In this document: positions 1 through 64,000 of the stretch, piece by piece
Position numbering within the stretch: the first letter of the stretch is position 1
Layout of the letters: each line of letters starts with the position of its first letter
Assembly: GCF_000379465.1 (NCBI RefSeq)
Contig: NZ_KB905392.1
Span: 248,001 to 312,000, forward strand
Origin: Sciscionella marina DSM 45152
GTDB lineage: Bacteria > Actinomycetota > Actinomycetes > Mycobacteriales > Pseudonocardiaceae
Direction of reading: 5' to 3'
DNA: 64,000 nucleotides
Notes under the pieces: model-generated
Told to the model about the DNA's origin: nothing
The model's input: only the letters and a program-made list of their open reading frames with translations
The model's database searches: none
Translations under genes and position numbers: made by a program

Positions 1-2
1 TC

Positions 3-1169
<1,167 letters not shown>

Positions 1170-1179
1170 TCCGCGAACG

Positions 1180-2430
1180 ATGACCGAAGGCCCGCAGCGC
1201 ACCCGGTTCCGCCGTCGCCGCGACTATCTGGCCGCCGTCCTCGTGGTGGTCGTGGTCGCGGCGACGTGGATCTTCGTGTGGCAGACCAGCGATGCGCACA
1301 ACACGACTTCGCGAACGGCCAATGTCGCCGCCACCATCCCGGACACCCCGGACGGGCCCCCGCCATCGCTGGCGCAGGTGTGGCAGCAGCCGAGCACCGC
1401 GACCGATACTCCGCTGAGCGTCGGGGCGAACGTTGTCACCGGCTCCGGTGGTTCGGTGGTCGGGCGGGATCCGTTCACCGGGCAGCAGCGCTGGCTCTAC
1501 CGGCGGGATCTTCCGCTGTGCACGCTCGGTCAGCAATGGGGCCGGGTGCTGGCCTTCTACCGGAAGAACGGCTGGTGCGGCGAGATCACCTCGCTGTATC
1601 CGGACACCGGTCAGCGCGGCGCGCAGCGCAACGGGGACACCGAACTCGGCACCCGGATGATCGGCGACGGCAGTTATGTGACCACCACCGGGCGCAGCAC
1701 ACTGGACACCTTCGACGCGAGCCTGGTGCGCAAGGTGATCTACGGGAACCAGCCGGATCCGAAAAACTCCGGCCGCCAACCGCGCACCGGCTGCCACTAT
1801 GGCTCGGCCGCGGCCGCCTCCGGGCAGCTCGGCGTCGTGGAGCGCTGCGGGGCGCTCTCCAGCCAGCCGGACGGCGGGGCGGACCGGTTCACCGTGTACA
1901 GCGCGGTGAGCAAGGGCAAGGACATGGACGAGCCCGATGTCGGCTCGAGTGTGCGACTGCCCGGCAGCGGGGCCCGCGTGGTCGCGATGAACGACCGGTT
2001 CGCGGCGGTCGCGCTGCCGAATCCGGCGCGGCTGCTGGTGATCGACAAGTCCGACGGCGCGATCAAGGCGCAGTACTCGATCCCGGTGCCGGACGCGAAA
2101 CTCGGCTGGAATGTGCCCGGCGGTGTCGTCCCGGTCAGCGAAGGGCCGAACTCGGTCTACTGGTACACGGGATCCGGGGTCATCGCGCTCTCTTCCGCCG
2201 ACTTCCGTCCACAGTGGACATTGAACGGGGCGCTCGGCCCGGGAACCCAGTTCGTCGGGCGAACGCTGATCCCGGTGCCCTCCGGTATCGAGGTGCTGGA
2301 CGCCGATTCGGGCCGCAAACTCGGCGTCTACCCGCTCGACCGGCACGGTTACCGCGGCGAGGTCAGCATGTCGACCCTCGGCCCGATGGTGTTCGAGCAG
2401 CGTGGCGGCACACTGGTCGCCCTGCGGTAG
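1180..2430 (+). CDS. Membrane-anchored PQQ/WD-like beta-propeller protein (Rv3212-type)
   Basis: 416 residues from ATG 1180. There is a short basic N-terminus, one membrane segment at about residues 13-33 (run of Val/Ala ending in WIFVW), then an extracytoplasmic domain with repeated short blade-like units (for example GQQRWLY, FRPQWTL). The final turns resemble PQQ-binding-like beta-propellers. The open frame extends far upstream inside the helicase, but the internal ATG 10 bases after the helicase stop is the sensible start. It matches the size and position of the uncharacterised protein next to rhlE in mycobacteria. Function unknown; no catalytic residues recognised. Confidence 0.8.
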   Translation: MTEGPQRTRFRRRRDYLAAVLVVVVVAATWIFVWQTSDAHNTTSRTANVAATIPDTPDGPPPSLAQVWQQPSTATDTPLSVGANVVTGSGGSVVGRDPFTGQQRWLYRRDLPLCTLGQQWGRVLAFYRKNGWCGEITSLYPDTGQRGAQRNGDTELGTRMIGDGSYVTTTGRSTLDTFDASLVRKVIYGNQPDPKNSGRQPRTGCHYGSAAAASGQLGVVERCGALSSQPDGGADRFTVYSAVSKGKDMDEPDVGSSVRLPGSGARVVAMNDRFAAVALPNPARLLVIDKSDGAIKAQYSIPVPDAKLGWNVPGGVVPVSEGPNSVYWYTGSGVIALSSADFRPQWTLNGALGPGTQFVGRTLIPVPSGIEVLDADSGRKLGVYPLDRHGYRGEVSMSTLGPMVFEQRGGTLVALR

Positions 2431-2440
2431 CTTGGCTCAC

Positions 2441-3322
2441 GTGACCGACGAGCTCAGCGATTCCCAACTGGCAGCCCATCAGGCCGAGCGGATCGATCTG
2501 CCCGGCAGGCACGGCACGCTCGCCGCACTGCGCGGCGGGCCCGCTTCCGCGAAGGCGACCGTGCTTCTCGTGCCCGGGTACACCGGTTCCAAAGAGGACT
2601 TCGCCCCGCTGCTCGATCCGCTCACGGATGCCGGGTTCGCTCCCCTGGCCATCGATCTGCCCGGTCAGTACGAATCGCCGGGCCCGGACAGCGAAGCGGC
2701 CTACACCCCGGACGAGCTCGGCACGCAGGTGACCGAGCTGGTCGGCAAACTGGTCGCCGACGGGGAACGGGTGCTGCTGCTCGGCCACTCCTACGGTGGG
2801 CTCGTCGCCCGCGCCGCGCTGCTGTCCGGCTGCCAGGCGAGCGGGTTGATCCTGCTCGATTCCGGGCCGAGCGCGATCACCGATCCGGACCGGGTAGCCG
2901 TGCTCGACTACGGCACGGCGGTGCTGCGGGACAAGGGCATCGACGCCGCGTGGCAACTGCGCGAGCAGTCCCTGCTGCGCAACCCCTGGTACACGGGCCT
3001 GCCCGAACGGTTGCGCGCCTTCCAACGGGAACGATTCCTGCGCTCGCTGCCCGCCGCGCTGATCACCATGGCGGAGGTGCTGCGCACGAGCGAGGACCTG
3101 GTCGCCCCGCTGTCCAGGGAGCTCGCCGCGCGCGCCATTCCCTGCCTCGTCGCCTGCGGGGAACACGACGACGCCTGGTCGGTGCCCACTCAGCAGCGCA
3201 TGGCCGAGCGGCTGGACGCGGACTTCGCCGTGCTGCCGGGTTGCGGACACTCACCGAACACGGAGAACCCCTCGGCGCTGGTGGCCACGCTGTTGCCGAC
3301 CTGGAACAGCTGGCTGGCCTAG
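2441..3322 (+). CDS. Alpha/beta hydrolase
   Basis: 293 residues from GTG 2441, ten bases after the upstream stop; the ATG at 2402 lies inside the preceding gene and is less likely. Alpha/beta hydrolase fold: oxyanion-side VPGYTGS near residue 45, nucleophile elbow GHSYGG near residue 115, acid in CGEHDDAW and catalytic His in GCGHSPN near the C-terminus. A cytoplasmic serine hydrolase or esterase whose substrate cannot be read from sequence. Third gene of a plus-strand run with the helicase and propeller genes. It converges on lepA with a gap of 13 bases. Confidence 0.85.
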   Translation: MTDELSDSQLAAHQAERIDLPGRHGTLAALRGGPASAKATVLLVPGYTGSKEDFAPLLDPLTDAGFAPLAIDLPGQYESPGPDSEAAYTPDELGTQVTELVGKLVADGERVLLLGHSYGGLVARAALLSGCQASGLILLDSGPSAITDPDRVAVLDYGTAVLRDKGIDAAWQLREQSLLRNPWYTGLPERLRAFQRERFLRSLPAALITMAEVLRTSEDLVAPLSRELAARAIPCLVACGEHDDAWSVPTQQRMAERLDADFAVLPGCGHSPNTENPSALVATLLPTWNSWLA

Positions 3323-3335
3323 GAGCAGCGGCGCA

Positions 3336-5189
3336 CTATTTCTTCTGCTTCGCCTTGTCACCCTCGGTGGTGGAAAGGGCGGCGACGAACGCCTCCTGCG
3401 GAACCTCGACGCGGCCGATGTTCTTCATCCGCTTCTTGCCCTCTTTCTGCTTCTCGAGCAGTTTCCGCTTCCGGCTGATGTCGCCGCCATAGCATTTGGA
3501 GAGCACGTCCTTGCGCATCGCGCGAATGGTTTCCCGTGCGATGATCCGGGACCCGACCGCGGCCTGAATGGGCACCTCGAACTGCTGACGCGGAATGATC
3601 TCGCGCAGTTTGGCGGTCATCTTGGTGCCGTAGGAGTACGCGGAATCCTTGTGCACGATCGCGGAGAACGCGTCAACCGGTTCGCCCTGCAGCAGAATGT
3701 CCACCTTCACCAGATCGCTGACCTGCTCACCGGCGTCCTCGTAGTCGAGCGAGGCATATCCCCGCGTCCGGGATTTCAGCGCGTCGAAGAAATCGAAGAT
3801 GATCTCGGCGAGCGGAATGGTGTAGCGCAGTTCGACACGCGTCTCGGAAAGGTAATCCATTCCGCCGAGTTCGCCCCTGCGCTCCTGGCACAGCTCCATG
3901 ATCGCGCCCACGAATTCGTTCGGCGCGATCACCGTGATCTTCGCGATCGGCTCGTAGATCTCCCCGACCTTGCCCTCCGGCCAGTCGGAGGGATTGGTCA
4001 CCTGGATCTCCTCCTCGTCGTCGAGCAGCACCCGGTAGACGACGTTCGGGGCGGTGGAGATCAGATCCAGGTCGTACTCCCGCTCCAGCCGCGTCCTGGT
4101 GATCTCCAGGTGCAGCAGGCCGAGAAAACCGCTCCGGAAGCCGAAGCCCAGCGCGGTGGAGGTCTCTGGCTCGTAGGTGAGCGCCGCGTCGTTGAGCCGC
4201 AGCTTGTCCAGCGCCTCGCGCAGGGCGGGATAGTCGGAGCCGTCGACCGGATACAGCCCCGCGTACACCATCGGCTTGGGTTCCCGGTACCCGCGAAGCG
4301 GCTCGGCGGCCCCGCGCTTCTCACTGGTGACCGTGTCCCCGACCTTGGACTGGCGCACATCCTTCACGCCGGTGATCAGGTAGCCGACCTCGCCGACCCC
4401 GAGCCCCTTGGAAGCCTTCGAATCCGGGGACACGATGCCCACCTCGAGCAGTTCGTGCGTGGCCCCGGTGGACATCATGCGGATCCGCTCGCGCGGTTTG
4501 ATCGCGCCGTCCACGACCCGGATGTAGGTCACCACACCGCGGTAGATGTCGTAGACCGAGTCGAAGATCATCGCCCGCGCGGGCGCGTCCGCCTCGCCTT
4601 CCGGTGCGGGCACCAGGCGCACCACGGCGTCCAGCACCTCGCGTACGCCCTCCCCGGTCTTCGCGGAAACCTTGAGCACGTCCTCGGGTTCGCAGCCGAT
4701 GATGTGCGCGAGCTCGTTCGCGTACCGCTCGGGTTCCGCGGCGGGCAGGTCGATCTTGTTCAGCACCGGGATGATGACCAGGTCCTGTTCCATGGCCAGG
4801 TACAGGTTGGCCAGGGTCTGCGCCTCGATCCCCTGCGCGGCGTCCACGAGCAGGATCGCCCCCTCGCAGGCCTGCAGTGCCCGGGAGACCTCATAGGTGA
4901 AGTCCACGTGGCCGGGGGTGTCGATCAGGTGCAGCACGTGCTCGGCGTCCTCGGCGACCCACGGCAGCCGCACGTTCTGCGCCTTGATGGTGATCCCGCG
5001 CTCGCGCTCGATGTCCATCCGGTCGAGGTACTGATCGCGGTAGTCCCGATCGCCGAGGACCCCGGTCAGCTGCAGCATCCGGTCGGCGAGTGTGGACTTG
5101 CCGTGATCGATGTGCGCGATGATGCAGAAGTTCCGGATGCGCTCCGGCGAGGTGAAGGTGGTCTCGGCGAAATTGGTCACGCCCACCAT
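3336..5189 (-). CDS. lepA: Elongation factor 4 (LepA), ribosome-associated GTPase
   Basis: 617 residues, the usual family length. Translational GTPase related to EF-G; it acts on stalled or assembling ribosomes. G1 motif AHIDHGKST near residue 26, G2 ERGITI, G3 DTPGHVDF, G4 NKIDLP; then domains II, III and V and the LepA-specific C-terminal domain with the [10 protein letters not shown] segment near the end. ATG 5189 gives [10 protein letters not shown]; a GTG three codons in is possible. Probably monocistronic. Confidence 0.97.
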
Positions 5190-5246
5190 GGTCCCATGCT
5201 CTCCCGCAGCGCGGCCCGGGTCCTTGGTTCCGGCCCTGTCCCGGTC

Positions 5247-5627
5247 TCAGTCCCAGCGAGTGTCCCGGCGCATCGGGTGGTCCTCGGGCACTTCGACGAG
5301 CACGATCCTGCGCCCGTCCGGATCGGCGATCCACATCTCGTCCAGGCCCCACGGTTCGCGCTCCGCGCCACGCAGCACCCGGACCGCGTACTCGGCCAGT
5401 CGCGCCCGTGCCTGGCCGAGGCTGCGTACCTGAAGCCACAGCTGCGTGGCCGGAGTGGCCGGGGCGCTGCTCGATCCGGAGACCTCGATCAGTCCCTGTC
5501 CGGCGAAGAACACCACCCCGCCGGGGAACTCGCGGTAGACGGCGAGCCCGAGCGCGTCCCGGTAGAAGCGCAGGCTCTCTTCCAGGTCGGCTGGCCGGAT
5601 CAGCACCCGGCTGGCGAGAATCTCCAT
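5247..5627 (-). CDS. VOC (glyoxalase/bleomycin-resistance fold) protein
   Basis: 126 residues from ATG 5627, the size of a single vicinal-oxygen-chelate domain. Begins with RVLIRPADLEESLRFYRDALG, the typical first beta-alpha-beta unit, and ends with the second unit DPDGRRIVLVEVPED. Metal-dependent dioxygenase, lyase or binding protein; the substrate is not predictable. Divergent from the pentapeptide gene with only 30 bases between the start codons, so the two promoters must overlap. Confidence 0.82.
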   Translation of the reverse strand: MEILASRVLIRPADLEESLRFYRDALGLAVYREFPGGVVFFAGQGLIEVSGSSSAPATPATQLWLQVRSLGQARARLAEYAVRVLRGAEREPWGLDEMWIADPDGRRIVLVEVPEDHPMRRDTRWD

Positions 5628-5645
5628 GCTGTCGTGGGTACCAGA

Positions 5646-5658
5646 TACGGTGCGCCCA
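5646..5658 (+). promoter_or_regulatory. Putative leaderless promoter of the pentapeptide gene
   Basis: TACGGT (5646-5651) matches the actinobacterial TANNNT -10 hexamer. Six bases separate it from ATG 5658, so transcription would begin at or next to the start codon, and no ribosome binding site is present. No clear -35 is visible. Confidence 0.4.
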
Positions 5659-6236
5659 TGCGCTCGCCGATCATCGAAGATCCTGCCCCGCTCACCGCCG
5701 AGACACTCGTGGAAGCCCTTGCCGAGGGCCAGCTGAACTCGGTGCTCCTGGAGGGCGCAGACCTCGGCCAGATGCGCGCCGAACCACTGGAACTGGTGGA
5801 CGCGCGGCTGCGGGACGTGGAGCTGTCGAATGCGCGTCTGCGCCGCATCCTGGCCCGCAGGGCCGAGTTCACCGACTGCCGGGGAATCGGGCTGCGCCTC
5901 GACGCCGAACGGGCCACCGATGTGCATGCCCTCCGCTGCCGCTTCGACTACGCGCACATCCACATCGAGCGCGCCAAGGGACCGATCGTGTTCGAGGGCT
6001 GTTCGCTGCGCGAGTCGGTGCTCTCCGGCGACCTGTCCACCGCCGTGTTCACCGACTGCGAGCTCGCCGGGGCGGAGTTCGACGCCCGCGACGCGAGCGG
6101 CTGCGATCTGCGTGGCTCCCGGATCACCGACATCCGCGGACTACTCACCCTGCGCGGCGCGATCGTGGACACCGGTCAGGTCATCGCGGCCGCGACCAGG
6201 ATCGCCACGGCAGCCGGGTTCGACGTACGGGAGTGA
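5658..6236 (+). CDS. Pentapeptide-repeat protein
   Basis: 192 residues from ATG 5658. The sequence is built from five-residue steps of the A(D/N)LXX kind (LEGADLGQMRAEPLELVDARLRDVELS and onward; ends with GCDLRGSRITDIRGLLTLRGAIVD), which fold as a right-handed quadrilateral beta-helix. Some actinobacterial members (MfpA) mimic DNA and bind gyrase; most have no known role, and here there is no resistance context. A TACGGT -10-like hexamer at 5646-5651 stands six bases before the ATG, suggesting a leaderless mRNA. Confidence 0.85.
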   Translation: MRSPIIEDPAPLTAETLVEALAEGQLNSVLLEGADLGQMRAEPLELVDARLRDVELSNARLRRILARRAEFTDCRGIGLRLDAERATDVHALRCRFDYAHIHIERAKGPIVFEGCSLRESVLSGDLSTAVFTDCELAGAEFDARDASGCDLRGSRITDIRGLLTLRGAIVDTGQVIAAATRIATAAGFDVRE

Positions 6237-6240
6237 CCGC

Positions 6241-7110
6241 TCACGACAGGCCCAGCGCCACGATCCCGGCGAGCGCGATCGCCGAGCCGATCAGCCGCCG
6301 CACCGGATTCGGTTCACGCAGCAGCAGCCAGCCGGCGAGGGCACCGAGCACGATGCTCGACTCGCGTGCCGGTGCGACGAGGGAGACGGGGGCGATCCGC
6401 ATCGCATAGAGCACGAGCAGATACGCGACCGGGGACAACACCCCGATGATCACCACGCGCCGCCAGTTCTTCCGCCAGATCCCGGCGACCACACCGAAAT
6501 CCCGGGCAGCGATCGGGGCGAGCATCACCGACTCGCCGAGCACCGTGAGTCCGAAGTAGACGATCGGCGGCACTCCGATCCCGGTCATCGAGTGGTCGTC
6601 CCACAGGGTGTAGACCGCGATCGTGGCGCCGGTCGCGACGCCGTAACCGATGCTGAGCGCCCGCGAACCCGCCGCCCGGGAACCACCCGAGGAGATCACC
6701 AGCACCCCGAGCACCACGGCGGCCGCACCAATCAGGCCCAGCACGCCGGGCCGTTCGCCGAACAACAACACGGCGAACAACACCGAGAGCAGCGGGCCGG
6801 TGCCGCGCGCGAGCGGGTACACCACGGACAGATCCCCGACTGCGTACCCGCGCTGCAACACGATCCCGTAGCCGACGTGGGCGGCCGCCGAGACCAGGGC
6901 AGCCAGCAGCCAGCTCCACTGCGGGCCGTGCTGCTCGGTGCAGGCGAACACGATGGCGAACGGCAGACAGACCACCGTGCTCACCATGGAGTAAAGCCAG
7001 ACGATCGCGCTCCCGCTACCGCCGATACCCTTCGCGGCGAAATTCCATCCGGCGTGGGCGACGGCGGCGAGCAACACGAAGGTCATGGCGAGCGAGTTCA
7101 CGACGATCAT
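6241..7110 (-). CDS. EamA/DMT-family permease
   Basis: 289 residues with about ten hydrophobic segments and the two-fold EamA repeat (FAAKGIGGSGSAIVWLYS in the first half, VGAPAR-like VAPARESSIVLGALAGWLLL in the second). Drug/metabolite transporter superfamily: inner-membrane exporter of amino acids, nucleosides or similar small molecules; substrate unknown. The frame opens with MIVVNSLAM, so ATG 7110 or the internal Met at residue 9 could be the start. It ends 4 bases from the pentapeptide gene (convergent) and is divergent from rpsT. Confidence 0.85.
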   Translation of the reverse strand: MIVVNSLAMTFVLLAAVAHAGWNFAAKGIGGSGSAIVWLYSMVSTVVCLPFAIVFACTEQHGPQWSWLLAALVSAAAHVGYGIVLQRGYAVGDLSVVYPLARGTGPLLSVLFAVLLFGERPGVLGLIGAAAVVLGVLVISSGGSRAAGSRALSIGYGVATGATIAVYTLWDDHSMTGIGVPPIVYFGLTVLGESVMLAPIAARDFGVVAGIWRKNWRRVVIIGVLSPVAYLLVLYAMRIAPVSLVAPARESSIVLGALAGWLLLREPNPVRRLIGSAIALAGIVALGLS

Positions 7111-7188
7111 GCCTACCGCCCGCGAACCCCACGAGCAATGTTGTTACCCTGGATAACCGTGCCGTGTGGCATTCCGCACGGGAGGAAG

Positions 7189-7206
7189 CCCACCGACCTC
7201 GGTGGG
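7189..7206 (+). promoter_or_regulatory. Hairpin in the rpsT 5' leader
   Basis: CCCACCGA / TCGGTGGG form an 8-bp stem about 50 bases before the rpsT start. S20 genes are often autoregulated in their leader; here I only see the structure, and its role is inference. Confidence 0.3.
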
Positions 7207-7258
7207 GCCGATCGAACGCGGCACGAACAACGACGACGACTTGTTGAGGAGCGCCCCT

Positions 7259-7519
7259 ATGGCCCACACCAAACAGCAGCGCAAGCGCATCAAGACCAAT
7301 GAGATCGCGCGCCAGCGCAACAAGGCGGTCAAGTCCGCGCTGAAGACCTCCGTGCGCAAGTTCCGCGAGGCCGCCGAAGCGGGCGACAAGGCCAAGGCGA
7401 GCGAGCTGCTCCAGACCGCGAGCCGTCAGCTCGACAAGGCCGTGAGCAAGGGTGTCATCCACCGCAACCAGGCCGCCAACCGCAAGTCGGCGATGGCCAA
7501 GCGCGCGAACACCCTCTGA
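7259..7519 (+). CDS. rpsT: 30S ribosomal protein S20
   Basis: 86 residues from ATG 7259; starts [15 protein letters not shown] and ends AKRANTL, diagnostic of bS20. Highly basic, all-helical, binds the 5' domain and helix 44 of 16S rRNA. The longer frame upstream is not needed: the internal ATG gives the canonical N-terminus and has GAGGAGC as ribosome binding site. Monocistronic, closed by a strong bidirectional terminator facing holA. Confidence 0.98.
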
Positions 7520-7560
7520 GGCGACTCTCGGCGGGTGTACCGCTGAGCCCAAGCCGAAGA

Positions 7561-7593
7561 ACGGCCCGGGAATCTTCGCGATTCCCGGGCCGT
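7561..7593. terminator. Bidirectional terminator between rpsT and holA
   Basis: Perfect 14-bp stem (7561-7574 with 7580-7593) around the loop TTCGC. On the plus strand it is followed by TTCGCGTTTT. It sits between the convergent rpsT and holA stops and can serve both. Confidence 0.85.
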
Positions 7594-7617
7594 TTCGCGT
7601 TTTCCGGCCACTCGCGG

Positions 7618-8604
7618 CTAGTGGCGGGTGCCGCGCGCGACCACGATCCGGTCCACCGCGCGTTCGAGGGCATAGGCGGCGCTCGCCGCGACCCCCTTGA
7701 CGTCCGCGTTCACGTCCGCGGTGGCGTGCAGCGCCGCGGCGAGTCCCGAACTGTGCCAGCCACGCGCCTGACGCAGCGCCTTGCGGGCCTTCCACGGCGG
7801 CATGCCGAGCTCGCTCGCCAGCCGGTTCGGATCCGAACCACCGGCAGCGCTCACCCTGGCCACCGTGCGCACCGCATCGGCGAGCGCGTCGGCGACCAGC
7901 ACGTGCGGCACCCCGAGGTTCATCGCCCAGCGCAGCGCCTCGAGCGCACCGGCACGGTCCCCGGTGACGGCCTTCTCCGCGACCGCGAATCCGGTCACCT
8001 CGGCCTTACCGTTGTGATAGCGGCGCACCGCGGCCGCGTCCACGTTTCCCCCGGTGTCCGCGACCAGTTGCGAGGCCGCGGCGGCGAGTTCGCGCAGATC
8101 GGTACCGACCGCGTCGATCAGGGTGGCCACGGCCTCCCCGTCGATGCTGCCCCGCACCCTGCGCACCTCGTCGCGGACGAACTTCTCGCGGTCGGCGGGC
8201 TTGGTGACCTTCGCGCACTCCACGACCTCGGCGCCGAGTTTGCGCAGCGCGCCGGGGAGTTCCTTGCCCGCCTTCGAACGCCCGCCACCACTGTGCGCGA
8301 CCACGAGCACGACCCCGTCGGCGGGGAGCTTGGCGAAGCCGGTGATCGCCGCGGCCAGTTCGGCATTGGTGTCCTGCGCTCCCTCGAGCACGATCACGCG
8401 GGCGCTGGAGAACAACGAGGGCGAGACCAGTTCGGCGAGCTCGGGCGGGGTGAGTTCACTCACGCGCTGACGGTGCGATTCCGCCGCCGCGTCCTGCGCG
8501 CGTTGGGCCGCGAGGATCCGCTCGACGGCGCGCTCAACCAGCAGTTCCTCCTCGCCGAGCAGAAGCCGAACCGGAGCCTGCGGGGTGGTGGAAGAGGGAG
8601 CCAC
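7618..8604 (-). CDS. holA: DNA polymerase III delta subunit
   Basis: 328 residues from GTG 8604; the frame is open further upstream into antisense of the thrC leader, but this start gives the family length and the usual N-terminus (APVRLLLGEEELLVERAVERIL). Clamp-loader delta subunit: opens the beta sliding clamp. Features are the degenerate AAA+ fold and the C-terminal collar domain (DALADAVRTVARVSAAGG, then WKARKALRQARGW). It lacks a functional Walker A, as expected for delta. In actinomycetes holA usually sits near rpsT and comEC, as here. Confidence 0.93.
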   Translation of the reverse strand: MAPSSTTPQAPVRLLLGEEELLVERAVERILAAQRAQDAAAESHRQRVSELTPPELAELVSPSLFSSARVIVLEGAQDTNAELAAAITGFAKLPADGVVLVVAHSGGGRSKAGKELPGALRKLGAEVVECAKVTKPADREKFVRDEVRRVRGSIDGEAVATLIDAVGTDLRELAAAASQLVADTGGNVDAAAVRRYHNGKAEVTGFAVAEKAVTGDRAGALEALRWAMNLGVPHVLVADALADAVRTVARVSAAGGSDPNRLASELGMPPWKARKALRQARGWHSSGLAAALHATADVNADVKGVAASAAYALERAVDRIVVARGTRH

Positions 8605-8707
8605 CCGCTCATTTTCGCACGCGCACCCGTCCGGCACACGAGACACCACGTTGGCGCGCGGTGGCGCGGATGTCGTACGGTGAAGCCCGCTTTTCATAAA
8701 ACTGAAT

Positions 8708-8830
8708 AGCTCATCCAGAGGGGCAGAGGGAACGGCCCGACGAAGCCCCGGCAACCGGCGTGGTGAATGCTGCCCACGTGACCGGTGCCAATTCCGACCC
8801 GAGCGAACCGTTCGCCGGGACAGATGAGGA
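8708..8830 (+). promoter_or_regulatory. SAM-I (S-box) riboswitch upstream of threonine synthase
   Basis: Conserved S-box blocks in the right order: AGAGGGGCAGAGGGAACGG and GGCCCGACGAAGCC, then GGCAACC (8750-8756), then GGTGCCAATTCC (8784-8795). P1 is CTCATC (8710-8715) with GATGAG (8823-8828). A further hairpin GCGAA/TTCGC lies just before the P1 3' strand. The 3' side of P1 runs straight into the ribosome binding site AGGAAAGGA (8827-8835) of the downstream gene, so control is probably at translation initiation. No run of U follows, which argues against a terminator-type switch. Confidence 0.9.
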
Positions 8831-8843
8831 AAGGACCTCGCTG

Positions 8844-10103
8844 ATGACAAGCACCGGCCTCGAAGCCCCCACCTCCCTCGACCTCGGTTCCGCACGCGCA
8901 CTCGCGTGTCGCGAATGCGGCAACAAGACCCCGCTGGCCGCGGAGTTCGCCTGCGCGGAGTGTTTCGGCCCGCTCGAGGTTTCCTATGACTTCGGATCGG
9001 TCACCCGCGAGCGGATCGAGTCCGGCCCGAAATCCATCTGGCGCTACCGCGACCTGCTCCCGGTGCCCAGCACCGTGCAGCAGCACCCCAACACCGAGCC
9101 CGGACTGACCCGGCTGATCAGCGCCGACCGGCTCGCCGCCGAACTCGGGGTGCGCAAGCTGTGGGTCAAGGACGACACCGGCAACCCCACCCACTCCTTC
9201 AAAGACCGGGTCGTCGCGGTCGCCCTCGCCGCGGCACGCGAGCTCGGCTTCCAGGTGCTCGCCTGCCCCTCCACCGGCAACCTCGCCAACGCCGTGGCCG
9301 CGGCCGCCGCACGCGCCGGTTGGCAGTCGGTCGTGCTCATCCCCTCCTCTCTCGAGCGCGCGAAGGTCCTCACCACCGCCGTGTACGACGGCGCGCTCAT
9401 CGCCGTGGACGGCAACTACGACGACGTGAACCGGCTGGCCACCGAACTGGCCGCGGATCACGAGGACTGGGCCTTCGTCAACGTCAACGTGCGGCCCTAC
9501 TACGCCGAAGGCTCCAAGACGCTCGGCTTCGAGGTCGCCGAACAGCTCGGCTGGCGCCTCCCTGAACAGATCGTCGTGCCCATCGCCTCCGGTTCCCAGC
9601 TCACCAAGGTGGACAAGGGATTCCGGGAGTTCGGCGAGCTCGGCCTCGTCGAACCGACCCAGTACCGGGTGTTCGGCGCCCAGGCCACCGGGTGCTCCCC
9701 GGTCTCGGCCGCCTTTCGCGACGAGGTCGACACGGTGACACCGGTCAAGCCCGACACGATCGCGCGTTCGCTGGCCATCGGCGCCCCCGCGGACGGGCCC
9801 TACGTGCTCGACGCGGTGCGCCGCACCGGTGGGGCGATCGCCGATGTCACCGATGAGGAGGTCGTCGAGGGGATCCGGCTGCTCGCCCGTACCGAAGGGG
9901 TGTTCGCCGAGACCGCGGGCGGGGTCACCGTCGCGACCGCCAAGAAGCTCCTCGAACAGGGCAAGCTCGACCCGGACGCCGAGACCGTGCTGCTGATCAC
10001 CGGGGACGGCCTCAAGACGCTCGACGCGGTGGCCGACCACATCGGCCCGAAGGCCACGGTCCCGCCTTCGGCGAGCGCCGTCAGCGAGGCCCTCGGGCTC
10101 TGA
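8844..10103 (+). CDS. thrC: Threonine synthase (PLP-dependent)
   Basis: 419 residues from ATG 8844, which has a strong ribosome binding site eight bases upstream; the open frame back to 8760 lies within the riboswitch. Converts O-phosphohomoserine to threonine. An N-terminal zinc-ribbon-like piece (ACRECGNKT, then CAECF) precedes the fold-type II domain. The PLP lysine is in THSFKDR near residue 125, and the phosphate-binding loop is ACPSTGNLANAV. This is the long class with an N-terminal cysteine motif. The SAM-I aptamer on it is unexpected. Other PLP lyases share the fold, but the motif set fits ThrC best. Closed by a hairpin shared with bluB. Confidence 0.9.
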   Translation: MTSTGLEAPTSLDLGSARALACRECGNKTPLAAEFACAECFGPLEVSYDFGSVTRERIESGPKSIWRYRDLLPVPSTVQQHPNTEPGLTRLISADRLAAELGVRKLWVKDDTGNPTHSFKDRVVAVALAAARELGFQVLACPSTGNLANAVAAAAARAGWQSVVLIPSSLERAKVLTTAVYDGALIAVDGNYDDVNRLATELAADHEDWAFVNVNVRPYYAEGSKTLGFEVAEQLGWRLPEQIVVPIASGSQLTKVDKGFREFGELGLVEPTQYRVFGAQATGCSPVSAAFRDEVDTVTPVKPDTIARSLAIGAPADGPYVLDAVRRTGGAIADVTDEEVVEGIRLLARTEGVFAETAGGVTVATAKKLLEQGKLDPDAETVLLITGDGLKTLDAVADHIGPKATVPPSASAVSEALGL

Positions 10104-10110
10104 GCCGCCG

Positions 10111-10137
10111 ACCACGCGCCGGGTCCCGGCGCGTGGT
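10111..10137. terminator. Bidirectional terminator between thrC and bluB
   Basis: ACCACGCGCCGG / CCGGCGCGTGGT, 12 perfect pairs around GTC, directly after the thrC stop and touching the stop codon of the convergent bluB gene. No U-run, which is common in actinomycete terminators. Confidence 0.75.
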
Positions 10138-10778
10138 CACCAGCGCTCGTGATGCAGCACCTGCTCGAGCGGCATCCGGGTACGCCAGCCTGCCCGTTCC
10201 AGGTCCGGCACCTTCGCGAACTCCCGGACGGGTCCGACACAGAGCCACGCGACCGGGCGCACCGGATCGGGAATGCCGAGCAGCTCGCGCACGAACGGTT
10301 CCCGGTAGAAGCTGACCCAGCCGACACCGAGCCCTTCGGCGGTCGCCGCGAGCCAGAGGTTCTGGATCGCGAGGCACACCGAGTACAGGCCGGCATCGGC
10401 GATCGCGTGCCTGCCGAGTACGGCCGGAGCACCCCGCCGGGCGTCGTAGGTGACCACGACGGAGAGCGTCGATTCGAGCACACCCTCGATCTTGATCCGG
10501 TCGAACAGCCGAGCCGCGTCCTCGTCGAGCGTCTCCGCGAAGGTCTCGCGTTCGGCCACCACGTGCTCGCGGAATCGCCGTTTCGTGGCGTCCTCGGTGA
10601 CGAGCACGAAATCCCAGGGCTGGCTGAGCCCGACGCTCGGGGCCCGATGCGCCGCGCCGAGCACCCGGTGCAGGGTTTCCTCGGTGACCGGTTCCCCGGT
10701 GAATTCGGCCCGGACATCACGGCGGCGACCGACCAACTCGTAGAACGCTTCCTGGGTGATCATGGCTGCCATTGTCAC
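10137..10778 (-). CDS. bluB: 5,6-Dimethylbenzimidazole synthase (BluB-type nitroreductase)
   Basis: 213 residues. The nitroreductase fold has features that separate BluB from ordinary nitroreductases: RRRDVRAEFTGEPV at the N-terminus, APSVGLSQPWDFVLV, and LWLAATAEGLGVGWVSFY. BluB cleaves FMNH2 with O2 to give dimethylbenzimidazole, the lower ligand of cobalamin. No cobalamin genes or riboswitch are nearby. Start taken at the first Met; a second ATG four codons in is possible. Nitroreductase family certain, BluB function likely. Confidence 0.8.
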   Translation of the reverse strand: MTMAAMITQEAFYELVGRRRDVRAEFTGEPVTEETLHRVLGAAHRAPSVGLSQPWDFVLVTEDATKRRFREHVVAERETFAETLDEDAARLFDRIKIEGVLESTLSVVVTYDARRGAPAVLGRHAIADAGLYSVCLAIQNLWLAATAEGLGVGWVSFYREPFVRELLGIPDPVRPVAWLCVGPVREFAKVPDLERAGWRTRMPLEQVLHHERW

Positions 10779-10787
10779 CGGTGGCCG

Positions 10788-13169
10788 TTACGGCGGTGAT
10801 CTCGGTGCACCCGCGCGCAGCAACCGCGGGCCCGCGGCGCGCCCGCTGCCGGGCAGCACGGCGACATCCCCGTCCTGGTCGGTGCGCGCGAGCAGCGCAC
10901 CATCCGCACGCAGCCGGTTCATGGTCGTGGCATTCGGGTGCCCGTAATCGTTGTCGGCGCCGACGCTGGCGATCGCGATCCGCGCGTGCGTGGCATCGAG
11001 GAATTCCGGTGCCTGCGAACGAGAACCGTGATGCGGGATCTTCAGCACCTCGGCGCGCACCGAGGCTCCCGAGGCGAGTAGGTCGGTCTGTGCTTCGGTC
11101 TCCACGTCGCCGGTGAGCAGGACGCGCCCGGCCGGGGTGTTCGCGCGCAGCACGAGCGAGGTGTTGTTGATCGTGCTCCCGTCGTGCCCCACCGGATGGG
11201 ATTCGGCGGGCAACGGGCCGAGCACGTCGATGGTCAGGCCCGGCCAGCTCAGCCGTTGCCCGGTGGGCACCGTGACCACCGGCACCTTCGCCCTCGCCGA
11301 CTGCTCCCGCACCGCGTCGAACTCCCAGCCCCGCGGCTGGGCCGCGCCGAGTGCCACGGCACCGACCGTGCGGCCCTCGAGCACCGCACGCAGGCCACCG
11401 ACGTGATCGGCGTGCATGTGGGAGAGCAGGACGAGCGGGACCGAGCGCACCCCGAGCCGGTCGAGGCAGCGATCGATACCCTCTTCGTCCGGTCCGGTGT
11501 CCACCACCACCGCCCGATGCGGATCGGCCGTGGCGAGCACGGCGCCGTCGCCCTGGCCCACATCACAGGACACCATCGCCCATCCGGTCGGTGGCCAGCC
11601 GGGGCGCAGCAGCCGCGGCGGCACGGTCAGTGTGAACACGGCCAAGAGCCCGAGCAGCACTACCACCCGAGGCCGCCGGTAGCGCATCGCGAGGAGGACG
11701 ACCACGATCAGTGCGCCGAGGAGCACGGCGCCGATCCATCCGGGCGGCCAGCCGATCGTCGCGCCGGGTATCCGAGCGCTCCAGGTACCGACGAGCACGA
11801 TCCAGTGCGCCTCCGGACCGGCCAGCCACACGAACCCGGTGGCCAGCCAGGGCAGCACGGGCCCACTGAGCGCGGCAAGCACGCCGAACACCGTGGCCGG
11901 GGCCACGACGGGCGCCGCGAGCAGATTCGCGAGCACCGCGACGAGGCTCACCTGGCCGCTCATTCCGGCGATCACCGGCGCGGTGGCCAGGTGCGCGGCG
12001 ACCGGTACCGCGAGGGCCTGGGCGATTCCCGAGGGAACACCGCGGCCGCGCAATCCCGCGGACCAGCGGGGAACGAACAGCACCAGCGCCGCAGTCGCCA
12101 GCACCGAGAGTACGAAGGCGAAATCCACCGCCATCGACGGGTCGTAGCAAACCAGCAGGATGATCGCGCAGCTGAGCGCGGGCAGTGCGGAACGTTGCCG
12201 GCCAAGCGCCATCGCCGCGAGCGCGACCGAACCCATTACGGCTGCACGCAGTACCGAGGGATCCGGACCGGCGAGCAGAACGAATCCGAACAGCGCCAGA
12301 CCGGCCAGCGCCGCGGCGACCCGCGGCCCCACGCGGCAGAGCCGCAGCAGCATCAGAACCGCGCCGGTGACGATCGCCAGATTCGAGCCGGAGACCGCCA
12401 TCAGATGGGTCAGACCGGCGGTCTTGAAGTCGCTGACCAGTTCGTGCCGCAGCCCACTCGTATCGCCGTCCACGAGACCGGGAAGCAAACCACCGGCATC
12501 CCGGCCGAGGGATACCGAGGCAGTGCGCAGCCCGGCGCGCAGGGTTTCCGCGGCTTGCTGGCCGAATCCCGCCGCGCCCGGATTCCCCGGTGGCCCACGC
12601 ACCCACACGATCGCGACGGTGGTGTCTCCGCCGCGTGCGGGAGCGAGCTTGCCGCGCACGGTCACTTCCTGGCCGATCAGCAGCGCGCCCCAACCACGCA
12701 CCGGCGCGAACAACAGCACATCGGCGCCGCCGGGAACCGCGCGCCCGGCGACCGAGGCCGTGTGCACCTTCGCCGCGATGAGCACGGTGCGCGCGCCGGA
12801 CTGTTGATCGCCGAAACCCTTGCGGTACACGGGTTTCGGTCGATTCGTCAGCTCCACCCGCATCCGCACCGAGGACCGTTGCCCGGCCTCGGCATGCAGT
12901 GGATGGCTCGCGACACCATAGGCGCGCGCGGCGAGCAGACCTGCCGTGACGAGGCCGCAGGCGAGCAGGACGAGGGCGGCGGCCCGGTCCCACCGCCCGC
13001 GAACGAGCAGCCAGCCGCCGAACACCACCCCGAGCAGGCCGATGAGCACCGCGCACCACCAGGCGAACAGCAGACCCACCGCGGCACCCGTCCAGACGAC
13101 GAGGGCAGCGGGCACCAACCGGGCATCGATACGTCCACCGGAACCCGCCGAAACGCTCACCGCGGTCAT
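10788..13169 (-). CDS. comEC: ComEC/Rec2-family competence channel protein
   Basis: 793 residues from ATG 13169; this start overlaps the comEA stop as ATGA, so the longer open frame is rejected. Three parts: two N-terminal membrane helices followed by an OB-like DUF4131 domain (about residues 20-250), the multi-helix Competence domain (LPGLVDGDTSGL, then MAVSGSNLAIV), and a C-terminal metallo-beta-lactamase-like domain with SHMHADHVGG and GDVETEAQ. It is the membrane channel for single-stranded DNA uptake in competent bacteria. Whether this organism is competent is unknown, and no pilus genes are present here. Translationally coupled to comEA. Confidence 0.93.
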   Translation of the reverse strand: MTAVSVSAGSGGRIDARLVPAALVVWTGAAVGLLFAWWCAVLIGLLGVVFGGWLLVRGRWDRAAALVLLACGLVTAGLLAARAYGVASHPLHAEAGQRSSVRMRVELTNRPKPVYRKGFGDQQSGARTVLIAAKVHTASVAGRAVPGGADVLLFAPVRGWGALLIGQEVTVRGKLAPARGGDTTVAIVWVRGPPGNPGAAGFGQQAAETLRAGLRTASVSLGRDAGGLLPGLVDGDTSGLRHELVSDFKTAGLTHLMAVSGSNLAIVTGAVLMLLRLCRVGPRVAAALAGLALFGFVLLAGPDPSVLRAAVMGSVALAAMALGRQRSALPALSCAIILLVCYDPSMAVDFAFVLSVLATAALVLFVPRWSAGLRGRGVPSGIAQALAVPVAAHLATAPVIAGMSGQVSLVAVLANLLAAPVVAPATVFGVLAALSGPVLPWLATGFVWLAGPEAHWIVLVGTWSARIPGATIGWPPGWIGAVLLGALIVVVLLAMRYRRPRVVVLLGLLAVFTLTVPPRLLRPGWPPTGWAMVSCDVGQGDGAVLATADPHRAVVVDTGPDEEGIDRCLDRLGVRSVPLVLLSHMHADHVGGLRAVLEGRTVGAVALGAAQPRGWEFDAVREQSARAKVPVVTVPTGQRLSWPGLTIDVLGPLPAESHPVGHDGSTINNTSLVLRANTPAGRVLLTGDVETEAQTDLLASGASVRAEVLKIPHHGSRSQAPEFLDATHARIAIASVGADNDYGHPNATTMNRLRADGALLARTDQDGDVAVLPGSGRAAGPRLLRAGAPRSPP

Positions 13170-13891
13170 CGGACCGTCACCAGATCCTTGAGGCGCGCGA
13201 ACCGGGTCTCTCCGATGCCGCCCACATCCTGTAGTTGGGCGATCGTGGTGAACCTGCCGTGCTGGGTGCGCCAGTCGAGAATGTGTTTCGCCGTCACCTC
13301 TCCGACCCCGGGCAACTGGTCGAGCTGTTCCGCGGTGGCACTGTTGAGGTCGACCTTGGCCGCCGATCCGCCCTGACCGGTGTTTCCCTCCGGAGCCGAG
13401 GACTGTCCCGCGGGCGCGGGCTGGGCCTGCCGGGCCCAATCCGGGGTCGGGATACCCACGAAGAGCTGCTCGCCGTCGCTGACCCGGCGAGCGAGATTGA
13501 TCTTGGTGATGTCCACTCCCCGCAGCGCGCCGCCGGCCGCACCGATCGCGTCGGCCACCCGAGCACCGTCCTGCAGCCGCACCAGGCCGGCCTTGGCCAC
13601 CTTTCCCACCACACTCACCACCACCTGACTCGGTGGCGGACTCGAGCTGCTGGAGGAAGTGACGACAGCCGGCAGCGGCGGCGGACTTTCCGCGCTCGGA
13701 GTGGCACGCACGAAGGCGAGAACACCGAGCACGCCAATCCCGAGCAGGACAGCGGCGATCACCGCGATCATGCGCGCACGACCGGGTTTCGACCCGGCCA
13801 CCGCGCCGGGGACGAACCGCTGCACCAAGCTCGCCGCGCGCGCCGCGAACACCTTGCTGAGCAATCGCTCCCGCTCGTCGTTCTCCTCCAC
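13166..13891 (-). CDS. comEA: ComEA-type DNA-binding protein with SLBB and HhH domains
   Basis: 241 residues from GTG 13891. Basic N-terminal segment, one membrane helix (IAVIAAVLLGIGVLGVLAFV, about residues 42-61), a Ser/Pro linker, a SLBB domain (VVVSVVGKVAKAGLVRL) and a C-terminal helix-hairpin-helix pair (DLNSATAEQLDQLPGVGEVTAKHIL). It is the membrane-tethered receptor for double-stranded DNA that feeds ComEC; the two genes overlap by four bases. TAGCGT seven bases before the GTG suggests a leaderless transcript. Confidence 0.93.
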   Translation of the reverse strand: MEENDERERLLSKVFAARAASLVQRFVPGAVAGSKPGRARMIAVIAAVLLGIGVLGVLAFVRATPSAESPPPLPAVVTSSSSSSPPPSQVVVSVVGKVAKAGLVRLQDGARVADAIGAAGGALRGVDITKINLARRVSDGEQLFVGIPTPDWARQAQPAPAGQSSAPEGNTGQGGSAAKVDLNSATAEQLDQLPGVGEVTAKHILDWRTQHGRFTTIAQLQDVGGIGETRFARLKDLVTVR

Positions 13892-13981
13892 GAAAACGAC
13901 GCTACGGCGGAATCCAGCACAGAAAAGAGGAGTTCGCCAATCTGTGGAAAACCGGATCAGCTGTGGATGATTTTACATACA

Positions 13982-14007
13982 CTCCGGCCGGAACAGCCGG
14001 TCCGGAG
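13982..14007 (-). terminator. Probable terminator after degV
   Basis: CTCCGG-CCGG pairs with CCGGTCCGGAG (one bulged base) about 100 bases after the degV stop. This closes the TetR-nadD-rsfS-gpgP-octT-degV run before comEA. Stem clear, function inferred. Confidence 0.45.
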
Positions 14008-14105
14008 CGAATAAGTCGCGCGAAGAAAGGGACTTCGAGCGAATGGTCCATTCACTCGGAAAAAATCCGTTCACCAATGGGGCGGCCCGATATTCTGGGT
14101 CAATG

Positions 14106-14951
14106 CTATTCGACGGATTCCGGAAGAACGACCACACCGAGAACCCCTGGCCCGGTGTGCGCGCCGATGACCGCGCCGACCTCGGAGACGAGCACTCCCG
14201 CCGCAGCGGGCAATCGCGCGGCCAGTTCTTCGGCGAGCAAGGTGGCCTGGTCCTTGGCGCCCAGATGATGTACGGCCAGCCGGGCCCGCCCGGTCCCGGC
14301 CGCCGCCGTGGCCAGATCGACCAGCCGCACCTTGGCCCTGCTCATCGTGCGCACCTTTTCCACCCCGGTGATCCGCCCATCCTCGATGTGCAGCACCGGT
14401 TTCACGGCGAGCGCGGTGCCGAGCAGCGCTGCCGCGGTCCCGATCCGCCCACCCCTGCGCAGGTATTCCATGGTCGGCACGCAGAACCAGGTCGCGGTGC
14501 GCTCGGCGGTCTCCGCCGCGGCCGCTTCCACCCGCTCGCCCGCCTGGCCCTCGCTCGCCGCACGCGCCGCCGCGAGCACCGCGAAACCCAGCCCCATCGC
14601 GGTGGACCTGGAATCCACCACGCGTACGTTTCCCACCCGGTCGGCGGCCCGGCAGGCTGCTTCCCAGGTCCCGGAGAGCTCACGGGACAGATGCACGGAG
14701 ACGACCTCGCTCGCCCCATCCGCGAGCAGGGCACGGTATCGCACGGCGAGATCCTCGGGATTCGGCCGTGAGGTGCTCACCGTGGCATGACCGCGCAGTG
14801 CCTGCACGAGCTCGACCGGACCGAGTTCCACGCCGTCGGTGAAGCTGCGCCCGTCCACCAGCACGTGCAGCGGTACGACAGCGACCCGGTGGCGTTCCGC
14901 GAATCCTTCGGGAAGGTAAGCGGTGGAATCGGTGACGACGCGGATGGTCAC
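14106..14951 (-). CDS. DegV-family fatty-acid-binding protein
   Basis: 281 residues. Starts with the DegV signature RVVTDSTAYLP, with the lipid-contacting TSRPNPEDL loop and a C-terminal EDD domain (VLVSEVGAVIGAHTGPG). In Firmicutes these proteins (FakB) present fatty acids to the kinase FakA. No fakA-like gene is in this window, and the actinobacterial role is unsettled. The start ATG overlaps the octT stop (ATGA), so it is translationally coupled to genes of acylated glucosylglycerate synthesis, which makes a role in handling an acyl group attractive but unproven. Confidence 0.9.
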   Translation of the reverse strand: MTIRVVTDSTAYLPEGFAERHRVAVVPLHVLVDGRSFTDGVELGPVELVQALRGHATVSTSRPNPEDLAVRYRALLADGASEVVSVHLSRELSGTWEAACRAADRVGNVRVVDSRSTAMGLGFAVLAAARAASEGQAGERVEAAAAETAERTATWFCVPTMEYLRRGGRIGTAAALLGTALAVKPVLHIEDGRITGVEKVRTMSRAKVRLVDLATAAAGTGRARLAVHHLGAKDQATLLAEELAARLPAAAGVLVSEVGAVIGAHTGPGVLGVVVLPESVE

Positions 14952-15664
14952 CCGGTCAGTCTATGCCCGTCGTGCGCGAGCCCCAGATGCCCCGCGACCG
15001 CGTCGGCGACGGCCTCGTGTGCCTCCCAGCCCCAGTGGATCCCGTCCGCATTTCCCTGCCCGTCGAGCACATGCCTCGCGGTCAGCGCGCGCAGGTCGAC
15101 CATCGGCACCTCGAGCTCGGCATAGCAGGAGCGCAGAGCCGCGCACTGCGGGCGGTATCCCGCGAGGCTGAATCCGTGGGCAGGTGAACGGTGCAGTGGC
15201 GGAAGCATCCCGAGCACGGAGATCCCTGGACGAAGGGAGCGCAGTCCCTCGACGATCTTGCTCGCGTACCGGGTACTCGCCTTCGGTGGCAGCGATACCG
15301 GGCATCCCGGCAGCCGGGCGAGCCGCGGCTGCGCGGCCAGGTACGCCGACCGTGTGGTGCGGCGCAACCGCTCGGAACGCAGATACCTGATGCCCTGGCG
15401 CAGATAGGTCGGCACGGGTGAGGGAAGCATGTCCATGCCGCCGATCTCCAGGATCACCGCATCGACCTCGGGTAGCCGTGCCCAGACCGCGGGATTGTCG
15501 ACCAGTGCCCAGTAGGCATCCCGCATCGTCCAGCCGATCCCGGCGAACAGGTCGACGGTGGCCGGGAGCCGGTTCGGCCAGAGCCGGGGATCGTCGATCG
15601 GCATCGCCTCGCGCGGACCGAAATAACACAGCGAATCACCGAAGACGAGGAGCCGCATGATCAA
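14948..15664 (-). CDS. octT: Diglucosylglycerate octanoyltransferase-like SGNH protein
   Basis: 238 residues from ATG 15664, overlapping the gpgP stop by four bases. SGNH/GDSL fold: block I LLVFGDSLCYFGP with the nucleophile Ser, Gly block in VILEIGGMDML, and C-terminal DGIHWGWEAHEA carrying Asp and His. Its position between gpgP and degV is that of Rv2418c (OctT), which, from family knowledge, transfers octanoate to diglucosylglycerate during methylglucose lipopolysaccharide synthesis. The synteny is the main support; by sequence alone it is a GDSL-type acyltransferase or esterase. Confidence 0.8.
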   Translation of the reverse strand: MIMRLLVFGDSLCYFGPREAMPIDDPRLWPNRLPATVDLFAGIGWTMRDAYWALVDNPAVWARLPEVDAVILEIGGMDMLPSPVPTYLRQGIRYLRSERLRRTTRSAYLAAQPRLARLPGCPVSLPPKASTRYASKIVEGLRSLRPGISVLGMLPPLHRSPAHGFSLAGYRPQCAALRSCYAELEVPMVDLRALTARHVLDGQGNADGIHWGWEAHEAVADAVAGHLGLAHDGHRLTG

Positions 15665-16278
15665 CCCGTGATGCCGGCGTTGTACGAAATCAACCGCCAG
15701 CGTCCATCACCCTCGGTCCGCCTGCGCAGCACGGTCCAGTGACAGTTGCTGATTCCTCCGAGCTGCGGCCAGTTCGGCACGGGCAGCCCGAGCAGATGGC
15801 TGACCAGCGCGGTGATCAGCCCGCCGTGCGCGCACAACAGCACCGTCTGACCGGGATACTCGGTGTCGAGTTCACCGACGAGTTCCTCGGCTCGGGCAGC
15901 CACCTCGATCCGCGCCTCTCCGCCCGGGGGTGCCCAGGTCGCGTCGTTCTGCCAGTGCACCCGGTCCCCCGGCCAGATGGCGTCGACCTCCTCGGCGGTC
16001 TTGCCCTGCCACTCCCCCAGGTTCGTCTCCCGGAGTCGCTTGTCCACCCGGAAGGGCACCTCGCTCGCGGAGGCGAACACCCCGGCAGTGTCACGCGCCC
16101 TGCGCAGATCGGAGGACACGAGCACGACCGGATCGAACCTGGCGAGCGCGGGTACGGCGAACCGGGCCTGCTGCCAGCCGATCTCGGTGAGTGCGGAGTC
16201 GAGCTGCCCCTGCATGCGGCCACCCGCGTTGTAGTCGGTCTCCCCGTGCCGCCACAACACGAGACGCCACATGCTCAT
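15661..16278 (-). CDS. gpgP: Glucosyl-3-phosphoglycerate phosphatase-like histidine phosphatase
   Basis: 205 residues. Histidine phosphatase superfamily: phosphorylated His in WRHGETDYN near residue 11, Arg in SSDLRRARDTA, acid in RLRETNLGEWQG and second His in LLCAHGGLITAL. By synteny (Rv2419c) it would remove phosphate from glucosyl-3-phosphoglycerate, the step before octanoylation. Start ATG 16278 overlaps the rsfS stop as ATGA and its stop overlaps octT, making one coupled unit. A generic phosphoglycerate mutase-like role is the alternative. Confidence 0.82.
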   Translation of the reverse strand: MSMWRLVLWRHGETDYNAGGRMQGQLDSALTEIGWQQARFAVPALARFDPVVLVSSDLRRARDTAGVFASASEVPFRVDKRLRETNLGEWQGKTAEEVDAIWPGDRVHWQNDATWAPPGGEARIEVAARAEELVGELDTEYPGQTVLLCAHGGLITALVSHLLGLPVPNWPQLGGISNCHWTVLRRRTEGDGRWRLISYNAGITG

Positions 16279-16646
16279 CCCGAAAGTCCTGCCTCGTCGA
16301 ACTCCAGGTGCGGGCAGTCCTTCCAGAGCCGATCGAGACCGTAGAAGGCGCGCTCCTCGCCATGCTGCACGTGCACGACCACGTCGACGTAGTCGAGCAG
16401 GGCCCAGCGCCCGTCACGGACACCCTCCCTACGGGTCGGTTTGGCCCCCGCGCGGTGCATGTGTTCCTCGACGGAATCCACGATCGCGCCGACCTGCCGC
16501 TCATTGGGCGCCGACGCGATCACGAAGCAGTCGGTGATGACCAGTTGCTCCGAGACATCGATGATGACGACATCGTCCGCCTTCTTGTCCGCTGCGGCAG
16601 CCGCGGCGACCTGTGCCAGATTCTTAGCCTGCTCAGTGGCAGCCAC
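16275..16646 (-). CDS. rsfS: Ribosome silencing factor RsfS
   Basis: 123 residues, family length. Motifs: DDVVIIDVSEQLVITDCFVIASA near the N-terminus and GRWALLDYVDVVVHV, diagnostic of RsfS/Iojap. Binds uL14 on the 50S subunit and blocks subunit joining under starvation. The order nadD-rsfS-gpgP is conserved in actinobacteria. Start lies 30 bases after the nadD stop with AGGAGTG upstream. Confidence 0.95.
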   Translation of the reverse strand: MAATEQAKNLAQVAAAAAADKKADDVVIIDVSEQLVITDCFVIASAPNERQVGAIVDSVEEHMHRAGAKPTRREGVRDGRWALLDYVDVVVHVQHGEERAFYGLDRLWKDCPHLEFDEAGLSG

Positions 16647-16676
16647 GTCACTCCTGTCCTCGTCCGGGCGGCAAGT

Positions 16677-17264
16677 CTACTCGCCGCGATAAAGCCGTCG
16701 CTTGCTGATGTACTGCACCACACCGTCCGGGACCAGGTACCACACCGGCAGCCCGTCGGCGACCCGCGCGCGCAGATCGGTGGAGGAGATCGCCATGGCG
16801 GGCACCTCGAGCAGGCTCACCGATCCCCCGGGAAGGTGACCATCGGTGAGCTCGTAGCCGGGCCTGGTCACCCCGACGAAATGCGCGCGCTCGAACAACT
16901 CCTCGACCTTGTGCCAGGAAAGAATCTGTTCGAGCGCGTCCGCCCCGGTGATGAAGTACAGCTCCGCCCCCGGGTAGAGCTCAGCGAGATCACGCAGCGT
17001 GTCGATGGTGTAGGTCGGGCCATCCCGGTCGATGTCCACCCTGCTCACCGAGAACCGCGGATTGGAGGCGGTGGCGATCACCGTCATCAGATACCGGTCC
17101 TCGGCGGCGGTGACCACGCGGCCCGCCTTCTGATACGGCTGACCGGTCGGAACGAAGACGACCTCCTGCAACCCGAAACGGGCGGCCGCCTCGCTCCCGG
17201 CCATCAGGTGTCCGTGGTGCACTGGGTCGAAGGTGCCGCCCATCACCCCGATGCGTCGCGCCAT
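16677..17264 (-). CDS. nadD: Nicotinate-nucleotide adenylyltransferase
   Basis: 195 residues. Nucleotidyltransferase signature [12 protein letters not shown] at residues 9-20 and the C-terminal [13 protein letters not shown] loop. Makes nicotinic acid adenine dinucleotide from NaMN and ATP in NAD synthesis. Six bases after the TetR stop, so it is probably co-transcribed with the regulator upstream. Confidence 0.97.
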
Positions 17265-17270
17265 GGTGGC

Positions 17271-17858
17271 TCAGCCTACGTCTTCGCTACCGGTCTCACC
17301 GCGCGGCACGACCAGGCCGAGAGCCACGTCCAGGGCCGCGGCGTTCACCTCGCGTTCGTCCAGCTCGAGGTCGGCGAAGGCCAGCTTGCCGAGGTTGATC
17401 GAGATGAGCGCCAGCCGGCAGCGCAACTGCTCGGCCAGTGGGGCATCCCGCGCGGCGAGCAGTTCGAACAGCTCCTTGACCCGCTCGCGGTACCCCTCGA
17501 GCGATTTCAGCTCCCGGAGCACGGGCTGGTTTCCCTGGATGAACCTGGTCAGCAGCACTGCACGCTCATCGAGGGCGGCGGCGTAGCGCCGGACGAGCTC
17601 ACGACGGTTCTCGCTGTCCATCCGGACCTGCCTGGCCCAGGAGATGACCTCGTCGAGCGCGCCGATGGCCCCCTCGACCGCGCCACCGAGGATCTCCTCT
17701 TTGGTGCGGTAGTGGTAGTACACGGCCGCCTTGGTGACCTCGAGGCGCTCGGCGATCTCCCGCAGCGAGGTTCCCTCATATCCCTGTTCGGTGAACAGCT
17801 CCAGCGCGACCTGCTGGATCCGGTCACGGGTGTCCGAACGCCGCTGCGTGCCAGACAT
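17271..17858 (-). CDS. TetR-family regulator at the head of the nadD operon
   Basis: 195 residues. N-terminal helix-turn-helix GYEGTSLREIAERLEVTKAAVYYHYRTKEEIL; the C-terminal ligand domain is not assignable. It is the first gene of the run leading to nadD, rsfS, gpgP, octT and degV, with only six bases to nadD. TCACTG occurs twice at 17888-17893 and 17895-17900 in its upstream region, a possible autoregulatory site but not a clean palindrome. Ligand unknown. Confidence 0.85.
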   Translation of the reverse strand: MSGTQRRSDTRDRIQQVALELFTEQGYEGTSLREIAERLEVTKAAVYYHYRTKEEILGGAVEGAIGALDEVISWARQVRMDSENRRELVRRYAAALDERAVLLTRFIQGNQPVLRELKSLEGYRERVKELFELLAARDAPLAEQLRCRLALISINLGKLAFADLELDEREVNAAALDVALGLVVPRGETGSEDVG

Positions 17859-17924
17859 GCGTCAAGGTTCCTCCGCCATCGACTGCCTCACTGGTCACTG
17901 ACAGTATCTCATCGCCAGGCCTGG

Positions 17925-18410
17925 TCAGGATACGCGTGGCGAAATGCCGGAAATATGACTATTCATCGCCATCGCGGCCTCGGCCAGCTCAGGAACCTCG
18001 AGCACGGTGCATCCCGCGGAGCGCAGCAGCTCGGTCCCCCTCCCGTCCACGAACACGGGTGGCTCCCGCCAGGCGAACACCACGCGGCCGATGCCCGCCT
18101 CCAGGATGTGGCGGGTGCAGCTCTTCGGCCGCGAGGAACGGGCGCTGCACGGCTCGAGCGAACTGTAGAGGGTGGCTCCGGACAGCTCGGGCCGGTCCGC
18201 ACCGTAGGCGGCTTCGAACACGGCGAGGGCGGCCTCCTCGGCGTGCTCGTCCGGGGCGTGCTGGCGCGAGTAGCCGCGGGCCAGCACCGCGGCCTCGGCA
18301 TCCACGAGGACCGCACCGACGGAGAAGGCGGTCGGCGAGGGCGGGCACCGGTGCGCCAGGTCGATCGCCGCGCGCAGCAGTTCGAGATCGCGCTCGGTCG
18401 ACTCGATCAT
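17925..18410 (-). CDS. RibD-type deaminase domain as a separate protein
   Basis: 161 residues from ATG 18410. Cytidine/deoxycytidylate deaminase fold with zinc ligands in HAEEAAL (near residue 54) and LEPCSARSSRPKSC (near residue 84). That pattern is closest to the deaminase half of RibD (diaminohydroxyphosphoribosylaminopyrimidine deaminase). It follows a stand-alone RibD-type reductase gene with an ATGA overlap, so the two would be made together like a split RibD in reversed order. A salvage or secondary-metabolism deaminase is the alternative. Confidence 0.8.
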   Translation of the reverse strand: MIESTERDLELLRAAIDLAHRCPPSPTAFSVGAVLVDAEAAVLARGYSRQHAPDEHAEEAALAVFEAAYGADRPELSGATLYSSLEPCSARSSRPKSCTRHILEAGIGRVVFAWREPPVFVDGRGTELLRSAGCTVLEVPELAEAAMAMNSHISGISPRVS

Positions 18411-19021
18411 GCCCCCTCCCCCTTGGTGTAGCGCAACAACACGAGATCCCCCATCCGCCTGGTCTCCGCGAGGACCAGAGGAGTGCGGTCGAACTCCGCG
18501 GGATGGACGAACCGCGCCGAGCCGGCCTTCCCGAGGAAGAACGGCGCGAGCACCAGCTGCAGTTCGTCGACCACACCCGCGACCAGGAAAGCCGTGTGGA
18601 CCTGCCCACCGCCCTCGACCATGAGCCGGCCGACCCCCCGCGCGGACAGGTCGGCGAGCACCGCAGGAATCCCGGGCTCGCCGAGCACCACCACGGTGGC
18701 CACCTCTTCGAGTTCGGGTGCCGGGCGCGTGGTGTAGACGAGGGTCCGGCCCTCGGCGAACACCCGGGCGCCCGGATCGAGCGCACCACTGGAACTCAGG
18801 ATCACCTTCACCGGTTGCCGTCGCGCGCCGCGTGCCCGTAATCGCGGGTCGTCCGCCCGCACGGTGCCCGCACCGACGAGGATCGCGTCCACGCTCGCGC
18901 GAACCTCGTGCACCCGCGCGAAATCCTCCTCGGTGGAGAGCACGAGTCGCTGCGGGCTCGTGTCGTCGATGTATCCGTCGAGCGAGGTCGCCACCGAGGC
19001 GAGCACGTGGGGCCGCTTCAC
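18407..19021 (-). CDS. RibD C-terminal (pyrimidine reductase) domain protein
   Basis: 204 residues from GTG 19021, whose GTGA overlaps the proA stop. DHFR-like RibD reductase fold: [13 protein letters not shown] at the N-terminus, [13 protein letters not shown] (NADPH loop), and [14 protein letters not shown]. Reduces the ribosyl group in riboflavin synthesis in classical RibD; stand-alone versions in actinomycetes may act on other pteridine- or pyrimidine-like substrates. Coupled at both ends, to proA upstream and the deaminase downstream. Confidence 0.82.
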
Positions 19022-20274
19022 GGGCGGGTGTGCCCGTCCCCGTGCACGAGCCACTTCGTCGAGGTGAGCTCGGGAAGGCCGAGCGGGCCGCGTGCGTGGG
19101 TCTTCTGTGTGGAGATTCCGATCTCCGCACCCATGCCGAACTCCTCACCGTCGGTGAACGCGGTCGAGGCGTTCACCATGACCGCGGCGGCGTCCACCCG
19201 CGCGGTGAAGGCATCCGCGGTCGCGATGTCGCGGGTGACGATGGCCTCGGTGTGCCCGGTGGAGTGCGCCGCGATGTGTGCGATCGCGGCATCCAGGTCG
19301 GGCACCACGGCCGCGGCGATGTCCATCGCCAGGTACTCGGTGTCGAAGTCCCCGGCGGTCGCCGCGGCCACGTCCGAGGTGTGCTCGGCGAACCCTGGCT
19401 CGGCGTGTATCCGGACACCGGCCGCGTGCAGGGCCTTCGCGATCCGGGGCACGAACTCGGCGGCGATACCGGAGTGCACGAGCACGGTCTCGGCCGCGTT
19501 GCATACGCTCGGGCGCCGGGTCTTGGCGTTGAGCACGATGCGCTCGGCGATGTCCTGATCGGCCGCGGCATCCACGTACACGTGACAGTTCCCGACCCCG
19601 GTCTCCACCGTGGGCACCGTCGCCTCGGTGACCACGGTGTCGATCAGCCCGGCACCACCGCGGGGAATCACGAGGTCGACCAGTCCACGTGCGGTGATCA
19701 GGGCACGTACGCTCTCCCGGTCCTCGCTCGGCAGCAGCTGCACCGCATCGGCGGCCACCCCGGCGGACTCCAGGGACCCGCGCAGCACGCCGACCAGCGC
19801 CGTGTTCGAGCGGCGCGCGGACGAGGATCCGCGCAGCAGCGCGACATTCCCGGATTTGACGGCGAGCCCGGCCGCGTCCACGGTGACGTTCGGCCGCCCC
19901 TCGTAGACCATGCCGACCACCCCGAGCGGTACCCGCACCTGGCGGCAGCGCAGACCGTTCGGCAGCACGCTGCCGCGCACGGTCTCGCCGACCGGATCCG
20001 GAAGGGCGGCGACCGTGCGCAGGCCCGCGGCCATCGCCGCGATCCGCTCACCGGTCAGCGCGAGCCGGTCGAGCAGGGCCTCGCTCATCCCCTGCTCCCT
20101 GGCCGAGGCGAGATCCTCGGCATTGGCGGCGAGCACGGTGGCCGTCTCGGCCTCCAGCGCCGTGGCCATCGCCTCGAGCGCCGCGTCCTTGCGTTCCCGG
20201 GTGGCCCGCGCGAGTGGACCGGAGGCTTCCCGTGCCCTCCTGGCCGCTGCGTGCACCTGTTCGGTGATGCTCAT
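19018..20274 (-). CDS. proA: Gamma-glutamyl phosphate reductase
   Basis: 418 residues, the normal length. Aldehyde-dehydrogenase-like fold; catalytic Cys in [11 protein letters not shown] near residue 257, NADPH loop [10 protein letters not shown], and [11 protein letters not shown] near residue 110. Second step of proline synthesis. In many actinomycetes proA lies a few genes from nadD, as here. It heads a coupled group with the two RibD-like genes. Confidence 0.97.
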
Positions 20275-20314
20275 GCTCTCAGGTTACGACAGCCGGGCCA
20301 CCCGATGGCGACGG

Positions 20315-21871
20315 TCACACTCCCTTCGCGAACGAGACCGAGGCGAGTGCTTCGAACAGGGCAACGACCGGATCACCCGGAGCCCGGACCGCCCGCCAGG
20401 CGATATAGCCGTCCGGGCGCACCAGGCAGGCTCCGCCGTCCTCGATGCCGTACCCGCGCCGGATCTCCTCGCGCAGCTGCTCGGCGAACTCCGGCCCGGT
20501 GAGGGACACGAGCTCGACCGGCACTCCGAGCCGTTTTTCCGCCGACCGGACTGCTTCCGCCCAGGCTTCCCCCTCGGCGAGCAGCACCCAGCCCACCTGG
20601 TAGAGGTCCAATGTGGACTCGTGCGGGCCGAGCCACAGATGCGGTGCCCGGGTTCCCGGCTGACCCGCCCAGTCCTCGGGGCGGCGCGCGGCGGGCAGTT
20701 CCTCACCCGCGCCGTGGATGGCAGCCGAACGGTACAGGTACCCGAAGGCCATGGCCGCGTCGTCGATGATCGGCGTGGGCGATGCACCGTCCTCGGCGTC
20801 CATCCGGGCGAAGATCTGGTCGTGACAGAGTCCGGCGACCGGGCGCCGTTCGGCCTCATAGGTGTCCAACAGCTCGGGGCGGGCCTGCCCGCCGAGCACG
20901 GCGGCCAGCTTGTACGCCAGGTTGTGCGCGTCCTCGATACCGGTGTTGGCGCTGTAGCCACCCCGGTTGGGCGGGAGGGTGTGCGCGGCGTCTCCGGTGA
21001 GCAACACCCGCCCTTCCCGGTAGCGTTGCGCGATTTCGGCCCGCACGTCGAAGACCCCGGTCGTGACGACCTCGATGGCCAGATCCGTCCTGCCGATCGC
21101 GCGGCGCACCAGGCCCTCGAGCACCGCGGGATCCGTCTCCTGCTGTCCGTGGAACAGCAACCACCGGCCGTCCCCATAGGTGGTGACGAACCCGCCGAAC
21201 TCCGGCTGGTCGATCACGAACTGGCAGAATCCCTGGCGCAGGTATTCGTTCAGATCCGCGCGGAAGAGCACGCTGCGCGAGGTCTGCAGATACCCCCGCC
21301 CGGAGCAGCCGATGCCGAGCGTCTCGCGGATTCCGCTCGCACACCCATCGGCGGCGATCAGGTAATCGGCCCGCATCGCGTAAACCGACCCGTCCGCCCC
21401 GCGCAGGACGGCGCGCACACCGTCCTCGTCCTGGCTGAACTCGAGCAGTTCGGTGCTCATCCGCACGTCCGCGGAGAACGAGCGCGCCTGGTCGCGCAGA
21501 ATGGGCTCGAGCCGGTCCTGCGCGATACCGGCTCCGGTACAGGGCGAGTACTCGATCTCCTCGGCGCGCCCGCCCGGAGTCCACGGCTGCTCCTCGAACC
21601 ACTGGCCGGCGAGGCTTTCCACCCGCACGCGGCGAACACCATGCCCCACTCCGCCCGCCGGCGGGCTGGCCGGAATCCGGTCGCCGAGACCCACCGCACG
21701 GTAGAGCTCCATGGTCCGGGGCGTGTACCCGATCGCCCTCGGATGCGGTGAACTGCCCGGGTGCCGCTCGACGAGCGCCGTCGGAACACCGCGCCAGGCG
21801 AGGAACAGCGCGGCCGAGGTACCGACCAGACCTCCACCGACCACGAGCACCGAAGTCGATTCCGTACGCAT
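20315..21871 (-). CDS. FAD-dependent aromatic/polyketide monooxygenase
   Basis: 518 residues. PheA/TfdB-type group A flavin hydroxylase: Rossmann GxGxxG at VLVVGGGLVGTSAAL (residues 9-23), GDAAHTLPPNRGGYSANTGIEDA carrying the GD motif near residue 300, and a thioredoxin-like C-terminal part. Relatives hydroxylate phenols or anthracycline-type polyketides and can inactivate drugs such as rifamycin or tetracycline. Divergent from a TetR gene with shared operators, so it is most likely an inducible detoxification enzyme. Good ribosome binding site AGGAGG before ATG 21871. Confidence 0.88.
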   Translation of the reverse strand: MRTESTSVLVVGGGLVGTSAALFLAWRGVPTALVERHPGSSPHPRAIGYTPRTMELYRAVGLGDRIPASPPAGGVGHGVRRVRVESLAGQWFEEQPWTPGGRAEEIEYSPCTGAGIAQDRLEPILRDQARSFSADVRMSTELLEFSQDEDGVRAVLRGADGSVYAMRADYLIAADGCASGIRETLGIGCSGRGYLQTSRSVLFRADLNEYLRQGFCQFVIDQPEFGGFVTTYGDGRWLLFHGQQETDPAVLEGLVRRAIGRTDLAIEVVTTGVFDVRAEIAQRYREGRVLLTGDAAHTLPPNRGGYSANTGIEDAHNLAYKLAAVLGGQARPELLDTYEAERRPVAGLCHDQIFARMDAEDGASPTPIIDDAAMAFGYLYRSAAIHGAGEELPAARRPEDWAGQPGTRAPHLWLGPHESTLDLYQVGWVLLAEGEAWAEAVRSAEKRLGVPVELVSLTGPEFAEQLREEIRRGYGIEDGGACLVRPDGYIAWRAVRAPGDPVVALFEALASVSFAKGV

Positions 21872-21889
21872 AACGCCACCTCCTGGATC

Positions 21890-21936
21890 TATACGATGTA
21901 TCTATCGATACAGTGTATCGCTCGAGGTCTTGTATC
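21890..21936. promoter_or_regulatory. TetR operator array between monooxygenase and regulator
   Basis: GATACA-G-TGTATC (21907-21919) is a perfect 6-1-6 palindrome. TGTATC recurs at 21897-21902, 21914-21919 and 21931-21936, exactly 17 bases apart. The first copy forms an imperfect palindrome (TATACGATGTATC). It lies in the 101-base divergent spacer, as expected for operators bound by the adjacent TetR protein to control both genes. Confidence 0.7.
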
Positions 21937-21972
21937 GTGAGTTCCGTCCGACTGGAAGCAGGGCGAGGTGTG

Positions 21973-22704
21973 ATGGTGCGCAAGCAGGCCGAGGAATACG
22001 CGACCGTGTGGGAACGTCCCGAGCCGGTCGAACGCCCCGTGCTCAGCTCACTGAGCAGGGACCGGATCGTGCGGGCCGCGATCGAACTCGCGGACGCCGA
22101 GGGCCTGGGCGCGGTCTCGTTCCGCCGGATCGCCGGCGTACTCGAGGCCGGGCCGATGCGGCTCTACGGCTACCTTGCCACGAAGGAGGAGCTGTTCGAC
22201 CTCATGGTCGACGCGGTGTACGCGGAGATCGTCCCGGCGAACACGTCCGCATCCGGCTGGCGCGCACGGCTGACCGAGATCGCCCACCGCACAAGGGAAA
22301 CGGCTCTGCGCCATGACTGGCTCGTGGATCTGTTCGGTGGGCGGCCGAACATCGGGCCCAACGGCCTCGCCTTCCATGAGGCCTCGCTGGCCGCGCTCGA
22401 CGAAGTGGCCGGTTTCGAACAGGTGGACACGATGATGGACGCGATCGGCGCGGTGCACGGCTACGTGCTCGGCGCGGTGCGCGCCGAGGTCACCGAACGG
22501 CGCGCCGAGCGCGCCACCGGCATGGACGAACAGCACTGGCAGCAGGCGAACGGTGCCTATATGACGAAGATGCTCGCCACCGGTGCCTACCCGATGCTGG
22601 CCAGGGTCGTCGAGGACGCGAGCCATCCGGCACCCGGGACCGCGTTCACCGCCCGGCTCGAAGCGGTGCTCGACGGGATCGAGGCCCGGTTCCGGACGGC
22701 CTGA
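21973..22704 (+). CDS. TetR-family repressor divergent to the FAD monooxygenase
   Basis: 243 residues from ATG 21973 with GGGCGAGGTG upstream; an earlier ATG at 21913 lies within the operators and is unlikely. HTH near residues 38-60 (GAVSFRRIAGVLEAGPMRLYGYLATKEELF). The C-terminal part is of the TetR_C type seen in TetR-class and AcrR-like repressors of flavin monooxygenases or exporters. The divergent layout and palindromes argue for local control of the monooxygenase and of itself. Confidence 0.87.
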   Translation: MVRKQAEEYATVWERPEPVERPVLSSLSRDRIVRAAIELADAEGLGAVSFRRIAGVLEAGPMRLYGYLATKEELFDLMVDAVYAEIVPANTSASGWRARLTEIAHRTRETALRHDWLVDLFGGRPNIGPNGLAFHEASLAALDEVAGFEQVDTMMDAIGAVHGYVLGAVRAEVTERRAERATGMDEQHWQQANGAYMTKMLATGAYPMLARVVEDASHPAPGTAFTARLEAVLDGIEARFRTA

Positions 22705-22714
22705 TCCGGATCAG
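22701..22714. repeat. Perfect 14-bp palindrome at convergent gene ends
   Basis: CTGATCCGGATCAG overlaps the TetR stop codon and abuts the stop of the convergent acyltransferase gene. It could be the core of a small terminator, although the loop would be tight. Confidence 0.4.
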
Positions 22715-24763
22715 CTAGGTCCGCCAGCCGAGTTTGTCGTCGATCGCGCTCTCCCAGATCGGCGCCATGGTGCGCAGATAGGTCGCGCTCGGGTGATTGT
22801 CGTCCAGATAGACATACACGTTCCCGATCACCGGCGGACAGACGGTATCCGTGCACAGATAATTGCTGAAATCCAGGAAGTCGGTGTTCTCCGGGAGATT
22901 CTTCACTTTCTCGTACGGCGGCTTGTCGGCGAGATATTCCTTGCGCACCGCACCACAACTCGGGTTGTCCTTCCCCTTGGCCTGCACGCAGTTGGGCGGG
23001 GAGAACGAGAACCTCGGAGTGTCGCGCACGGCCAGCACCGGGATACCGGCCTTGCCGAGCCGCCGCCACTGTTCGGCGAAACCGGGAGGCGTGGACTCGG
23101 TGAGTCCTTTTTGGACATTGCGGCTGGCCAGCGTGATCACCGCGTCCGGATGCATCTTGACGATCTCGCGTTCGGCGGCCTTGTTGAAGTTCACACAGGA
23201 CCGATCGCCCGGCGCGTCCTCGGATTTCGTGGAGAACGGGCAGGCGCCCTTGAGCATGGAGACGAGCTGCCAGTTGCGCCGCTTCGAGATGTCGTTGAGC
23301 GGGGCGATGAACTGCTGAGCGTGGGAATCACCGACGATGACGACCCGCTTGCTCGGCTTGCCGTTCGTCGGCGACTTGCAGATCGAGAGTTCCTTGTCCA
23401 GCGCGGACGGCGTGCACTGCCGCTGGCGCACCACGGCCCAGTCGTTGGGCAGCGAGATCAGTGAGGGGCGGATCTCCGGTTGCTCGTCCCCGGCGTACTG
23501 GAAACCGGGCTGCTGCGCCCGCGCGCCGGGATAGTTGGGATCCGAGGCATCGGCGAGCTGGGACTTCTTGATCTCCTGCTGGGAGAGCAACTGCCAGCCG
23601 CCGGCGAGCACCAGGGTCGGCACGAGCGCGATCACGGCGAACCGGTAGGCGCCCCAGCGGTTGTTCACCCCGATCTTGGAATCGCGCACCGGGCTCTCGA
23701 TGAAGTGGTAGCTCAGCATCGCGAGCACCAGCGAGGCGGCGAGCAGCACCAGGCCACCACGCAGGCCGATCGTGTCCCGGTCGAGCGCGAGCAGCCAGAA
23801 CAGCATCAGCGGCCAGTGCCACAGGTACAGCGAATAGCTGATGTTGCCGAGATACTCCAGCGGTTTGGAGGCGAGCAGGAAGTCCGCGCCGAACTTGCTC
23901 TCGGTCGCGCCCGCCATGATGGTCAGCGCCGCGGACATGGTCGGCCACAGCGCGACGTAACCGGGGAACACGGTGCCGACGTCGATGACGAGCCCGCAGG
24001 ACACGATCCCGACCACGCCGATCCAGCCGAGCACGATCCGCAGCACCCTCGGCAGCACGATCGCGTCGATGAACAACGCGAGCAGCCCGCCGAGCGCGAA
24101 TTCCCATACCCGGGTGAAGGAGTTGAAGTAGGCGTACTGCTGGTTCACATCGGTGAGGTAGACGGAGTACGCGAGCGAGGCGAGGAACACCACCGCGAGC
24201 ACCACCGCCACCACGCCGGAAAGCTTGCGCTTCAACACCTTCCGGGCCAGCAGCGCGATCCCGAAGATCAACAGCGGCCAGACGAGATAGAACTGGCCCT
24301 GGATGGAAAGCGACCAGTAGTGCTGGGCGAAGCTCTGCGTGTTGTGCCGTGCGAAGTAGTTCACCGAGTCCGCGGCGAGTTGCCAGTTCTCGTAGTACAG
24401 CGCCGAGGCGACCGTTTCCTTGATGGTCTGCAGCCAGCGGTCCTGCGGAAGCAGGGCGAGGCTGACCGCCATGCACACCACGAGCACGGTCAGCGCGGCG
24501 GGAAGCAGCCGCTTGAACATCCGGCCCCACATCGCCCGGAACTGGATGCCCTTGCCGCTCGCGGCGCGCACCAGCTGACCGGTGATCAGGAACCCGGAGA
24601 TCAGGAAGAAGATGTCCACGCCGCCGGAGATCCGGTTGAACCAGATGTGGTAGGCGACGACCAGCAACGCGGCGAGCGCTCTGACACCCTGCAGTTCCGG
24701 GCGATACTTGCGCTTCGCCTGGGACGTGGCCTGCCTGTCGGGCACGGCGAGCGAATGCGCCAT
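22715..24763 (-). CDS. OafA-like acyltransferase with SGNH domain
   Basis: 682 residues. Acyltransferase-3 membrane domain with about ten helices (start YRPELQGVRALAALLVVAYH with the catalytic-type His, then DIFFLISGFLIT), an eleventh helix, and a C-terminal extracytoplasmic SGNH hydrolase-like domain (VVIVGDSHAQQF; DDNHPSATY with Asp and His). Members O-acetylate cell-surface sugars or peptidoglycan. It stands alone, with no glycosyltransferase neighbours. The architecture is clear; the acceptor is unknown. Confidence 0.9.
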   Translation of the reverse strand: MAHSLAVPDRQATSQAKRKYRPELQGVRALAALLVVAYHIWFNRISGGVDIFFLISGFLITGQLVRAASGKGIQFRAMWGRMFKRLLPAALTVLVVCMAVSLALLPQDRWLQTIKETVASALYYENWQLAADSVNYFARHNTQSFAQHYWSLSIQGQFYLVWPLLIFGIALLARKVLKRKLSGVVAVVLAVVFLASLAYSVYLTDVNQQYAYFNSFTRVWEFALGGLLALFIDAIVLPRVLRIVLGWIGVVGIVSCGLVIDVGTVFPGYVALWPTMSAALTIMAGATESKFGADFLLASKPLEYLGNISYSLYLWHWPLMLFWLLALDRDTIGLRGGLVLLAASLVLAMLSYHFIESPVRDSKIGVNNRWGAYRFAVIALVPTLVLAGGWQLLSQQEIKKSQLADASDPNYPGARAQQPGFQYAGDEQPEIRPSLISLPNDWAVVRQRQCTPSALDKELSICKSPTNGKPSKRVVIVGDSHAQQFIAPLNDISKRRNWQLVSMLKGACPFSTKSEDAPGDRSCVNFNKAAEREIVKMHPDAVITLASRNVQKGLTESTPPGFAEQWRRLGKAGIPVLAVRDTPRFSFSPPNCVQAKGKDNPSCGAVRKEYLADKPPYEKVKNLPENTDFLDFSNYLCTDTVCPPVIGNVYVYLDDNHPSATYLRTMAPIWESAIDDKLGWRT

Positions 24764-24854
24764 CGTCGCGTCCTCCGCGGTCGTTGCTGGATTGGGGCTG
24801 CTGAACGCCGGCTCACGATACCTGGACCGGTGCCATGACCCCGAATCCGGCCGT

Positions 24855-25484
24855 CTATTTGCGCCCGAACACGAAGATCAGCACGGTTGCGACAACCGCG
24901 AGCAGAACACCCAGAATGCCCCAGGCGGTGGGCTTGCGGTGCCAGGCCCTGCCGAGGTCCATCGCGACCCGGCCCGGTCCGGTGAACAGCAACGCCAGCG
25001 CGGAGGCCGCGAGCACGAGCTCGTACTCGAAACCTCCGGTCGCACTGGTGAAGAAACCGGTCCCGGCCTTCATGTAGAGCGCGTTCCCGAGCACACCGAG
25101 CACGGCTGCCGCGCCGAGCGGGGTGAGCAGGCCGAGCACCAACAGTGCCCCGCCGACCAGTTCCGACCAGCCGGTCACGTAGGCGAGCACCGTGGTGTGA
25201 CCGAAACCCATCTGGCCGAGATACATGGAGAACCCGTTGATACCCGGACCGCCGAAGAGACCGAAGATCTTCTGCAGGCCGTGCGCACCGACCGTGAGAC
25301 CGACGACGATCCGCAGCACGAGCAGGCCGAAGTCCGCCCCCACGTGCCAGGTGATCTGCCTGCGTGGTTCCTCCGACTCGGTGGTGCCGATCCCGGAAAG
25401 CAGTGAGGTATTGCCGAACTGGCTGGTCGGCTGCTCCGCCGAGCCGGGGTTCTCGCCGACGGGCCGGTCGTCGCTATCAGTCAT
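24855..25484 (-). CDS. DoxX-family membrane protein
   Basis: 209 residues. A polar, acidic N-terminal tail of about 45 residues, then a four-helix DoxX domain (FGLLVLRIVVGLTVGAHGLQKIF, later WSELVGGALLVLGLLTPLGA), plus an extra C-terminal helix ending FVFGRK. DoxX proteins are quinone- or thiol-associated membrane proteins; in mycobacteria one works with superoxide dismutase and SseA, but no such partner is here. Confidence 0.85.
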   Translation of the reverse strand: MTDSDDRPVGENPGSAEQPTSQFGNTSLLSGIGTTESEEPRRQITWHVGADFGLLVLRIVVGLTVGAHGLQKIFGLFGGPGINGFSMYLGQMGFGHTTVLAYVTGWSELVGGALLVLGLLTPLGAAAVLGVLGNALYMKAGTGFFTSATGGFEYELVLAASALALLFTGPGRVAMDLGRAWHRKPTAWGILGVLLAVVATVLIFVFGRK

Positions 25485-25551
25485 GATGCCGCCTCACAGT
25501 CGTCTGACCAATGCTGAGTTTGGGGGGTAAACGGTACGTCACCCTCTGCCG

Positions 25552-26091
25552 CTAATCGGAACCGACCGCGACACCGAGCCGAGCCGCCGTGTACGCGAAG
25601 ACCGCCTCCGTTGAGCGGCCGAACAAGACAAACCGGACTTCACCTGGGAATTCGTGGTCGGTCACGGCCTCGAGGGCGATCCGCGCCGCCGAGTCGAGCG
25701 GCCAGCCGAAGGCACCCGTGGAGATCGCTGGAAAGGCCACCGAGCCCACACCGAGCTCGCCGGCGAGCGTGAGCGAATTGTGGTGCGCCGCGATCAGGAT
25801 CGCCGACCGGTCGATACTGGCGGAGTACACCGGACCCACCGTGTGGATCACATACTCGGCGGGCAGTTCGCCCGCACCGGTCGCCACCGCCGCACCCGCG
25901 GGCAGACCATCGCGGTACCGCCCGGCACGCAGTTCCCGGCACTCCTCGAGGATGCGCGGACCACCACGGCGGTGGATAGCGCCGTCTACTCCGCCGCCAC
26001 CGAGCAGGCCGGAGTTCGCCGCGTTCACGATGGCGCCGACCCGCTGCTCGGTGAGGTCACCAGTACGGATAGTGATACGTGCCACAGGCAC
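25552..26091 (-). CDS. Macro-domain ADP-ribosyl/O-acetyl-ADP-ribose hydrolase
   Basis: 179 residues from GTG 26091. A single macro domain of the MacroD/YmdB type: GAIVNAANSGLLGGGGVDGAIHRRGG (ADP-ribose loop 1), YVIHTVGPVY, and PAISTGAFGWPLD (loop 2). Removes ADP-ribose from proteins or deacetylates O-acetyl-ADP-ribose. No ADP-ribosyltransferase or toxin partner is adjacent. Next to the Zur-regulated MRF gene but separated from it by 12 bases. Confidence 0.92.
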   Translation of the reverse strand: MPVARITIRTGDLTEQRVGAIVNAANSGLLGGGGVDGAIHRRGGPRILEECRELRAGRYRDGLPAGAAVATGAGELPAEYVIHTVGPVYSASIDRSAILIAAHHNSLTLAGELGVGSVAFPAISTGAFGWPLDSAARIALEAVTDHEFPGEVRFVLFGRSTEAVFAYTAARLGVAVGSD

Positions 26092-26103
26092 ATGATGCCA
26101 GGT

Positions 26104-27279
26104 TCAGCTTTGGCTCCCACAGGGCTCGTCCTCGAACAGCTGGAACGGGTCGGGCAGCGCACGCCAGCCGTCCTGCCCCTCGGCGAGCTCGGCATCGGTG
26201 AGCAGCGCGCCGTTCAGCGCCTCGGTGATCCGTTCCGGATCCGCCTCGTGCACCAGGACCAGCAGGTGCTGCTCCCGGTCCCCGTAATAGGGATCCCAGC
26301 GCAGTGCCGCGGTCGCGGATCGCAGCGGAGCGGCCTGCTCCCATTCGTCCGGCGCGGCACACAGCCACGGCCCCAGATATCCCAGCCACAGCGCACCACC
26401 CGCCGACTCGAGCCAGAGGCTCGCCTCCGGCTTGCTCGCCAGCCAGATCCGGCCCCATGCGGTGACCACCCCGTCCAGTAGCACCTCCATCGCCTCGGCG
26501 AACCGTTTCGGATGCAGCGGACGGCGCGCGTCGAACTCGGTGAGCACGATGCCGTGCTCGGCATGCAGCGGCGGGGTGCCGCGCAACAGCGGACCGTGCG
26601 GATCGTCCGCCTCGCCACGGCGCGCCTCCGCGGGCAACCGTTCCAGCAGTTGCCCGACTTCGCGCCCCGTGGTGCGCACGGCCGCCGGGGCGAGCCGGTC
26701 GAGCACGGCGAGGGTCTGCGGATCGGCGGAGCGGGCGAGCACCAGGACATCGGCGAAGGCGACCGCACCGGTGGCCACGTGCGCGACCGTGCGCTCGTCC
26801 TCGGTCCCGGCGCCGAGCCCCATCTCCACCAGCGTCTCGTCCCCGGTCGCGCGCCGGAACCAGTTCTCCGGATCGATCACGACGAGCACCGCGGCGATGT
26901 CCAGCACCTCGCACACGGTGCCTGGCCCGTCCTCGTCCTCGACCAGGAGCGTGGACAGCGCCCCACACACCGATTCCGGTTCCATCGCGGGATCCAGGTG
27001 CAGCACGATGCGCGGCACCCGGTTCCTGGCCAGCCTGCGCAGCAGTGGCAGCACATCCTCGCGCAGGGTGCACGAGGCACAGCCGTGCGCCAGTTCGAGC
27101 ACCGTCTCGCGCACATCCTCCGCGGTGCGCACGGTGCGCCGCACGATCCCTTCGGTCAGCGAACGCAGATCGTGGTGCACGAGCACGGCACCCTCGACCT
27201 CGTGCATGGCCGATTCGGCGGTCTCGCGGGCCACATCGGAGGCGAGTCCGCCGACGAGGAGCAACTGACTGCGGGACAT
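26104..27279 (-). CDS. MRF-type CobW-family protein recruiting the hibernation factor
   Basis: 391 residues from ATG 27279 (GTG 27285 possible). CobW/ZNG1 superfamily: HGCASCTLREDVLPLLRRL near residue 67, RIVLHLDPAMEPESVC, and the CobW C-terminal domain (IVLTEFDARRPLHPKRF, then WLESAGGALWLGYLGPWL). It resembles Rv0106, described as the MPY-recruitment factor that acts on zinc-free ribosomes. The N-terminus LLLVGGLASDVARE lacks a GxxxxGKT Walker A, so GTPase activity is doubtful. Divergent from zinc-free rpmB-rpmG with Zur boxes between them. Its last residues include DEPCGSQS. Confidence 0.85.
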   Translation of the reverse strand: MSRSQLLLVGGLASDVARETAESAMHEVEGAVLVHHDLRSLTEGIVRRTVRTAEDVRETVLELAHGCASCTLREDVLPLLRRLARNRVPRIVLHLDPAMEPESVCGALSTLLVEDEDGPGTVCEVLDIAAVLVVIDPENWFRRATGDETLVEMGLGAGTEDERTVAHVATGAVAFADVLVLARSADPQTLAVLDRLAPAAVRTTGREVGQLLERLPAEARRGEADDPHGPLLRGTPPLHAEHGIVLTEFDARRPLHPKRFAEAMEVLLDGVVTAWGRIWLASKPEASLWLESAGGALWLGYLGPWLCAAPDEWEQAAPLRSATAALRWDPYYGDREQHLLVLVHEADPERITEALNGALLTDAELAEGQDGWRALPDPFQLFEDEPCGSQS

Positions 27280-27295
27280 AGACACCCATCCTTGT

Positions 27296-27310
27296 TGACA
27301 ATCATTTTCA
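27296..27310. promoter_or_regulatory. Zur box in front of the MRF gene
   Basis: TGACAATCATTTTCA is a 7-1-7 palindrome with one mismatched pair, matching the TGAAAATNATTTTCA-like Zur consensus of actinobacteria. It is 17 bases from the MRF start and so suited to block its transcription when zinc is sufficient. Confidence 0.75.
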
Positions 27311-27348
27311 AAAGACTTCCCGCCATGGTAGCGTCACGTTGCCGTTAT

Positions 27349-27363
27349 TGAAAATGATTCTCA
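27349..27363. promoter_or_regulatory. Zur box in front of rpmB-rpmG
   Basis: TGAAAATGATTCTCA, a near-perfect Zur palindrome, ends 15 bases before the rpmB start and just ahead of its ribosome binding site GAGGAGGGA. Centre-to-centre distance to the MRF box is 53 bases. Confidence 0.82.
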
Positions 27364-27378
27364 TCATGAGGAGGGATC

Positions 27379-27615
27379 GTGTCGCAGGTGTGTCAGGTAA
27401 CCGGGCGCGCGCCGGGCTTCGGGAACCGGGTCGCGCACTCGAACAAGCGCACGAAGCGCCGGTGGAACCCCAATCTGCAGCGCCGCCGCTACTGGCTGCC
27501 CTCGGCGAAACGATGGATCACGCTCACCGTCTCGGCCAAGGGCATCAAGACGATCGACAAGCGCGGGATCGAATCGGTCGCCGCGGAACTGCGCCGCAAG
27601 GGAGTACGGATCTGA
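27379..27615 (+). CDS. rpmB: 50S ribosomal protein L28, zinc-free paralogue
   Basis: 78 residues from GTG 27379. Starts [28 protein letters not shown], the bL28 signature. The zinc form has two CxxC pairs; here only one Cys remains, so this is the C-minus form used when zinc is scarce. Paired with a C-minus L33 in the next gene. Two Zur boxes in the upstream spacer predict induction by zinc starvation. Confidence 0.95.
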
Positions 27616-27782
27616 TGGCGGCGAACAACGAGCTGCGCCCGATCGTGAAGCTGCGCTCCACCGCGGGCACCGGGTACACCTACGTCACCCGCAAGAACCG
27701 GCGCAACGATCCGGACCGGCTGGTGCTGCGCAAGTACGACCCGATCGCGCGGGCGCACGTCGAGTTCCGCGAACAGCGCTAG
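27615..27782 (+). CDS. rpmG: 50S ribosomal protein L33, zinc-free paralogue
   Basis: 55 residues from ATG 27615, overlapping the rpmB stop by one base (TGATG). [33 protein letters not shown] is a bL33 sequence with no cysteine, so it is the C-minus form. In M. tuberculosis the equivalent operon continues with rpsN2 and rpsR2; here it ends after rpmG, three bases from a convergent dehydrogenase gene, so zinc-free S14 and S18, if present, are elsewhere. Confidence 0.95.
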
Positions 27783-27785
27783 GCT

Positions 27786-28700
27786 CTAGTACTCGCCGTC
27801 GACCAGGTTGCCCGGTTGGAGCCCCGCTGCGAACCGCCCGATCTCGGCGGCCGCGACGCGCCAGGCCCGGACCTGTCCTCCGGTGACGCTGCCTCCGACG
27901 TGCGGGGTGAGCACGAGGTTCGGCGCGGACCAGAGCGCATGGCCCTCGGGCAGCGGCTCCGGATCGGTCACGTCCAGGGCCGCGCGCAGGCGTCCGGCGT
28001 TGAGCTCGGCCAAGAGTGCCTCGGTCCGCACCACGGGCCCGCGCGCGGCGTTCACCAGCACCGCGCCGTCCGGCATGGCCGCGAGGAACTTCGCGTCCAC
28101 CATCCCGCGGGTCGCCGAGGTCAGCGGCACCACGAGCACCGTGACCTCGTGCACGGGTAGCAGCCCTGGCAGTTCGTCCACCCCGTGCACGCCGTCCCGT
28201 GCCCGGGTGCCGACGAGCGTGGCGTGCGCGTCGAAGGCCTCGAACCGGCGCCGCAGCTGCTCCCCCAGATCACCGGCCCCGACCACGAGCACCCGCTTGT
28301 CCATCAGGGTCTCGGTGTAGTGCTGGTCCCACACCCGGCGCGCCCGGTCGGCGGCGAACGGCTCCAGCTCCCGGTAGATCGAGAGCAGCGTGGCGAACAC
28401 CCATTCCGCGGTCGCCCCGCCGTGCGCACCGCGGCAGGTGGACAGCGCCACCCCCTGCGGGACCAGGCCGGTCCAGTTCTCCGCGCCCGCGCTGAGCAGC
28501 TGGATCAGGCGCAGCCGCGGCAGCTCCGCGAACATCTCGGACACCTTCGGCCCGGCGAGGAACGGCGGCACGAGCACCTGCGCCTCGCGCATGTGGTCCT
28601 CGAGTGGTTCACCGGGCTCGTAGCGCACCGGGTTGACCCCGTCGACCTCGGCGAGCGCGGCGCGCCCTTCCTCGTTGGGCACCAATACCGTGATCGTCAC
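27786..28700 (-). CDS. D-isomer-specific 2-hydroxyacid dehydrogenase
   Basis: 304 residues from GTG 28700 (VTITVLVPNEEGRAAL); the longer frame would run into the divergent lipoprotein gene. NAD-binding Rossmann motif VLVVGAGDLGEQLRRRF near residue 137; catalytic Arg in LVNAARGPVVRTEAL, Glu in DVTDPEPLPEGHALW and His in LTPHVGGSV. Reduces or oxidises a 2-keto/2-hydroxy acid such as glyoxylate or hydroxypyruvate. Substrate not determinable. Confidence 0.9.
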   Translation of the reverse strand: MTITVLVPNEEGRAALAEVDGVNPVRYEPGEPLEDHMREAQVLVPPFLAGPKVSEMFAELPRLRLIQLLSAGAENWTGLVPQGVALSTCRGAHGGATAEWVFATLLSIYRELEPFAADRARRVWDQHYTETLMDKRVLVVGAGDLGEQLRRRFEAFDAHATLVGTRARDGVHGVDELPGLLPVHEVTVLVVPLTSATRGMVDAKFLAAMPDGAVLVNAARGPVVRTEALLAELNAGRLRAALDVTDPEPLPEGHALWSAPNLVLTPHVGGSVTGGQVRAWRVAAAEIGRFAAGLQPGNLVDGEY

Positions 28701-28770
28701 GCTGTCACGGTAACCAGCCGGGGAATCCGTTTCGGCGGGAGTGCTCACACGACGGTCACGACCGGGTTTG

Positions 28771-28783
28771 TAGCCTGCTGGGG
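28771..28783 (+). promoter_or_regulatory. Putative leaderless promoter of the sugar dehydrogenase lipoprotein
   Basis: TAGCCT (28771-28776) followed by six bases and GTG 28783, with no ribosome binding site. This is the same spacing as at the other leaderless candidates in this window. Confidence 0.4.
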
Positions 28784-29973
28784 TGATGTCGCTTTCGGGG
28801 AGGAGCACGCGGCGGGCTCGCACGGCGCTCGCCGCCGCCATGGTGTCCGGCGCCGTCGTGCTGACCGGGTGCGCCGATTTCTCCAAACAGGCCTCACCCG
28901 GTCACTACACCGCGGCACCGAGCCTCAACGCGGAGCAGCCGCCACAGCCCGAAGGGCCCGGCGAGAGCGGGACCGGTGGCGGCTCCCCCAGTTCGCAGAC
29001 CTCGGTGCCGCCCCCGCAGGGGTGCACCGACTTCCACGAGAACGTCATCGGCACCTGTCTGGGCGCCGTGTCCGCGGTCGCCGCCCTGCCCGGGAACGCC
29101 CAACAGCCCAGCGCCCTCGCCGCGGAACGGTCCACCGGGCGGATCCTGCAGGTGTCCAAGGGAACCCCGCCGACCCAGCTGGCGAAGCTGGACGTGGACG
29201 CCACGGGCGGCGGAGTCACCGGCCTTGCCCTCTCCCCGCATTACGACGAAGATCAGCTGATCTACGCCTATGTGACCACCGCGACCGGGAACCAGGTAGT
29301 GCGGTTCGCCGCGGGGCAGGCACCCAAACCGATCCTGACCGGTATCCCGAAGGGCGCGAAGGACAACGGCGGATCGCTGGCGCTCGATCACAAGGGCGCG
29401 CTGCTCGTCGCGACCGGGGACGCCGGGAACGCATCCGCGGCGAACAACCCGAAGTCCTTGGCCGGCAAGGTGCTGCGCATCGACGGCGACGGCAAACCCG
29501 CCCCGGGTAACCCCGATCCACACTCCCCCGTGCTGGCCTCCGGAGTGCACGCCCCCGGCGGGGTGTGCGCCACCCTCGACGGCTCCGCCAGCTATGTCAC
29601 CGACCAGGGCGGGGCACGTGACCAGCTGTTCCACGTCGCACCCGGCAAACTGCGCGAACCGACCTGGAGCTGGCCGGACAAGCCCGGGGTGGCCGGCTGC
29701 AGCGCCACGGCCAAACTCGTCACGGTCAACGCCACCAAGGCCGGCAATATGCAGGGCATCGCACTCAACACGGACGGCTCGGTGAACGGCCAGCCTCAGG
29801 TCGGCGTGGCGGGGAAGGACGGGTTCGGCAAGCTGTCCGGTATGGATGTGCTCGGCGAGGGCATCGTCGTGGTGGGCACCGCCAACAAGGAGCCCGGCGG
29901 GAAGCCTGTTTCCAGTGACGACCGGGTGTTCATCATCCAGCCCCAGGCCGGTGGCGGAACCGGAAAGGACTGA
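28783..29973 (+). CDS. Lipoprotein PQQ-type glucose/sorbosone dehydrogenase
   Basis: 396 residues. Basic signal sequence and lipobox VVLTGC (Cys near residue 30), then a 60-residue Pro/Gly/Ser-rich linker and a six-bladed beta-propeller of the YliI/aldose sugar dehydrogenase type (TGLALSPHYDEDQLIYAYVTT, GSLALDHKGALLVATGDAG, AGKVLRIDGDGKP). Exported and membrane-anchored; probably oxidises sugars if PQQ is available. A second, shorter relative follows zur at 42968. A cytosine deaminase gene begins seven bases after its stop. Confidence 0.88.
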   Translation: MMSLSGRSTRRARTALAAAMVSGAVVLTGCADFSKQASPGHYTAAPSLNAEQPPQPEGPGESGTGGGSPSSQTSVPPPQGCTDFHENVIGTCLGAVSAVAALPGNAQQPSALAAERSTGRILQVSKGTPPTQLAKLDVDATGGGVTGLALSPHYDEDQLIYAYVTTATGNQVVRFAAGQAPKPILTGIPKGAKDNGGSLALDHKGALLVATGDAGNASAANNPKSLAGKVLRIDGDGKPAPGNPDPHSPVLASGVHAPGGVCATLDGSASYVTDQGGARDQLFHVAPGKLREPTWSWPDKPGVAGCSATAKLVTVNATKAGNMQGIALNTDGSVNGQPQVGVAGKDGFGKLSGMDVLGEGIVVVGTANKEPGGKPVSSDDRVFIIQPQAGGGTGKD

Positions 29974-29980
29974 ATCTCCC

Positions 29981-30445
29981 ATGCGGGACGAGGAACTGCT
30001 CGAGTACGCGCTCGGCGAGGCACGCACCGGTCTCGGTGAGGGTGGTGTGCCCATCGGCGCCGCGCTGGTGCTCGGCGACACCGTGGTGGCCACCGGGCGC
30101 AACCGGCGAGTGCAGCTGGGCAGCACGATCCGGCACGGCGAGACCGACTGCCTGGAGAACGCGGGCCGGCTCCCGGCGCGCGATTACGCGAAGGCCACGA
30201 TGGTCACCACGCTGTCCCCGTGCCACATGTGCACCGGGGCGATGCTGCTCTACGGGATCCCGCGGGTGGTCATCGGCGAGAACACGACCTTCCGCGGACC
30301 GGAGCATTCGCTGCGCGAGTCCGGGGTGGAGCTCGTCGTGCTCGACTCGGCCGAGTGCCGCACGTTGATGGACCGGTTCATCCAGGATTTCCCTGCGGTG
30401 TGGGCCGAGGACATCGGGGCCGAGGACTTCGAAGAACCGGGCTGA
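29981..30445 (+). CDS. Yeast-type cytosine deaminase
   Basis: 154 residues from ATG 29981. Deaminase zinc site: HGETDCLENAGR (His-Glu) and TTLSPCHMCTGAMLLYGIP (Cys-Cys). IPRVVIGEN and the C-terminal WAEDIG closely resemble yeast Fcy1 rather than the amidohydrolase CodA of enterics. Would deaminate cytosine to uracil in pyrimidine salvage. Transcribed behind the sugar dehydrogenase. Its last 196 bases lie opposite the 3' end of the convergent DNA glycosylase frame. Confidence 0.88.
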   Translation: MRDEELLEYALGEARTGLGEGGVPIGAALVLGDTVVATGRNRRVQLGSTIRHGETDCLENAGRLPARDYAKATMVTTLSPCHMCTGAMLLYGIPRVVIGENTTFRGPEHSLRESGVELVVLDSAECRTLMDRFIQDFPAVWAEDIGAEDFEEPG

Positions 30446-31356
30446 TCCTCCACCTCCTCGGCCGGGGTGCCGGCTTCGGTTCCGTAGACACGCCACAACC
30501 AGGAGATCCATCCGCGCAGCGGCGCCCAGGTGGCCGCGATACCGGCGAGCACAGCGGGATCCGCGGGTAACCCGTATTCGCGCGCCATCGTCTCGTGCAG
30601 CCGCGTGTCGTGCAGCGGGAAGACATCGGCCACCCCGGCACCACGCAGCAGGATCTGCTCGGCGAAGAACGGGCCGATGCCGGGCAGTTCACGCAGCATT
30701 TCGATGGCCTGCCGGGGTTTGCGGGCCCGCAACGTCTTACCGGAGAGCCTGCCCTCCAGCGCGGCCCGGGCCACCGCGCGCAACCGCTCGTCCTTCACCA
30801 CCGACATCCCGGGCAGCTCCGGAGCACCGATCAGCTGACGGGGCGTGGGAAACGCGGTGATCCGCCGCCCGTCGATATCCACCGCGGTACCGCACCATTC
30901 CGCGATGCGCCGGGTGAGCGCACGGGCCTGGAGGGCCCGAATCCGGTGCCCGATGATCATCGAGCACGCGGCCTCGTAGGGCGAGGGGAACCGGACCGGC
31001 CGCGCACCCGCGTGCCTGCCGAGCAACCCGGCCAGCACCGGGTCCCGCGCGGCGATCCCAGCCAGCGCGGAACCGTCCTCCTCCACCGCGAGCACCCGTT
31101 CGACCTGGATGCGCACCAGTCCAGCGGGTGCCGCACTCTGTACCGAGCCGAGCAGCGTCCCCTCACCTTCCCGCTGCCAGAAGCGCACCACGGCCAGCCG
31201 CCAGTCGTCGTCGACCGGGAACGCGAGCCGGAAGACCCCGTCACCGCCGTCCGCATGGCCCGCGGGCGTGGACTCCCTGAGCGTGGCGTCCCGAAGAAAA
31301 CGCAGGCTCGCGCTCAGCCGGAACGGGCCCCTCGGTGCGATCGTGAACTGCTCCAT
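30250..31356 (-). CDS. DNA-3-methyladenine glycosylase (AlkA-like, HhH-GPD)
   Basis: 368 residues to the first in-frame stop. N-terminal AlkA-type beta domain (residues 1-120), HhH-GPD fold with LPGIGPFFAEQILLRG near residue 230 and catalytic Asp in VFPLHDTRLHE. Removes alkylated purines. The recognisable domain ends near residue 300 (WISWLWRVYGTEAG). The remaining 65 or so residues are coded by the strand opposite the cytosine deaminase gene and look like non-homologous Ser/Arg-rich read-through. Either the tail is genuine or a stop has been lost; no frameshift is evident within the domain. Confidence 0.85.
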   Translation of the reverse strand: MEQFTIAPRGPFRLSASLRFLRDATLRESTPAGHADGGDGVFRLAFPVDDDWRLAVVRFWQREGEGTLLGSVQSAAPAGLVRIQVERVLAVEEDGSALAGIAARDPVLAGLLGRHAGARPVRFPSPYEAACSMIIGHRIRALQARALTRRIAEWCGTAVDIDGRRITAFPTPRQLIGAPELPGMSVVKDERLRAVARAALEGRLSGKTLRARKPRQAIEMLRELPGIGPFFAEQILLRGAGVADVFPLHDTRLHETMAREYGLPADPAVLAGIAATWAPLRGWISWLWRVYGTEAGTPAEEVEDQPGSSKSSAPMSSAHTAGKSWMNRSINVRHSAESSTTSSTPDSRSECSGPRKVVFSPMTTRGIP

Positions 31357-31441
31357 ATCTTCTCACCCCAGTGTGCGCCGAACGTTCATCCGATGAGCGA
31401 GACGATACGAGAAAGCACCGACAACTCCGGAGCGCCGGACG

Positions 31442-32059
31442 CTACGCGGAACCGATGTCGTCCGCGGAGGTCCTGGTCAGCCGGTAATAAAGCAGCGCGG
31501 CGGTCTCCCGCACGATGTAGCGGATCTCGGTGGACCGCTGCTGCACGACCGGGCCACCGTGCGTCGGTGAGACATCAGCGCTGATCCCCGCGTCCCGGGC
31601 CATGGTGCGGGACCGCAGCGAATGCCAGGGGTCGCTCACCAGCACCGCGCTCGACCGGCCCTGATCGTGCAGATGTTTGCCCGCCGCGACCAGACTCATC
31701 AGGGTGTCATTGCCCTCGCCGACGGGCACCAGCGCCGAGCGGGGCACCCCCTGCTCGGCGAGATACTTGGTGCCCGCCTGCGCCTCGGTGTACGCGTCCC
31801 CCGGCTGCTTGCCGCCCACCGTCATGATCTCGGCAGCGACACCCTGCTCGTAGAGCATCTTGGCGTGTTCGAGCCGCGCCTGCAGGATCGGTTTCGGCAC
31901 CCCGTTGACCTGAGTCGAGCCGAGCACGATGATCGCGTCCACCTTGTCGCGCTCGTCCGCGCGCGCCACCTGCCACACCCGCAGTGCGGTGCCACCGACG
32001 AGCAGCACGGCGAGCAGCACCACCGCGCCGAGGATCCTGGACAACCACCGTGCAACCAC
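31442..32059 (-). CDS. YdcF/SanA-like DUF218 membrane protein
   Basis: 205 residues from GTG 32059, which has GAGG five bases upstream; a GTG at 32095 would add 12 residues. One N-terminal membrane helix (LGAVVLLAVLLVGGTALRVW), then a DUF218 domain with AIIVLGSTQVNG, VPVGEGNDTLMSL and VLVSDPWHSLRS. The family is linked to cell-envelope integrity and vancomycin resistance (SanA) and may bind nucleotide-sugars. Lies downstream of the response regulator gene, same strand. Confidence 0.83.
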   Translation of the reverse strand: MVARWLSRILGAVVLLAVLLVGGTALRVWQVARADERDKVDAIIVLGSTQVNGVPKPILQARLEHAKMLYEQGVAAEIMTVGGKQPGDAYTEAQAGTKYLAEQGVPRSALVPVGEGNDTLMSLVAAGKHLHDQGRSSAVLVSDPWHSLRSRTMARDAGISADVSPTHGGPVVQQRSTEIRYIVRETAALLYYRLTRTSADDIGSA

Positions 32060-32129
32060 GTCCTCATCGTGGCAGAACCGATTCCGGAACCTCACACACC
32101 GTGCCGGGTGTGTCCGTCACAACAGGTTG

Positions 32130-32735
32130 CTACAGCCAACCGTTCTCGTCGGCGAGCCGCACCGCCTCGGCGCGGGTGCGCGCCCCCGTCTTGCCGATCG
32201 CCGAGGACAGGTGATTGCGCACGGTGCCCTCGGTGAGGAACAGCGCCTTGGCGATGTCCGCGACGGTTCCGCCGTCGCGGGCCGTGGCGAGCACATCCCG
32301 CTCCCGTTCGGTCAGCGGGCTCGTTCCGGTCGCGAGCGATTCGGCGGCCAGGGCCGGATCCACCACCCGCAGCCCCCGATCCACCCGGCGCACCGCGTCG
32401 ATCAGCTGCTCCGGCGGTGAGTCCTTCACCACGAACCCCGCCGCGCCCGCGGACATCGCCCTGGACAGGTAGCCGGGCCTGCCGAAGGTGGTGCAGATGA
32501 TCACCTTCACCGAGGGCAGCTGCCCGCGCAGTTCACCGGCAACGGTGAGCCCGTCCTTGCCCGGCATCTGCACATCCAGCAGCACCACATCCGGCTCGTG
32601 CTCCTTCGCCGCGGGAACGACATCGTCCCCGGTACCCACCTCACCGACGACCTCGATATCCGGTTCCATGCGCAGCACCGTGGCCAGCGCGCCGCGCACC
32701 ATCGCCTGGTCGTCGGCCAGCAGTACCGTGATCAT
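32130..32735 (-). CDS. NarL/LuxR-family response regulator
   Basis: 201 residues. Receiver domain with acidic pair LLADDQAMV, phosphorylated Asp in DVVLLDVQMPG near residue 54 and Lys in FVVKDSPPEQL; C-terminal LuxR HTH TERERDVLATARDGGTVADIAKALFLTEGTVRNHLSS. Partner of the adjacent histidine kinase (four-base ATGA overlap). Probably controls the ABC exporter genes that precede it in the same run. Confidence 0.95.
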   Translation of the reverse strand: MITVLLADDQAMVRGALATVLRMEPDIEVVGEVGTGDDVVPAAKEHEPDVVLLDVQMPGKDGLTVAGELRGQLPSVKVIICTTFGRPGYLSRAMSAGAAGFVVKDSPPEQLIDAVRRVDRGLRVVDPALAAESLATGTSPLTERERDVLATARDGGTVADIAKALFLTEGTVRNHLSSAIGKTGARTRAEAVRLADENGWL

Positions 32736-33922
32736 CCCGCCTCCTCGAGCCTGGCCTCCGCGGGAACCGAGGCGAGTACCTGGAATCCGTCGGTGGCACG
32801 CATGGTGGTGAGCTCCCCGCCGACCGCGGCCAGCCGTTCGCGCAGCCCACGCAGCCCGTTGCCGTCACCGGCCCCGTTCTGTTCGGTGCCCTCCTTGCCA
32901 TTGTCCGTGATCCGCACCCAGCGTCTGCCGAGCCGGACCTCACAGCGGTCCGCCTTGGAATGCCGGATCACGTTGGTGACCGCCTCGCGCACCACATAGC
33001 CGAACACCTCCTGCAGCTTCGGGTCCACATCGTCCACCGCATGCGGCAGGTCCGGGTCGATCCGGGCCGCCTGCAGGGACATCCGCGCCCCGGCGATCTC
33101 CGCGGGCAGCGAGGCGGTGCGGTAGTTCGACACGGTCGCCCGGATGTCGGCCAGCGCCTGCCGGGCGAGCTCCTCCACGTCCCGGACCTCCGCGGTGGCC
33201 TGGTACTCGCCCTCGCCGCCCTCCTCGCGTTCGAGCATCCGGCGGGCCAGCCCGGCCTTGACGGTGATCGTGGTGAGACTGTGCCCGAGGATGTCGTGCA
33301 GATCCCTGGCGAGCCGCTCGCGCTCCTCGGCGACCGCGAGCTCCTTGATCTCCTCCTGTGCGGCACGCAACCGGCCGACGGTGAAGGCCAGCATCATGAA
33401 GCCGCTCATGCCGAACCCGAGGCCGAGCATCGCGCCGACCTCGCCCCACTCGATCCCGTTCCCGGCCAGGGTCATCGTGAGGATCATCGCCAGGACCGTG
33501 CCGATCGCCAGCAGCCTGCTGTAGCGCACCGGCCACAGCATGACCGCGATGAGCACCGGGTAGACCAGGTACATGAGGTTGTCCAGGGACCCAGTGAACA
33601 CCGCGGGCAGCACCGCGAAGGGAAACATCGCGAACACCAGGAACACCCGCGACCGGTGCGAGCCGTACAACCCCAAGGTCCCCGCATAGCCGTACAAGGC
33701 GAACAGCACCGTGAGGGCGGCATAGCTCAGGACGGCCACCGGGAACGGATGCTCGATCCCGATGTCCTTGCCCATGAAGTAACCGAACGGGATCCAGAAC
33801 CACACCCCGAGCCGCCGCCCGTCGAGGAACCGGAGCTTACGTCCCCTTGAGGCGTGCTGCAGCGACCAGTCGGGCCATTGGTCCGTCTGGTACTCGTAGA
33901 CATCCTTCTCCTGTCGGGGCAC
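32732..33922 (-). CDS. DesK/NarX-class sensor histidine kinase
   Basis: 396 residues from GTG 33922. About five or six membrane helices in the N-terminal half with little extracytoplasmic loop, a short coiled linker (LRAAQEEIKELAVAEERERLARDLHDILGHSLTTI), HisKA_3 dimerisation domain with the phospho-His in DLHDILGHS, and an HATPase domain with VREAVTNVIRHSKAD and GDGNGLRGLRERL. Intramembrane-sensing kinases of this kind detect envelope or lipid stress and often control an adjacent ABC exporter, as here. Confidence 0.93.
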   Translation of the reverse strand: MPRQEKDVYEYQTDQWPDWSLQHASRGRKLRFLDGRRLGVWFWIPFGYFMGKDIGIEHPFPVAVLSYAALTVLFALYGYAGTLGLYGSHRSRVFLVFAMFPFAVLPAVFTGSLDNLMYLVYPVLIAVMLWPVRYSRLLAIGTVLAMILTMTLAGNGIEWGEVGAMLGLGFGMSGFMMLAFTVGRLRAAQEEIKELAVAEERERLARDLHDILGHSLTTITVKAGLARRMLEREEGGEGEYQATAEVRDVEELARQALADIRATVSNYRTASLPAEIAGARMSLQAARIDPDLPHAVDDVDPKLQEVFGYVVREAVTNVIRHSKADRCEVRLGRRWVRITDNGKEGTEQNGAGDGNGLRGLRERLAAVGGELTTMRATDGFQVLASVPAEARLEEAG

Positions 33923-33962
33923 GCCGCCAAGGGTACGACGGGCCCCGACAGGAGGCCGGGTC

Positions 33963-34694
33963 TCACCCGCGGGCGGCATCGCGGCGGTAGCGCAGCATCA
34001 CCAGCGCACCGAGCACGATCGCCCATGCGGCGAGCACTCCGGCGGCCGCCCCCAGATTCGCGGAACCATGGCCGACCGCGCCGTGCCCGATATCGGCCAT
34101 CCAGTAGCTCGGCAGGGCCTTGGCGACCTGGCCGAGCCAATGCGGGAAGATCGCGATCGGGATCCACAGCCCGCCCAGGAAACCGCACAGCAGCATCGGG
34201 ACCATGGTGAACACCGGGATGGTGTCCGGCGTGGCCAGCTGCCCGATCAGCAGGCCGAGCACGGCGAACGGGATGGCGGACAGCCACACCCCGAGCACCA
34301 GCTGCACCCAGCCGCCCGCGGAGAGGCTCGCCCCGTCGATCCCGCCGACGATCGAGACCAGCAGCACCGGGATCAGCCCGACGAGCATGCCCACGATTCC
34401 TTTGCCGAGCAGGTACTGCACCGGAGTGAGCGGGGTGAGCCGGAGCTGGCGCTGCCAGCCGACCGCCCGTTCCTGTGCGGTGCGCGCCCCGGTGAACATC
34501 GTGCCCATCATCGCGCCGAACGCGGCCATACTGGACATCAACGCGGTCTTGGCATTGATCCCGCCGACCTCTCCCGAACCCCAGATCCCGGAGAAGATGA
34601 AGTAGTACAGCACCGGCATGCCGACGGTGAACACCAGCGCCCGCGGTGAGCGCAGCGCCCTGCGGGTTTCGAGGGCCAGATAGGTCAGGTTCAC
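33963..34694 (-). CDS. ABC-2-type exporter permease
   Basis: 243 residues with six hydrophobic segments typical of ABC-2 permeases (LVFTVGMPVLYYFIFSGIW at the N-terminus, CGFLGGLWIPIAIFPHWLGQVAKALPSYWM near residue 185). Pairs with the ATPase gene upstream (ATGA overlap at 34691-34694). The exported substrate is unknown; such pairs next to LuxR-type two-component systems commonly export antibiotics, peptides or lipids. Confidence 0.9.
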   Translation of the reverse strand: MNLTYLALETRRALRSPRALVFTVGMPVLYYFIFSGIWGSGEVGGINAKTALMSSMAAFGAMMGTMFTGARTAQERAVGWQRQLRLTPLTPVQYLLGKGIVGMLVGLIPVLLVSIVGGIDGASLSAGGWVQLVLGVWLSAIPFAVLGLLIGQLATPDTIPVFTMVPMLLCGFLGGLWIPIAIFPHWLGQVAKALPSYWMADIGHGAVGHGSANLGAAAGVLAAWAIVLGALVMLRYRRDAARG

Positions 34695-35608
34695 GCCGTC
34701 TCCTCCTCGGTGGTCAGTGCGAGAAAGGCTTCCTCGAGGCCGACCGCGTTGATCTCGATGTCGTGGGCATTGCCGAAGCGCGCGAGCAGTTCGCGGATCG
34801 CCAGGTCCGAATCGGCACAGGCCAGTTCGGCCCGGTCGCCGCGCAGGCTCGCCGCGCTCACCCCGCGTAACGCGGCGAGCTGGCCCTCGTCCGCACCGGG
34901 CACGACCGCCTTGATGGTGCGCCCGGAAGCGGCCGAACGGACCTCGGCGACCGAACCGTCCGCGACCACCCGCCCGGAGCGCATCAGCACCACCCGGTCG
35001 GCGAATTCCTCGGCCTCGTCCAGGTAGTGGGTAGCGAACAGCACGGTCTTGCCGGCCGCGGTGAACTCGTGCATCGAGCGCCAGAATTCGCGGCGGGTGC
35101 CCACATCCATGGCCGCGGTCGGTTCATCGAGCACGAGCAGGTCCGGATCGCAGACCAGCGCGACCGCGAACCGCACCCGCTGCTTCTGGCCCCCGGAGAG
35201 CTTGGTGCAGCGGCGGTCGGCCAGCTCGGCGACTCCGGCCCGGCGCAGCGCCTCCTCGACCGGCATCGGGTGCCGGTGCAGCGAATGCACCAGCCGCACC
35301 GTCTCGGCGACCGTGGCGTCCTCGAGCAGCGAGCCCTCCTGCAGCATCGCGCCGATCAGGCCCTCGGCGACCGCCTTTCCCGGTTTCCTCCCGAAAACCG
35401 AGACCTCCCCAGTGTCCGGTGTGGACAGTCCGAGCAGCATGTCCACCGTCGTCGATTTGCCCGCCCCGTTCGGCCCGAGCAGCGCGACCACCTCACCGGG
35501 CGCGATCAGCAGATCGACCTGTTGGACCGCCTGCACCTCCCCGTACTTCTTGGCGAGGCCGTCCAGGCTGATCGCGGCCCCGCGCACTGTGTCCGTCTTC
35601 GTTCGCAT
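34691..35608 (-). CDS. ABC exporter ATP-binding protein
   Basis: 305 residues from ATG 35608; the longer open frame is upstream noise. Walker A LLGPNGAGKST near residue 44, signature KLSGGQKQRVRFA, Walker B LLVLDEPTAAMD, H-loop FATHYLDEAEE. DrrA/CcmA class with a C-terminal extension. First gene of the run ATPase - permease - kinase - regulator. A candidate operator lies about 50 bases upstream. Confidence 0.95.
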   Translation of the reverse strand: MRTKTDTVRGAAISLDGLAKKYGEVQAVQQVDLLIAPGEVVALLGPNGAGKSTTVDMLLGLSTPDTGEVSVFGRKPGKAVAEGLIGAMLQEGSLLEDATVAETVRLVHSLHRHPMPVEEALRRAGVAELADRRCTKLSGGQKQRVRFAVALVCDPDLLVLDEPTAAMDVGTRREFWRSMHEFTAAGKTVLFATHYLDEAEEFADRVVLMRSGRVVADGSVAEVRSAASGRTIKAVVPGADEGQLAALRGVSAASLRGDRAELACADSDLAIRELLARFGNAHDIEINAVGLEEAFLALTTEEETA

Positions 35609-35654
35609 ACCCCGATCCTGGCCGCGAACCGCGCGCGAGCCCGCTACCACGCGT

Positions 35655-35679
35655 CATGACCGCACCATGACAACTGTCA
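35655..35679. promoter_or_regulatory. Candidate response-regulator operator upstream of the ABC operon
   Basis: CATGAC occurs at 35655-35660 and 35666-35671, one helical turn apart. The second copy runs into a perfect inverted repeat TGACA-AC-TGTCA (35668-35679). Located between the divergent ABC operon and peptidase E gene. Binding by the local NarL-type regulator is inference. Confidence 0.45.
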
Positions 35680-35706
35680 GGGGCGGCGATACGGCAGGAT
35701 GAGGGG

Positions 35707-36435
35707 GTGAGCGCAGCGACACCGACCATCCTGGCGACCTCGGGCGGGTACCGGCTCGGGAACCGCATCCCCCTGGAGTTCAACAAACTGATCCAGTACG
35801 CCGTCGAACTCGCCGGGGTCGAGGGACGCGCGCCGAAACTGTGCCACATCGGCACTGCGATGGGCGATCAGGACGCCTTCCACGCCCGGTTCGACGCCGC
35901 GGGCAGGCACGCGGGATTCGGCACGAGCCACCTGAACCTGTTCCCGATGCCCCCGGTCACCGATATTCGCGGCTTCCTGCTCGATCAGGACGTGATCTGG
36001 GTCAACGGCGGCTCGGTCGCGAACCTGCTCGCGGTGTGGCGGGTGCACGGACTCGGCGAGATCCTGCACGAGGTGTGGCAGTCCGGGATCGTGCTCGCCG
36101 GGGTCTCGGCCGGATCGATCTGCTGGCACACGGGCGGTGCCACGGATTCCTTCGGGCCCGAGCTCCGGGTGGTCACCGATGGGCTCGGTTTCCTGCCCTA
36201 CGGCAACGGGGTGCACTACGACACCGAGGAATTGCGCCGTCCCACCGTGCAGCGCGCGGTGGGATCCGGGCAGCTGCCGCTGACCTACTGCACCGACGAC
36301 GGGGCCGGGCTGCTCTACCGGGGCACCGAACTGGCCGAGGCGGTCTCCGAGCGAGCCGGCGGCGGTGCGTACGTGGTGCGCACGGACGGTTCGGGCGCCG
36401 TCACCGAGGACGCCCTCACGGTGCGACGGTTATAG
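35707..36435 (+). CDS. Peptidase E (S51) family protein
   Basis: 242 residues from GTG 35707. Class I glutamine amidotransferase-like fold with VSAGSICWH (nucleophile Ser in GVSAGS near residue 138), preceded by VWVNGGSVANLL-type sequence IWVNGGSVANLLAVW, and YGNGVHYD carrying the His. Aspartyl dipeptidase or cyanophycinase-like peptidase, cytoplasmic. CAGGAT at 35696-35701 stands five bases before the GTG, so a leaderless transcript is possible. Its stop overlaps the end of the convergent GNAT gene by six bases. Confidence 0.87.
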   Translation: MSAATPTILATSGGYRLGNRIPLEFNKLIQYAVELAGVEGRAPKLCHIGTAMGDQDAFHARFDAAGRHAGFGTSHLNLFPMPPVTDIRGFLLDQDVIWVNGGSVANLLAVWRVHGLGEILHEVWQSGIVLAGVSAGSICWHTGGATDSFGPELRVVTDGLGFLPYGNGVHYDTEELRRPTVQRAVGSGQLPLTYCTDDGAGLLYRGTELAEAVSERAGGGAYVVRTDGSGAVTEDALTVRRL

Positions 36436-36867
36436 GTCCTTCGCGAAACAGCGTGCGCTCTCGTCCTCGACCCATTTGCCGTAGCGCGGTATCGGACGGA
36501 ATCCGGCTTTCGCGTAGAACCGCATCGACTCCGGCTGAGGTTCCCCGGTACGCAGCCGCAGCGTCCCGATCCCCCGCCGGATCGCGAAACCCTCCGCCAC
36601 GGCGAGCAGTTCCGCGGCGAGCCCGGTCCCCCGCCGCCCGGGCACGACGTACATGACATCGAGCTCACCGACCGAATCCGTCGGCGGGGCCAAGGCGATG
36701 CTGCCGAGCGGACCGTCCTGCCCGAGGGCGAGCCAGAAGCCGTCGAACCTGGTGGACGGCATCGGATTCGGCGCGCGGAACCCGTACCGGAGCTGGATTT
36801 CCTCCCACAGCGCATCCATCATCGACACGGCCTCCGGGGTTTCCTGCCCGACCGCGCGGATATCCAT
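36430..36867 (-). CDS. GNAT-family N-acetyltransferase
   Basis: 145 residues. GNAT core: LDVMYVVPGRRGTGLAAELLAVAEGFA with the acetyl-CoA loop (R/Q-x-x-G-x-G/A as RRGTGLA), ending FYAKAGFRPIPRYG. Acetyl acceptor unknown. The start ATG shares one base with the stop of the epoxide hydrolase upstream, so the two are co-translated. Confidence 0.88.
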   Translation of the reverse strand: MDIRAVGQETPEAVSMMDALWEEIQLRYGFRAPNPMPSTRFDGFWLALGQDGPLGSIALAPPTDSVGELDVMYVVPGRRGTGLAAELLAVAEGFAIRRGIGTLRLRTGEPQPESMRFYAKAGFRPIPRYGKWVEDESARCFAKDL

Positions 36868-37976
36868 CAGCCCAGGCTTCCGAAGAAGGCGAGCATCTCC
36901 TCGGTCAGCAGGGCGGGCTGCTCGAGCGCCGCGAAATGCCCACCGTGGCCGAATTCCGACCAGCGCGTGATGGTCGGCAGCTGTCGCTGGGCGACCGAAC
37001 GGATCGGCAGCACGATGTCGTGCGCGAACACGGCGACCCCGAGCGGGACGGACAGCTCCCTTGGCGGCCGCATCCCGCCGTCGGTCTCGTAGTACAGCCG
37101 CGCCGAGGAGCCTGCGCTACCGGTCAGCCAGTACAGTGTGATGTTGGTGAGCATGCGATCGCGGTCGACCGCTTCCTCTGGGCGTGCCACGCAATCGGTC
37201 CAGTCGTGGAATTTCTCCGCGATCCACGCCAGTTGCCCGACCGGGGAATCGTGCAATCCGTATCCGAGCGTACGTGGCCTGGTGCGCTGGATATCGCGGT
37301 AACCGGAGAGTTCGCGGAAGTAGCGCTTGTTCTTCGCCAGTCGTTCCTTTTCCTCGGCGGTGGGCTCCTCCGGTGCCACGGTGCCGAGCATGTTCACGTG
37401 CACCCCGAGCACGTGTTCCGGATCGATACGGCCGAGTTCGAGCGAGATGCCGGCTCCCCAGTCCCCGCCCTGTGCCCCGTAGCACGAGTACCCCAGACGG
37501 GCCATGAGCTCGGCGAAGGCCTTGGCGACCCGGCTCAGATCCCAGCCGCTCCCGGAAAGCGGGGTGGAGAACCCGTAACCCGGCATCGAGGGAATGACCA
37601 GATGAAATTTCCGCGACAGCGGCTCGATCACATCGAGGAATTCCACCACCGAGCCGGGCCAGCCGTGGGTCAGGATCAGCGCGATGGCATCCGGATCGGC
37701 CGAGCGCACGTGCAGGAAATGGATCCGCTGCCCCTCGATCTCGCATGTGAACTGCGGATGAGAGTTCAGCGACGCCTCGTGCTGGCGCCAGTCGTACTCG
37801 GTGCGCCAGTACTCGGCCAGCTCACGCAGATAGCCGCTGGGGATTCCGGCGGACCAGTCGTCGCCGGGCAGGTCGTCCTCCGGCCAGCGGGTGTTCGCCA
37901 GCCGGGCGCGCAGATCCTGGAGCTGCCCGTCGGGGATCTCGACGCGGAACGGTTCGATCGATTCCGGAGTGCTCAT
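36867..37976 (-). CDS. Epoxide hydrolase (EHN-type, microsomal-like)
   Basis: 369 residues. N-terminal EHN lid (FRVEIPDGQLQDLRARLANTRWPEDD), then an alpha/beta hydrolase core: HGWPGS (oxyanion, near residue 105), nucleophile Asp in AQGGDWGAGIS near residue 173, and His in GHGGHFAALEQP. Length and motif order fit the juvenile-hormone/microsomal epoxide hydrolase class. Upstream of GNAT in a two-gene unit; divergent from the luciferase-like operon with a 211-base spacer. Confidence 0.93.
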   Translation of the reverse strand: MSTPESIEPFRVEIPDGQLQDLRARLANTRWPEDDLPGDDWSAGIPSGYLRELAEYWRTEYDWRQHEASLNSHPQFTCEIEGQRIHFLHVRSADPDAIALILTHGWPGSVVEFLDVIEPLSRKFHLVIPSMPGYGFSTPLSGSGWDLSRVAKAFAELMARLGYSCYGAQGGDWGAGISLELGRIDPEHVLGVHVNMLGTVAPEEPTAEEKERLAKNKRYFRELSGYRDIQRTRPRTLGYGLHDSPVGQLAWIAEKFHDWTDCVARPEEAVDRDRMLTNITLYWLTGSAGSSARLYYETDGGMRPPRELSVPLGVAVFAHDIVLPIRSVAQRQLPTITRWSEFGHGGHFAALEQPALLTEEMLAFFGSLG

Positions 37977-38135
37977 CCAGGCATCCCTCTCGTGATCCGG
38001 TGATCGCGGGAAACACCGATACTACAAGGGATCGCTTGCCCGGCGGCGGTTCTTCACGGAGCGCAGAACCGCACGGCCGCACGAGCAGCTCGGGTCCGTT
38101 TCCGGCAGGCGGGAATAACGAGCGGGACCCACGCC

Positions 38136-38165
38136 TTGAGATAGATGCAAACGCATGGATATACG
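38136..38165 (+). promoter_or_regulatory. Promoter and probable MarR operator of the flavin monooxygenase operon
   Basis: TTGAGA (38136-38141) resembles a -35. AT-rich GATATAC starting at 38158 can serve as the -10 region. Between them lies the inverted repeat ATGC-AAAC-GCAT (38145-38156), well placed for repression by the MarR protein encoded two genes downstream. Confidence 0.45.
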
Positions 38166-38187
38166 ACCGATATGAACGGGAGCCAGC

Positions 38188-39375
38188 ATGCAGTTCGGAA
38201 TCTTCTCGGTCAGCGACATCACACGTGACCCGGTCTCGGGCGAGACACCGAGCGAGGCGGAGCGCATCGACGCGATCATCAAGATCGCGCAGAAGACCGA
38301 CGAGGTCGGGATGGACGTGTTCGCGATCGGTGAGCACCACAACCCGCCCTTCTTCTCCTCCTCACCCAGCACGCTGCTGGCCGCGATCGCCGCGACGACC
38401 CGGCGGCTGCTCGTGACGACGGCCACAACACTGATCACCACCAACGATCCCGTCCGCATCGCGGAGGAATACGCGATGCTGCAGCACGTTTCGCAGGGGC
38501 GGATGGACCTGATGATCGGCCGCGGGAACACCGCGCCGGTGTATCCGTGGTTCGGTGCCGACATCCGGCAGGGACTGCCGCTGGCGCTGGAGAATTACAA
38601 CCTGCTGCACCGGCTGTGGCGCGAGGACGTGGTCGATTGGGAAGGCCAGTTCCGGACCGCGCTGCAGGGGTTCACCTCCACCCCGCGCCCGCTCGACGAC
38701 GTTCCGCCGTTCGTCTGGCACGGCTCGATCAGGACCCCGGAGATCGCCGAGCAGGCCGCGTTCTACGGCAACGGATTCTTCGCCAACCACATCTTCTGGC
38801 CGACCGCGCACTCACTGCGGCTGATCGAGTTCTACCGGCAGCGATTCGAGCACTACGGCCACGGCACCAGGAAACAGGCCATCGTCGGCCTCGGTGGCCA
38901 GGCCTACATCGCCAAGCGCTCGCAGGACGCGATCAGGGAGTTCCGGCCGTACTTCGACGAGGCACCGGTCTACGGACACGGCCCCTCGCTGGAGGACTTC
39001 AGCCAGATGACCCCGCTCACCGTGGGCAGCCCCCAGGAGGTGATCGACAAGACGCTGACCTTCCACGATACCTTCGGTGACTATCAGCGTCAGCTGTTCC
39101 TGATGGACCACGCCGGACTGCCGCTCAAGACCGTGCTGAACCAGCTCGACCTGCTCGGCGAGGAAGTGGTTCCGGTACTGCGCAAGGAACTGGAATCCCG
39201 CAGGGACCCGGAATCGGCACCGGCACCGACCCACGAGGGACTGGTCCGGTCCAAGTACGGTGACCAGCCGGCCCGGCAGCCTCGGCCGAACGCCAACCGG
39301 GGCGACAACGTCACGGGCGGTTCGCCGTACCAGGACAGCGAAAACGCCACGGCCTCCTACCCCGACCTGGTCTGA
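38188..39375 (+). CDS. Luciferase-like FMN-dependent monooxygenase
   Basis: 395 residues from ATG 38188 with GGGAGCC upstream. LLM-class flavin-dependent oxidoreductase (TIM barrel): FAIGEHHNPPFFSSSP near residue 50, RMDLMIGRGNTAP, and PEIAEQAAFYGNGFF. Needs reduced FMN; the FMN reductase two genes downstream is the natural partner. The same gene pair with a MarR gene occurs in corynebacteria (CE1758/CE1759 families, from memory). The C-terminal 50 residues are polar and probably disordered. Substrate unknown. Confidence 0.9.
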   Translation: MQFGIFSVSDITRDPVSGETPSEAERIDAIIKIAQKTDEVGMDVFAIGEHHNPPFFSSSPSTLLAAIAATTRRLLVTTATTLITTNDPVRIAEEYAMLQHVSQGRMDLMIGRGNTAPVYPWFGADIRQGLPLALENYNLLHRLWREDVVDWEGQFRTALQGFTSTPRPLDDVPPFVWHGSIRTPEIAEQAAFYGNGFFANHIFWPTAHSLRLIEFYRQRFEHYGHGTRKQAIVGLGGQAYIAKRSQDAIREFRPYFDEAPVYGHGPSLEDFSQMTPLTVGSPQEVIDKTLTFHDTFGDYQRQLFLMDHAGLPLKTVLNQLDLLGEEVVPVLRKELESRRDPESAPAPTHEGLVRSKYGDQPARQPRPNANRGDNVTGGSPYQDSENATASYPDLV

Positions 39376-39398
39376 GCCGCGAGGAGAGGGAGACGACT

Positions 39399-39851
39399 AT
39401 GGGCAGGTCCACGAGCCGGTTGGCGAACGACGCCTGGGAGGCACTGCTCACCGCACATGCGGTGCTGATCAAGCAGATGGCGGCCACCGAGGTCTGGAAC
39501 GAGCTGTCGATGCGGGAGTACGACGTGCTGTACACCCTGTCCAAGTGTCCGGAACCGGTCCGGGCCCGGGAGCTCACCCGGCACGTGCTGCTCAGCCAGC
39601 CTGCCCTGTCCCGGATGGTCGACCGGCTGATCGGCCGCGGATTCATCGCACGCGATCCGGACCCGGCCGACGGGCGCGGAGTCCTGCTCAGCCTCACCGA
39701 GCCGGGCCGGGCCATCCAACGCCGCGTCGGTGGCCGGCACGCGGTCGACATCGCCTGTCTGGTCCGCGACCGGCTCGACCCCGCCGAACTGCGCACCCTC
39801 GAAGAGCTCTGCCACAAACTGGCCACCGACGACAACGAGGAGACCTCATGA
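39399..39851 (+). CDS. MarR-family regulator of the flavin monooxygenase operon
   Basis: 150 residues. Winged helix: MREYDVLYTLSKCPEPVRARELTRHVLLSQPALSRMVDRLIGRGFIAR, then the wing DPADGRGVLLSLTEPG. Strong ribosome binding site GAGGAGAGG. Lies between the monooxygenase and FMN reductase genes; its stop overlaps the next start (ATGA). Probably autoregulates the operon. Confidence 0.93.
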   Translation: MGRSTSRLANDAWEALLTAHAVLIKQMAATEVWNELSMREYDVLYTLSKCPEPVRARELTRHVLLSQPALSRMVDRLIGRGFIARDPDPADGRGVLLSLTEPGRAIQRRVGGRHAVDIACLVRDRLDPAELRTLEELCHKLATDDNEETS

Positions 39852-40561
39852 CCAACCCCATCGACGGCACCGAAACGCCCGCGACCGGTTTCCGGCTGGT
39901 CGTGGTCAGCGGGGGCACCAGCGATCCCTCGTCCACCCGGCTGCTGGCCGACCGGATCGCCGAGCGCACCGCCAGGCTCGCAGGCGAGCGCGCGGAGCAG
40001 GTGCACGTCAGCACCATCGACCTGCGCGACCTGGCCGCCGAGATCTCCAGCGCCCTGGTTTCCCAACTGCTCGGCCCCAAGCTCACCCGTGCGGTGGCGA
40101 CACTGCGCGAGGCGGACGGGATCATCGCCAGCGCGCCGGTCTACAAGGCAGCGCCGAGCGGTCTGTTCAGCTCGTTCTTCCACGTCCTCGACAACGACCT
40201 GCTCATCGGCAAACCGGTGATCCTCGCCGCGACCGCGGGCACCGCACGACATGCGCTGGTGGTGGACAACGAGATGCGTGCACTGTTCGCCTACCTGCGA
40301 ACCCTGACGGCTCCCACCGCGGTGTTCGCGGCGAGCGAGGATTGGAACTCCGGGGAACTCGGCGCCCGGATCGGCCGAGCCGCGTTCGAGATGCTGGTGC
40401 TGCTCGAAAGCGGCTTCTCCCACAAGATCGAGAACGAATCCTGGCAGCGGTACCAGCACGAGTACGGCAGCGCCGGCGGTACCGAACTCGGCATCGACCT
40501 CGGCACCGACCTGATGCGGCTCGCCACCGGAGGCTCGGCCCGCCCCACCGGCTCGTCCTGA
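39848..40561 (+). CDS. NAD(P)H-dependent FMN reductase
   Basis: 237 residues from ATG 39848. Flavodoxin-like NADPH-dependent FMN reductase: VVVSGGTSDPSSTRLLADRIAE (phosphate-binding loop), ADGIIASAPVYKAAPSGLFSSFFHVLD and KPVILAATAGTARHALVVDN. It would supply FMNH2 to the co-encoded luciferase-like monooxygenase. The annotated frame extends far upstream, but the start within ATGA at the MarR stop is correct. Confidence 0.9.
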   Translation: MTNPIDGTETPATGFRLVVVSGGTSDPSSTRLLADRIAERTARLAGERAEQVHVSTIDLRDLAAEISSALVSQLLGPKLTRAVATLREADGIIASAPVYKAAPSGLFSSFFHVLDNDLLIGKPVILAATAGTARHALVVDNEMRALFAYLRTLTAPTAVFAASEDWNSGELGARIGRAAFEMLVLLESGFSHKIENESWQRYQHEYGSAGGTELGIDLGTDLMRLATGGSARPTGSS

Positions 40562-40602
40562 CCAGCGGGTCGCAGCGCCCCCAACCGGTTCGGTGCCACG
40601 TT

Positions 40603-41991
40603 TCAGCAGCCGATCAGGCGCGCGGCGAGGTAGCCCTCCAGCTGGTCGAGGCTCACCCGCTCCTGATCCATGCTGTCCCGCTCGCGCACGGTGACCGCCT
40701 GGTCGTTGAGCGAGTCGAAGTCCACGGTGACGCAGAACGGGGTGCCGATCTCGTCCTGACGGCGGTACCGGCGCCCGATCGCACCCGAATCGTCGAAGTC
40801 GATGTTCCAGTGCGCGCGCAGCCGGGCGGCCACATCCCGTGCGACGGGGGAAAGATCGGAGTTGCGGGACAGCGGGAGCACCGCGGCCTTGATCGGGGCG
40901 AGGCGCCGGTCCAGTTTGAGCACGATCCGCTTGTCCACCCCGCCCTTGGCGTTGCGCGCCTCGTCCTCGGTGTAGGCGTCCAGCAGGAAGGCCATCATCG
41001 GGCGCCCGACACCGGCCGCGGGTTCGATCACGAACGGACGGTAGCGGCTGTCGCTGGCCTGGTCGTAGTAGGACAGGTCGACACCGGAGTGGTTCGCATG
41101 CGTGGTCAGGTCGAAATCGGTGCGGTTCGCGATGCCCTCGAGCTCGCCCCACTCCTGACCGGCGGAGAACCCGAACCGGTACTCGATGTCCACGGTGCGC
41201 TTGGCGTAGTGCGAGAGCTTCTCCGCCGGGTGCTCGTACTGGCGCAGATTGTCCTTGGCGATACCGAGGTCGGTGTACCAGCGGGTGCGCTCCTCGAGCC
41301 AGTACTGGTGCCACTCGTCGTCGGTGCCCGGCTCGACGAAGAACTCCATCTCCATCTGCTCGAACTCCCGGGTGCGGAAGATGAAGTTGCCCGGGGTGAC
41401 CTCGTTGCGGAAGGACTTGCCGATCTGGCCGATGCCGAACGGCGGCTTCTTGCGCGCGGTGGTGAGCACGTTCAGGAAGTTCACGAAGATGCCCTGCGCG
41501 GTCTCCGGGCGCAGGTAGGCCAGGCCCTCCTCGGACTCGACCGGGCCGAGGAAGGTCTTGAGCATCATGTTGAACTCGCGCGGCGCGGTGAACTGACCGC
41601 GGTTACCGCAGTTCGGGCAGGGCACATCGCCGAGGTTGTGCTCATCCGCCGCCTTGCCGGTGCGCTCGGTGTACTCCTCGGCGAGGTGATCGGCGCGGAA
41701 CCGGCGGTGGCAGGCGGTGCACTCCACGAGCGGATCGTTGAACGCGCCGACGTGCCCGGAGGCGACCCAGACGTCCTTGGGCAGGATCACCGAGGAGTCG
41801 AGCCCGACCACGTCGTCCCGGCCGGTGACCATCGAACGCCACCACTGGCGCTTGATGTTGTCCTTGAGCTCCACTCCGAGCGGTCCGTAGTCCCATGCCG
41901 AACGCGTGCCACCGTAGATCTCCCCGCTGGGGTAGACGAAGCCACGGCGCTTGCACAAGCTGACAACGGTCTCGATACGGTCGGCCGGCAA
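40603..41991 (-). CDS. glyS: Glycyl-tRNA synthetase
   Basis: 462 residues from TTG 41991, which has GGAG five bases upstream and gives the canonical (M)[27 protein letters not shown] start; no ATG or GTG occurs in the right place, so the longer frame is rejected. Class II eukaryote-like homodimeric GlyRS: motif 1 region near [13 protein letters not shown], zinc-type cysteines CTACHRRF and CPNCGNRG, motif 2 [23 protein letters not shown], motif 3 [13 protein letters not shown]. Divergent from smtB-zur as in mycobacteria. Confidence 0.96.
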
Positions 41992-42073
41992 TGGAACTCC
42001 AGGGAAATCGCGCTCGGTTGATTGGTGAACAGCGTAGCGAGCCGAGTGCGCGCACCACTGCTGGGTATGCACG

Positions 42074-42087
42074 TAAAATGAAAACCA
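42074..42087 (+). promoter_or_regulatory. Leaderless promoter of smtB-zur
   Basis: TAAAAT (42074-42079) is a perfect TANNNT -10 element; seven bases later is ATG 42087 with no ribosome binding site. The mRNA would start at or beside the ATG. The sequence TGAAAACCATGA within it partly resembles half of a Zur box. Confidence 0.5.
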
Positions 42088-42506
42088 TGACCACCGAGGC
42101 GACCGGGCAGGCGAGCGCACACGCTCCGAGGACGAACGACGCGGCGACACCCGGGCCGGGTCTCCCGTCCCCCGTCGAGGAGGTGCACGACGACCGGGGC
42201 GTTCCCCCGACCCCGACGCACTCCACCGAGGTACTCACCGCCGCAGGTGATCTGCTGCGCTCGCTCGCGGCCCCGGTGCGCATCGCGATCGTGCTCCAGC
42301 TGCGGGATTCGGCCCGCTGCGTGCACGAGCTCGTCGAGGCGCTCGGCGTGGCGCAGCCGCTGATCAGCCAGCACCTGCGAGTGCTCAAGGCCACCGGGGT
42401 CGTGTACGGGGAACGGCACGGCCGCGAGGTGATGTACCGCCTGGTGGACGACCACCTCGCGCACATCGTGGTGGACGCGGTGAGCCACGCCCAGGAGCAT
42501 CTATGA
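42087..42506 (+). CDS. smtB: ArsR/SmtB-family metal-sensing repressor
   Basis: 139 residues from ATG 42087 (ATG 42078 would add three residues but overlaps the -10). A 45-residue polar N-terminal tail, then a winged helix: [64 protein letters not shown]. The C-terminal helix [18 protein letters not shown] supplies His/Asp residues like the alpha-5 zinc site. In M. tuberculosis this gene (Rv2358) represses zur when zinc is low; the pair here is the same. Stop overlaps a repeat-encoded micro-ORF that leads into zur. Confidence 0.9.
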
Positions 42507-42568
42507 GCGAGCTCGCGAGCGAACCGTCGATACGGCGAGCTCGCGAGCGAAGGAGGGAGGGGCGATGA
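42503..42568 (+). repeat. Intercistronic repeat with a 21-codon micro-ORF between smtB and zur
   Basis: The 58-base spacer is filled by an element with a 17-bp direct repeat GCGAGCTCGCGAGCGAA (42507-42523 and 42535-42551). It reads as a micro-ORF of 21 codons, [12 protein letters not shown] then ARERRREGR. Its ATG overlaps the smtB stop (TATGA) and its TGA overlaps the zur ATG (CGATGAG). GGAGGGAGGGG near its end is the zur ribosome binding site. A related copy sits between cysD and cysN. Confidence 0.75.
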
Positions 42569-42966
42569 GTAGCCCCAAGGTCGGCCAGCGTTCGACGAAG
42601 CAGCGCGCCGCGATCACCGCGCTGCTCGAACAGGTCGAGGAGTTCCGCTCGGCCCAGGAGCTGCACGAGAAGCTGCGCACCACCGGCGCGGGCATCGGGC
42701 TGACCACCGTCTACCGCACGCTGCAGTCGCTCGCCGACGCCGGGGAGATCGACGTGCTGCACACCGCGAGCGGGGAGGCGACCTACCGGCGCTGCTCGGC
42801 CCATCACCATCACCACCTGGTGTGCCGCTCCTGCGGGCGCACCGTGGAGATCGAGGGCCCGGTCGTGGAGTCCTGGGCGCAGCGGGTCGCTGCCGAGCAC
42901 GGCTTCTCCGACATCGCGCACACCGTCGAGATCTTCGGCACCTGCTCGGACTGCCCGAGAGGTTGA
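42565..42966 (+). CDS. zur: Zinc uptake regulator Zur (Fur family)
   Basis: 133 residues from ATG 42565. Fur-family winged helix (STKQRAAITALLEQVEEFRSAQELHEKLR), hinge and dimerisation domain with HHHHHLVCRSCGR (His cluster plus CxxC) and CSDCPRG at the C-terminus, i.e. the structural zinc site of two CxxC pairs. Zinc-bound Zur should bind the boxes at 27296 and 27349 upstream of MRF and rpmB-rpmG. Partner of smtB in one operon. Confidence 0.95.
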   Translation: MSSPKVGQRSTKQRAAITALLEQVEEFRSAQELHEKLRTTGAGIGLTTVYRTLQSLADAGEIDVLHTASGEATYRRCSAHHHHHLVCRSCGRTVEIEGPVVESWAQRVAAEHGFSDIAHTVEIFGTCSDCPRG

Positions 42967-42967
42967 C

Positions 42968-44101
42968 ATGCGTACCGGCGCGGTGCTGCTCACGGCGATC
43001 CTGCTCGCCGGGTGCGACACCGCGAGCGAACCGTCGCCGGTACCGGGAACGGACTCCGCGCTGCGGGTCACCGAACTCGCCGGTGGCCTCGAACACGGCT
43101 GGGACATCGGCTTTCTGCCCAGCGGGGCACAGCTGATCACCGAGCGCCCCGGGAAGCTGGTCACGGTGACCGATGGTCAGGTGCGCCCGGTGCGCGCGGA
43201 GCTCGGCGATGTGTATGCCGTGGGTGAGGGCGGACTGCTCGGACTGGCACTCGACCCGGGCTTCGGCCGCAATCGCACCTTCTACACCTGCCAGGCGCAC
43301 GCCGAAGGCGGTTCCCCGGTCGATGTGCGGCTGGTGCGCTGGCGGCTGTCGCCCGACGAACGGTCCGCGCAACGGCTCGGCGACCTGCTCACCGGGCTTC
43401 CGCTCAACCCGGGCGGGCGGCACTCCGGCTGCCGGCCCACCTTCGCGCCGGACGGCATGCTGCTGGTCGGCACCGGGGACGCGGCACGCGCGGACGCCGC
43501 CCAGGATCGCCGCGGGCTGGGCGGCAAGGTACTGCGCATCGACCCGCGCACCGGGAAGGCGCCCGCGGACAATCCGTTCCCCGGCAGCCCGGTGCTCTCC
43601 TACGGTCACCGTAATGTGCAGGGTGTCGCGGTGCGCCCGGGCACCGGCCAGGTCTACCTCGCCGAGCACGGTCCGTCCTTCGACGACGAGATCAACCGGA
43701 ATGTTCCGGGCGGCAACTTCGGCTGGGATCCCGCCAAGGACGGCACCGAAGGCGGTTACGACGAGAGTGTCCCGATGACCGACACCGCGCGGTTCCCGGA
43801 CGCGGTGCGCCCGCTGTGGACATCCGGGCGGATCACCGAGGCGATCTCCGGCGCGACCTTCCTGTCCGGCCCCTCGTGGGGCGAGCTGAACGGCGCGCTG
43901 GCCGTGGTGGCGCTCAAGGGCCAGAAACTGCTGCTGTACCAGCTGTCCGGGGAGGGCGCGGTCGTCCGGGTGCGGCTGCCCGGGGTGCTGAACGAGTCGT
44001 ACGGGAGACTGCGCGCCGCCCGCACCGGTCCCGACGGCGCGCTCTATGTCACCACCTCGAACGGCGCGGACGACAAGCTGCTGCGCCTATCCCCCGTCTG
44101 A
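42968..44101 (+). CDS. Lipoprotein PQQ-type aldose sugar dehydrogenase
   Basis: 377 residues; start ATG is one base after the zur stop. Signal peptide and lipobox LLAGC (Cys at residue 16). Six-bladed beta-propeller of the GSDH/YliI class: GLEHGWDIGFLPSGAQLITERPG, GEGGLLGLALDPGFGRNRTFY, GHRNVQGVAVRPGTGQVYLAEHGPSFDDEIN. The motifs are stronger here than in the paralogue at 28783. Why it is tied so tightly to smtB-zur is not obvious; it could be zinc-responsive by co-transcription. It overlaps the convergent next gene by 15 bases. Confidence 0.9.
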   Translation: MRTGAVLLTAILLAGCDTASEPSPVPGTDSALRVTELAGGLEHGWDIGFLPSGAQLITERPGKLVTVTDGQVRPVRAELGDVYAVGEGGLLGLALDPGFGRNRTFYTCQAHAEGGSPVDVRLVRWRLSPDERSAQRLGDLLTGLPLNPGGRHSGCRPTFAPDGMLLVGTGDAARADAAQDRRGLGGKVLRIDPRTGKAPADNPFPGSPVLSYGHRNVQGVAVRPGTGQVYLAEHGPSFDDEINRNVPGGNFGWDPAKDGTEGGYDESVPMTDTARFPDAVRPLWTSGRITEAISGATFLSGPSWGELNGALAVVALKGQKLLLYQLSGEGAVVRVRLPGVLNESYGRLRAARTGPDGALYVTTSNGADDKLLRLSPV

Positions 44102-44506
44102 TTCCTCCACCAGGTCGCTGCGCAACTGGGACGCGGTGGACACCACCAGCATCAGCACCGTGCCGAGCGCGGGGGCCGCCAGTCCCTCGGCGGGGAAGGT
44201 GTACCGCAGGGTGATGTCGCTGCCCTTCTCGGTGCGCACCAGGCCGAGGGTGCCGAACATACCGTCCCCGGCGCGTTCGGCGAGCAACTCCGCCCGCTGC
44301 GGGTCATCGGGAAGGTCCCAGCCGACGACGCAGGTCAGCGAGAGCACCGCCAGCCCTTCGGCGAGCTGCATGGCCTGCAGGGCGCACGGCACCCCGGCGT
44401 GCTGGAAACTCAGCGCCCCGTCGTCGTCGGTGTGCACCTCGTGGTAGAGCTCGAGGGCTTCGCGGGCCGTCGCGAGCAAGGTCGCGGTGGTAGCCGCTTC
44501 GGTCAT
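44087..44506 (-). CDS. YbjN-like / secretion-chaperone-fold protein of unknown function
   Basis: 139 residues. An alpha/beta sequence without catalytic motifs ([32 protein letters not shown], then [19 protein letters not shown]) that resembles the YbjN or CesT/Tir chaperone-like fold common in actinobacteria; the assignment is tentative. Its start ATG overlaps the uppS stop (ATGA), so it is translationally coupled to isoprenoid synthesis. Confidence 0.65.
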
Positions 44507-45354
44507 CGCTCCTCCGTTCCGTCCGTACGGTCGGCCACCGTCTCACCGGTTCCGGTGACGGCATCGGTGGCACCGCCGAACCTGCGGTCACGCCGTGCGT
44601 ACGTCTCGCAAGCCTCCCACAGCCGCCTGCGGTCGTAATCGGGCCACAGCACGTCCTGGTAGACCATCTCCGCGTACGCCGACTGCCAGACGAGGAAATT
44701 CGAGGTCCGCCGCTCGCCTGAGGGCCGGACCAGCAGGTCCACATCGGGCATGTCCCGCTGGTACAGGTATTTGGCAACGGTGCGCTCGTCCACCCGGTTC
44801 GGGTTGAGCTCCCCCGCGGCGGCGCGCTTGGCGATCTCCCGTGCCGCGTCCCCGATCTCGGCGCGCCCGCCGTAGTTCACGCACATCGTCAGGTTCAGCA
44901 CGGTGTTCGACTCGGTGCGCTCCTGCGCGGCCTGCAGGGTGCGCACCACGCTGCCCCACAGTTTCGGCTTGCGGCCCGCCCAGCGGATGCGTACCCCCAT
45001 CTCGTCCAGTTCGTCCACCCGGCGCGCGATCACATCCCGGTTGAAGCCCATCAGGAAGCGCACCTCCTCCGGGCTGCGCCGCCAGTTCTCGGTGGAGAAG
45101 GCATACAGCGACAGCCAGCGGACACCGAGCTCCATGCAGCCCTTGGCGACGTCGAGCACGACCGCCTCGCCGCGCTTGTGCCCCTCGATGCGGGTCATTC
45201 CGCGCTGGTTGGCCCAGCGACCGTTGCCGTCCATGACGATGCCGATGTGGTCCGGGACGAACTCGGCGGGGATCGCGGGCGGGCGCGCACCCGAGGGATG
45301 CGGATCCGGTGGGCGCGCCGGTGCGCCGGTGCTCGTCGTCGGTGCCTTCGCCAT
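44503..45354 (-). CDS. uppS: Cis-prenyltransferase (undecaprenyl/decaprenyl diphosphate synthase)
   Basis: 283 residues from ATG 45354, preceded by AGGGAGGACC. Polar N-terminal extension of about 35 residues, then [17 protein letters not shown] with the catalytic Asp, [15 protein letters not shown], and C-terminal [26 protein letters not shown]. Makes the polyprenyl diphosphate carrier for peptidoglycan and arabinogalactan. Next to recO and era as in mycobacteria (Rv2361c); chain length cannot be told from sequence. Confidence 0.95.
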
Positions 45355-45374
45355 GGTCCTCCCTATGGTCGCTG

Positions 45375-46133
45375 CTACTCGCTCGTCGCCCGGGCGCGCG
45401 GTGCCCGGCGTTCGACGAGCGGCAACGAGCGTAGTTGGCGCTCCAGATGCCACTGCAACAGCGCGGCGACAAGGCCGGAGGATTCCCGGCGCGCGGCCTC
45501 GCTCGCCGCGTTCGCCACATCCCAGTCCCCGTGCAGCAGCGCGCCGAGCAGCGCAAGGGTGCCCGCGTCCGGGGTGACCGCCCCCGCGGGGCGGCAGCGC
45601 GAGCACACCGAACCGCCCGCGTTCACCGAGAACGCCGCGTGCGGGCCCTCGGCACCGCACCGGGCGCACTCCCGCACCGCCGTGGCCCAGCCCGCGAAGG
45701 CCATGGCGCGCAGCAGGAAAGCGTCCAGCACCAGGCCCGGTTCCCGGTCGGAGAAAGCCAGCGCCCGCAGCGCACCCACGAGCAGCAGGTACAGCCGCAT
45801 CGCCGGGGCGTCCTCCTCGACGACCAGCTTCTCCGCGGTCTCGATGATCGCGCAGGCCGAGGTGTAGCGGCCGTAGTCGCCGACGATGGGCGCGGCGAAC
45901 GCGTCCACGGTCTGCACCTGGGTGACGATGTCCAGAGTGCGCCCGGTGTGACACTGCAGGTCCACGTGGCAGAACGGTTCAAGCCGCGCGCCGAACCGCG
46001 AACTGGTCCGCCGCACTCCCTTCGCCACCGCCCTGATCTTGCCGTTCCGCCTGGTCAGCAGGGTGATGATGCGGTCGGCCTCGCCGAGCTTGTGCACCCG
46101 GAGAACCACACCGGTATCGCGGTACAAGCTCAC
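45375..46133 (-). CDS. recO: DNA repair protein RecO
   Basis: 252 residues. OB-fold N-terminus ([53 protein letters not shown]), helical C-terminal domain and zinc finger (ECARCGAEG and CSRC). Loads RecA with RecR onto SSB-coated DNA. Twenty bases upstream of uppS on the same strand; probably one operon. Confidence 0.95.
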
Positions 46134-46221
46134 GGTGTCTCCACACCGGCGCTCGTCCCCCGCCGCCTGTTCGCCCGCTCAGTCACCCGTCAATCATCGC
46201 ACCACCCACCGACGGTCCGGG

Positions 46222-46995
46222 TCACCACTGCCGCGGATGGCCACCCTGTTGCGGATATCCCTGCTGCTGGTGCGGGTGACCGGGCTGCGGGTATCCCTGC
46301 TGGCCGTAGCCGGGCTGGCCATAGCCCTGTTGGCCGTGACGCTGTTGCGGGTGGCCCTGTTGCGGATAGCCCTGCGGAACCGCCTGCTGCACCGGCTGGC
46401 CGTACACGACGAGCGTGTTCATCCACTTGTCACCGAAGGTGCGCACCTGCGGGTCGCTGTTGGCCATGATGAAACCGATCGCGAAGATGCCGTCGATGAC
46501 ATGGCAGAACTCACGCGCGATCGTGGTGCCGAGTCCCGGGGGCCTGCCGGTTCCGGCGTCCACGAGGATGAGTCCCTTCGACTTCTTGCCGATGCTGGCC
46601 CCGGTCGAGCCCTGCAGGAACCACCGATTCCAGTACAGCAGCCCGATCGAGGCGATGAAGAAGATGATCCCGATGACGAGCAGGGCGGCCGAGCTGAAGA
46701 GCCCGGTGATCAGGAAAACGAATCCGAGCACCAGCGCCGCGTAGCTGATCAGCGCGTCGATGAGGTAGGCACCGGCCCGGTCGCCCCAGGTCGCGATGGT
46801 GCCGGGCGCTCCCTGCTGCCCGCCATAGACCGCCTGCTGCTGGTAACCCTGCTGATAGCCGTGCTGCGGATAGCCCTGCTGGCCGTACCCCTGCTGTGGA
46901 TACCCGGGCTGCTGGTACTGCTGCGGTTGCCCGCCGTATCCCGGTGGCATCTGCTGTCCGTACTGCTGCGGCCCCTGGCCGTACGGATTGGTCAT
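46222..46995 (-). CDS. RDD-family membrane protein with Gln/Tyr/Gly/Pro-rich tails
   Basis: 257 residues from ATG 46995 with AAGGGGAG upstream. N-terminal tail of about 65 residues made of (P)QQGY-type repeats (GYPQQGYGQQGYPQHGYQQGY), a central RDD domain with three or four membrane helices (ATWGDRAGAYLIDALISYAALVLGFV, GASIGKKSKGLILVD), then a second tail with the same composition (QQGYGQPGYGQQGYPQPGHP). RDD function is unknown; ion or small-molecule transport is suspected. Tails on both sides are unusual. Confidence 0.88.
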   Translation of the reverse strand: MTNPYGQGPQQYGQQMPPGYGGQPQQYQQPGYPQQGYGQQGYPQHGYQQGYQQQAVYGGQQGAPGTIATWGDRAGAYLIDALISYAALVLGFVFLITGLFSSAALLVIGIIFFIASIGLLYWNRWFLQGSTGASIGKKSKGLILVDAGTGRPPGLGTTIAREFCHVIDGIFAIGFIMANSDPQVRTFGDKWMNTLVVYGQPVQQAVPQGYPQQGHPQQRHGQQGYGQPGYGQQGYPQPGHPHQQQGYPQQGGHPRQW

Positions 46996-47110
46996 CGGTG
47001 TACTCCCCTTCGATCGCCGCGCCCCCGACATCACGGCGCGAGTTCACGCGGCAGGGTACCCCGGCCGATCCGGACATGACGTACGCGACCGCCCGAATCG
47101 GTGACACCGC

Positions 47111-48010
47111 CTAGAAACCGAGTTTGCGCAGCTGTTTCGGATCGCGCTGCCATTCCTTGGTCACCCGCACGTGTAAGTCGAGGTAGACCTTGGAGCCGAG
47201 CAGCGTCTCGATCTGACGGCGCGCCTTCTGGCCGACCTCGCGCATCCGCGAACCGCCCTTGCCGAGCACGATCGCCTTCTGCGACTGGCGTTCCACGTGC
47301 ACCGAGGCGTAGATGTCGAGCATGTCGTCGCGTCCCTCGCGGGGCAGCATCTCCTCGACGGTCACCGCGATCGAGTGCGGCAGCTCGTCGCGCACCCCGT
47401 CCAGCGCGGCCTCGCGCACCAGTTCGGCGATCAGGGTCTGCTCGGGCTCGTCGGTGAGTTCCCCGTCCGGGTACAGCTGCGGCCCCTCGGGCAGCTGTCC
47501 GACCAGCAGATCGGCGAGCACCCCGGTCTGGAATCCGTCCACCGCGCTGACCGGGACGAGTTCGGCGAACTCCATGAGTTCCTGCATCCGCAGCAGCTGC
47601 TCGGCGACCACCGGCTTGTCCACCAGGTCGGTCTTGGTCACCACACCGAGCACGGGGGTCCGCTTGGCCACCCCGCGCAGCTGCTCGGCGATGAACCGGT
47701 CGCCGGGGCCGAGCTTGGCGTCGGCCGCGACACAGAAACCGATCACATCCACTTCGGACCAGGTTTCCAGCACCACCTCGTTGAGCCGCTTACCGAGCAG
47801 CGTGCGCGGGCGGTGCAGCCCCGGGGTGTCCACGATGATCAGCTGCGCGTCCGGCCGGTGCACGATGCCCCGGATCGCGTGCCGTGTCGTCTGCGGTTTG
47901 TCGGATGTGATGGCGACCTTGCTGCCGACGAGCTCATTGGTGAGCGTGGACTTCCCCGCGTTGGGGCGTCCGACGAAGCAGGCGAAACCGGAACGGTGCA
48001 TGCCGGGCAT
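47111..48010 (-). CDS. era: GTPase Era
   Basis: 299 residues from ATG 48010 (a Met three codons in is the alternative). G1 [10 protein letters not shown] near residue 13, G2/switch TTRHAIRG, G3 DTPGLHRP, G4 TKTDLV; C-terminal KH domain with [18 protein letters not shown] and ending QLRKLGF. Assists 30S assembly by binding the 3' end of 16S rRNA. Its start shares one base with the ClC stop (TAATG), so it is translationally tied to the transporter. Confidence 0.97.
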
Positions 48011-49779
48011 TATCTCCCGCCGGTAGCCACCGCCGTTTCCGGGAGCGCCGCGAGCACCGTGCGGTGGGTGATCCAGCCGACGAGTTCGTGCGCTTTCTCG
48101 TCCAGCACGGGAATCCCGCTCGCGTCCACTTCCACGAGGGCGTCCAGTGCCGCATCGAGTGAGGCGTCCGCGGTGACCGTCGGCGGATGCTGGGCGAGAT
48201 CCGCGAGGCAGGAACGCTGAGCTTCCTGATCGAGGGCCTCGGCGACCGCGCGGGCGGTCACGCAGCCGTGGTACTGCTCGTCTTCGCCGATCACCGGTGC
48301 GGCACCGTTCGCGGACAACAGCAGCTCGCGCGCGGCTTCCTCGAGCGGGGTCTGGGCGGGCAGCGGTTCGGGAAGCGGTTCCATCACCGTGCCGACGGCC
48401 CGGCCGCCGAACCGGCGCGGATGGTCCAGCCGGACGCCGCGGCGGGTGAGCTTGAAGGTGTAGATCGTGTCCCCGGACAGTCTCCTGGAGACCACCGTGG
48501 CGAGCACGATCGCGAGCATGAGCGGCAGGATGATCGAGTACTCGCCGGTGAGCTCGAACAGCACGATGATCCCGGTGATCGCCGCGCGGGTGGCCCCGGC
48601 GAAGGCGGCGCCCATGCCGATCAGCCCGTACAGTCCCGGACTTCCCGCCCCGGGGACGAGCTGATCGGCGAGGATACCGAATGCCGTCCCGGACATCGCC
48701 CCGATGAACAGCGAGGGCGCGAACACCCCGCCCGAGCCGCCGATGCCGATGGTCAGCCCGGTGGCCAGGATCTTGCCCGTGGCCAGGGCGAGCAGCAGCC
48801 ACAGGCCGAACCGCCCGTCCATGGCGTGCTGCATCACCGGATAGCCGACCCCGTACATCTGCGGCAGCACCAGGAGCAGCCCGCCGAGCAGCAGTCCGCC
48901 GATCGCGGGGCGCAGCCACTCGGGACCGCGCCAGAGCCAGTCGCACGCGTCCTCGATCAGGTACAGCAGCCGGGAGAACGCCACCCCGACCATCCCGACC
49001 ACCAGACCGAGCAGGGCGAAGAGCAGGTACTGATAGGCGTGGTGGATGTGCAGCTTCGGCAGGTCCAGGAACGGATGGTCGCCGAGCATCGCCCGGCCGA
49101 TGACGCTCGCCGTAACGCTGGAGAGCACCACCGCGCCGAAGGCCCGCGCCGCGAAGTCCCGCAGGATCAGCTCCATCGCGAAGAACGGCCCGGCCAGCGG
49201 AGCGTTGAAGGTCGCGGCGATCCCGCCCGCGGCACCGCAGGCGACGAGCACCCGCAGCCGGGCCTCGGGGATCCGGGTGAGTCTGCCGATCGTGGATCCC
49301 CATGCGGAGCCGATCTGCACGATCGGGCCTTCCCTGCCCACCGAACCGCCACCACCGATGCACAGCGCGGAGGCGAGCGCCTTGACCACGGTGACCTGCG
49401 GGGCGATCCGCCCACCACGCTCGGCGACCGCGTACATCACCTCGGGCACCCCGTGCCCGCGCGCCTCGGGGGCGAACTTGTTCACCAGCGGCCCGTAGAT
49501 CAGCCCGGCCACGACCGGGGCGAACAGCACGAAATACGGGCCGAGCCAAGGCACCAGCCCGTTGGCGGCGTGCCCGGCATCGGAATAGTCGGCGTGCCCG
49601 GAGAGCACTCTGGTCACGGCGCTGATCAGCCAGCGGAACCCCACCGCACCGATCCCCGCGCCCGCACCGATCAGCACGGCCAGCACGACGAGCCCTCCGG
49701 TGCGTTCGGCGATCCATGCACGCAGCGGTACCCGCCCGGGAACCGCGAGCGACCAACGACGTCCGGCGGCTTCACTCAC
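48010..49779 (-). CDS. ClC-family chloride/proton transporter with CBS pair
   Basis: 589 residues from GTG 49779; an in-frame ATG at 49803 would overlap the MarR operator. About 11-12 membrane helices with the ClC selectivity motifs: GGGGSVGREGPIVQIG (gating Glu in GREGP), GSGGVFAPSLFIG, and GLYGLIGMGAAFAGATRAAITGIIVLFELTG. C-terminal cytosolic CBS pair (TVMEPLPEPLPAQTPLEEA; GCVTARAV; PVLDEKAHELVGWIT). The gating Glu suggests an H+/Cl- antiporter. Placed immediately upstream of era and divergent from a MarR gene. Confidence 0.92.
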   Translation of the reverse strand: MSEAAGRRWSLAVPGRVPLRAWIAERTGGLVVLAVLIGAGAGIGAVGFRWLISAVTRVLSGHADYSDAGHAANGLVPWLGPYFVLFAPVVAGLIYGPLVNKFAPEARGHGVPEVMYAVAERGGRIAPQVTVVKALASALCIGGGGSVGREGPIVQIGSAWGSTIGRLTRIPEARLRVLVACGAAGGIAATFNAPLAGPFFAMELILRDFAARAFGAVVLSSVTASVIGRAMLGDHPFLDLPKLHIHHAYQYLLFALLGLVVGMVGVAFSRLLYLIEDACDWLWRGPEWLRPAIGGLLLGGLLLVLPQMYGVGYPVMQHAMDGRFGLWLLLALATGKILATGLTIGIGGSGGVFAPSLFIGAMSGTAFGILADQLVPGAGSPGLYGLIGMGAAFAGATRAAITGIIVLFELTGEYSIILPLMLAIVLATVVSRRLSGDTIYTFKLTRRGVRLDHPRRFGGRAVGTVMEPLPEPLPAQTPLEEAARELLLSANGAAPVIGEDEQYHGCVTARAVAEALDQEAQRSCLADLAQHPPTVTADASLDAALDALVEVDASGIPVLDEKAHELVGWITHRTVLAALPETAVATGGR

Positions 49780-49800
49780 TATTGCATTATGAAACCATTG

Positions 49801-49813
49801 CACATGACATGTG
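49801..49813. promoter_or_regulatory. Palindromic operator between ClC and MarR genes
   Basis: CACATG-A-CATGTG is a perfect 6-1-6 palindrome in the 69-base divergent spacer. It lies 24 bases upstream of the -10 of the MarR gene and 22 bases from the ClC start. Most simply the binding site of that MarR protein. Confidence 0.6.
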
Positions 49814-49836
49814 TACGTGAGCTTCCCGACATGGGG

Positions 49837-49849
49837 TAAAACGGTGCCG
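49837..49849 (+). promoter_or_regulatory. Putative leaderless promoter of the MarR gene
   Basis: TAAAAC (49837-49842) is followed by six bases and GTG 49849; no ribosome binding site. Confidence 0.4.
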
Positions 49850-50325
49850 TGACCAACCCCGTTGATGACGACACGGACATCGATGCCGTCACCGATGCGA
49901 TGCTGACCGCCTCGCGGCTGCTGATCGCCATCTCGGCGCGCAGTATCGCCTCCGTCGCGGACTCGCTGACGCTTCCGCAGTTCCGGCTGTTGGTCGTGCT
50001 GGCGAATGGCGGGGCGACGAAACTGGTCACGCTCGCCGAGCAGCTGGGGGTGAATCCCTCGACGGCGACCCGCACGGTGGACCGGCTGATCTCCTCGGGA
50101 ATGGTCACCCGCGAGGCGAATCCGGCCTCGCGAAGGGAGACCCTGTTGCGCCTTTCCCCAGAGGGCGAGCGGGTCGTGCGGCGGGTGACCTCGCAGCGGC
50201 GCACCGAGATCGCCGAGATCGTGGCCCGGATGCCCGCGGCCGAGCGCGCCGGATTCGTCGAGGCGCTGTGGTCGTTCGCCCGCGCGGGTGGCGAACCGCC
50301 CGCGGGCAACCGGGTGGGGCTATAG
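49849..50325 (+). CDS. MarR-family regulator divergent to ClC transporter
   Basis: 158 residues from GTG 49849. Winged helix LPQFRLLVVLANGGATKLVTLAEQLGVNPSTATRTVDRLISSGMVTREANPASRRETLLRLSPEG. Divergent arrangement and the CACATG palindrome suggest control of the ClC gene, and through coupling perhaps of era. Inducer unknown. Its end overlaps the convergent next gene by six bases. Confidence 0.92.
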   Translation: MTNPVDDDTDIDAVTDAMLTASRLLIAISARSIASVADSLTLPQFRLLVVLANGGATKLVTLAEQLGVNPSTATRTVDRLISSGMVTREANPASRRETLLRLSPEGERVVRRVTSQRRTEIAEIVARMPAAERAGFVEALWSFARAGGEPPAGNRVGL

Positions 50326-50670
50326 CCGTTCGCGCACCGAACCGCTCTCGTCCGCGCGAAACACCGGGGCGTCGCCGGTGAGATCGTGCACGGCGGACAG
50401 CGAGGGCTCGTCCACGGCCTCCGCGGCGGTGACGATCACCGCGGCTTCGAGCCCGTCCACCCCACTCGCCACGGCGGCGGCCACCGCGGCCTGTGCCGCG
50501 GTCAGCCGCAGCGAGGGCAGGGCGACCGTGCTCGCCGCGTAGGTCCGCCCCTCGGTGTCGCGTACCGCGGCGCCTTCCGCCGCACCGGTGCGCGCCCGCG
50601 CGGACCGCGCGAGGGTGAGGAGCTTGGCGTCCTCGGCCCCGAGTTCCCCGTGTGCGTCCTGTCCGGTCAT
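50320..50670 (-). CDS. Degenerate cytidine-deaminase-fold protein (Rv2365c-type)
   Basis: 116 residues. The pattern resembles cytidine deaminase (LLTLARSARARTGAAEGAAVRDTEGRTYAASTVALPSLRLTAAQAAVAAAVASG), but the zinc ligands are gone: where active enzymes have C/H-A-E the sequence reads LTAAQAA, and there is no PCxxC. It contains no Cys at all. Probably a structural or regulatory relic conserved between era and the CNNM gene in actinobacteria. It overlaps the CNNM start by four bases. Confidence 0.8.
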   Translation of the reverse strand: MTGQDAHGELGAEDAKLLTLARSARARTGAAEGAAVRDTEGRTYAASTVALPSLRLTAAQAAVAAAVASGVDGLEAAVIVTAAEAVDEPSLSAVHDLTGDAPVFRADESGSVRERL

Positions 50671-51959
50671 TCCCGTGTCTCCTGTTCCTCGTTCTCGGCC
50701 GCGCGCTCGGTGCGGTGCGCGAGCACGGATGTGATCCGCATCCGCCCCCTGCGGTCCTTGCCGCCCTCGGCGCGCAGCCGAAGGCCGTCGATCTCGGCCT
50801 CGGTCCCCGGCAGCGGTACCCGTCCGATGCGTTGCGCGAGCAGTCCGCCGACGGTCTCCACATCCGGTTCGTCGAATTCCAGGCCGAACAGTTCGCCGAA
50901 GTCCTCGACGGGCAACCGCGAGGAAACCCGGAGCACCCCGTCCTCGAGGTGTTCGACGGGTATGTTCTCGGCCGCATCGGATTCGTCGGTGATCTCCCCG
51001 ACGATCTCCTCGAGCACATCCTCGATGGTCAGCAGTCCGGCGGTGCCACCGTATTCGTCCACGACCACGGCCAGGTGCGTGTTGTCCCGCTGCATCTGCC
51101 GTAGCAGCCCGTCGAGGCGTTTGGTGTCCGGGATGAACGCGGCGGGCTGCATGAGGTCGGTGAGTTTCGCCTCGCCGGGTTGCTGGATCCCGGCGCGGGC
51201 GAGGTCTTTGAGGTTGAGCACGCCGACGATGTCGTCCACGCTCTCGGAGATCACCGGGATTCTGGTGAATCCGGTGCGCAGGGACAGGGCCAGGGCCTGG
51301 CGCACCGATTTGGTGTGCTCGATCCAGACGATCTCGGTGCGCGGGACCATGACCTCGCGCGCGATCGTGTCGCCGAGCTCGAAGACCGAGTGGATCATCT
51401 CGCGGGCGCCCGCGTCGACCAGTCCGCGTTCCCCGGCGAGGTCGACGAGTTCGCGCAGCTCCACCTCCGAGGAGAAGGGGCCGTCCCGGAATCCGCGGCC
51501 CGGGGTGATCGCGTTACCGATCAGGATCAGCAGCCGGGAGAGCCTGCCGAACAGCACTCCGAGCGCGCGCACCACGACCGCCGAGGTGAGCCCGACACGG
51601 TAGGAGTGCTGGCGGCCGATGGTGCGCGGGCCGACCCCGACCAGCACGTAGGAGACGATCACCATCGCGGCCGCGGCGACCAGGGCGGCGAACCAGATCG
51701 GATCGATGAGCTGCCAGCACACCATGGTCACCAGCACGGTCGCGGTGAGTTCGCAGACCAGTCGCAGCAGCAGGAGCAGGTTGATGTGTCTCGGCCGCTC
51801 CCGCACCACGGCGAGCAGTGCCTTGGCCCCCGGCCGTCCCTCGCGACGCAGATCCTCGACGCGGGCCAGGGAGGTGGCCCCGAGCGCGGCGTCCGCGCAG
51901 GCGAATCCGCCGGCTGCGATGACGAGCAGTACCGCGACGATCAGCAGGGTGGGGATCAC
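50667..51959 (-). CDS. CNNM/CorC-family transporter (DUF21-CBS-CorC_HlyC)
   Basis: 430 residues. DUF21 membrane domain with three or four helices (residues 1-165), CBS pair (VMVPRTEIVWIEHTKSVRQAL; AAFIPDTKRLDGLLRQMQRDNTHLAVVVDEYGGTAGLLTIEDVLEEIVGEI), and a C-terminal CorC_HlyC domain (RVSSRLPVEDFGELFGLE). Older name hemolysin; the family includes Mg2+ and other divalent-cation efflux proteins. It stands six bases downstream of the ybeY stop. Confidence 0.93.
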   Translation of the reverse strand: MIPTLLIVAVLLVIAAGGFACADAALGATSLARVEDLRREGRPGAKALLAVVRERPRHINLLLLLRLVCELTATVLVTMVCWQLIDPIWFAALVAAAAMVIVSYVLVGVGPRTIGRQHSYRVGLTSAVVVRALGVLFGRLSRLLILIGNAITPGRGFRDGPFSSEVELRELVDLAGERGLVDAGAREMIHSVFELGDTIAREVMVPRTEIVWIEHTKSVRQALALSLRTGFTRIPVISESVDDIVGVLNLKDLARAGIQQPGEAKLTDLMQPAAFIPDTKRLDGLLRQMQRDNTHLAVVVDEYGGTAGLLTIEDVLEEIVGEITDESDAAENIPVEHLEDGVLRVSSRLPVEDFGELFGLEFDEPDVETVGGLLAQRIGRVPLPGTEAEIDGLRLRAEGGKDRRGRMRITSVLAHRTERAAENEEQETRE

Positions 51960-51965
51960 GGCAGG

Positions 51966-52492
51966 CTACTCGTCGAGCCCCACCGTGCCGAGCAGCCTGC
52001 TGTCCGCGGCCCGCGCCGCCTCCTGCGCACGTGCCTCGCGGCGGGCGGTCGCCAGTTCGGCGAGGATGCGCTTCTGCAGGGTGAACATCTCGCGTTCCTC
52101 GGCGGGTTCCGCATGGTCGTAGCCGAGCAGGTGCAGCACCCCGTGCACGGTGAGCAAATGCAGCTCGTCCATGAGCGCATGTCCCGCCTTGCGTGCCTGG
52201 TCGCGGGCGAATTCGGGGCAGAGCACGATGTCGCCGAGCATGCTCGGCCCGGATTCGGTGGCGTCCGGGCGGCGCATGGTGTCCAGTTCGTCCATCGGGA
52301 AGGACATCACGTCGGTGGGTCCGGGCAGGTCCATCCACTGTTCGTGCATATCGGACATCACCGAGAGGTCCACGAGCAGCACGGACAGCTCGGCGAGCGG
52401 GGACACCTCGAGTTGCCCGAGCGCGAACCGGGCTGCTTCCACGATCGACTGCTCGTCGACCCCGACGCCGGATTCGTTGGCGATCTCGACGC

Positions 52493-52496
<4 letters not shown>
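51966..52496 (-). CDS. ybeY: Endoribonuclease YbeY (16S rRNA maturation)
   Basis: 176 residues. Zinc motif [11 protein letters not shown] (H-x3-H-x5-H) near residue 117, DVMSFPMDE and [11 protein letters not shown] upstream, diagnostic of YbeY. A C-terminal extension of about 30 Ala/Arg-rich residues. Acts in 16S rRNA 3' maturation and ribosome quality control. Start overlaps the phoH stop (ATGA). Confidence 0.96.
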
Positions 52497-53554
<1,058 letters not shown>

Positions 53555-53742
53555 AGACGTTCTAGCCCACTTCCTGCGCCCTTCGTGCGCTCCGGCTGCA
53601 TATCGCTACCGAAAGTCTAGAACCAAGCCCCCCTCAAGCGCACCACAGTTCCCCCCGGCCCACCGGAACCCTTCCACAACGCACTCGACCGCACACGAAA
53701 CCACCCTCCGAAACCGCGCAGCCAAGCCGAACCAACCGCACC

Positions 53743-53801
53743 GTGGGGGCGTGGGGGCGTGGGGGCGTGGAGGCGTGGAGGCGTGGAGGCTCAGCCTCCA
53801 C
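53743..53801. repeat. 8-bp tandem repeat with terminal hairpin
   Basis: Three copies of GTGGGGGC (53743-53766) are followed by three of GTGGAGGC (53767-53790). The last copy pairs with GCCTCCAC (53794-53801) around TCA to form a hairpin. The two repeat types differ by one base, so the array grew by slippage after a substitution. The G-rich strand could also form quadruplex-like structure. Confidence 0.85.
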
Positions 53802-53865
53802 AGACGATTGACGACCGAGTACCGGCGAGCGCTCTCCGCGGGCAGGGGCCGGGAAACGAAGGAGG

Positions 53866-53910
53866 GCCGCGTCGCGGTGGAACCTGGGGGTCGTTCCACC
53901 GCGACGCGGC
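53866..53910 (-). terminator. 18-bp perfect hairpin, probable terminator of the rsmE-side operon
   Basis: 53866-53883 pairs perfectly with 53893-53910 around a 9-base loop. Read on the minus strand it lies 240 bases past the rsmE stop and is followed by CTCCTTCGTTTCCC, a modest U-rich stretch. Far stronger than other hairpins in the window; a structured small RNA or processing site is possible. Confidence 0.55.
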
Positions 53911-54153
53911 GCGCGCCGGACCGAGGGGGGAGGTGTCCGGCGAGTCGAAGGAGGCCGGTGAACACTCCGTGTCCACAAGGCCAGCCGTTCGTGTCCGTCA
54001 CTGAAAGAATAGCCCCTCCGCGCGGCGTTCGCCAGCGTCGTTGGAAACTAAAATATCTCCGCGACCATGTTGTTGCTGATGCACATACCCCCGCTGAGCT
54101 GGACGAGTGTCTCAAGCGGGGATCCGCGATTTCGATGAATCCCGGGCCAGCGG

Positions 54154-54912
54154 TCAACTGCCGACCCCGGCGGAGCCTGACCAGCGCGGGGTGAGCGCGC
54201 CGAGCGCACCGAGGGCGACGGCGGCGGCCGTCGAGGCGCGCAGCACCTGCGGGCCGAGCCGGGTCTCGGCCGCGCCCGCGGCGCCCAACCGGTCCCGTTC
54301 GCCGTCGTCGATGCCGCCTTCCGGGCCGATGATCAGCAGCACCTCGCCTACGTCCGCGAGATCGAGCTCGGTCAGCGGACGGCTCGCCGATTCGTGCAGC
54401 ACGACGGCCAGATCCGCCTCGGCGGCGAGGTTCGCGAGCCCGAGCGTGCTCACCGGTTCGGCGACCTCGGGAACCCAAGAGCGCCGCGCCTGCTTGGCCG
54501 CCGATGTCACGGTCGACCGCCATCTGGCCAGGGCCTTCGCCCCGCGCGGGCCCTCGTCCCAGCGCGCCACGCAGCGGTTCGCCCGCCAGGGAACGATCGC
54601 GTCGGCGCCCGCCTCGGTGGCCAGTTCCACGGCGAGCTCGCCCCGGTCCCCTTTCACCAGCGCCTGCACCACGGTGACCCGGGGCCAGGCGGGCGCGCTG
54701 CGGACGCGTTCGGTGATGCGCAGCTCGAGCCGGTCGCGTTCCACGTTCTCGATCACGCAACTGGCACTGGTGCCCGCGCCGTCGGTGAGCACGAGCGATT
54801 CGCCGGTCCGCAGTCGGCGCACGGTGGCCGCGTGGTGTCCCTCCGGCCCGTCGAGCACCGCGAATTCACCGTCCGGGAGCCGTTCGGTGAGGAAAACCGG
54901 CGCGGTGCTCAC
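54154..54912 (-). CDS. rsmE: 16S rRNA m3U1498 methyltransferase RsmE
   Basis: 252 residues. N-terminal PUA-like domain ([31 protein letters not shown]) and SPOUT methyltransferase with the knot motif [23 protein letters not shown] and [15 protein letters not shown]-dependent. Start overlaps the dnaJ stop (ATGA); the dnaJ-rsmE order is conserved in actinobacteria and many Firmicutes. Confidence 0.96.
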
Positions 54913-56081
54913 CGGTGCTTGGCGCGCAGCCGGGAGAACAGGCCGTGTCCGCCGCGGCCGTTCACGGCCAGTTCCGGCTGCTCCTCGCCGCGCAGTTCGG
55001 CGAGCTGGCGGAGCAGTTCGCTCTGTTTGGCGTCCAGTTTGGTCGGAACCAGGACCTCGAGGTGCACGTGCAGGTCGCCGTAGCCGTCGACCCGCCCCGA
55101 GGAGCGCAGCCGCGGCATGCCCTTGCCGTTCAGCACCAGCTCGGTGCCCGGCTGGGTGCCCGGTTCGATGTCGAGCTCCTCGACCCCGTCCAGGGTCTCG
55201 AGCGGAACTGTCGTGCCGACGGCGGCCGCGGTCATCGGCACCCGCACCACGCAGTGCAGGTCGGCTCCATCGCGCTCGAACACCTCGTGCGGCTTCTCCG
55301 CCACCTCGACGTACAGGTCACCGGCCGACCCGCCACCCGGCCCGACCTCGCCCTGATCGGCCATCCGCACCCGCATGCCGTCGCCGACTCCGGGCGGCAT
55401 CTTCACGGTGATCGCGCGCCGCGAGCGGACCCGTCCGTCGCCCGCGCACTGCCCGCAGGGATGCTCGATGACCTCGCCGAAACCGTGGCAGACCGGGCAC
55501 GGCCGGGCGGTGACCACCTGGCCGAGGAAGGAACGCTGGACGTTCTGCACCTCGCCGCGGCCCGCGCAGGTGTCACAGGTCCGGGTGCCGCTGCCCTCAC
55601 TGGTCCCGGCGCCCCGGCACTTGTCGCACAGCACGGCGGTGTCCACGGTGAGTTCGCGCTCCACCCCGCTCGCACACTCCTCGAGGGAGAGCTCCATACG
55701 GATGAGCGCGTCCGAACCGGGCTGGGTCCTGCTGCGCGGTCCGCGGCCGCGTGCGGCTCCGCCACCCGAGGCCGCGCCGAAGAAGGCGTCCATGATGTCG
55801 CCGAGCCCGCCGAATCCGGCGAACGGGTCACCACCCCCGCCGCCACGCATACCGCCCATGGCACCGTCCAGCGGATCCCCGCCGAGGTCGACCACCTGGC
55901 GCTTCTGCGGGTCGGAGAGCACCTCGTACGCCTCGGTGACCTCGCGGAACCGTTCCTGTGCCGCATCGTCCGGGTTCACATCCGGGTGCAGCTCACGGGC
56001 CAACTTGCGGTACGCGCGCTTGATCTCGTCGGCGCTCGCGTCCTTGCGCACGCCGAGCGTGCCGTAGTAGTCCCTGGCCAC
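54909..56081 (-). CDS. dnaJ: Chaperone DnaJ (DnaJ2 type)
   Basis: 390 residues. J domain with HPD ([11 protein letters not shown]), Gly/Phe-rich linker ([22 protein letters not shown]), four zinc CxxCxGxG repeats ([32 protein letters not shown]) and the C-terminal substrate-binding domains. Hsp40 co-chaperone of DnaK. As in mycobacteria this copy (DnaJ2) is linked to hrcA instead of dnaK. A stable hairpin lies between the hrcA stop and its start. Confidence 0.97.
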
Positions 56082-56115
56082 GTTCTCCCAGTCCTCCTGA
56101 TTGCCTGCGTTCCCC

Positions 56116-56141
56116 CATCCAGTGTGCCTGCACTGGATGGA
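56116..56141 (-). promoter_or_regulatory. Hairpin between hrcA and dnaJ
   Basis: CCATCCAGTG / CACTGGATGG, 10 perfect pairs around TGCCTG, in the 83-base spacer. No U-run follows on the minus strand, so a processing or attenuation site that sets the hrcA:dnaJ ratio is as likely as termination. Confidence 0.5.
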
Positions 56142-56164
56142 CTTGCCGAACCCGGCTCATTCAC

Positions 56165-57196
56165 TCACCGGCCGGCGAGGATCCGCCCCACGTAGTTGGC
56201 GACCGCGCGAACCGCGGCCATGGTGCCCGGGTAGTCCATTCTCGTCGGACCGACCACGCCCATCCCACCGAGCAGCGAGCCGTCGGCACCGTAGCCGATG
56301 GAGACCACCGCGGTGTTGCGCATCTCGGCGGGCTCGATCTCCCCGCCGATCCGCACCGAGATGATATCCGGATCCTGTGCCGCGGCGAGCAGTTTGAGCA
56401 GTACGACCTGCTCCTCGAGCGCTTCCAGCACCCCGCGCAGCGAGCCGGGGAAATCGGCGACGTTGCGGGTCAGGTTCGCGGTCCCGCCGAGCACGATGCG
56501 CTCCTCCGGGTGCTCGATGAGTGCCTCGACGAGCACGGTCGAGATCCGGACCATGACATCGCGCAGCTCCGGGGGCACCTGCTCGGGCAGCTCGGCGAGC
56601 TTGGTCGCGGCATCGGTGAGCCGTTCCCCGGCGAGCGCGGAGTTCAGCTGCGCGCGAACCCGGGACACATCGTCCTCGGACAGCACGTCACCGAGGTCGA
56701 CGAGCCGCTGATCCACCCGCCCGGTGTCGGTGATCGAGACGAGCATCAGCCGCGCCGAGGTGATCGAGACGACCTCGATGTGCCGCACGCTCGAGCGGGT
56801 GAGCATGGGGTACTGCACCACGGCGACCTGCCTGGTCAGCTGCGCGAGCAGGCGCACGCTGCGGCGCAGCACGTCCTCGAGGTCGATCGCGCCGCCGAGC
56901 ACGGTGTCGATGGCCCTGCGCTCGGGTTCGGAGAGCGGCTTGAGCTCGGCGAGCCGGTCCACGAACTGCCGGTAGCCCTTGTCGGTCGGGATACGCCCGG
57001 CACTCGTGTGCGGCTGGGCGATGTAGCCCTCCTCCTCCAGCGCGGCCATGTCGTTGCGGACGGTCGCGCTGGATACGCCGAGGTTGTGCCGGTCCACGAT
57101 CGCCTTCGACCCGACCGGTTCCTGATCGGAGACGTAGTCGGTGACGATCGCGCGTAGCACCTCGAACCTGCGCTCGTCGGTATTCACGGTCCCCAT
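56165..57196 (-). CDS. hrcA: Heat-inducible repressor HrcA
   Basis: 343 residues from ATG 57196, the same length as the mycobacterial protein. N-terminal winged helix ([53 protein letters not shown]), GAF-like middle and a conserved C-terminus ([27 protein letters not shown]). Binds CIRCE elements at groE and similar genes. No CIRCE (TTAGCACTC with its inverted copy) is visible upstream of hrcA here, so its own operon seems not to be autoregulated through that site. Confidence 0.96.
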
Positions 57197-57211
57197 TCTA
57201 CGGACAGCAGC

Positions 57212-57240
57212 GGCCCCCACCGGGATTTCCGGCGGGGGCC
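57212..57240 (-). terminator. Hairpin between the DUF gene and hrcA
   Basis: GGCCCCCACCGG / CCGGCGGGGGCC, 12 bp with one mismatch around GATTT. It would separate the small membrane-protein gene from hrcA. Confidence 0.5.
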
Positions 57241-57260
57241 ACGCTATTCGTGCCAGGCGA

Positions 57261-57644
57261 TCACGCGGCCGTGGCGTACTCCCGGACCTCGAGCTGGTGC
57301 ACGACCCGTTCGGTGCGCGCTTCGTGCACCACCAGGTCGACGACGCCGATCGCGAGGATCGCGAGGGCGTCCGCGAACACCAGCCAGGTCATCGCGGTCC
57401 CGCTGAACACGAGAGCCGCGATGAGCGACCACGCAGCGACGACACCGAGGGTGGCGCCACCGATCCGCGCGTCGAGACGGCCCGAAGCGAGTGCGCCCAC
57501 GGCGGCTGCGACGAGCACCGCGGTCGAGACGCCGAAGCCCAGCCAGCCGGTGGCTCCCGCACCGAACGCCATCGTGGCGACGATGAGGAATGCGCCACCG
57601 AGCACGGCGAGCATGTCTACGACGAAACGAGCACTGATCTTCAT
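57261..57644 (-). CDS. Small four-helix membrane protein, unknown function
   Basis: 127 residues from ATG 57644 with the ribosome binding site GGAGGTG; the longer frame is rejected. Four predicted membrane helices ([84 protein letters not shown]) and a short polar tail. Resembles small SPW-repeat-like actinobacterial membrane proteins, without a recognised family. Sits between hemW and hrcA, bounded by a hairpin on the hrcA side. Confidence 0.75.
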
Positions 57645-57802
57645 TTCCGCACACCTCCACAGAGTTCGTAGACGGTGTGAGTCGGAGGTCGGGGAATCGC
57701 TTTCGCGGTCCCGGGGCCGGCGGCTCAACGCCGATTAATTAGCACACCTAAGTAATAGCTCCCTGAGAGTTCGCCCGCAAGAGATCAAGACTGTCTGCTC
57801 GG

Positions 57803-59017
57803 TCACCCGGCATCGGCGAGCCGGGTGGCCAGGCCGTCCGCGAGCAGCCTGCCCTGTGGGGTGAGCACGGCCACTCCGTCCCCGATCCGCAGCAGTCCTT
57901 CGGCCACCGCCGCCTGCGCCTCCCGCACTCCCCGCTCGTCCAGCACATCGAGGGCAAGCCCGTCCGCACAGCGCAATTCCAGCAGCACCCGCTCGAAACG
58001 GCGCTGCGTCCCGGTCAGTACCTCGCGCCCGGCAGCCGGGGAGCGCCCCTCGCCGAGCAGCGCGGCGTAGCGGGCGGGGTGCTTGACGTTCCAGAACCGG
58101 GTGCCGCCGATGTGCGAGTGCGCCCCGGGCCCGGCGCCCCACCAGTCCCCGCTGCGCCAGTAGATCAGGTTGTGCGCGCACCGCGCGGATTCCGTGCCCG
58201 CCCAGTTCGACACCTCGTACCAGTGCAGACCGGCGGCCGCGAGCTGCGCGTCGATGAGCTCATAGCGGTCGGCGAGCACATCCTCGTCCGGGGCGGGCAA
58301 CTGACCACGCGCCACTTTGCGCGCCATCGCGGTGCCGTCCTCCACGATCAGCGAATAGGCCGAGACATGGTCCACCCCGGCCTCGAGCACCGCGTCGAGC
58401 GAGGCGCGCAGATCCGTGTCCCGCTCCCCCGGGGTGCCATAGATCAGGTCCAGGTTCACGTGTTCGATCCCGGCCGCCAGCGCCTCCTTGGCCGCGGCGA
58501 CCGGACGCCCCGGGGTGTGCGCGCGCTCCAGTACCGCGAGCACGTGCCGGGCCGTGGACTGCATACCGAGCGAGACCCGCGTGTATCCGGCCTCGGCGAG
58601 CCCGGCGAAAAATTCCGGGGAGGTCGACTCCGGGTTCGATTCGGTGGTCACCTCGGCGTGCTCGGCGAGCCCGAAGCTGCCGCGTACCGCATCGAGCACC
58701 TGGCCGAGCCCGTCCGCTCCGAGCAGCGAGGGGGTGCCCCCGCCGACGAACACCGTCTCGGCGCGCGGCGGAGCACCGAGCACCCGCGCGGCGAGCGCGA
58801 GTTCGGCCCGCAAACCCTCCAGCCAGGTCTGCGGGGAGGCGGCGCCGTCCAGCTCGGTCGGGGTGTAGGTGTTGAAATCACAGTAACCACAGCGACTCGC
58901 GCAGAACGGCACATGTACGTACACCCCGAACGGCCGTGTCCCGAGACCGGCGAGCGCGGACTCCGGCAGTCGCCCGTCGCGCGGCGCTGGTTCGCCCTCG
59001 GGCAGCACGGATGGCAA
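57803..59017 (-). CDS. hemW: Heme chaperone HemW (radical SAM)
   Basis: 404 residues from TTG 59017, which has GAGGAG seven bases upstream; no ATG fits, and the longer frame is rejected. Radical SAM site CASRCGYCDFNTY (CxxxCxxC) near residue 42, then GGGTPSLLG and SLGMQS. HemW-type proteins insert heme; many are misnamed HemN. It lacks the extra N-terminal Cys of true HemN-type oxidases. Linked to the hrcA region and the sulfite reductase operon as in M. tuberculosis (Rv2388c). Confidence 0.92.
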   Translation of the reverse strand: MPSVLPEGEPAPRDGRLPESALAGLGTRPFGVYVHVPFCASRCGYCDFNTYTPTELDGAASPQTWLEGLRAELALAARVLGAPPRAETVFVGGGTPSLLGADGLGQVLDAVRGSFGLAEHAEVTTESNPESTSPEFFAGLAEAGYTRVSLGMQSTARHVLAVLERAHTPGRPVAAAKEALAAGIEHVNLDLIYGTPGERDTDLRASLDAVLEAGVDHVSAYSLIVEDGTAMARKVARGQLPAPDEDVLADRYELIDAQLAAAGLHWYEVSNWAGTESARCAHNLIYWRSGDWWGAGPGAHSHIGGTRFWNVKHPARYAALLGEGRSPAAGREVLTGTQRRFERVLLELRCADGLALDVLDERGVREAQAAVAEGLLRIGDGVAVLTPQGRLLADGLATRLADAG

Positions 59018-59135
59018 ATCGGTCTCCTCTGGTCGCTTGCGGTGCGGATATGCCCGGCGCAACCCTCTGCCGCACCGTGATCCCACGATGCGGATAAGGC
59101 TCGCTCACCGAACAGACGCGTGGCACGCTTTCCCC

Positions 59136-59234
59136 ATGATCTCGCTGTCCGTCTGGCTCGTCGTGCGCAGGCACGTCGATTATCAGCGAGTGTCCAGCGC
59201 GCTCTGCCCGCGCGTCTGCCTTCCCGGCGCCTGA
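59136..59234 (+). CDS. Short leader peptide of the sulfur assimilation operon
   Basis: 32 residues from ATG 59136. The core VVRRHVDYQRVSSALCPRVC matches the pattern of actinobacterial leader peptides upstream of sulfur genes (R-x-HVD-x-x-R-x-x-SALC). Two Cys codons occur near the end (TGC at residues 24 and 28), followed by PGA and stop. It lies 101 bases before the sulfite reductase start. Ribosome stalling at the Cys codons under cysteine shortage could regulate downstream genes. Too short for normal gene finding; coding is inferred from the motif. Confidence 0.7.
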   Translation: MISLSVWLVVRRHVDYQRVSSALCPRVCLPGA

Positions 59235-59335
59235 GCTCCCGGTCGAATTCCGCGATCCCGGTTCAGCTCCGGTCCAGCTGCCCGGAAGTTTCCGCCCGCC
59301 GCCGCACCCTGCCGCAGTGAACCGCGAGGAATCCC

Positions 59336-61057
59336 ATGGCCCCCACCACGACAGCCCCAGAGCAGACCGCGAACAAGCCCGCGGCCAAGCCAGCGAAGCC
59401 CAAGCAACGCCGAGGCGAAGGCCAATGGGCACTCGGCTACCGCGAGCCGCTGAACCCGAATGAGCGCTCCAAGAAGGACGACAACCCGCTGCACGTCCGC
59501 GAGCGCATCGAGACCATCTACGCGCACCGCGGGTTCGACGCCATCGATCCCGGTGACCTGCGCGGTCGGTTCCGCTGGTTCGGCCTCTACACGCAGCGCA
59601 GGCAGGGCATCGACGGCGGCCGCACCGCCACCCTCGAGCCCGAGGAACTCGACGACTCGTACTTCATGCTGCGGGTGCGCATCGACGGCGGAGCCCTGAC
59701 CACCGAGCAGCTGCGGGTGATCGGGGAGATCTCCGAGACCTATGCCAGGGACACCGCGGACATCACCGACCGGCAGAACGTGCAGCTGCACTGGATCCGC
59801 ATCGAGGATGTCCCGGCGATCTGGCAGAAGCTCGAAGCCGTCGGCCTGTCCACCACCGAGGCCTGCGGGGACTGCCCGCGCGTGATCCTCGGCTCCCCCG
59901 TCGCCGGGATCGCCGCGGACGAGATCATCGACGCCACCCCGGCCGTCGAGGAGATCACCCGCCGCTACATCGGCGACGAGAGCCTGTCCAACCTGCCGCG
60001 GAAGTTCAAGACCGCGATCTCCGGGTCACCGCGCCAGGACGTGGTGCACGAGATCAACGACGTGTCGTTCATCGGCTCGGTGCATCCCGAGCACGGCCCC
60101 GGTTTCGACGTGTGGGTAGGCGGTGGCCTGTCCACGAACCCGAAGATCGCCCAGCGCCTCGGAGTGTGGGTCTCCCTCGAGGACGTGCCCGAGGTGTGGC
60201 ACGGCGTGGTCCAGATCTTCCGGGATTACGGCTACCGCAGGCTGCGTCATCGCGCCCGGATCAAGTTCCTGATCGCCGACTGGGGTGTGGAACGCTTCCG
60301 CGAGGTTCTGGAAACCGAGTACCTGAACCGGAAACTCGCGGACAACGCGGCACCGGAGATCTACACCGGGGCGCGCGACCACCTCGGCGTGCATCCGCAG
60401 ACCGACGGGCGCAACTACCTCGGCGTCTCCACCATCGCCGGGCGGGTCTCCGGTTCGATCCTGCAGAACGTGGCCAAGGCTGCGGAACGGGCCGGTTCCC
60501 AGCGGATCCGGACCACGGTGGAACAGAACCTGCTCGTGCTGGACGTGGAATCGGCCGAACTGGACGGGTTGAGCGCGGAGCTCGATTCGCTCGGCCTGCA
60601 GGCGAGTCCCTCTCCGTGGCGCCGCGGTGTCATGGCGTGCACCGGTATCGAGTTCTGCAAGCTCGCGATCGTGGAGACCAAGCGGCGAGCCGCGGACGCC
60701 GTGCTCGATCTGGAGCACAGGCTCGCCGATGTCAACGCCGAGCTCGAACACCCGATCACCCTCAATCTCAACGGCTGCCCCAATGCGTGCGCGCGTACCC
60801 AGGTCGCCGATATCGGGCTGAAGGGCCAGATCGTCACCGATGCCGAGGGCAGGCAGGTCGAGGGTTTCCAGGTGCACCTCGGTGGAACACTCGGCGTGGA
60901 CGCGGGTTTCGGCCGCAAGGTGCGCGGTCTCAAGGTGACCAGTGCCGAGGCGGTGGACTACGTGGAGCGCGTCGTGCGGCGCTATGTCGCCGCCCGTGAA
61001 CCAGATGAGCGATTCGCCACCTGGGTCGCCCGTGCTTCGGATGATGAACTGAAATGA
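59336..61057 (+). CDS. sirA: Ferredoxin-dependent sulfite reductase
   Basis: 573 residues. Two ferredoxin-like NIR_SIR repeats and siroheme/4Fe-4S domains. The cluster cysteines are in ACTGIEFCKLA (C-x5-C) and LNGCPNACAR (C-x3-C). RQNVQLHWIRIEDVP near residue 145 and STTEACGDCPRV; LYTQRRQG carries the Tyr that in mycobacterial SirA is cross-linked to the Cys of the ACGDCPR segment. Reduces sulfite to sulfide for cysteine synthesis. First enzyme gene of the operon, with a leader peptide upstream. Starts with a Lys/Pro/Ala-rich 30-residue tail. Confidence 0.95.
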   Translation: MAPTTTAPEQTANKPAAKPAKPKQRRGEGQWALGYREPLNPNERSKKDDNPLHVRERIETIYAHRGFDAIDPGDLRGRFRWFGLYTQRRQGIDGGRTATLEPEELDDSYFMLRVRIDGGALTTEQLRVIGEISETYARDTADITDRQNVQLHWIRIEDVPAIWQKLEAVGLSTTEACGDCPRVILGSPVAGIAADEIIDATPAVEEITRRYIGDESLSNLPRKFKTAISGSPRQDVVHEINDVSFIGSVHPEHGPGFDVWVGGGLSTNPKIAQRLGVWVSLEDVPEVWHGVVQIFRDYGYRRLRHRARIKFLIADWGVERFREVLETEYLNRKLADNAAPEIYTGARDHLGVHPQTDGRNYLGVSTIAGRVSGSILQNVAKAAERAGSQRIRTTVEQNLLVLDVESAELDGLSAELDSLGLQASPSPWRRGVMACTGIEFCKLAIVETKRRAADAVLDLEHRLADVNAELEHPITLNLNGCPNACARTQVADIGLKGQIVTDAEGRQVEGFQVHLGGTLGVDAGFGRKVRGLKVTSAEAVDYVERVVRRYVAAREPDERFATWVARASDDELK

Positions 61058-61095
61058 TTGTCCGGACAATGCACCGAGGCAATGTCCGGACAATT
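61057..61095 (+). promoter_or_regulatory. Double palindrome/long hairpin after sirA
   Basis: ATTGTCCGGACAAT (61057-61070) is a perfect palindrome that begins on the sirA stop codon. A near-copy follows at 61081-61094 with exactly 24 bases between starts. Together they also fold as one 16-bp hairpin (one mismatch) around ACCGAGG, followed by TCTTCG. Either a partial terminator reducing expression of the downstream genes or a paired protein-binding site. Confidence 0.6.
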
Positions 61096-61118
61096 CTTCG
61101 CGATGAGGAATCCCTATA

Positions 61119-61271
61119 ATGGAACGCGCGGCACCGTTTTATTGTCCGTACTGCGGTGAAGAGGATTTGATGCCGAGGGAAGATCCGCGTGGCGCCTGGC
61201 GTTGTGAGTCGTGCAGGCGCGTTTTTTCGGTGAAACTTGTCGGCCTGAGCGTGACCGAGGTGAACTCATGA
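61119..61271 (+). CDS. Small zinc-ribbon protein in the sulfur operon
   Basis: 50 residues from ATG 61119 with GAGGA upstream. MERAAPFYCPYCGEEDLMPR opens the protein, and CESC follows near residue 29, giving two CxxC pairs 17 residues apart: a classic zinc ribbon. A similar short protein sits between sulfite reductase and cysH in streptomycetes (from memory). It may be a redox or assembly accessory. Stop overlaps the cysH start (ATGA), so it is translationally coupled. Confidence 0.85.
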   Translation: MERAAPFYCPYCGEEDLMPREDPRGAWRCESCRRVFSVKLVGLSVTEVNS

Positions 61272-61963
61272 CCACGATGGAAACCGCACGGTTGCGGGAG
61301 ATCGCCGAGGAGGGCGCGGCACTCGGCGAAATCGGCGCCGACGCTGCTATGCGTTGGGTGGCCGAAACTTTCGGTGACGATTTCATCATCGCTTCGAATA
61401 TGCAGGACGCGGTGCTCATCGATGTGGCTGCGCGCACCAAACCGGATTTCGACGTGCTTTTCCTCGAAACCGGATATCACTTCGCCGAAACCATCGGGGT
61501 ACGGGACGCGGTCGATCTGATCTACCCGGGCGTGCGCATCGTCAACGCGGCCGCCGAACAATCGGTCGCCGAGCAGGAGGCACAGTACGGCAAGCTCAAC
61601 CAGACCGCCCCGGACCGCTGCTGCCAGCTGCGCAAGGTGGTTCCGTTGCAGCGCACGCTTTCCCGCTATTCGGCCTGGGTGACCGGGGTACGCAGGGTGG
61701 ACGCGCCGACCAGGGCGCAGACTCCGATCGTGGGCTTCGACGAGCGCAACGGGCTGGTCAAGGTGAACCCGATCGCGGCGTGGACCGACGAGGAGTTCCG
61801 GGAGTACATCGAGGCGAACGGCGTCCTGGAGAACCCGCTCGTCGCGGAGGGGTACCTGTCCATCGGCTGCGCGCCGTGCACCGCGAAGGTCGCGCCGGGC
61901 GCCGATCCGCGCAGCGGCCGCTGGGCGGGCCAGACGAAGACGGAATGCGGGTTGCACGGATGA
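61268..61963 (+). CDS. cysH: Adenylylsulfate (APS) reductase
   Basis: 231 residues from ATG 61268; the longer frame lies in the zinc-ribbon gene. PP-loop-like fold (DDFIIASNMQDAVLIDVAA), cluster Cys pairs RCCQLRK (near residue 120) and IGCAPCT (near residue 204), and the catalytic Cys in the terminal ECGLHG. The CC...CxxC pattern marks the 4Fe-4S APS-reducing type. Produces sulfite for sirA. Its last bases overlap the cysD start (ATGA). Confidence 0.96.
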   Translation: MTTMETARLREIAEEGAALGEIGADAAMRWVAETFGDDFIIASNMQDAVLIDVAARTKPDFDVLFLETGYHFAETIGVRDAVDLIYPGVRIVNAAAEQSVAEQEAQYGKLNQTAPDRCCQLRKVVPLQRTLSRYSAWVTGVRRVDAPTRAQTPIVGFDERNGLVKVNPIAAWTDEEFREYIEANGVLENPLVAEGYLSIGCAPCTAKVAPGADPRSGRWAGQTKTECGLHG

Positions 61964-62904
61964 CCACCGAGACGATCGAAGAAGGCAAGATCATCGACGA
62001 GGACGCGCCCGTCGTCGCGGACAACATCGAGGCGCTCGAGTCCGAGGCGATCCACATCTTCCGTGAGGTGGCCGGGGAGTTCGACCGGCCGGTGATCCTG
62101 TTCTCCGGCGGCAAGGACTCCACGGTGCTGCTGCACCTGGCGATCAAGGCGTTCTGGCCCGCCCCGGTCCCGTTCCCGCTGCTGCACGTGGACACCGGGC
62201 ACAACTTCCCCGAGGTGCTCGAGTTCCGGGACCGGATGGTGGACCGGCACGGGCTGCGGCTGGTCGTCGCGAAGGTGCAGGACTACATCGACGACGGGCG
62301 GCTGAGCGAGCGGCCGGACGGCACCCGTAACCCGCTGCAGACAGTCCCGCTGCTGGACGCGATCAACGAGAACCGCTTCGACGCGGTGTTCGGCGGCGGC
62401 CGCCGGGACGAGGAGCGCGCCCGGGCGAAGGAGCGGATCTTCAGCCTGCGCAACGCGTTCGGCCAATGGGAACCGCGCAGACAGCGGCCCGAGCTGTGGA
62501 ACCTGTACAACGGAAGGCACTCCGCCGGTGAGCACGTGCGAGTGTTCCCACTGTCCAACTGGACCGAGGCCGATGTCTGGCGCTACATCGAGCGCGAGGA
62601 CATCGAACTGCCCTCGATCTACTTCGCACACACCCGCGAGGTGTTCGCCCGCGACGGCATGTGGCTGACCGCCGGTCCCTGGGGAGGCCCGCGCGAGGGC
62701 GAGACCGTGCACCGCAAACAGGTCCGGTACCGGACCGTCGGGGACGGCTCCTGCACCGGGGCGGTCGAGTCCGGCGCCGATGACGTGGCCTCGGTCATCG
62801 CCGAGGTCAGCGCGTCCCGGCTCACCGAACGCGGCGCGACGAGGGCGGACGACCGGATCTCGGAGTCCGCGATGGAGGACCGCAAACGGGAAGGGTACTT
62901 CTGA
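61960..62904 (+). CDS. cysD: Sulfate adenylyltransferase subunit 2
   Basis: 314 residues from ATG 61960. PP-loop FSGGKDSTVLLHLAIKAF near residue 49, LLHVDTGHNFPEV, FGGGRRDEERARAKERIFS and the conserved C-terminal MEDRKREGYF. With CysN it makes APS from sulfate and ATP. Followed by the second copy of the intercistronic repeat element before cysN. Confidence 0.97.
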   Translation: MTTETIEEGKIIDEDAPVVADNIEALESEAIHIFREVAGEFDRPVILFSGGKDSTVLLHLAIKAFWPAPVPFPLLHVDTGHNFPEVLEFRDRMVDRHGLRLVVAKVQDYIDDGRLSERPDGTRNPLQTVPLLDAINENRFDAVFGGGRRDEERARAKERIFSLRNAFGQWEPRRQRPELWNLYNGRHSAGEHVRVFPLSNWTEADVWRYIEREDIELPSIYFAHTREVFARDGMWLTAGPWGGPREGETVHRKQVRYRTVGDGSCTGAVESGADDVASVIAEVSASRLTERGATRADDRISESAMEDRKREGYF

Positions 62905-62906
62905 TC

Positions 62907-62984
62907 ATGAGCGAGCTCTGCAGCGAATCATCGATACAGCGCCCGCGCGAAGCGCCGAGCTCCCCCGGGGAGCGAGTGCGATGA
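62907..62984 (+). repeat. Intercistronic repeat with a 25-codon micro-ORF between cysD and cysN
   Basis: Second copy of the element seen at 42503. Its first 12 bases are identical to that copy and the next 22 are about 75% alike (including TCGATAC). It reads MSELCSESSIQR then PREAPSSPGERVR and stop; the ATG is three bases past the cysD stop (TGATCATGA) and its TGA overlaps the cysN ATG (CGATGAG). GGGGAG near the end serves as the cysN ribosome binding site. Confidence 0.75.
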
Positions 62985-64000
62985 GCGACCTTTTGCGGCT
63001 TGCCACCGCGGGCAGCGTCGACGACGGGAAGTCCACCCTCGTCGGCAGGCTGCTCTACGACACGAAATCCGTACTCGCGGACCAGCTCGACGCGGTCACC
63101 CGGGCCAGCGTCGACAAGGGGCTGTCCACTCCGGACCTCTCGCTGCTCGTGGACGGACTGCGCTCGGAACGCGAACAGGGCATCACGATCGATGTGGCCT
63201 ACCGGTACTTCGGCACCCCGAAGCGGTCCTTCGTGCTCGCCGACACCCCGGGCCACGTGCAGTACACCCGCAACACCGTGACCGGGGCGTCCACCGCGCA
63301 GCTGGGCGTGCTGCTGGTGGACGCGCGCAACGGGGTGGTCGAGCAGACCCGGCGGCACGCGACCGTGCTCGCCCTGCTCGGGGTGCCCCGGCTCGTGCTC
63401 GCGGTGAACAAGATCGACCTCGTCGGCTACGATCAGTCCGCGTTCGAGTTGATCGCCAAGGAATTCGCGGCCTACGCCGCCGCGCTCGGCTACACCGACG
63501 AGGCGGTCACCACGATCCCGGTCTCCGCGCTCGTCGGCGACAACGTGGCCGAGTCCTCGGCGAACACCCCCTGGTACACCGGGCCGACCCTGTTGCGGCA
63601 CCTGGAATCGGTGCCCATCGCCACCGATCCGCACGATGCTCCGTTCCGGTTCCCCGTACAGTACGTGATCCGCCCGCGCACTCCGGAATTCCCGGACTAC
63701 CGTGGTTACGCCGGACAGGTGGCCTCGGGGACCGCGACGGTCGGCGACCGGGTGACGGTCGCCTCGAACGGGGCCACCAGCACGATCACCGCCATCGACA
63801 CCTACGACGGCCCGCTGCACTCCGCCGCGACCGGCCGCTCGGTGACCGTCCGGCTCGCCGACGAGATCGACATCTCCCGCGGCGACCTCATCGCGGCCGA
63901 GCCGGATGCCCCGCAGCCGAGCACCGAGATCGAGGCGACCCTGTGCTGGCTCGCGGAAAAGGAGCTGCGTCCAGGCGCCCGGCTACTCGTCAAGCACGGC
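62981..64000 (+). CDS. cysN: Sulfate adenylyltransferase subunit 1 (GTPase), 3' truncated by window edge
   Basis: 340 residues visible, frame open to the window end. Translation-factor-like GTPase: G1 AGSVDDGKST near residue 10, switch region EREQGITIDVAYRYF, G3 DTPGHVQYTRN, G4 NKIDL, then the beta-barrel domain beginning FRFPVQYVIRP. Drives APS formation by CysD with GTP hydrolysis. Whether a CysC kinase domain is fused at the C-terminus, as in mycobacteria, lies outside the window. Confidence 0.96.
   Translation, partial: MSDLLRLATAGSVDDGKSTLVGRLLYDTKSVLADQLDAVTRASVDKGLSTPDLSLLVDGLRSEREQGITIDVAYRYFGTPKRSFVLADTPGHVQYTRNTVTGASTAQLGVLLVDARNGVVEQTRRHATVLALLGVPRLVLAVNKIDLVGYDQSAFELIAKEFAAYAAALGYTDEAVTTIPVSALVGDNVAESSANTPWYTGPTLLRHLESVPIATDPHDAPFRFPVQYVIRPRTPEFPDYRGYAGQVASGTATVGDRVTVASNGATSTITAIDTYDGPLHSAATGRSVTVRLADEIDISRGDLIAAEPDAPQPSTEIEATLCWLAEKELRPGARLLVKHG

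Follow-up and report, generated by a model that had tools for sequence, protein, structure and literature searches.

Two junctions in the window, a 64,000-nt stretch of the Sciscionella marina DSM 45152 genome, are occupied by related short repeats. Copy 1 (42503..42568, + strand) is found between an ArsR-family, smtB-like regulator gene (41991..42506, +; Pfam HTH_5) and a FUR-family, zur-like gene (42565..42966, +; Pfam FUR). It contains a 21-codon micro-ORF; the TGA of the upstream gene overlaps the micro-ORF ATG, and the micro-ORF TGA overlaps the zur ATG at 42565. The Shine-Dalgarno (SD)-like sequence GGAGGGAGGGG (42552..42562, +) lies directly 5' of this ATG. Within copy 1 the sequence GCGAGCTCGCGAGCGAA is present as two exact 17-nt copies (42507-42523 and 42535-42551, together 42507..42551, +). 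The smtB-zur junction of the congener G001 has a full-length copy; compared to it, copy 1 lacks 12 nt, with the frame kept.

Copy 2 (62907..62984, +) is a full-length copy of type I between cysD (61960..62904, +; PAPS_reduct family) and cysN (62981..64000, +; GTP_EFTU family), which runs off the window end. The cysD stop ends 2 nt 5' of the micro-ORF ATG. The 25-codon micro-ORF encodes MSELCSESSIQRPREAPSSPGERVR followed by a stop, and its TGA overlaps the cysN ATG at 62981. An SD-like stretch, GGGGAGCGAG (62967..62976, +), is found 5' of this ATG. Both copies have the same 3' end, GCGATGAG, preceded by G-rich SD-like sequence, and the element core occurs in the window at these two places only. 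The original prediction had placed related repeats at both junctions, with micro-ORFs of 21 and 25 codons running into the next ATG and starting on or close to the previous stop. All of this was borne out, and the repeats are two copies of a dispersed element of about 78 nt.

Dispersal in the genome and geometry at start codons

A genome-wide search found 63 matches to the element at E<=0.01. Model R1, built from 13 copies, gave 90 genome matches at E<=1, 30 of which are at E<=8e-11. At up to 3 mismatches, the 18-nt core was matched 186+201 times in the genome compared to 83+84 times for the reversed pattern; with zero mismatches it was found at 10 places, in eight of which AGCGAATCATCGATACAG was read. 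The two spacers thus have further copies in the genome, and the original prediction withstands its own refuting condition of no such copies; core matches are far above the chance level. Most copies are 78 or 81 nt long with both RTGA edges counted (~74-77 nt net), and the start-to-start distance is 77 nt in type II and most G020 copies. Tandem copies are also present in the genome. Viral contigs showed zero matches to the exact 23-letter 5' pattern of the element.

Sixty-six matches were read in context (8 weaker matches in addition to 58 of the 63 at E<=0.01, with tandem neighbours counted separately), and the remaining 5 of the 63, at L009, L012, L017 and L338, were inspected by eye. The micro-ORF stop overlaps the next start codon in 52 of the 66, and 11 are fused in frame to the next protein. 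Three are broken: one is coupled to an ORF of <60 codons and two, a tandem pair, have a TAG a few bases 5' of the next GTG. Unrelated host genes lie downstream of the copies. A coding-like upstream ORF ends in the same tetranucleotide in only 29 of the 66 rows (in two of these, L032 and L196, the scripted stop was taken slightly upstream). The other rows have a start codon without an overlapping upstream stop, or are tandem, or are fused to the downstream protein. The predicted intercistronic location therefore holds for both window copies but does not describe the whole set; the element occupies start codons generally, with intercistronic junctions as one case. The lasting features are a reading frame that closes in the next RTG and an SD-like motif. 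An SD-like 4-mer is found in 49/50 coupled genome copies and in 29/50 host flanks (0.11 by chance), in agreement with the prediction, based on the two window copies, that the element carries the SD for the next gene.

For background, the window has 763 RTGA sites, of which 92 are non-coding and 9 are stop/start overlaps (genes by simple script prediction). The downstream-ORF test, which is loose in GC-rich DNA, was passed by 63/66 copies compared to 272/730 window RTGA sites (binomial 1e-23). The upstream test was passed by 29/66 copies compared to 27/730 sites (binomial 3e-24); in both tests the tandem copies among the 66 rows are not independent.

Empty sites and copy-number change

Whether close relatives have empty sites was a question raised by the original prediction. 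In the close congener G001 the element is absent at 18 of the 19 tested sites, and the flanks join at the RTGA start codon. Three of the sites are in one 17-kb stretch, in which G001 (95-96% identity in the two largest aligned blocks) lacks the element and has a single ATGA left; among 16 further sites, 15 are empty and meet at RTGA and the 16th resembles a fused remnant. A G020 site (L217) is empty in 6/6 congeners. In other genera, the smtB and zur genes have a direct -4 overlap without the element in 13/14 cases, and none of the 31 cysD-cysN junctions with a recognisable CysN start contains it (32 of 80 fetched loci were inspected). Copy number also varies: a type II site has one copy in G000 and two in G001, and the G001 smtB-zur junction contains a second micro-ORF. 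The dispersal of the element, its empty sites in a close congener and the overlap on both sides together uphold the prediction of a mobile, MIRU-like miniature repeat.

Some details of the junctions count against this. The last three bases 5' of RTGA differ between filled and empty sites at 6 of the 18 empty sites, two bases next to the junction differ at the G020 site L217, and L042 and L043 have additional 6- and 16-nt indels adjoining the junction. In type II copies the base R is the same at the left and right edge (Fisher p 1.8e-5, tandem copies included) while in G020 copies the two are not in agreement (Fisher p 0.60). On the length of the duplicated target the two groups thus give different indications.

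Judging from these sequence comparisons, both window spacers very probably belong to a miniature mobile element, present in dozens of copies, which inserts at RTGA start codons and acts as a ribosome relay. The element would be inserted in sense orientation, presumably by a trans-acting enzyme, at an RTGA that contains a start codon and is often already overlapped by an upstream stop. An RTGA (at least TGA) would be left at each edge, enclosing a frame of 25-26 codons with an SD-like motif near its 3' end. Ribosomes coming off the upstream gene, or loading at the original host start, would translate the micro-ORF, terminate within the overlapping RTGA and begin again on the downstream gene. 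Alternatively, the downstream gene might be started independently at the element's SD. As for the predicted coupling cassette, the overlap geometry is found on both sides, and translation with re-initiation is what we infer from this anatomy. Because ribosomes would be relayed through the micro-ORF, the insertion would be nearly silent, and the element could therefore accumulate in operons; since the 3' edge of each copy is an RTGA once more, others could stack there in tandem. The before/after pairs between the two close genomes allow tests of whether an inserted micro-cistron is really silent, of the way in which a start-codon tetranucleotide is located as the target, and of the route from such insertions to new N-terminal protein segments.

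Relation to MIRUs and choice of insertion site

Copies read in eight actinobacterial families share this geometry (family f1 is probably Pseudonocardiaceae, judging by the best CysD relatives). All 28 loci read from one cross-genome set are coupled; L273, L274 and L278 among them are apparently orthologous copies of a single site. Another 26 loci (all 15 new loci of one listing and 11 of 22 from the f8-family listing) comprise 23 coupled and three fused copies. In the open-licence literature, titles and abstract openings gave no description of this repeat in this family, and a search with stretches of the element and peptide found only an unrelated primer paper.

MIRUs enter DTGA sites. Supply et al. 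1997 is cited as their first description. MIRUs are described as inserted at start codons with -4 nt coupling (PMC12548453), as 40-100 bp repeats that occur in tandem with varying copy number (PMC2734929) and, for a class I MIRU, as forming a whole 77-nt 5' UTR (PMC4128351). Our element is likewise a dispersed repeat of 40-100 bp that is inserted at start codons with a small ORF at -4 nt to the next gene (geometry only), and it is found in tandem and in variable copy number. The 77-nt UTR has the same length as the start-to-start distance here. By analogy, the element can be said to work like mycobacterial MIRUs, as a second case, beside these, of mobile DNA hidden in translational coupling and in several families; the comparison is by description and geometry, not by sequence. 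Given this likeness the copies could be true MIRUs, with the present elements as diverged members of one homologous family that includes the mycobacterial repeats. This is rather unlikely. In family f8 (probably Mycobacteriaceae) model R2 matched 13/151 genomes in 4/31 genera, and a single genus accounts for 10 of these 13 (the filters lose weak matches). In genus g42 of this family the 14 listed genomes have no match, and one g42 genome in the cross-genome set has one, at 8e-5. The element also differs from MIRUs in its range (eight families, of which only one is taken as mycobacterial) and its common in-frame N-terminal fusions (11/66), and is set apart by near-neutral peptide change and by the 18 empty sites between two congeners.

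Random insertion at any RTGA, with copies surviving only at start codons and being harmful or lost elsewhere, is somewhat less probable still. It would be consistent with the empty sites, whose sole common feature is an RTGA at a start codon, and insertion within genes would disrupt them. Yet the window's 92 non-coding RTGA sites far outnumber its 9 stop/start overlaps, and harmless non-coding copies should then be common among recent insertions. Since 63/66 copies are coupled or fused to a downstream ORF despite these many non-coding sites, targeting, or else active retention, is favoured. Extending the targeted-insertion reading, we tentatively suggest, with more doubt than trust, that miniature elements which seek out start codons form a superfamily across the class, in which MIRUs would be one mycobacterial branch. 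Its members would be inserted by an enzyme or process recognising RTGA start contexts, rather than by random insertion and selection. The copies would be ribosome relays, and truncated copies would repeatedly become N-terminal extensions of ordinary enzymes.

Micro-peptide, RNA structure and candidate mobilisers

Selection on the micro-peptide was not detected in type I, the window's subfamily: 99 synonymous and 295 nonsynonymous changes were counted compared to 97 and 297 expected (p 0.82). The pN/pS ratio is 0.92 in seven insertion pairs common to G000 and G001 (three of the ten shared insertions were omitted because of unequal length or a start that is not aligned). The same test gave p 0.14 for the type II peptide, and G020 copies show a mild synonymous excess (nominal p 0.02; 52 changes compared to 40 expected). 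Copies from other families use a different frame of this DNA motif, giving MSERSERI. The original term "conserved MSEL micro-ORF" thus overstates the peptide; what is conserved is the DNA and the overlap. For annotators there is a warning in this that many 25-codon ORFs 5' of actinobacterial genes may be mobile elements and not functional peptides. An RNAalifold consensus of 13 copies contains 12 weak pairs, of which one shows a two-sided change, and no conserved hairpin; single-sequence folds of three sequences had z of -0.9 to 0.7. Only type I shows a 3' hairpin (GCTCCC/GGGAGC), which was given no weight for that reason.

Short translated-looking ORFs directly 5' of genes such as zur and cysN could also be regulatory leader peptides or attenuators, a highly improbable explanation here, as the element is found ahead of unrelated genes, the type I peptide changes neutrally, the folds are weak, and conservation of peptide or structure with the function of the next gene was not seen apart from the mild synonymous excess in G020.

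REP/RAYT and IS200/IS605-derived repeats are short, orientation-specific and without inverted terminal repeats. Our element is similar in these respects, with short fixed edge sequences, one orientation relative to genes and no terminal inverted repeats by eye. That it is a repeat of this kind moved by a resident Y1 (RAYT) transposase is just as improbable: unlike REP/RAYT repeats it lacks a conserved palindrome or hairpin in the above folds, and among 60 genomes Y1_Tnp has zero matches in G000, G001, G005, G010, G020, G031 and G032, each with >=12 element matches. Y1_Tnp is present in 9/60 genomes, including G006 and G029 with one or two weak element matches and G055 with five by R2. A resident Y1/RAYT mobiliser was rejected on its absence from the seven copy-richest genomes, which leaves a past visiting enzyme as the only candidate of this type. 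Enterobacterial RU elements, small intergenic mobile repeats able to encode peptides, resemble our element in that respect and are described in PMC2759123 as similar to MITEs; our element differs from such MITE-like repeats in its lack of visible terminal inverted repeats and in its position at start codons.

Two micro-ORF copies and a dispersed repeat family

The original prediction placed two related micro-ORFs in operon spacers of the window, and both were confirmed in the sequence. Copy 1 (42503-42568) lies between an ArsR-family gene and a FUR-family gene (smtB-zur) and encodes 21 residues; copy 2 (62907-62984) separates cysD and cysN and encodes MSELCSESSIQRPREAPSSPGERVR, followed by the stop codon. 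In both, the TGA overlaps the ATG of the following gene within GCGATGAG. The ATG of copy 1 overlaps the preceding stop and that of copy 2 is 2 nt past it. The element core is found in the window only at these two sites. Degenerate 15-nt repeats at 46235-46920 were noticed inside a minus-strand ORF (46222-47034) with ends enriched in Q, G, Y and P.

With up to three mismatches, an 18-nt core has 186 + 201 matches across the 86 contigs (8.54 Mb) of the window's genome, compared to 83 + 84 for the reversed control. Thirteen aligned copies show a mean column identity of 86% over 79 columns. The sequence-only model R1, built from 13 copies, has 90 matches when E ≤ 1 is allowed, and 30 of these have E ≤ 8e-11. 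The element falls into two subfamilies: type I, which includes both window copies, starts mostly with ATG and has the 3' part GAGCTCCCNCAGGGAGCGAG; type II starts mostly with GTG and has the 3' part GCCGAGCGYCAGCGAGGTGCGG.

At E ≤ 0.01, R1 matched 20 of 60 relatives (window's genome included); 17 of these are among the 36 members of the same family and three among the 24 genomes from other families. A 33-copy model (R2), counted at E ≤ 1e-4 after filtering that discards weak matches, matched 76 of 249 genomes (26 of 69 genera) of the order, 13 of 151 genomes of family f8 (taken as Mycobacteriaceae) and 17 of 296 genomes of the class. All 28 loci read from families f1 (taken as Pseudonocardiaceae), f8, f15 and f16 carry a coupled frame of 25-26 codons, with upstream stop overlap in 22. 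Among 26 more loci from f8, f15, f22, f23, f27 and f31, 23 are coupled and three are fused to the downstream protein.

Filled and empty target sites

Both the insertion of the element and its geometry are established observations. In a 17-kb stretch with three elements, a close congener (G001) shows 93-96% identity over all four aligned blocks (95-96% in the two largest); all three elements are absent and the flanks join at a single ATGA. Sixteen further sites were sought there with mosaics of 75 + 75 nt of flank joined at the ATGA/GTGA tetranucleotide containing the start codon (RTGA). All 16 were located at 79-96% identity per stretch (at least 91% in 12). In fifteen the element is missing and RTGA marks the junction; at two of these, L042 and L043, there are additional indels of 6 and 16 nt next to it. 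The sixteenth (L031) holds an apparent in-frame fused remnant, MSELGSESSRPAGHAQRLAELG. One element site in G020, a genome of another genus, is empty in all six congeners. Empty sites are RTGA tetranucleotides containing a start codon. Such an unoccupied target, a direct ATGA stop/start overlap, is also seen at the cysH-cysD junction (61960-61963) in the operon of copy 2.

At cysD-cysN, 32 of 80 loci were read, and all 31 junctions in which the CysN start could be recognised lack the element. For example, an Actinomycetospora MAG reads TTC TGATC ATGAGTGACCTG versus TTC TGATC (element) ATGAGCGACCTT in the window. At smtB-zur, 13 of 14 other genera have the direct -4 overlap, one with TTG, and the genes are apart in the fourteenth. 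Copy 1 probably entered before the two species separated and later lost 12 nt in frame, because G001 has the insertion at full length, plus a second micro-ORF of 12 codons. At L036 of the window's genome (contig C1, 646866-646941), the element occupies an ATGA that precedes the likely gene start, possibly within a leader ORF, and its frame is now continuous with that of the gene.

The base R agrees between left and right edges in type II (21 G/G, 7 A/A, 2 G/A; Fisher p 1.8e-5, tandem copies included) and does not agree in G020 (p 0.60); type I is uninformative since 34 of 40 copies are A/A. From this comparison, at least TGA is repeated at the element edges, and RTGA in type II. At 6 of 18 sites, filled and empty states disagree in the three bases directly preceding RTGA, somewhat above the expectation from overall divergence; two bases differ at the G020 site L217.

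Genomic position and the retained overlap

From the window's genome, 66 matches were read together with their surroundings: 52 reach an ORF of at least 60 codons through one or more -4 overlaps and 11 are fused in frame to such an ORF. Three were classed as broken: a tandem pair whose TAG stop lies a few bases short of the next GTG, and one copy coupled to an ORF of less than 60 codons. Random insertion, with copies surviving wherever harmless, predicts most copies in non-coding DNA, contrary to what was observed. Of 763 RTGA sites in the window, 92 are non-coding and nine are stop/start overlaps of predicted neighbours. The downstream-ORF test was passed by 63 of 66 copies versus 272 of 730 window RTGA sites (binomial 1e-23; tandem copies are not independent), a background that makes this test alone a loose one. 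In 29 of 66 rows, versus 27 of 730 window sites, an upstream ORF that looks coding has its end within that same RTGA or next to it.

The stop/start overlap is a kept feature of the element. It is preserved at start-to-start distances of 62, 71, 74, 77 and 89 nt; in copies of 72, 75 or 78 nt the frame continues into the gene or copy that follows. Other families use a different reading frame of the motif (MSERSERI instead of MSELASES), and the overlap is still at the end. Shortly before the following start, 49 of 50 coupled copies carry an SD-like 4-mer, versus 29 of 50 host flanks (chance 0.11).

Type I changes from consensus number 121, 164 and 109 at codon positions 1, 2 and 3; of these, 99 are synonymous and 295 nonsynonymous, where 97 and 297 are expected (p 0.82). 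Type II has 135 and 325 (121 and 339 expected, p 0.14), and G020 shows a mild synonymous excess (52 and 77; 40 and 89 expected; nominal p 0.02). Seven insertions common to the window's genome and G001 have pN/pS of 0.92 (57 changes, mean divergence 11%). Therefore, judging from substitution patterns, the micro-peptide is not maintained for its sequence in the window's subfamily. The element is more diverged than readable flanks in five of these seven (3 of 14 flank values are spoiled by indels).

In the preferred reading, a miniature mobile element enters RTGA start codons; a mobilising enzyme would move it, and its ORF and SD would hand the ribosome on to the downstream gene as a relay. A resident Y1 transposase was ruled out as mobiliser for copy-rich genomes, where Y1 is absent. 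As far as the descriptions of MIRU in PMC12548453, PMC2734929 and PMC4128351 go, the element works alike; the likeness is one of described behaviour.

Fusions and tandem arrays

Element-derived N-termini are found ahead of Pfam domains of alanine dehydrogenase/PNT, Asp/Glu racemase (MurI-like), isochorismatase (two), ROK, response regulator, short-chain dehydrogenase, FolB and ABC ATPase. At L195, L199, L200, L331, L334, L336, L339 and L347, truncated copies extend conserved proteins at the N-terminus, including FolB, the Asp/Glu racemase and alanine dehydrogenase. A 30-nt in-frame repeat from the element 5' part (SEFTSESSIQ and variants such as SEFTSESSAQ) expands at several downstream-protein N-termini, as at L009 (contig C68, 64775-64833; G001 is 42 nt shorter here), L017 (C86, 87307-87410) and L338 (C1, 913967-914095) of the window's genome. 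One type II site has a single copy in the window's genome and two in G001. Three-copy tandem arrays, which have VNTR-like potential for strain typing, are found in genome G010 (C3, 221709-221932) and at L335 of the window's genome (C13, 237095-237319).
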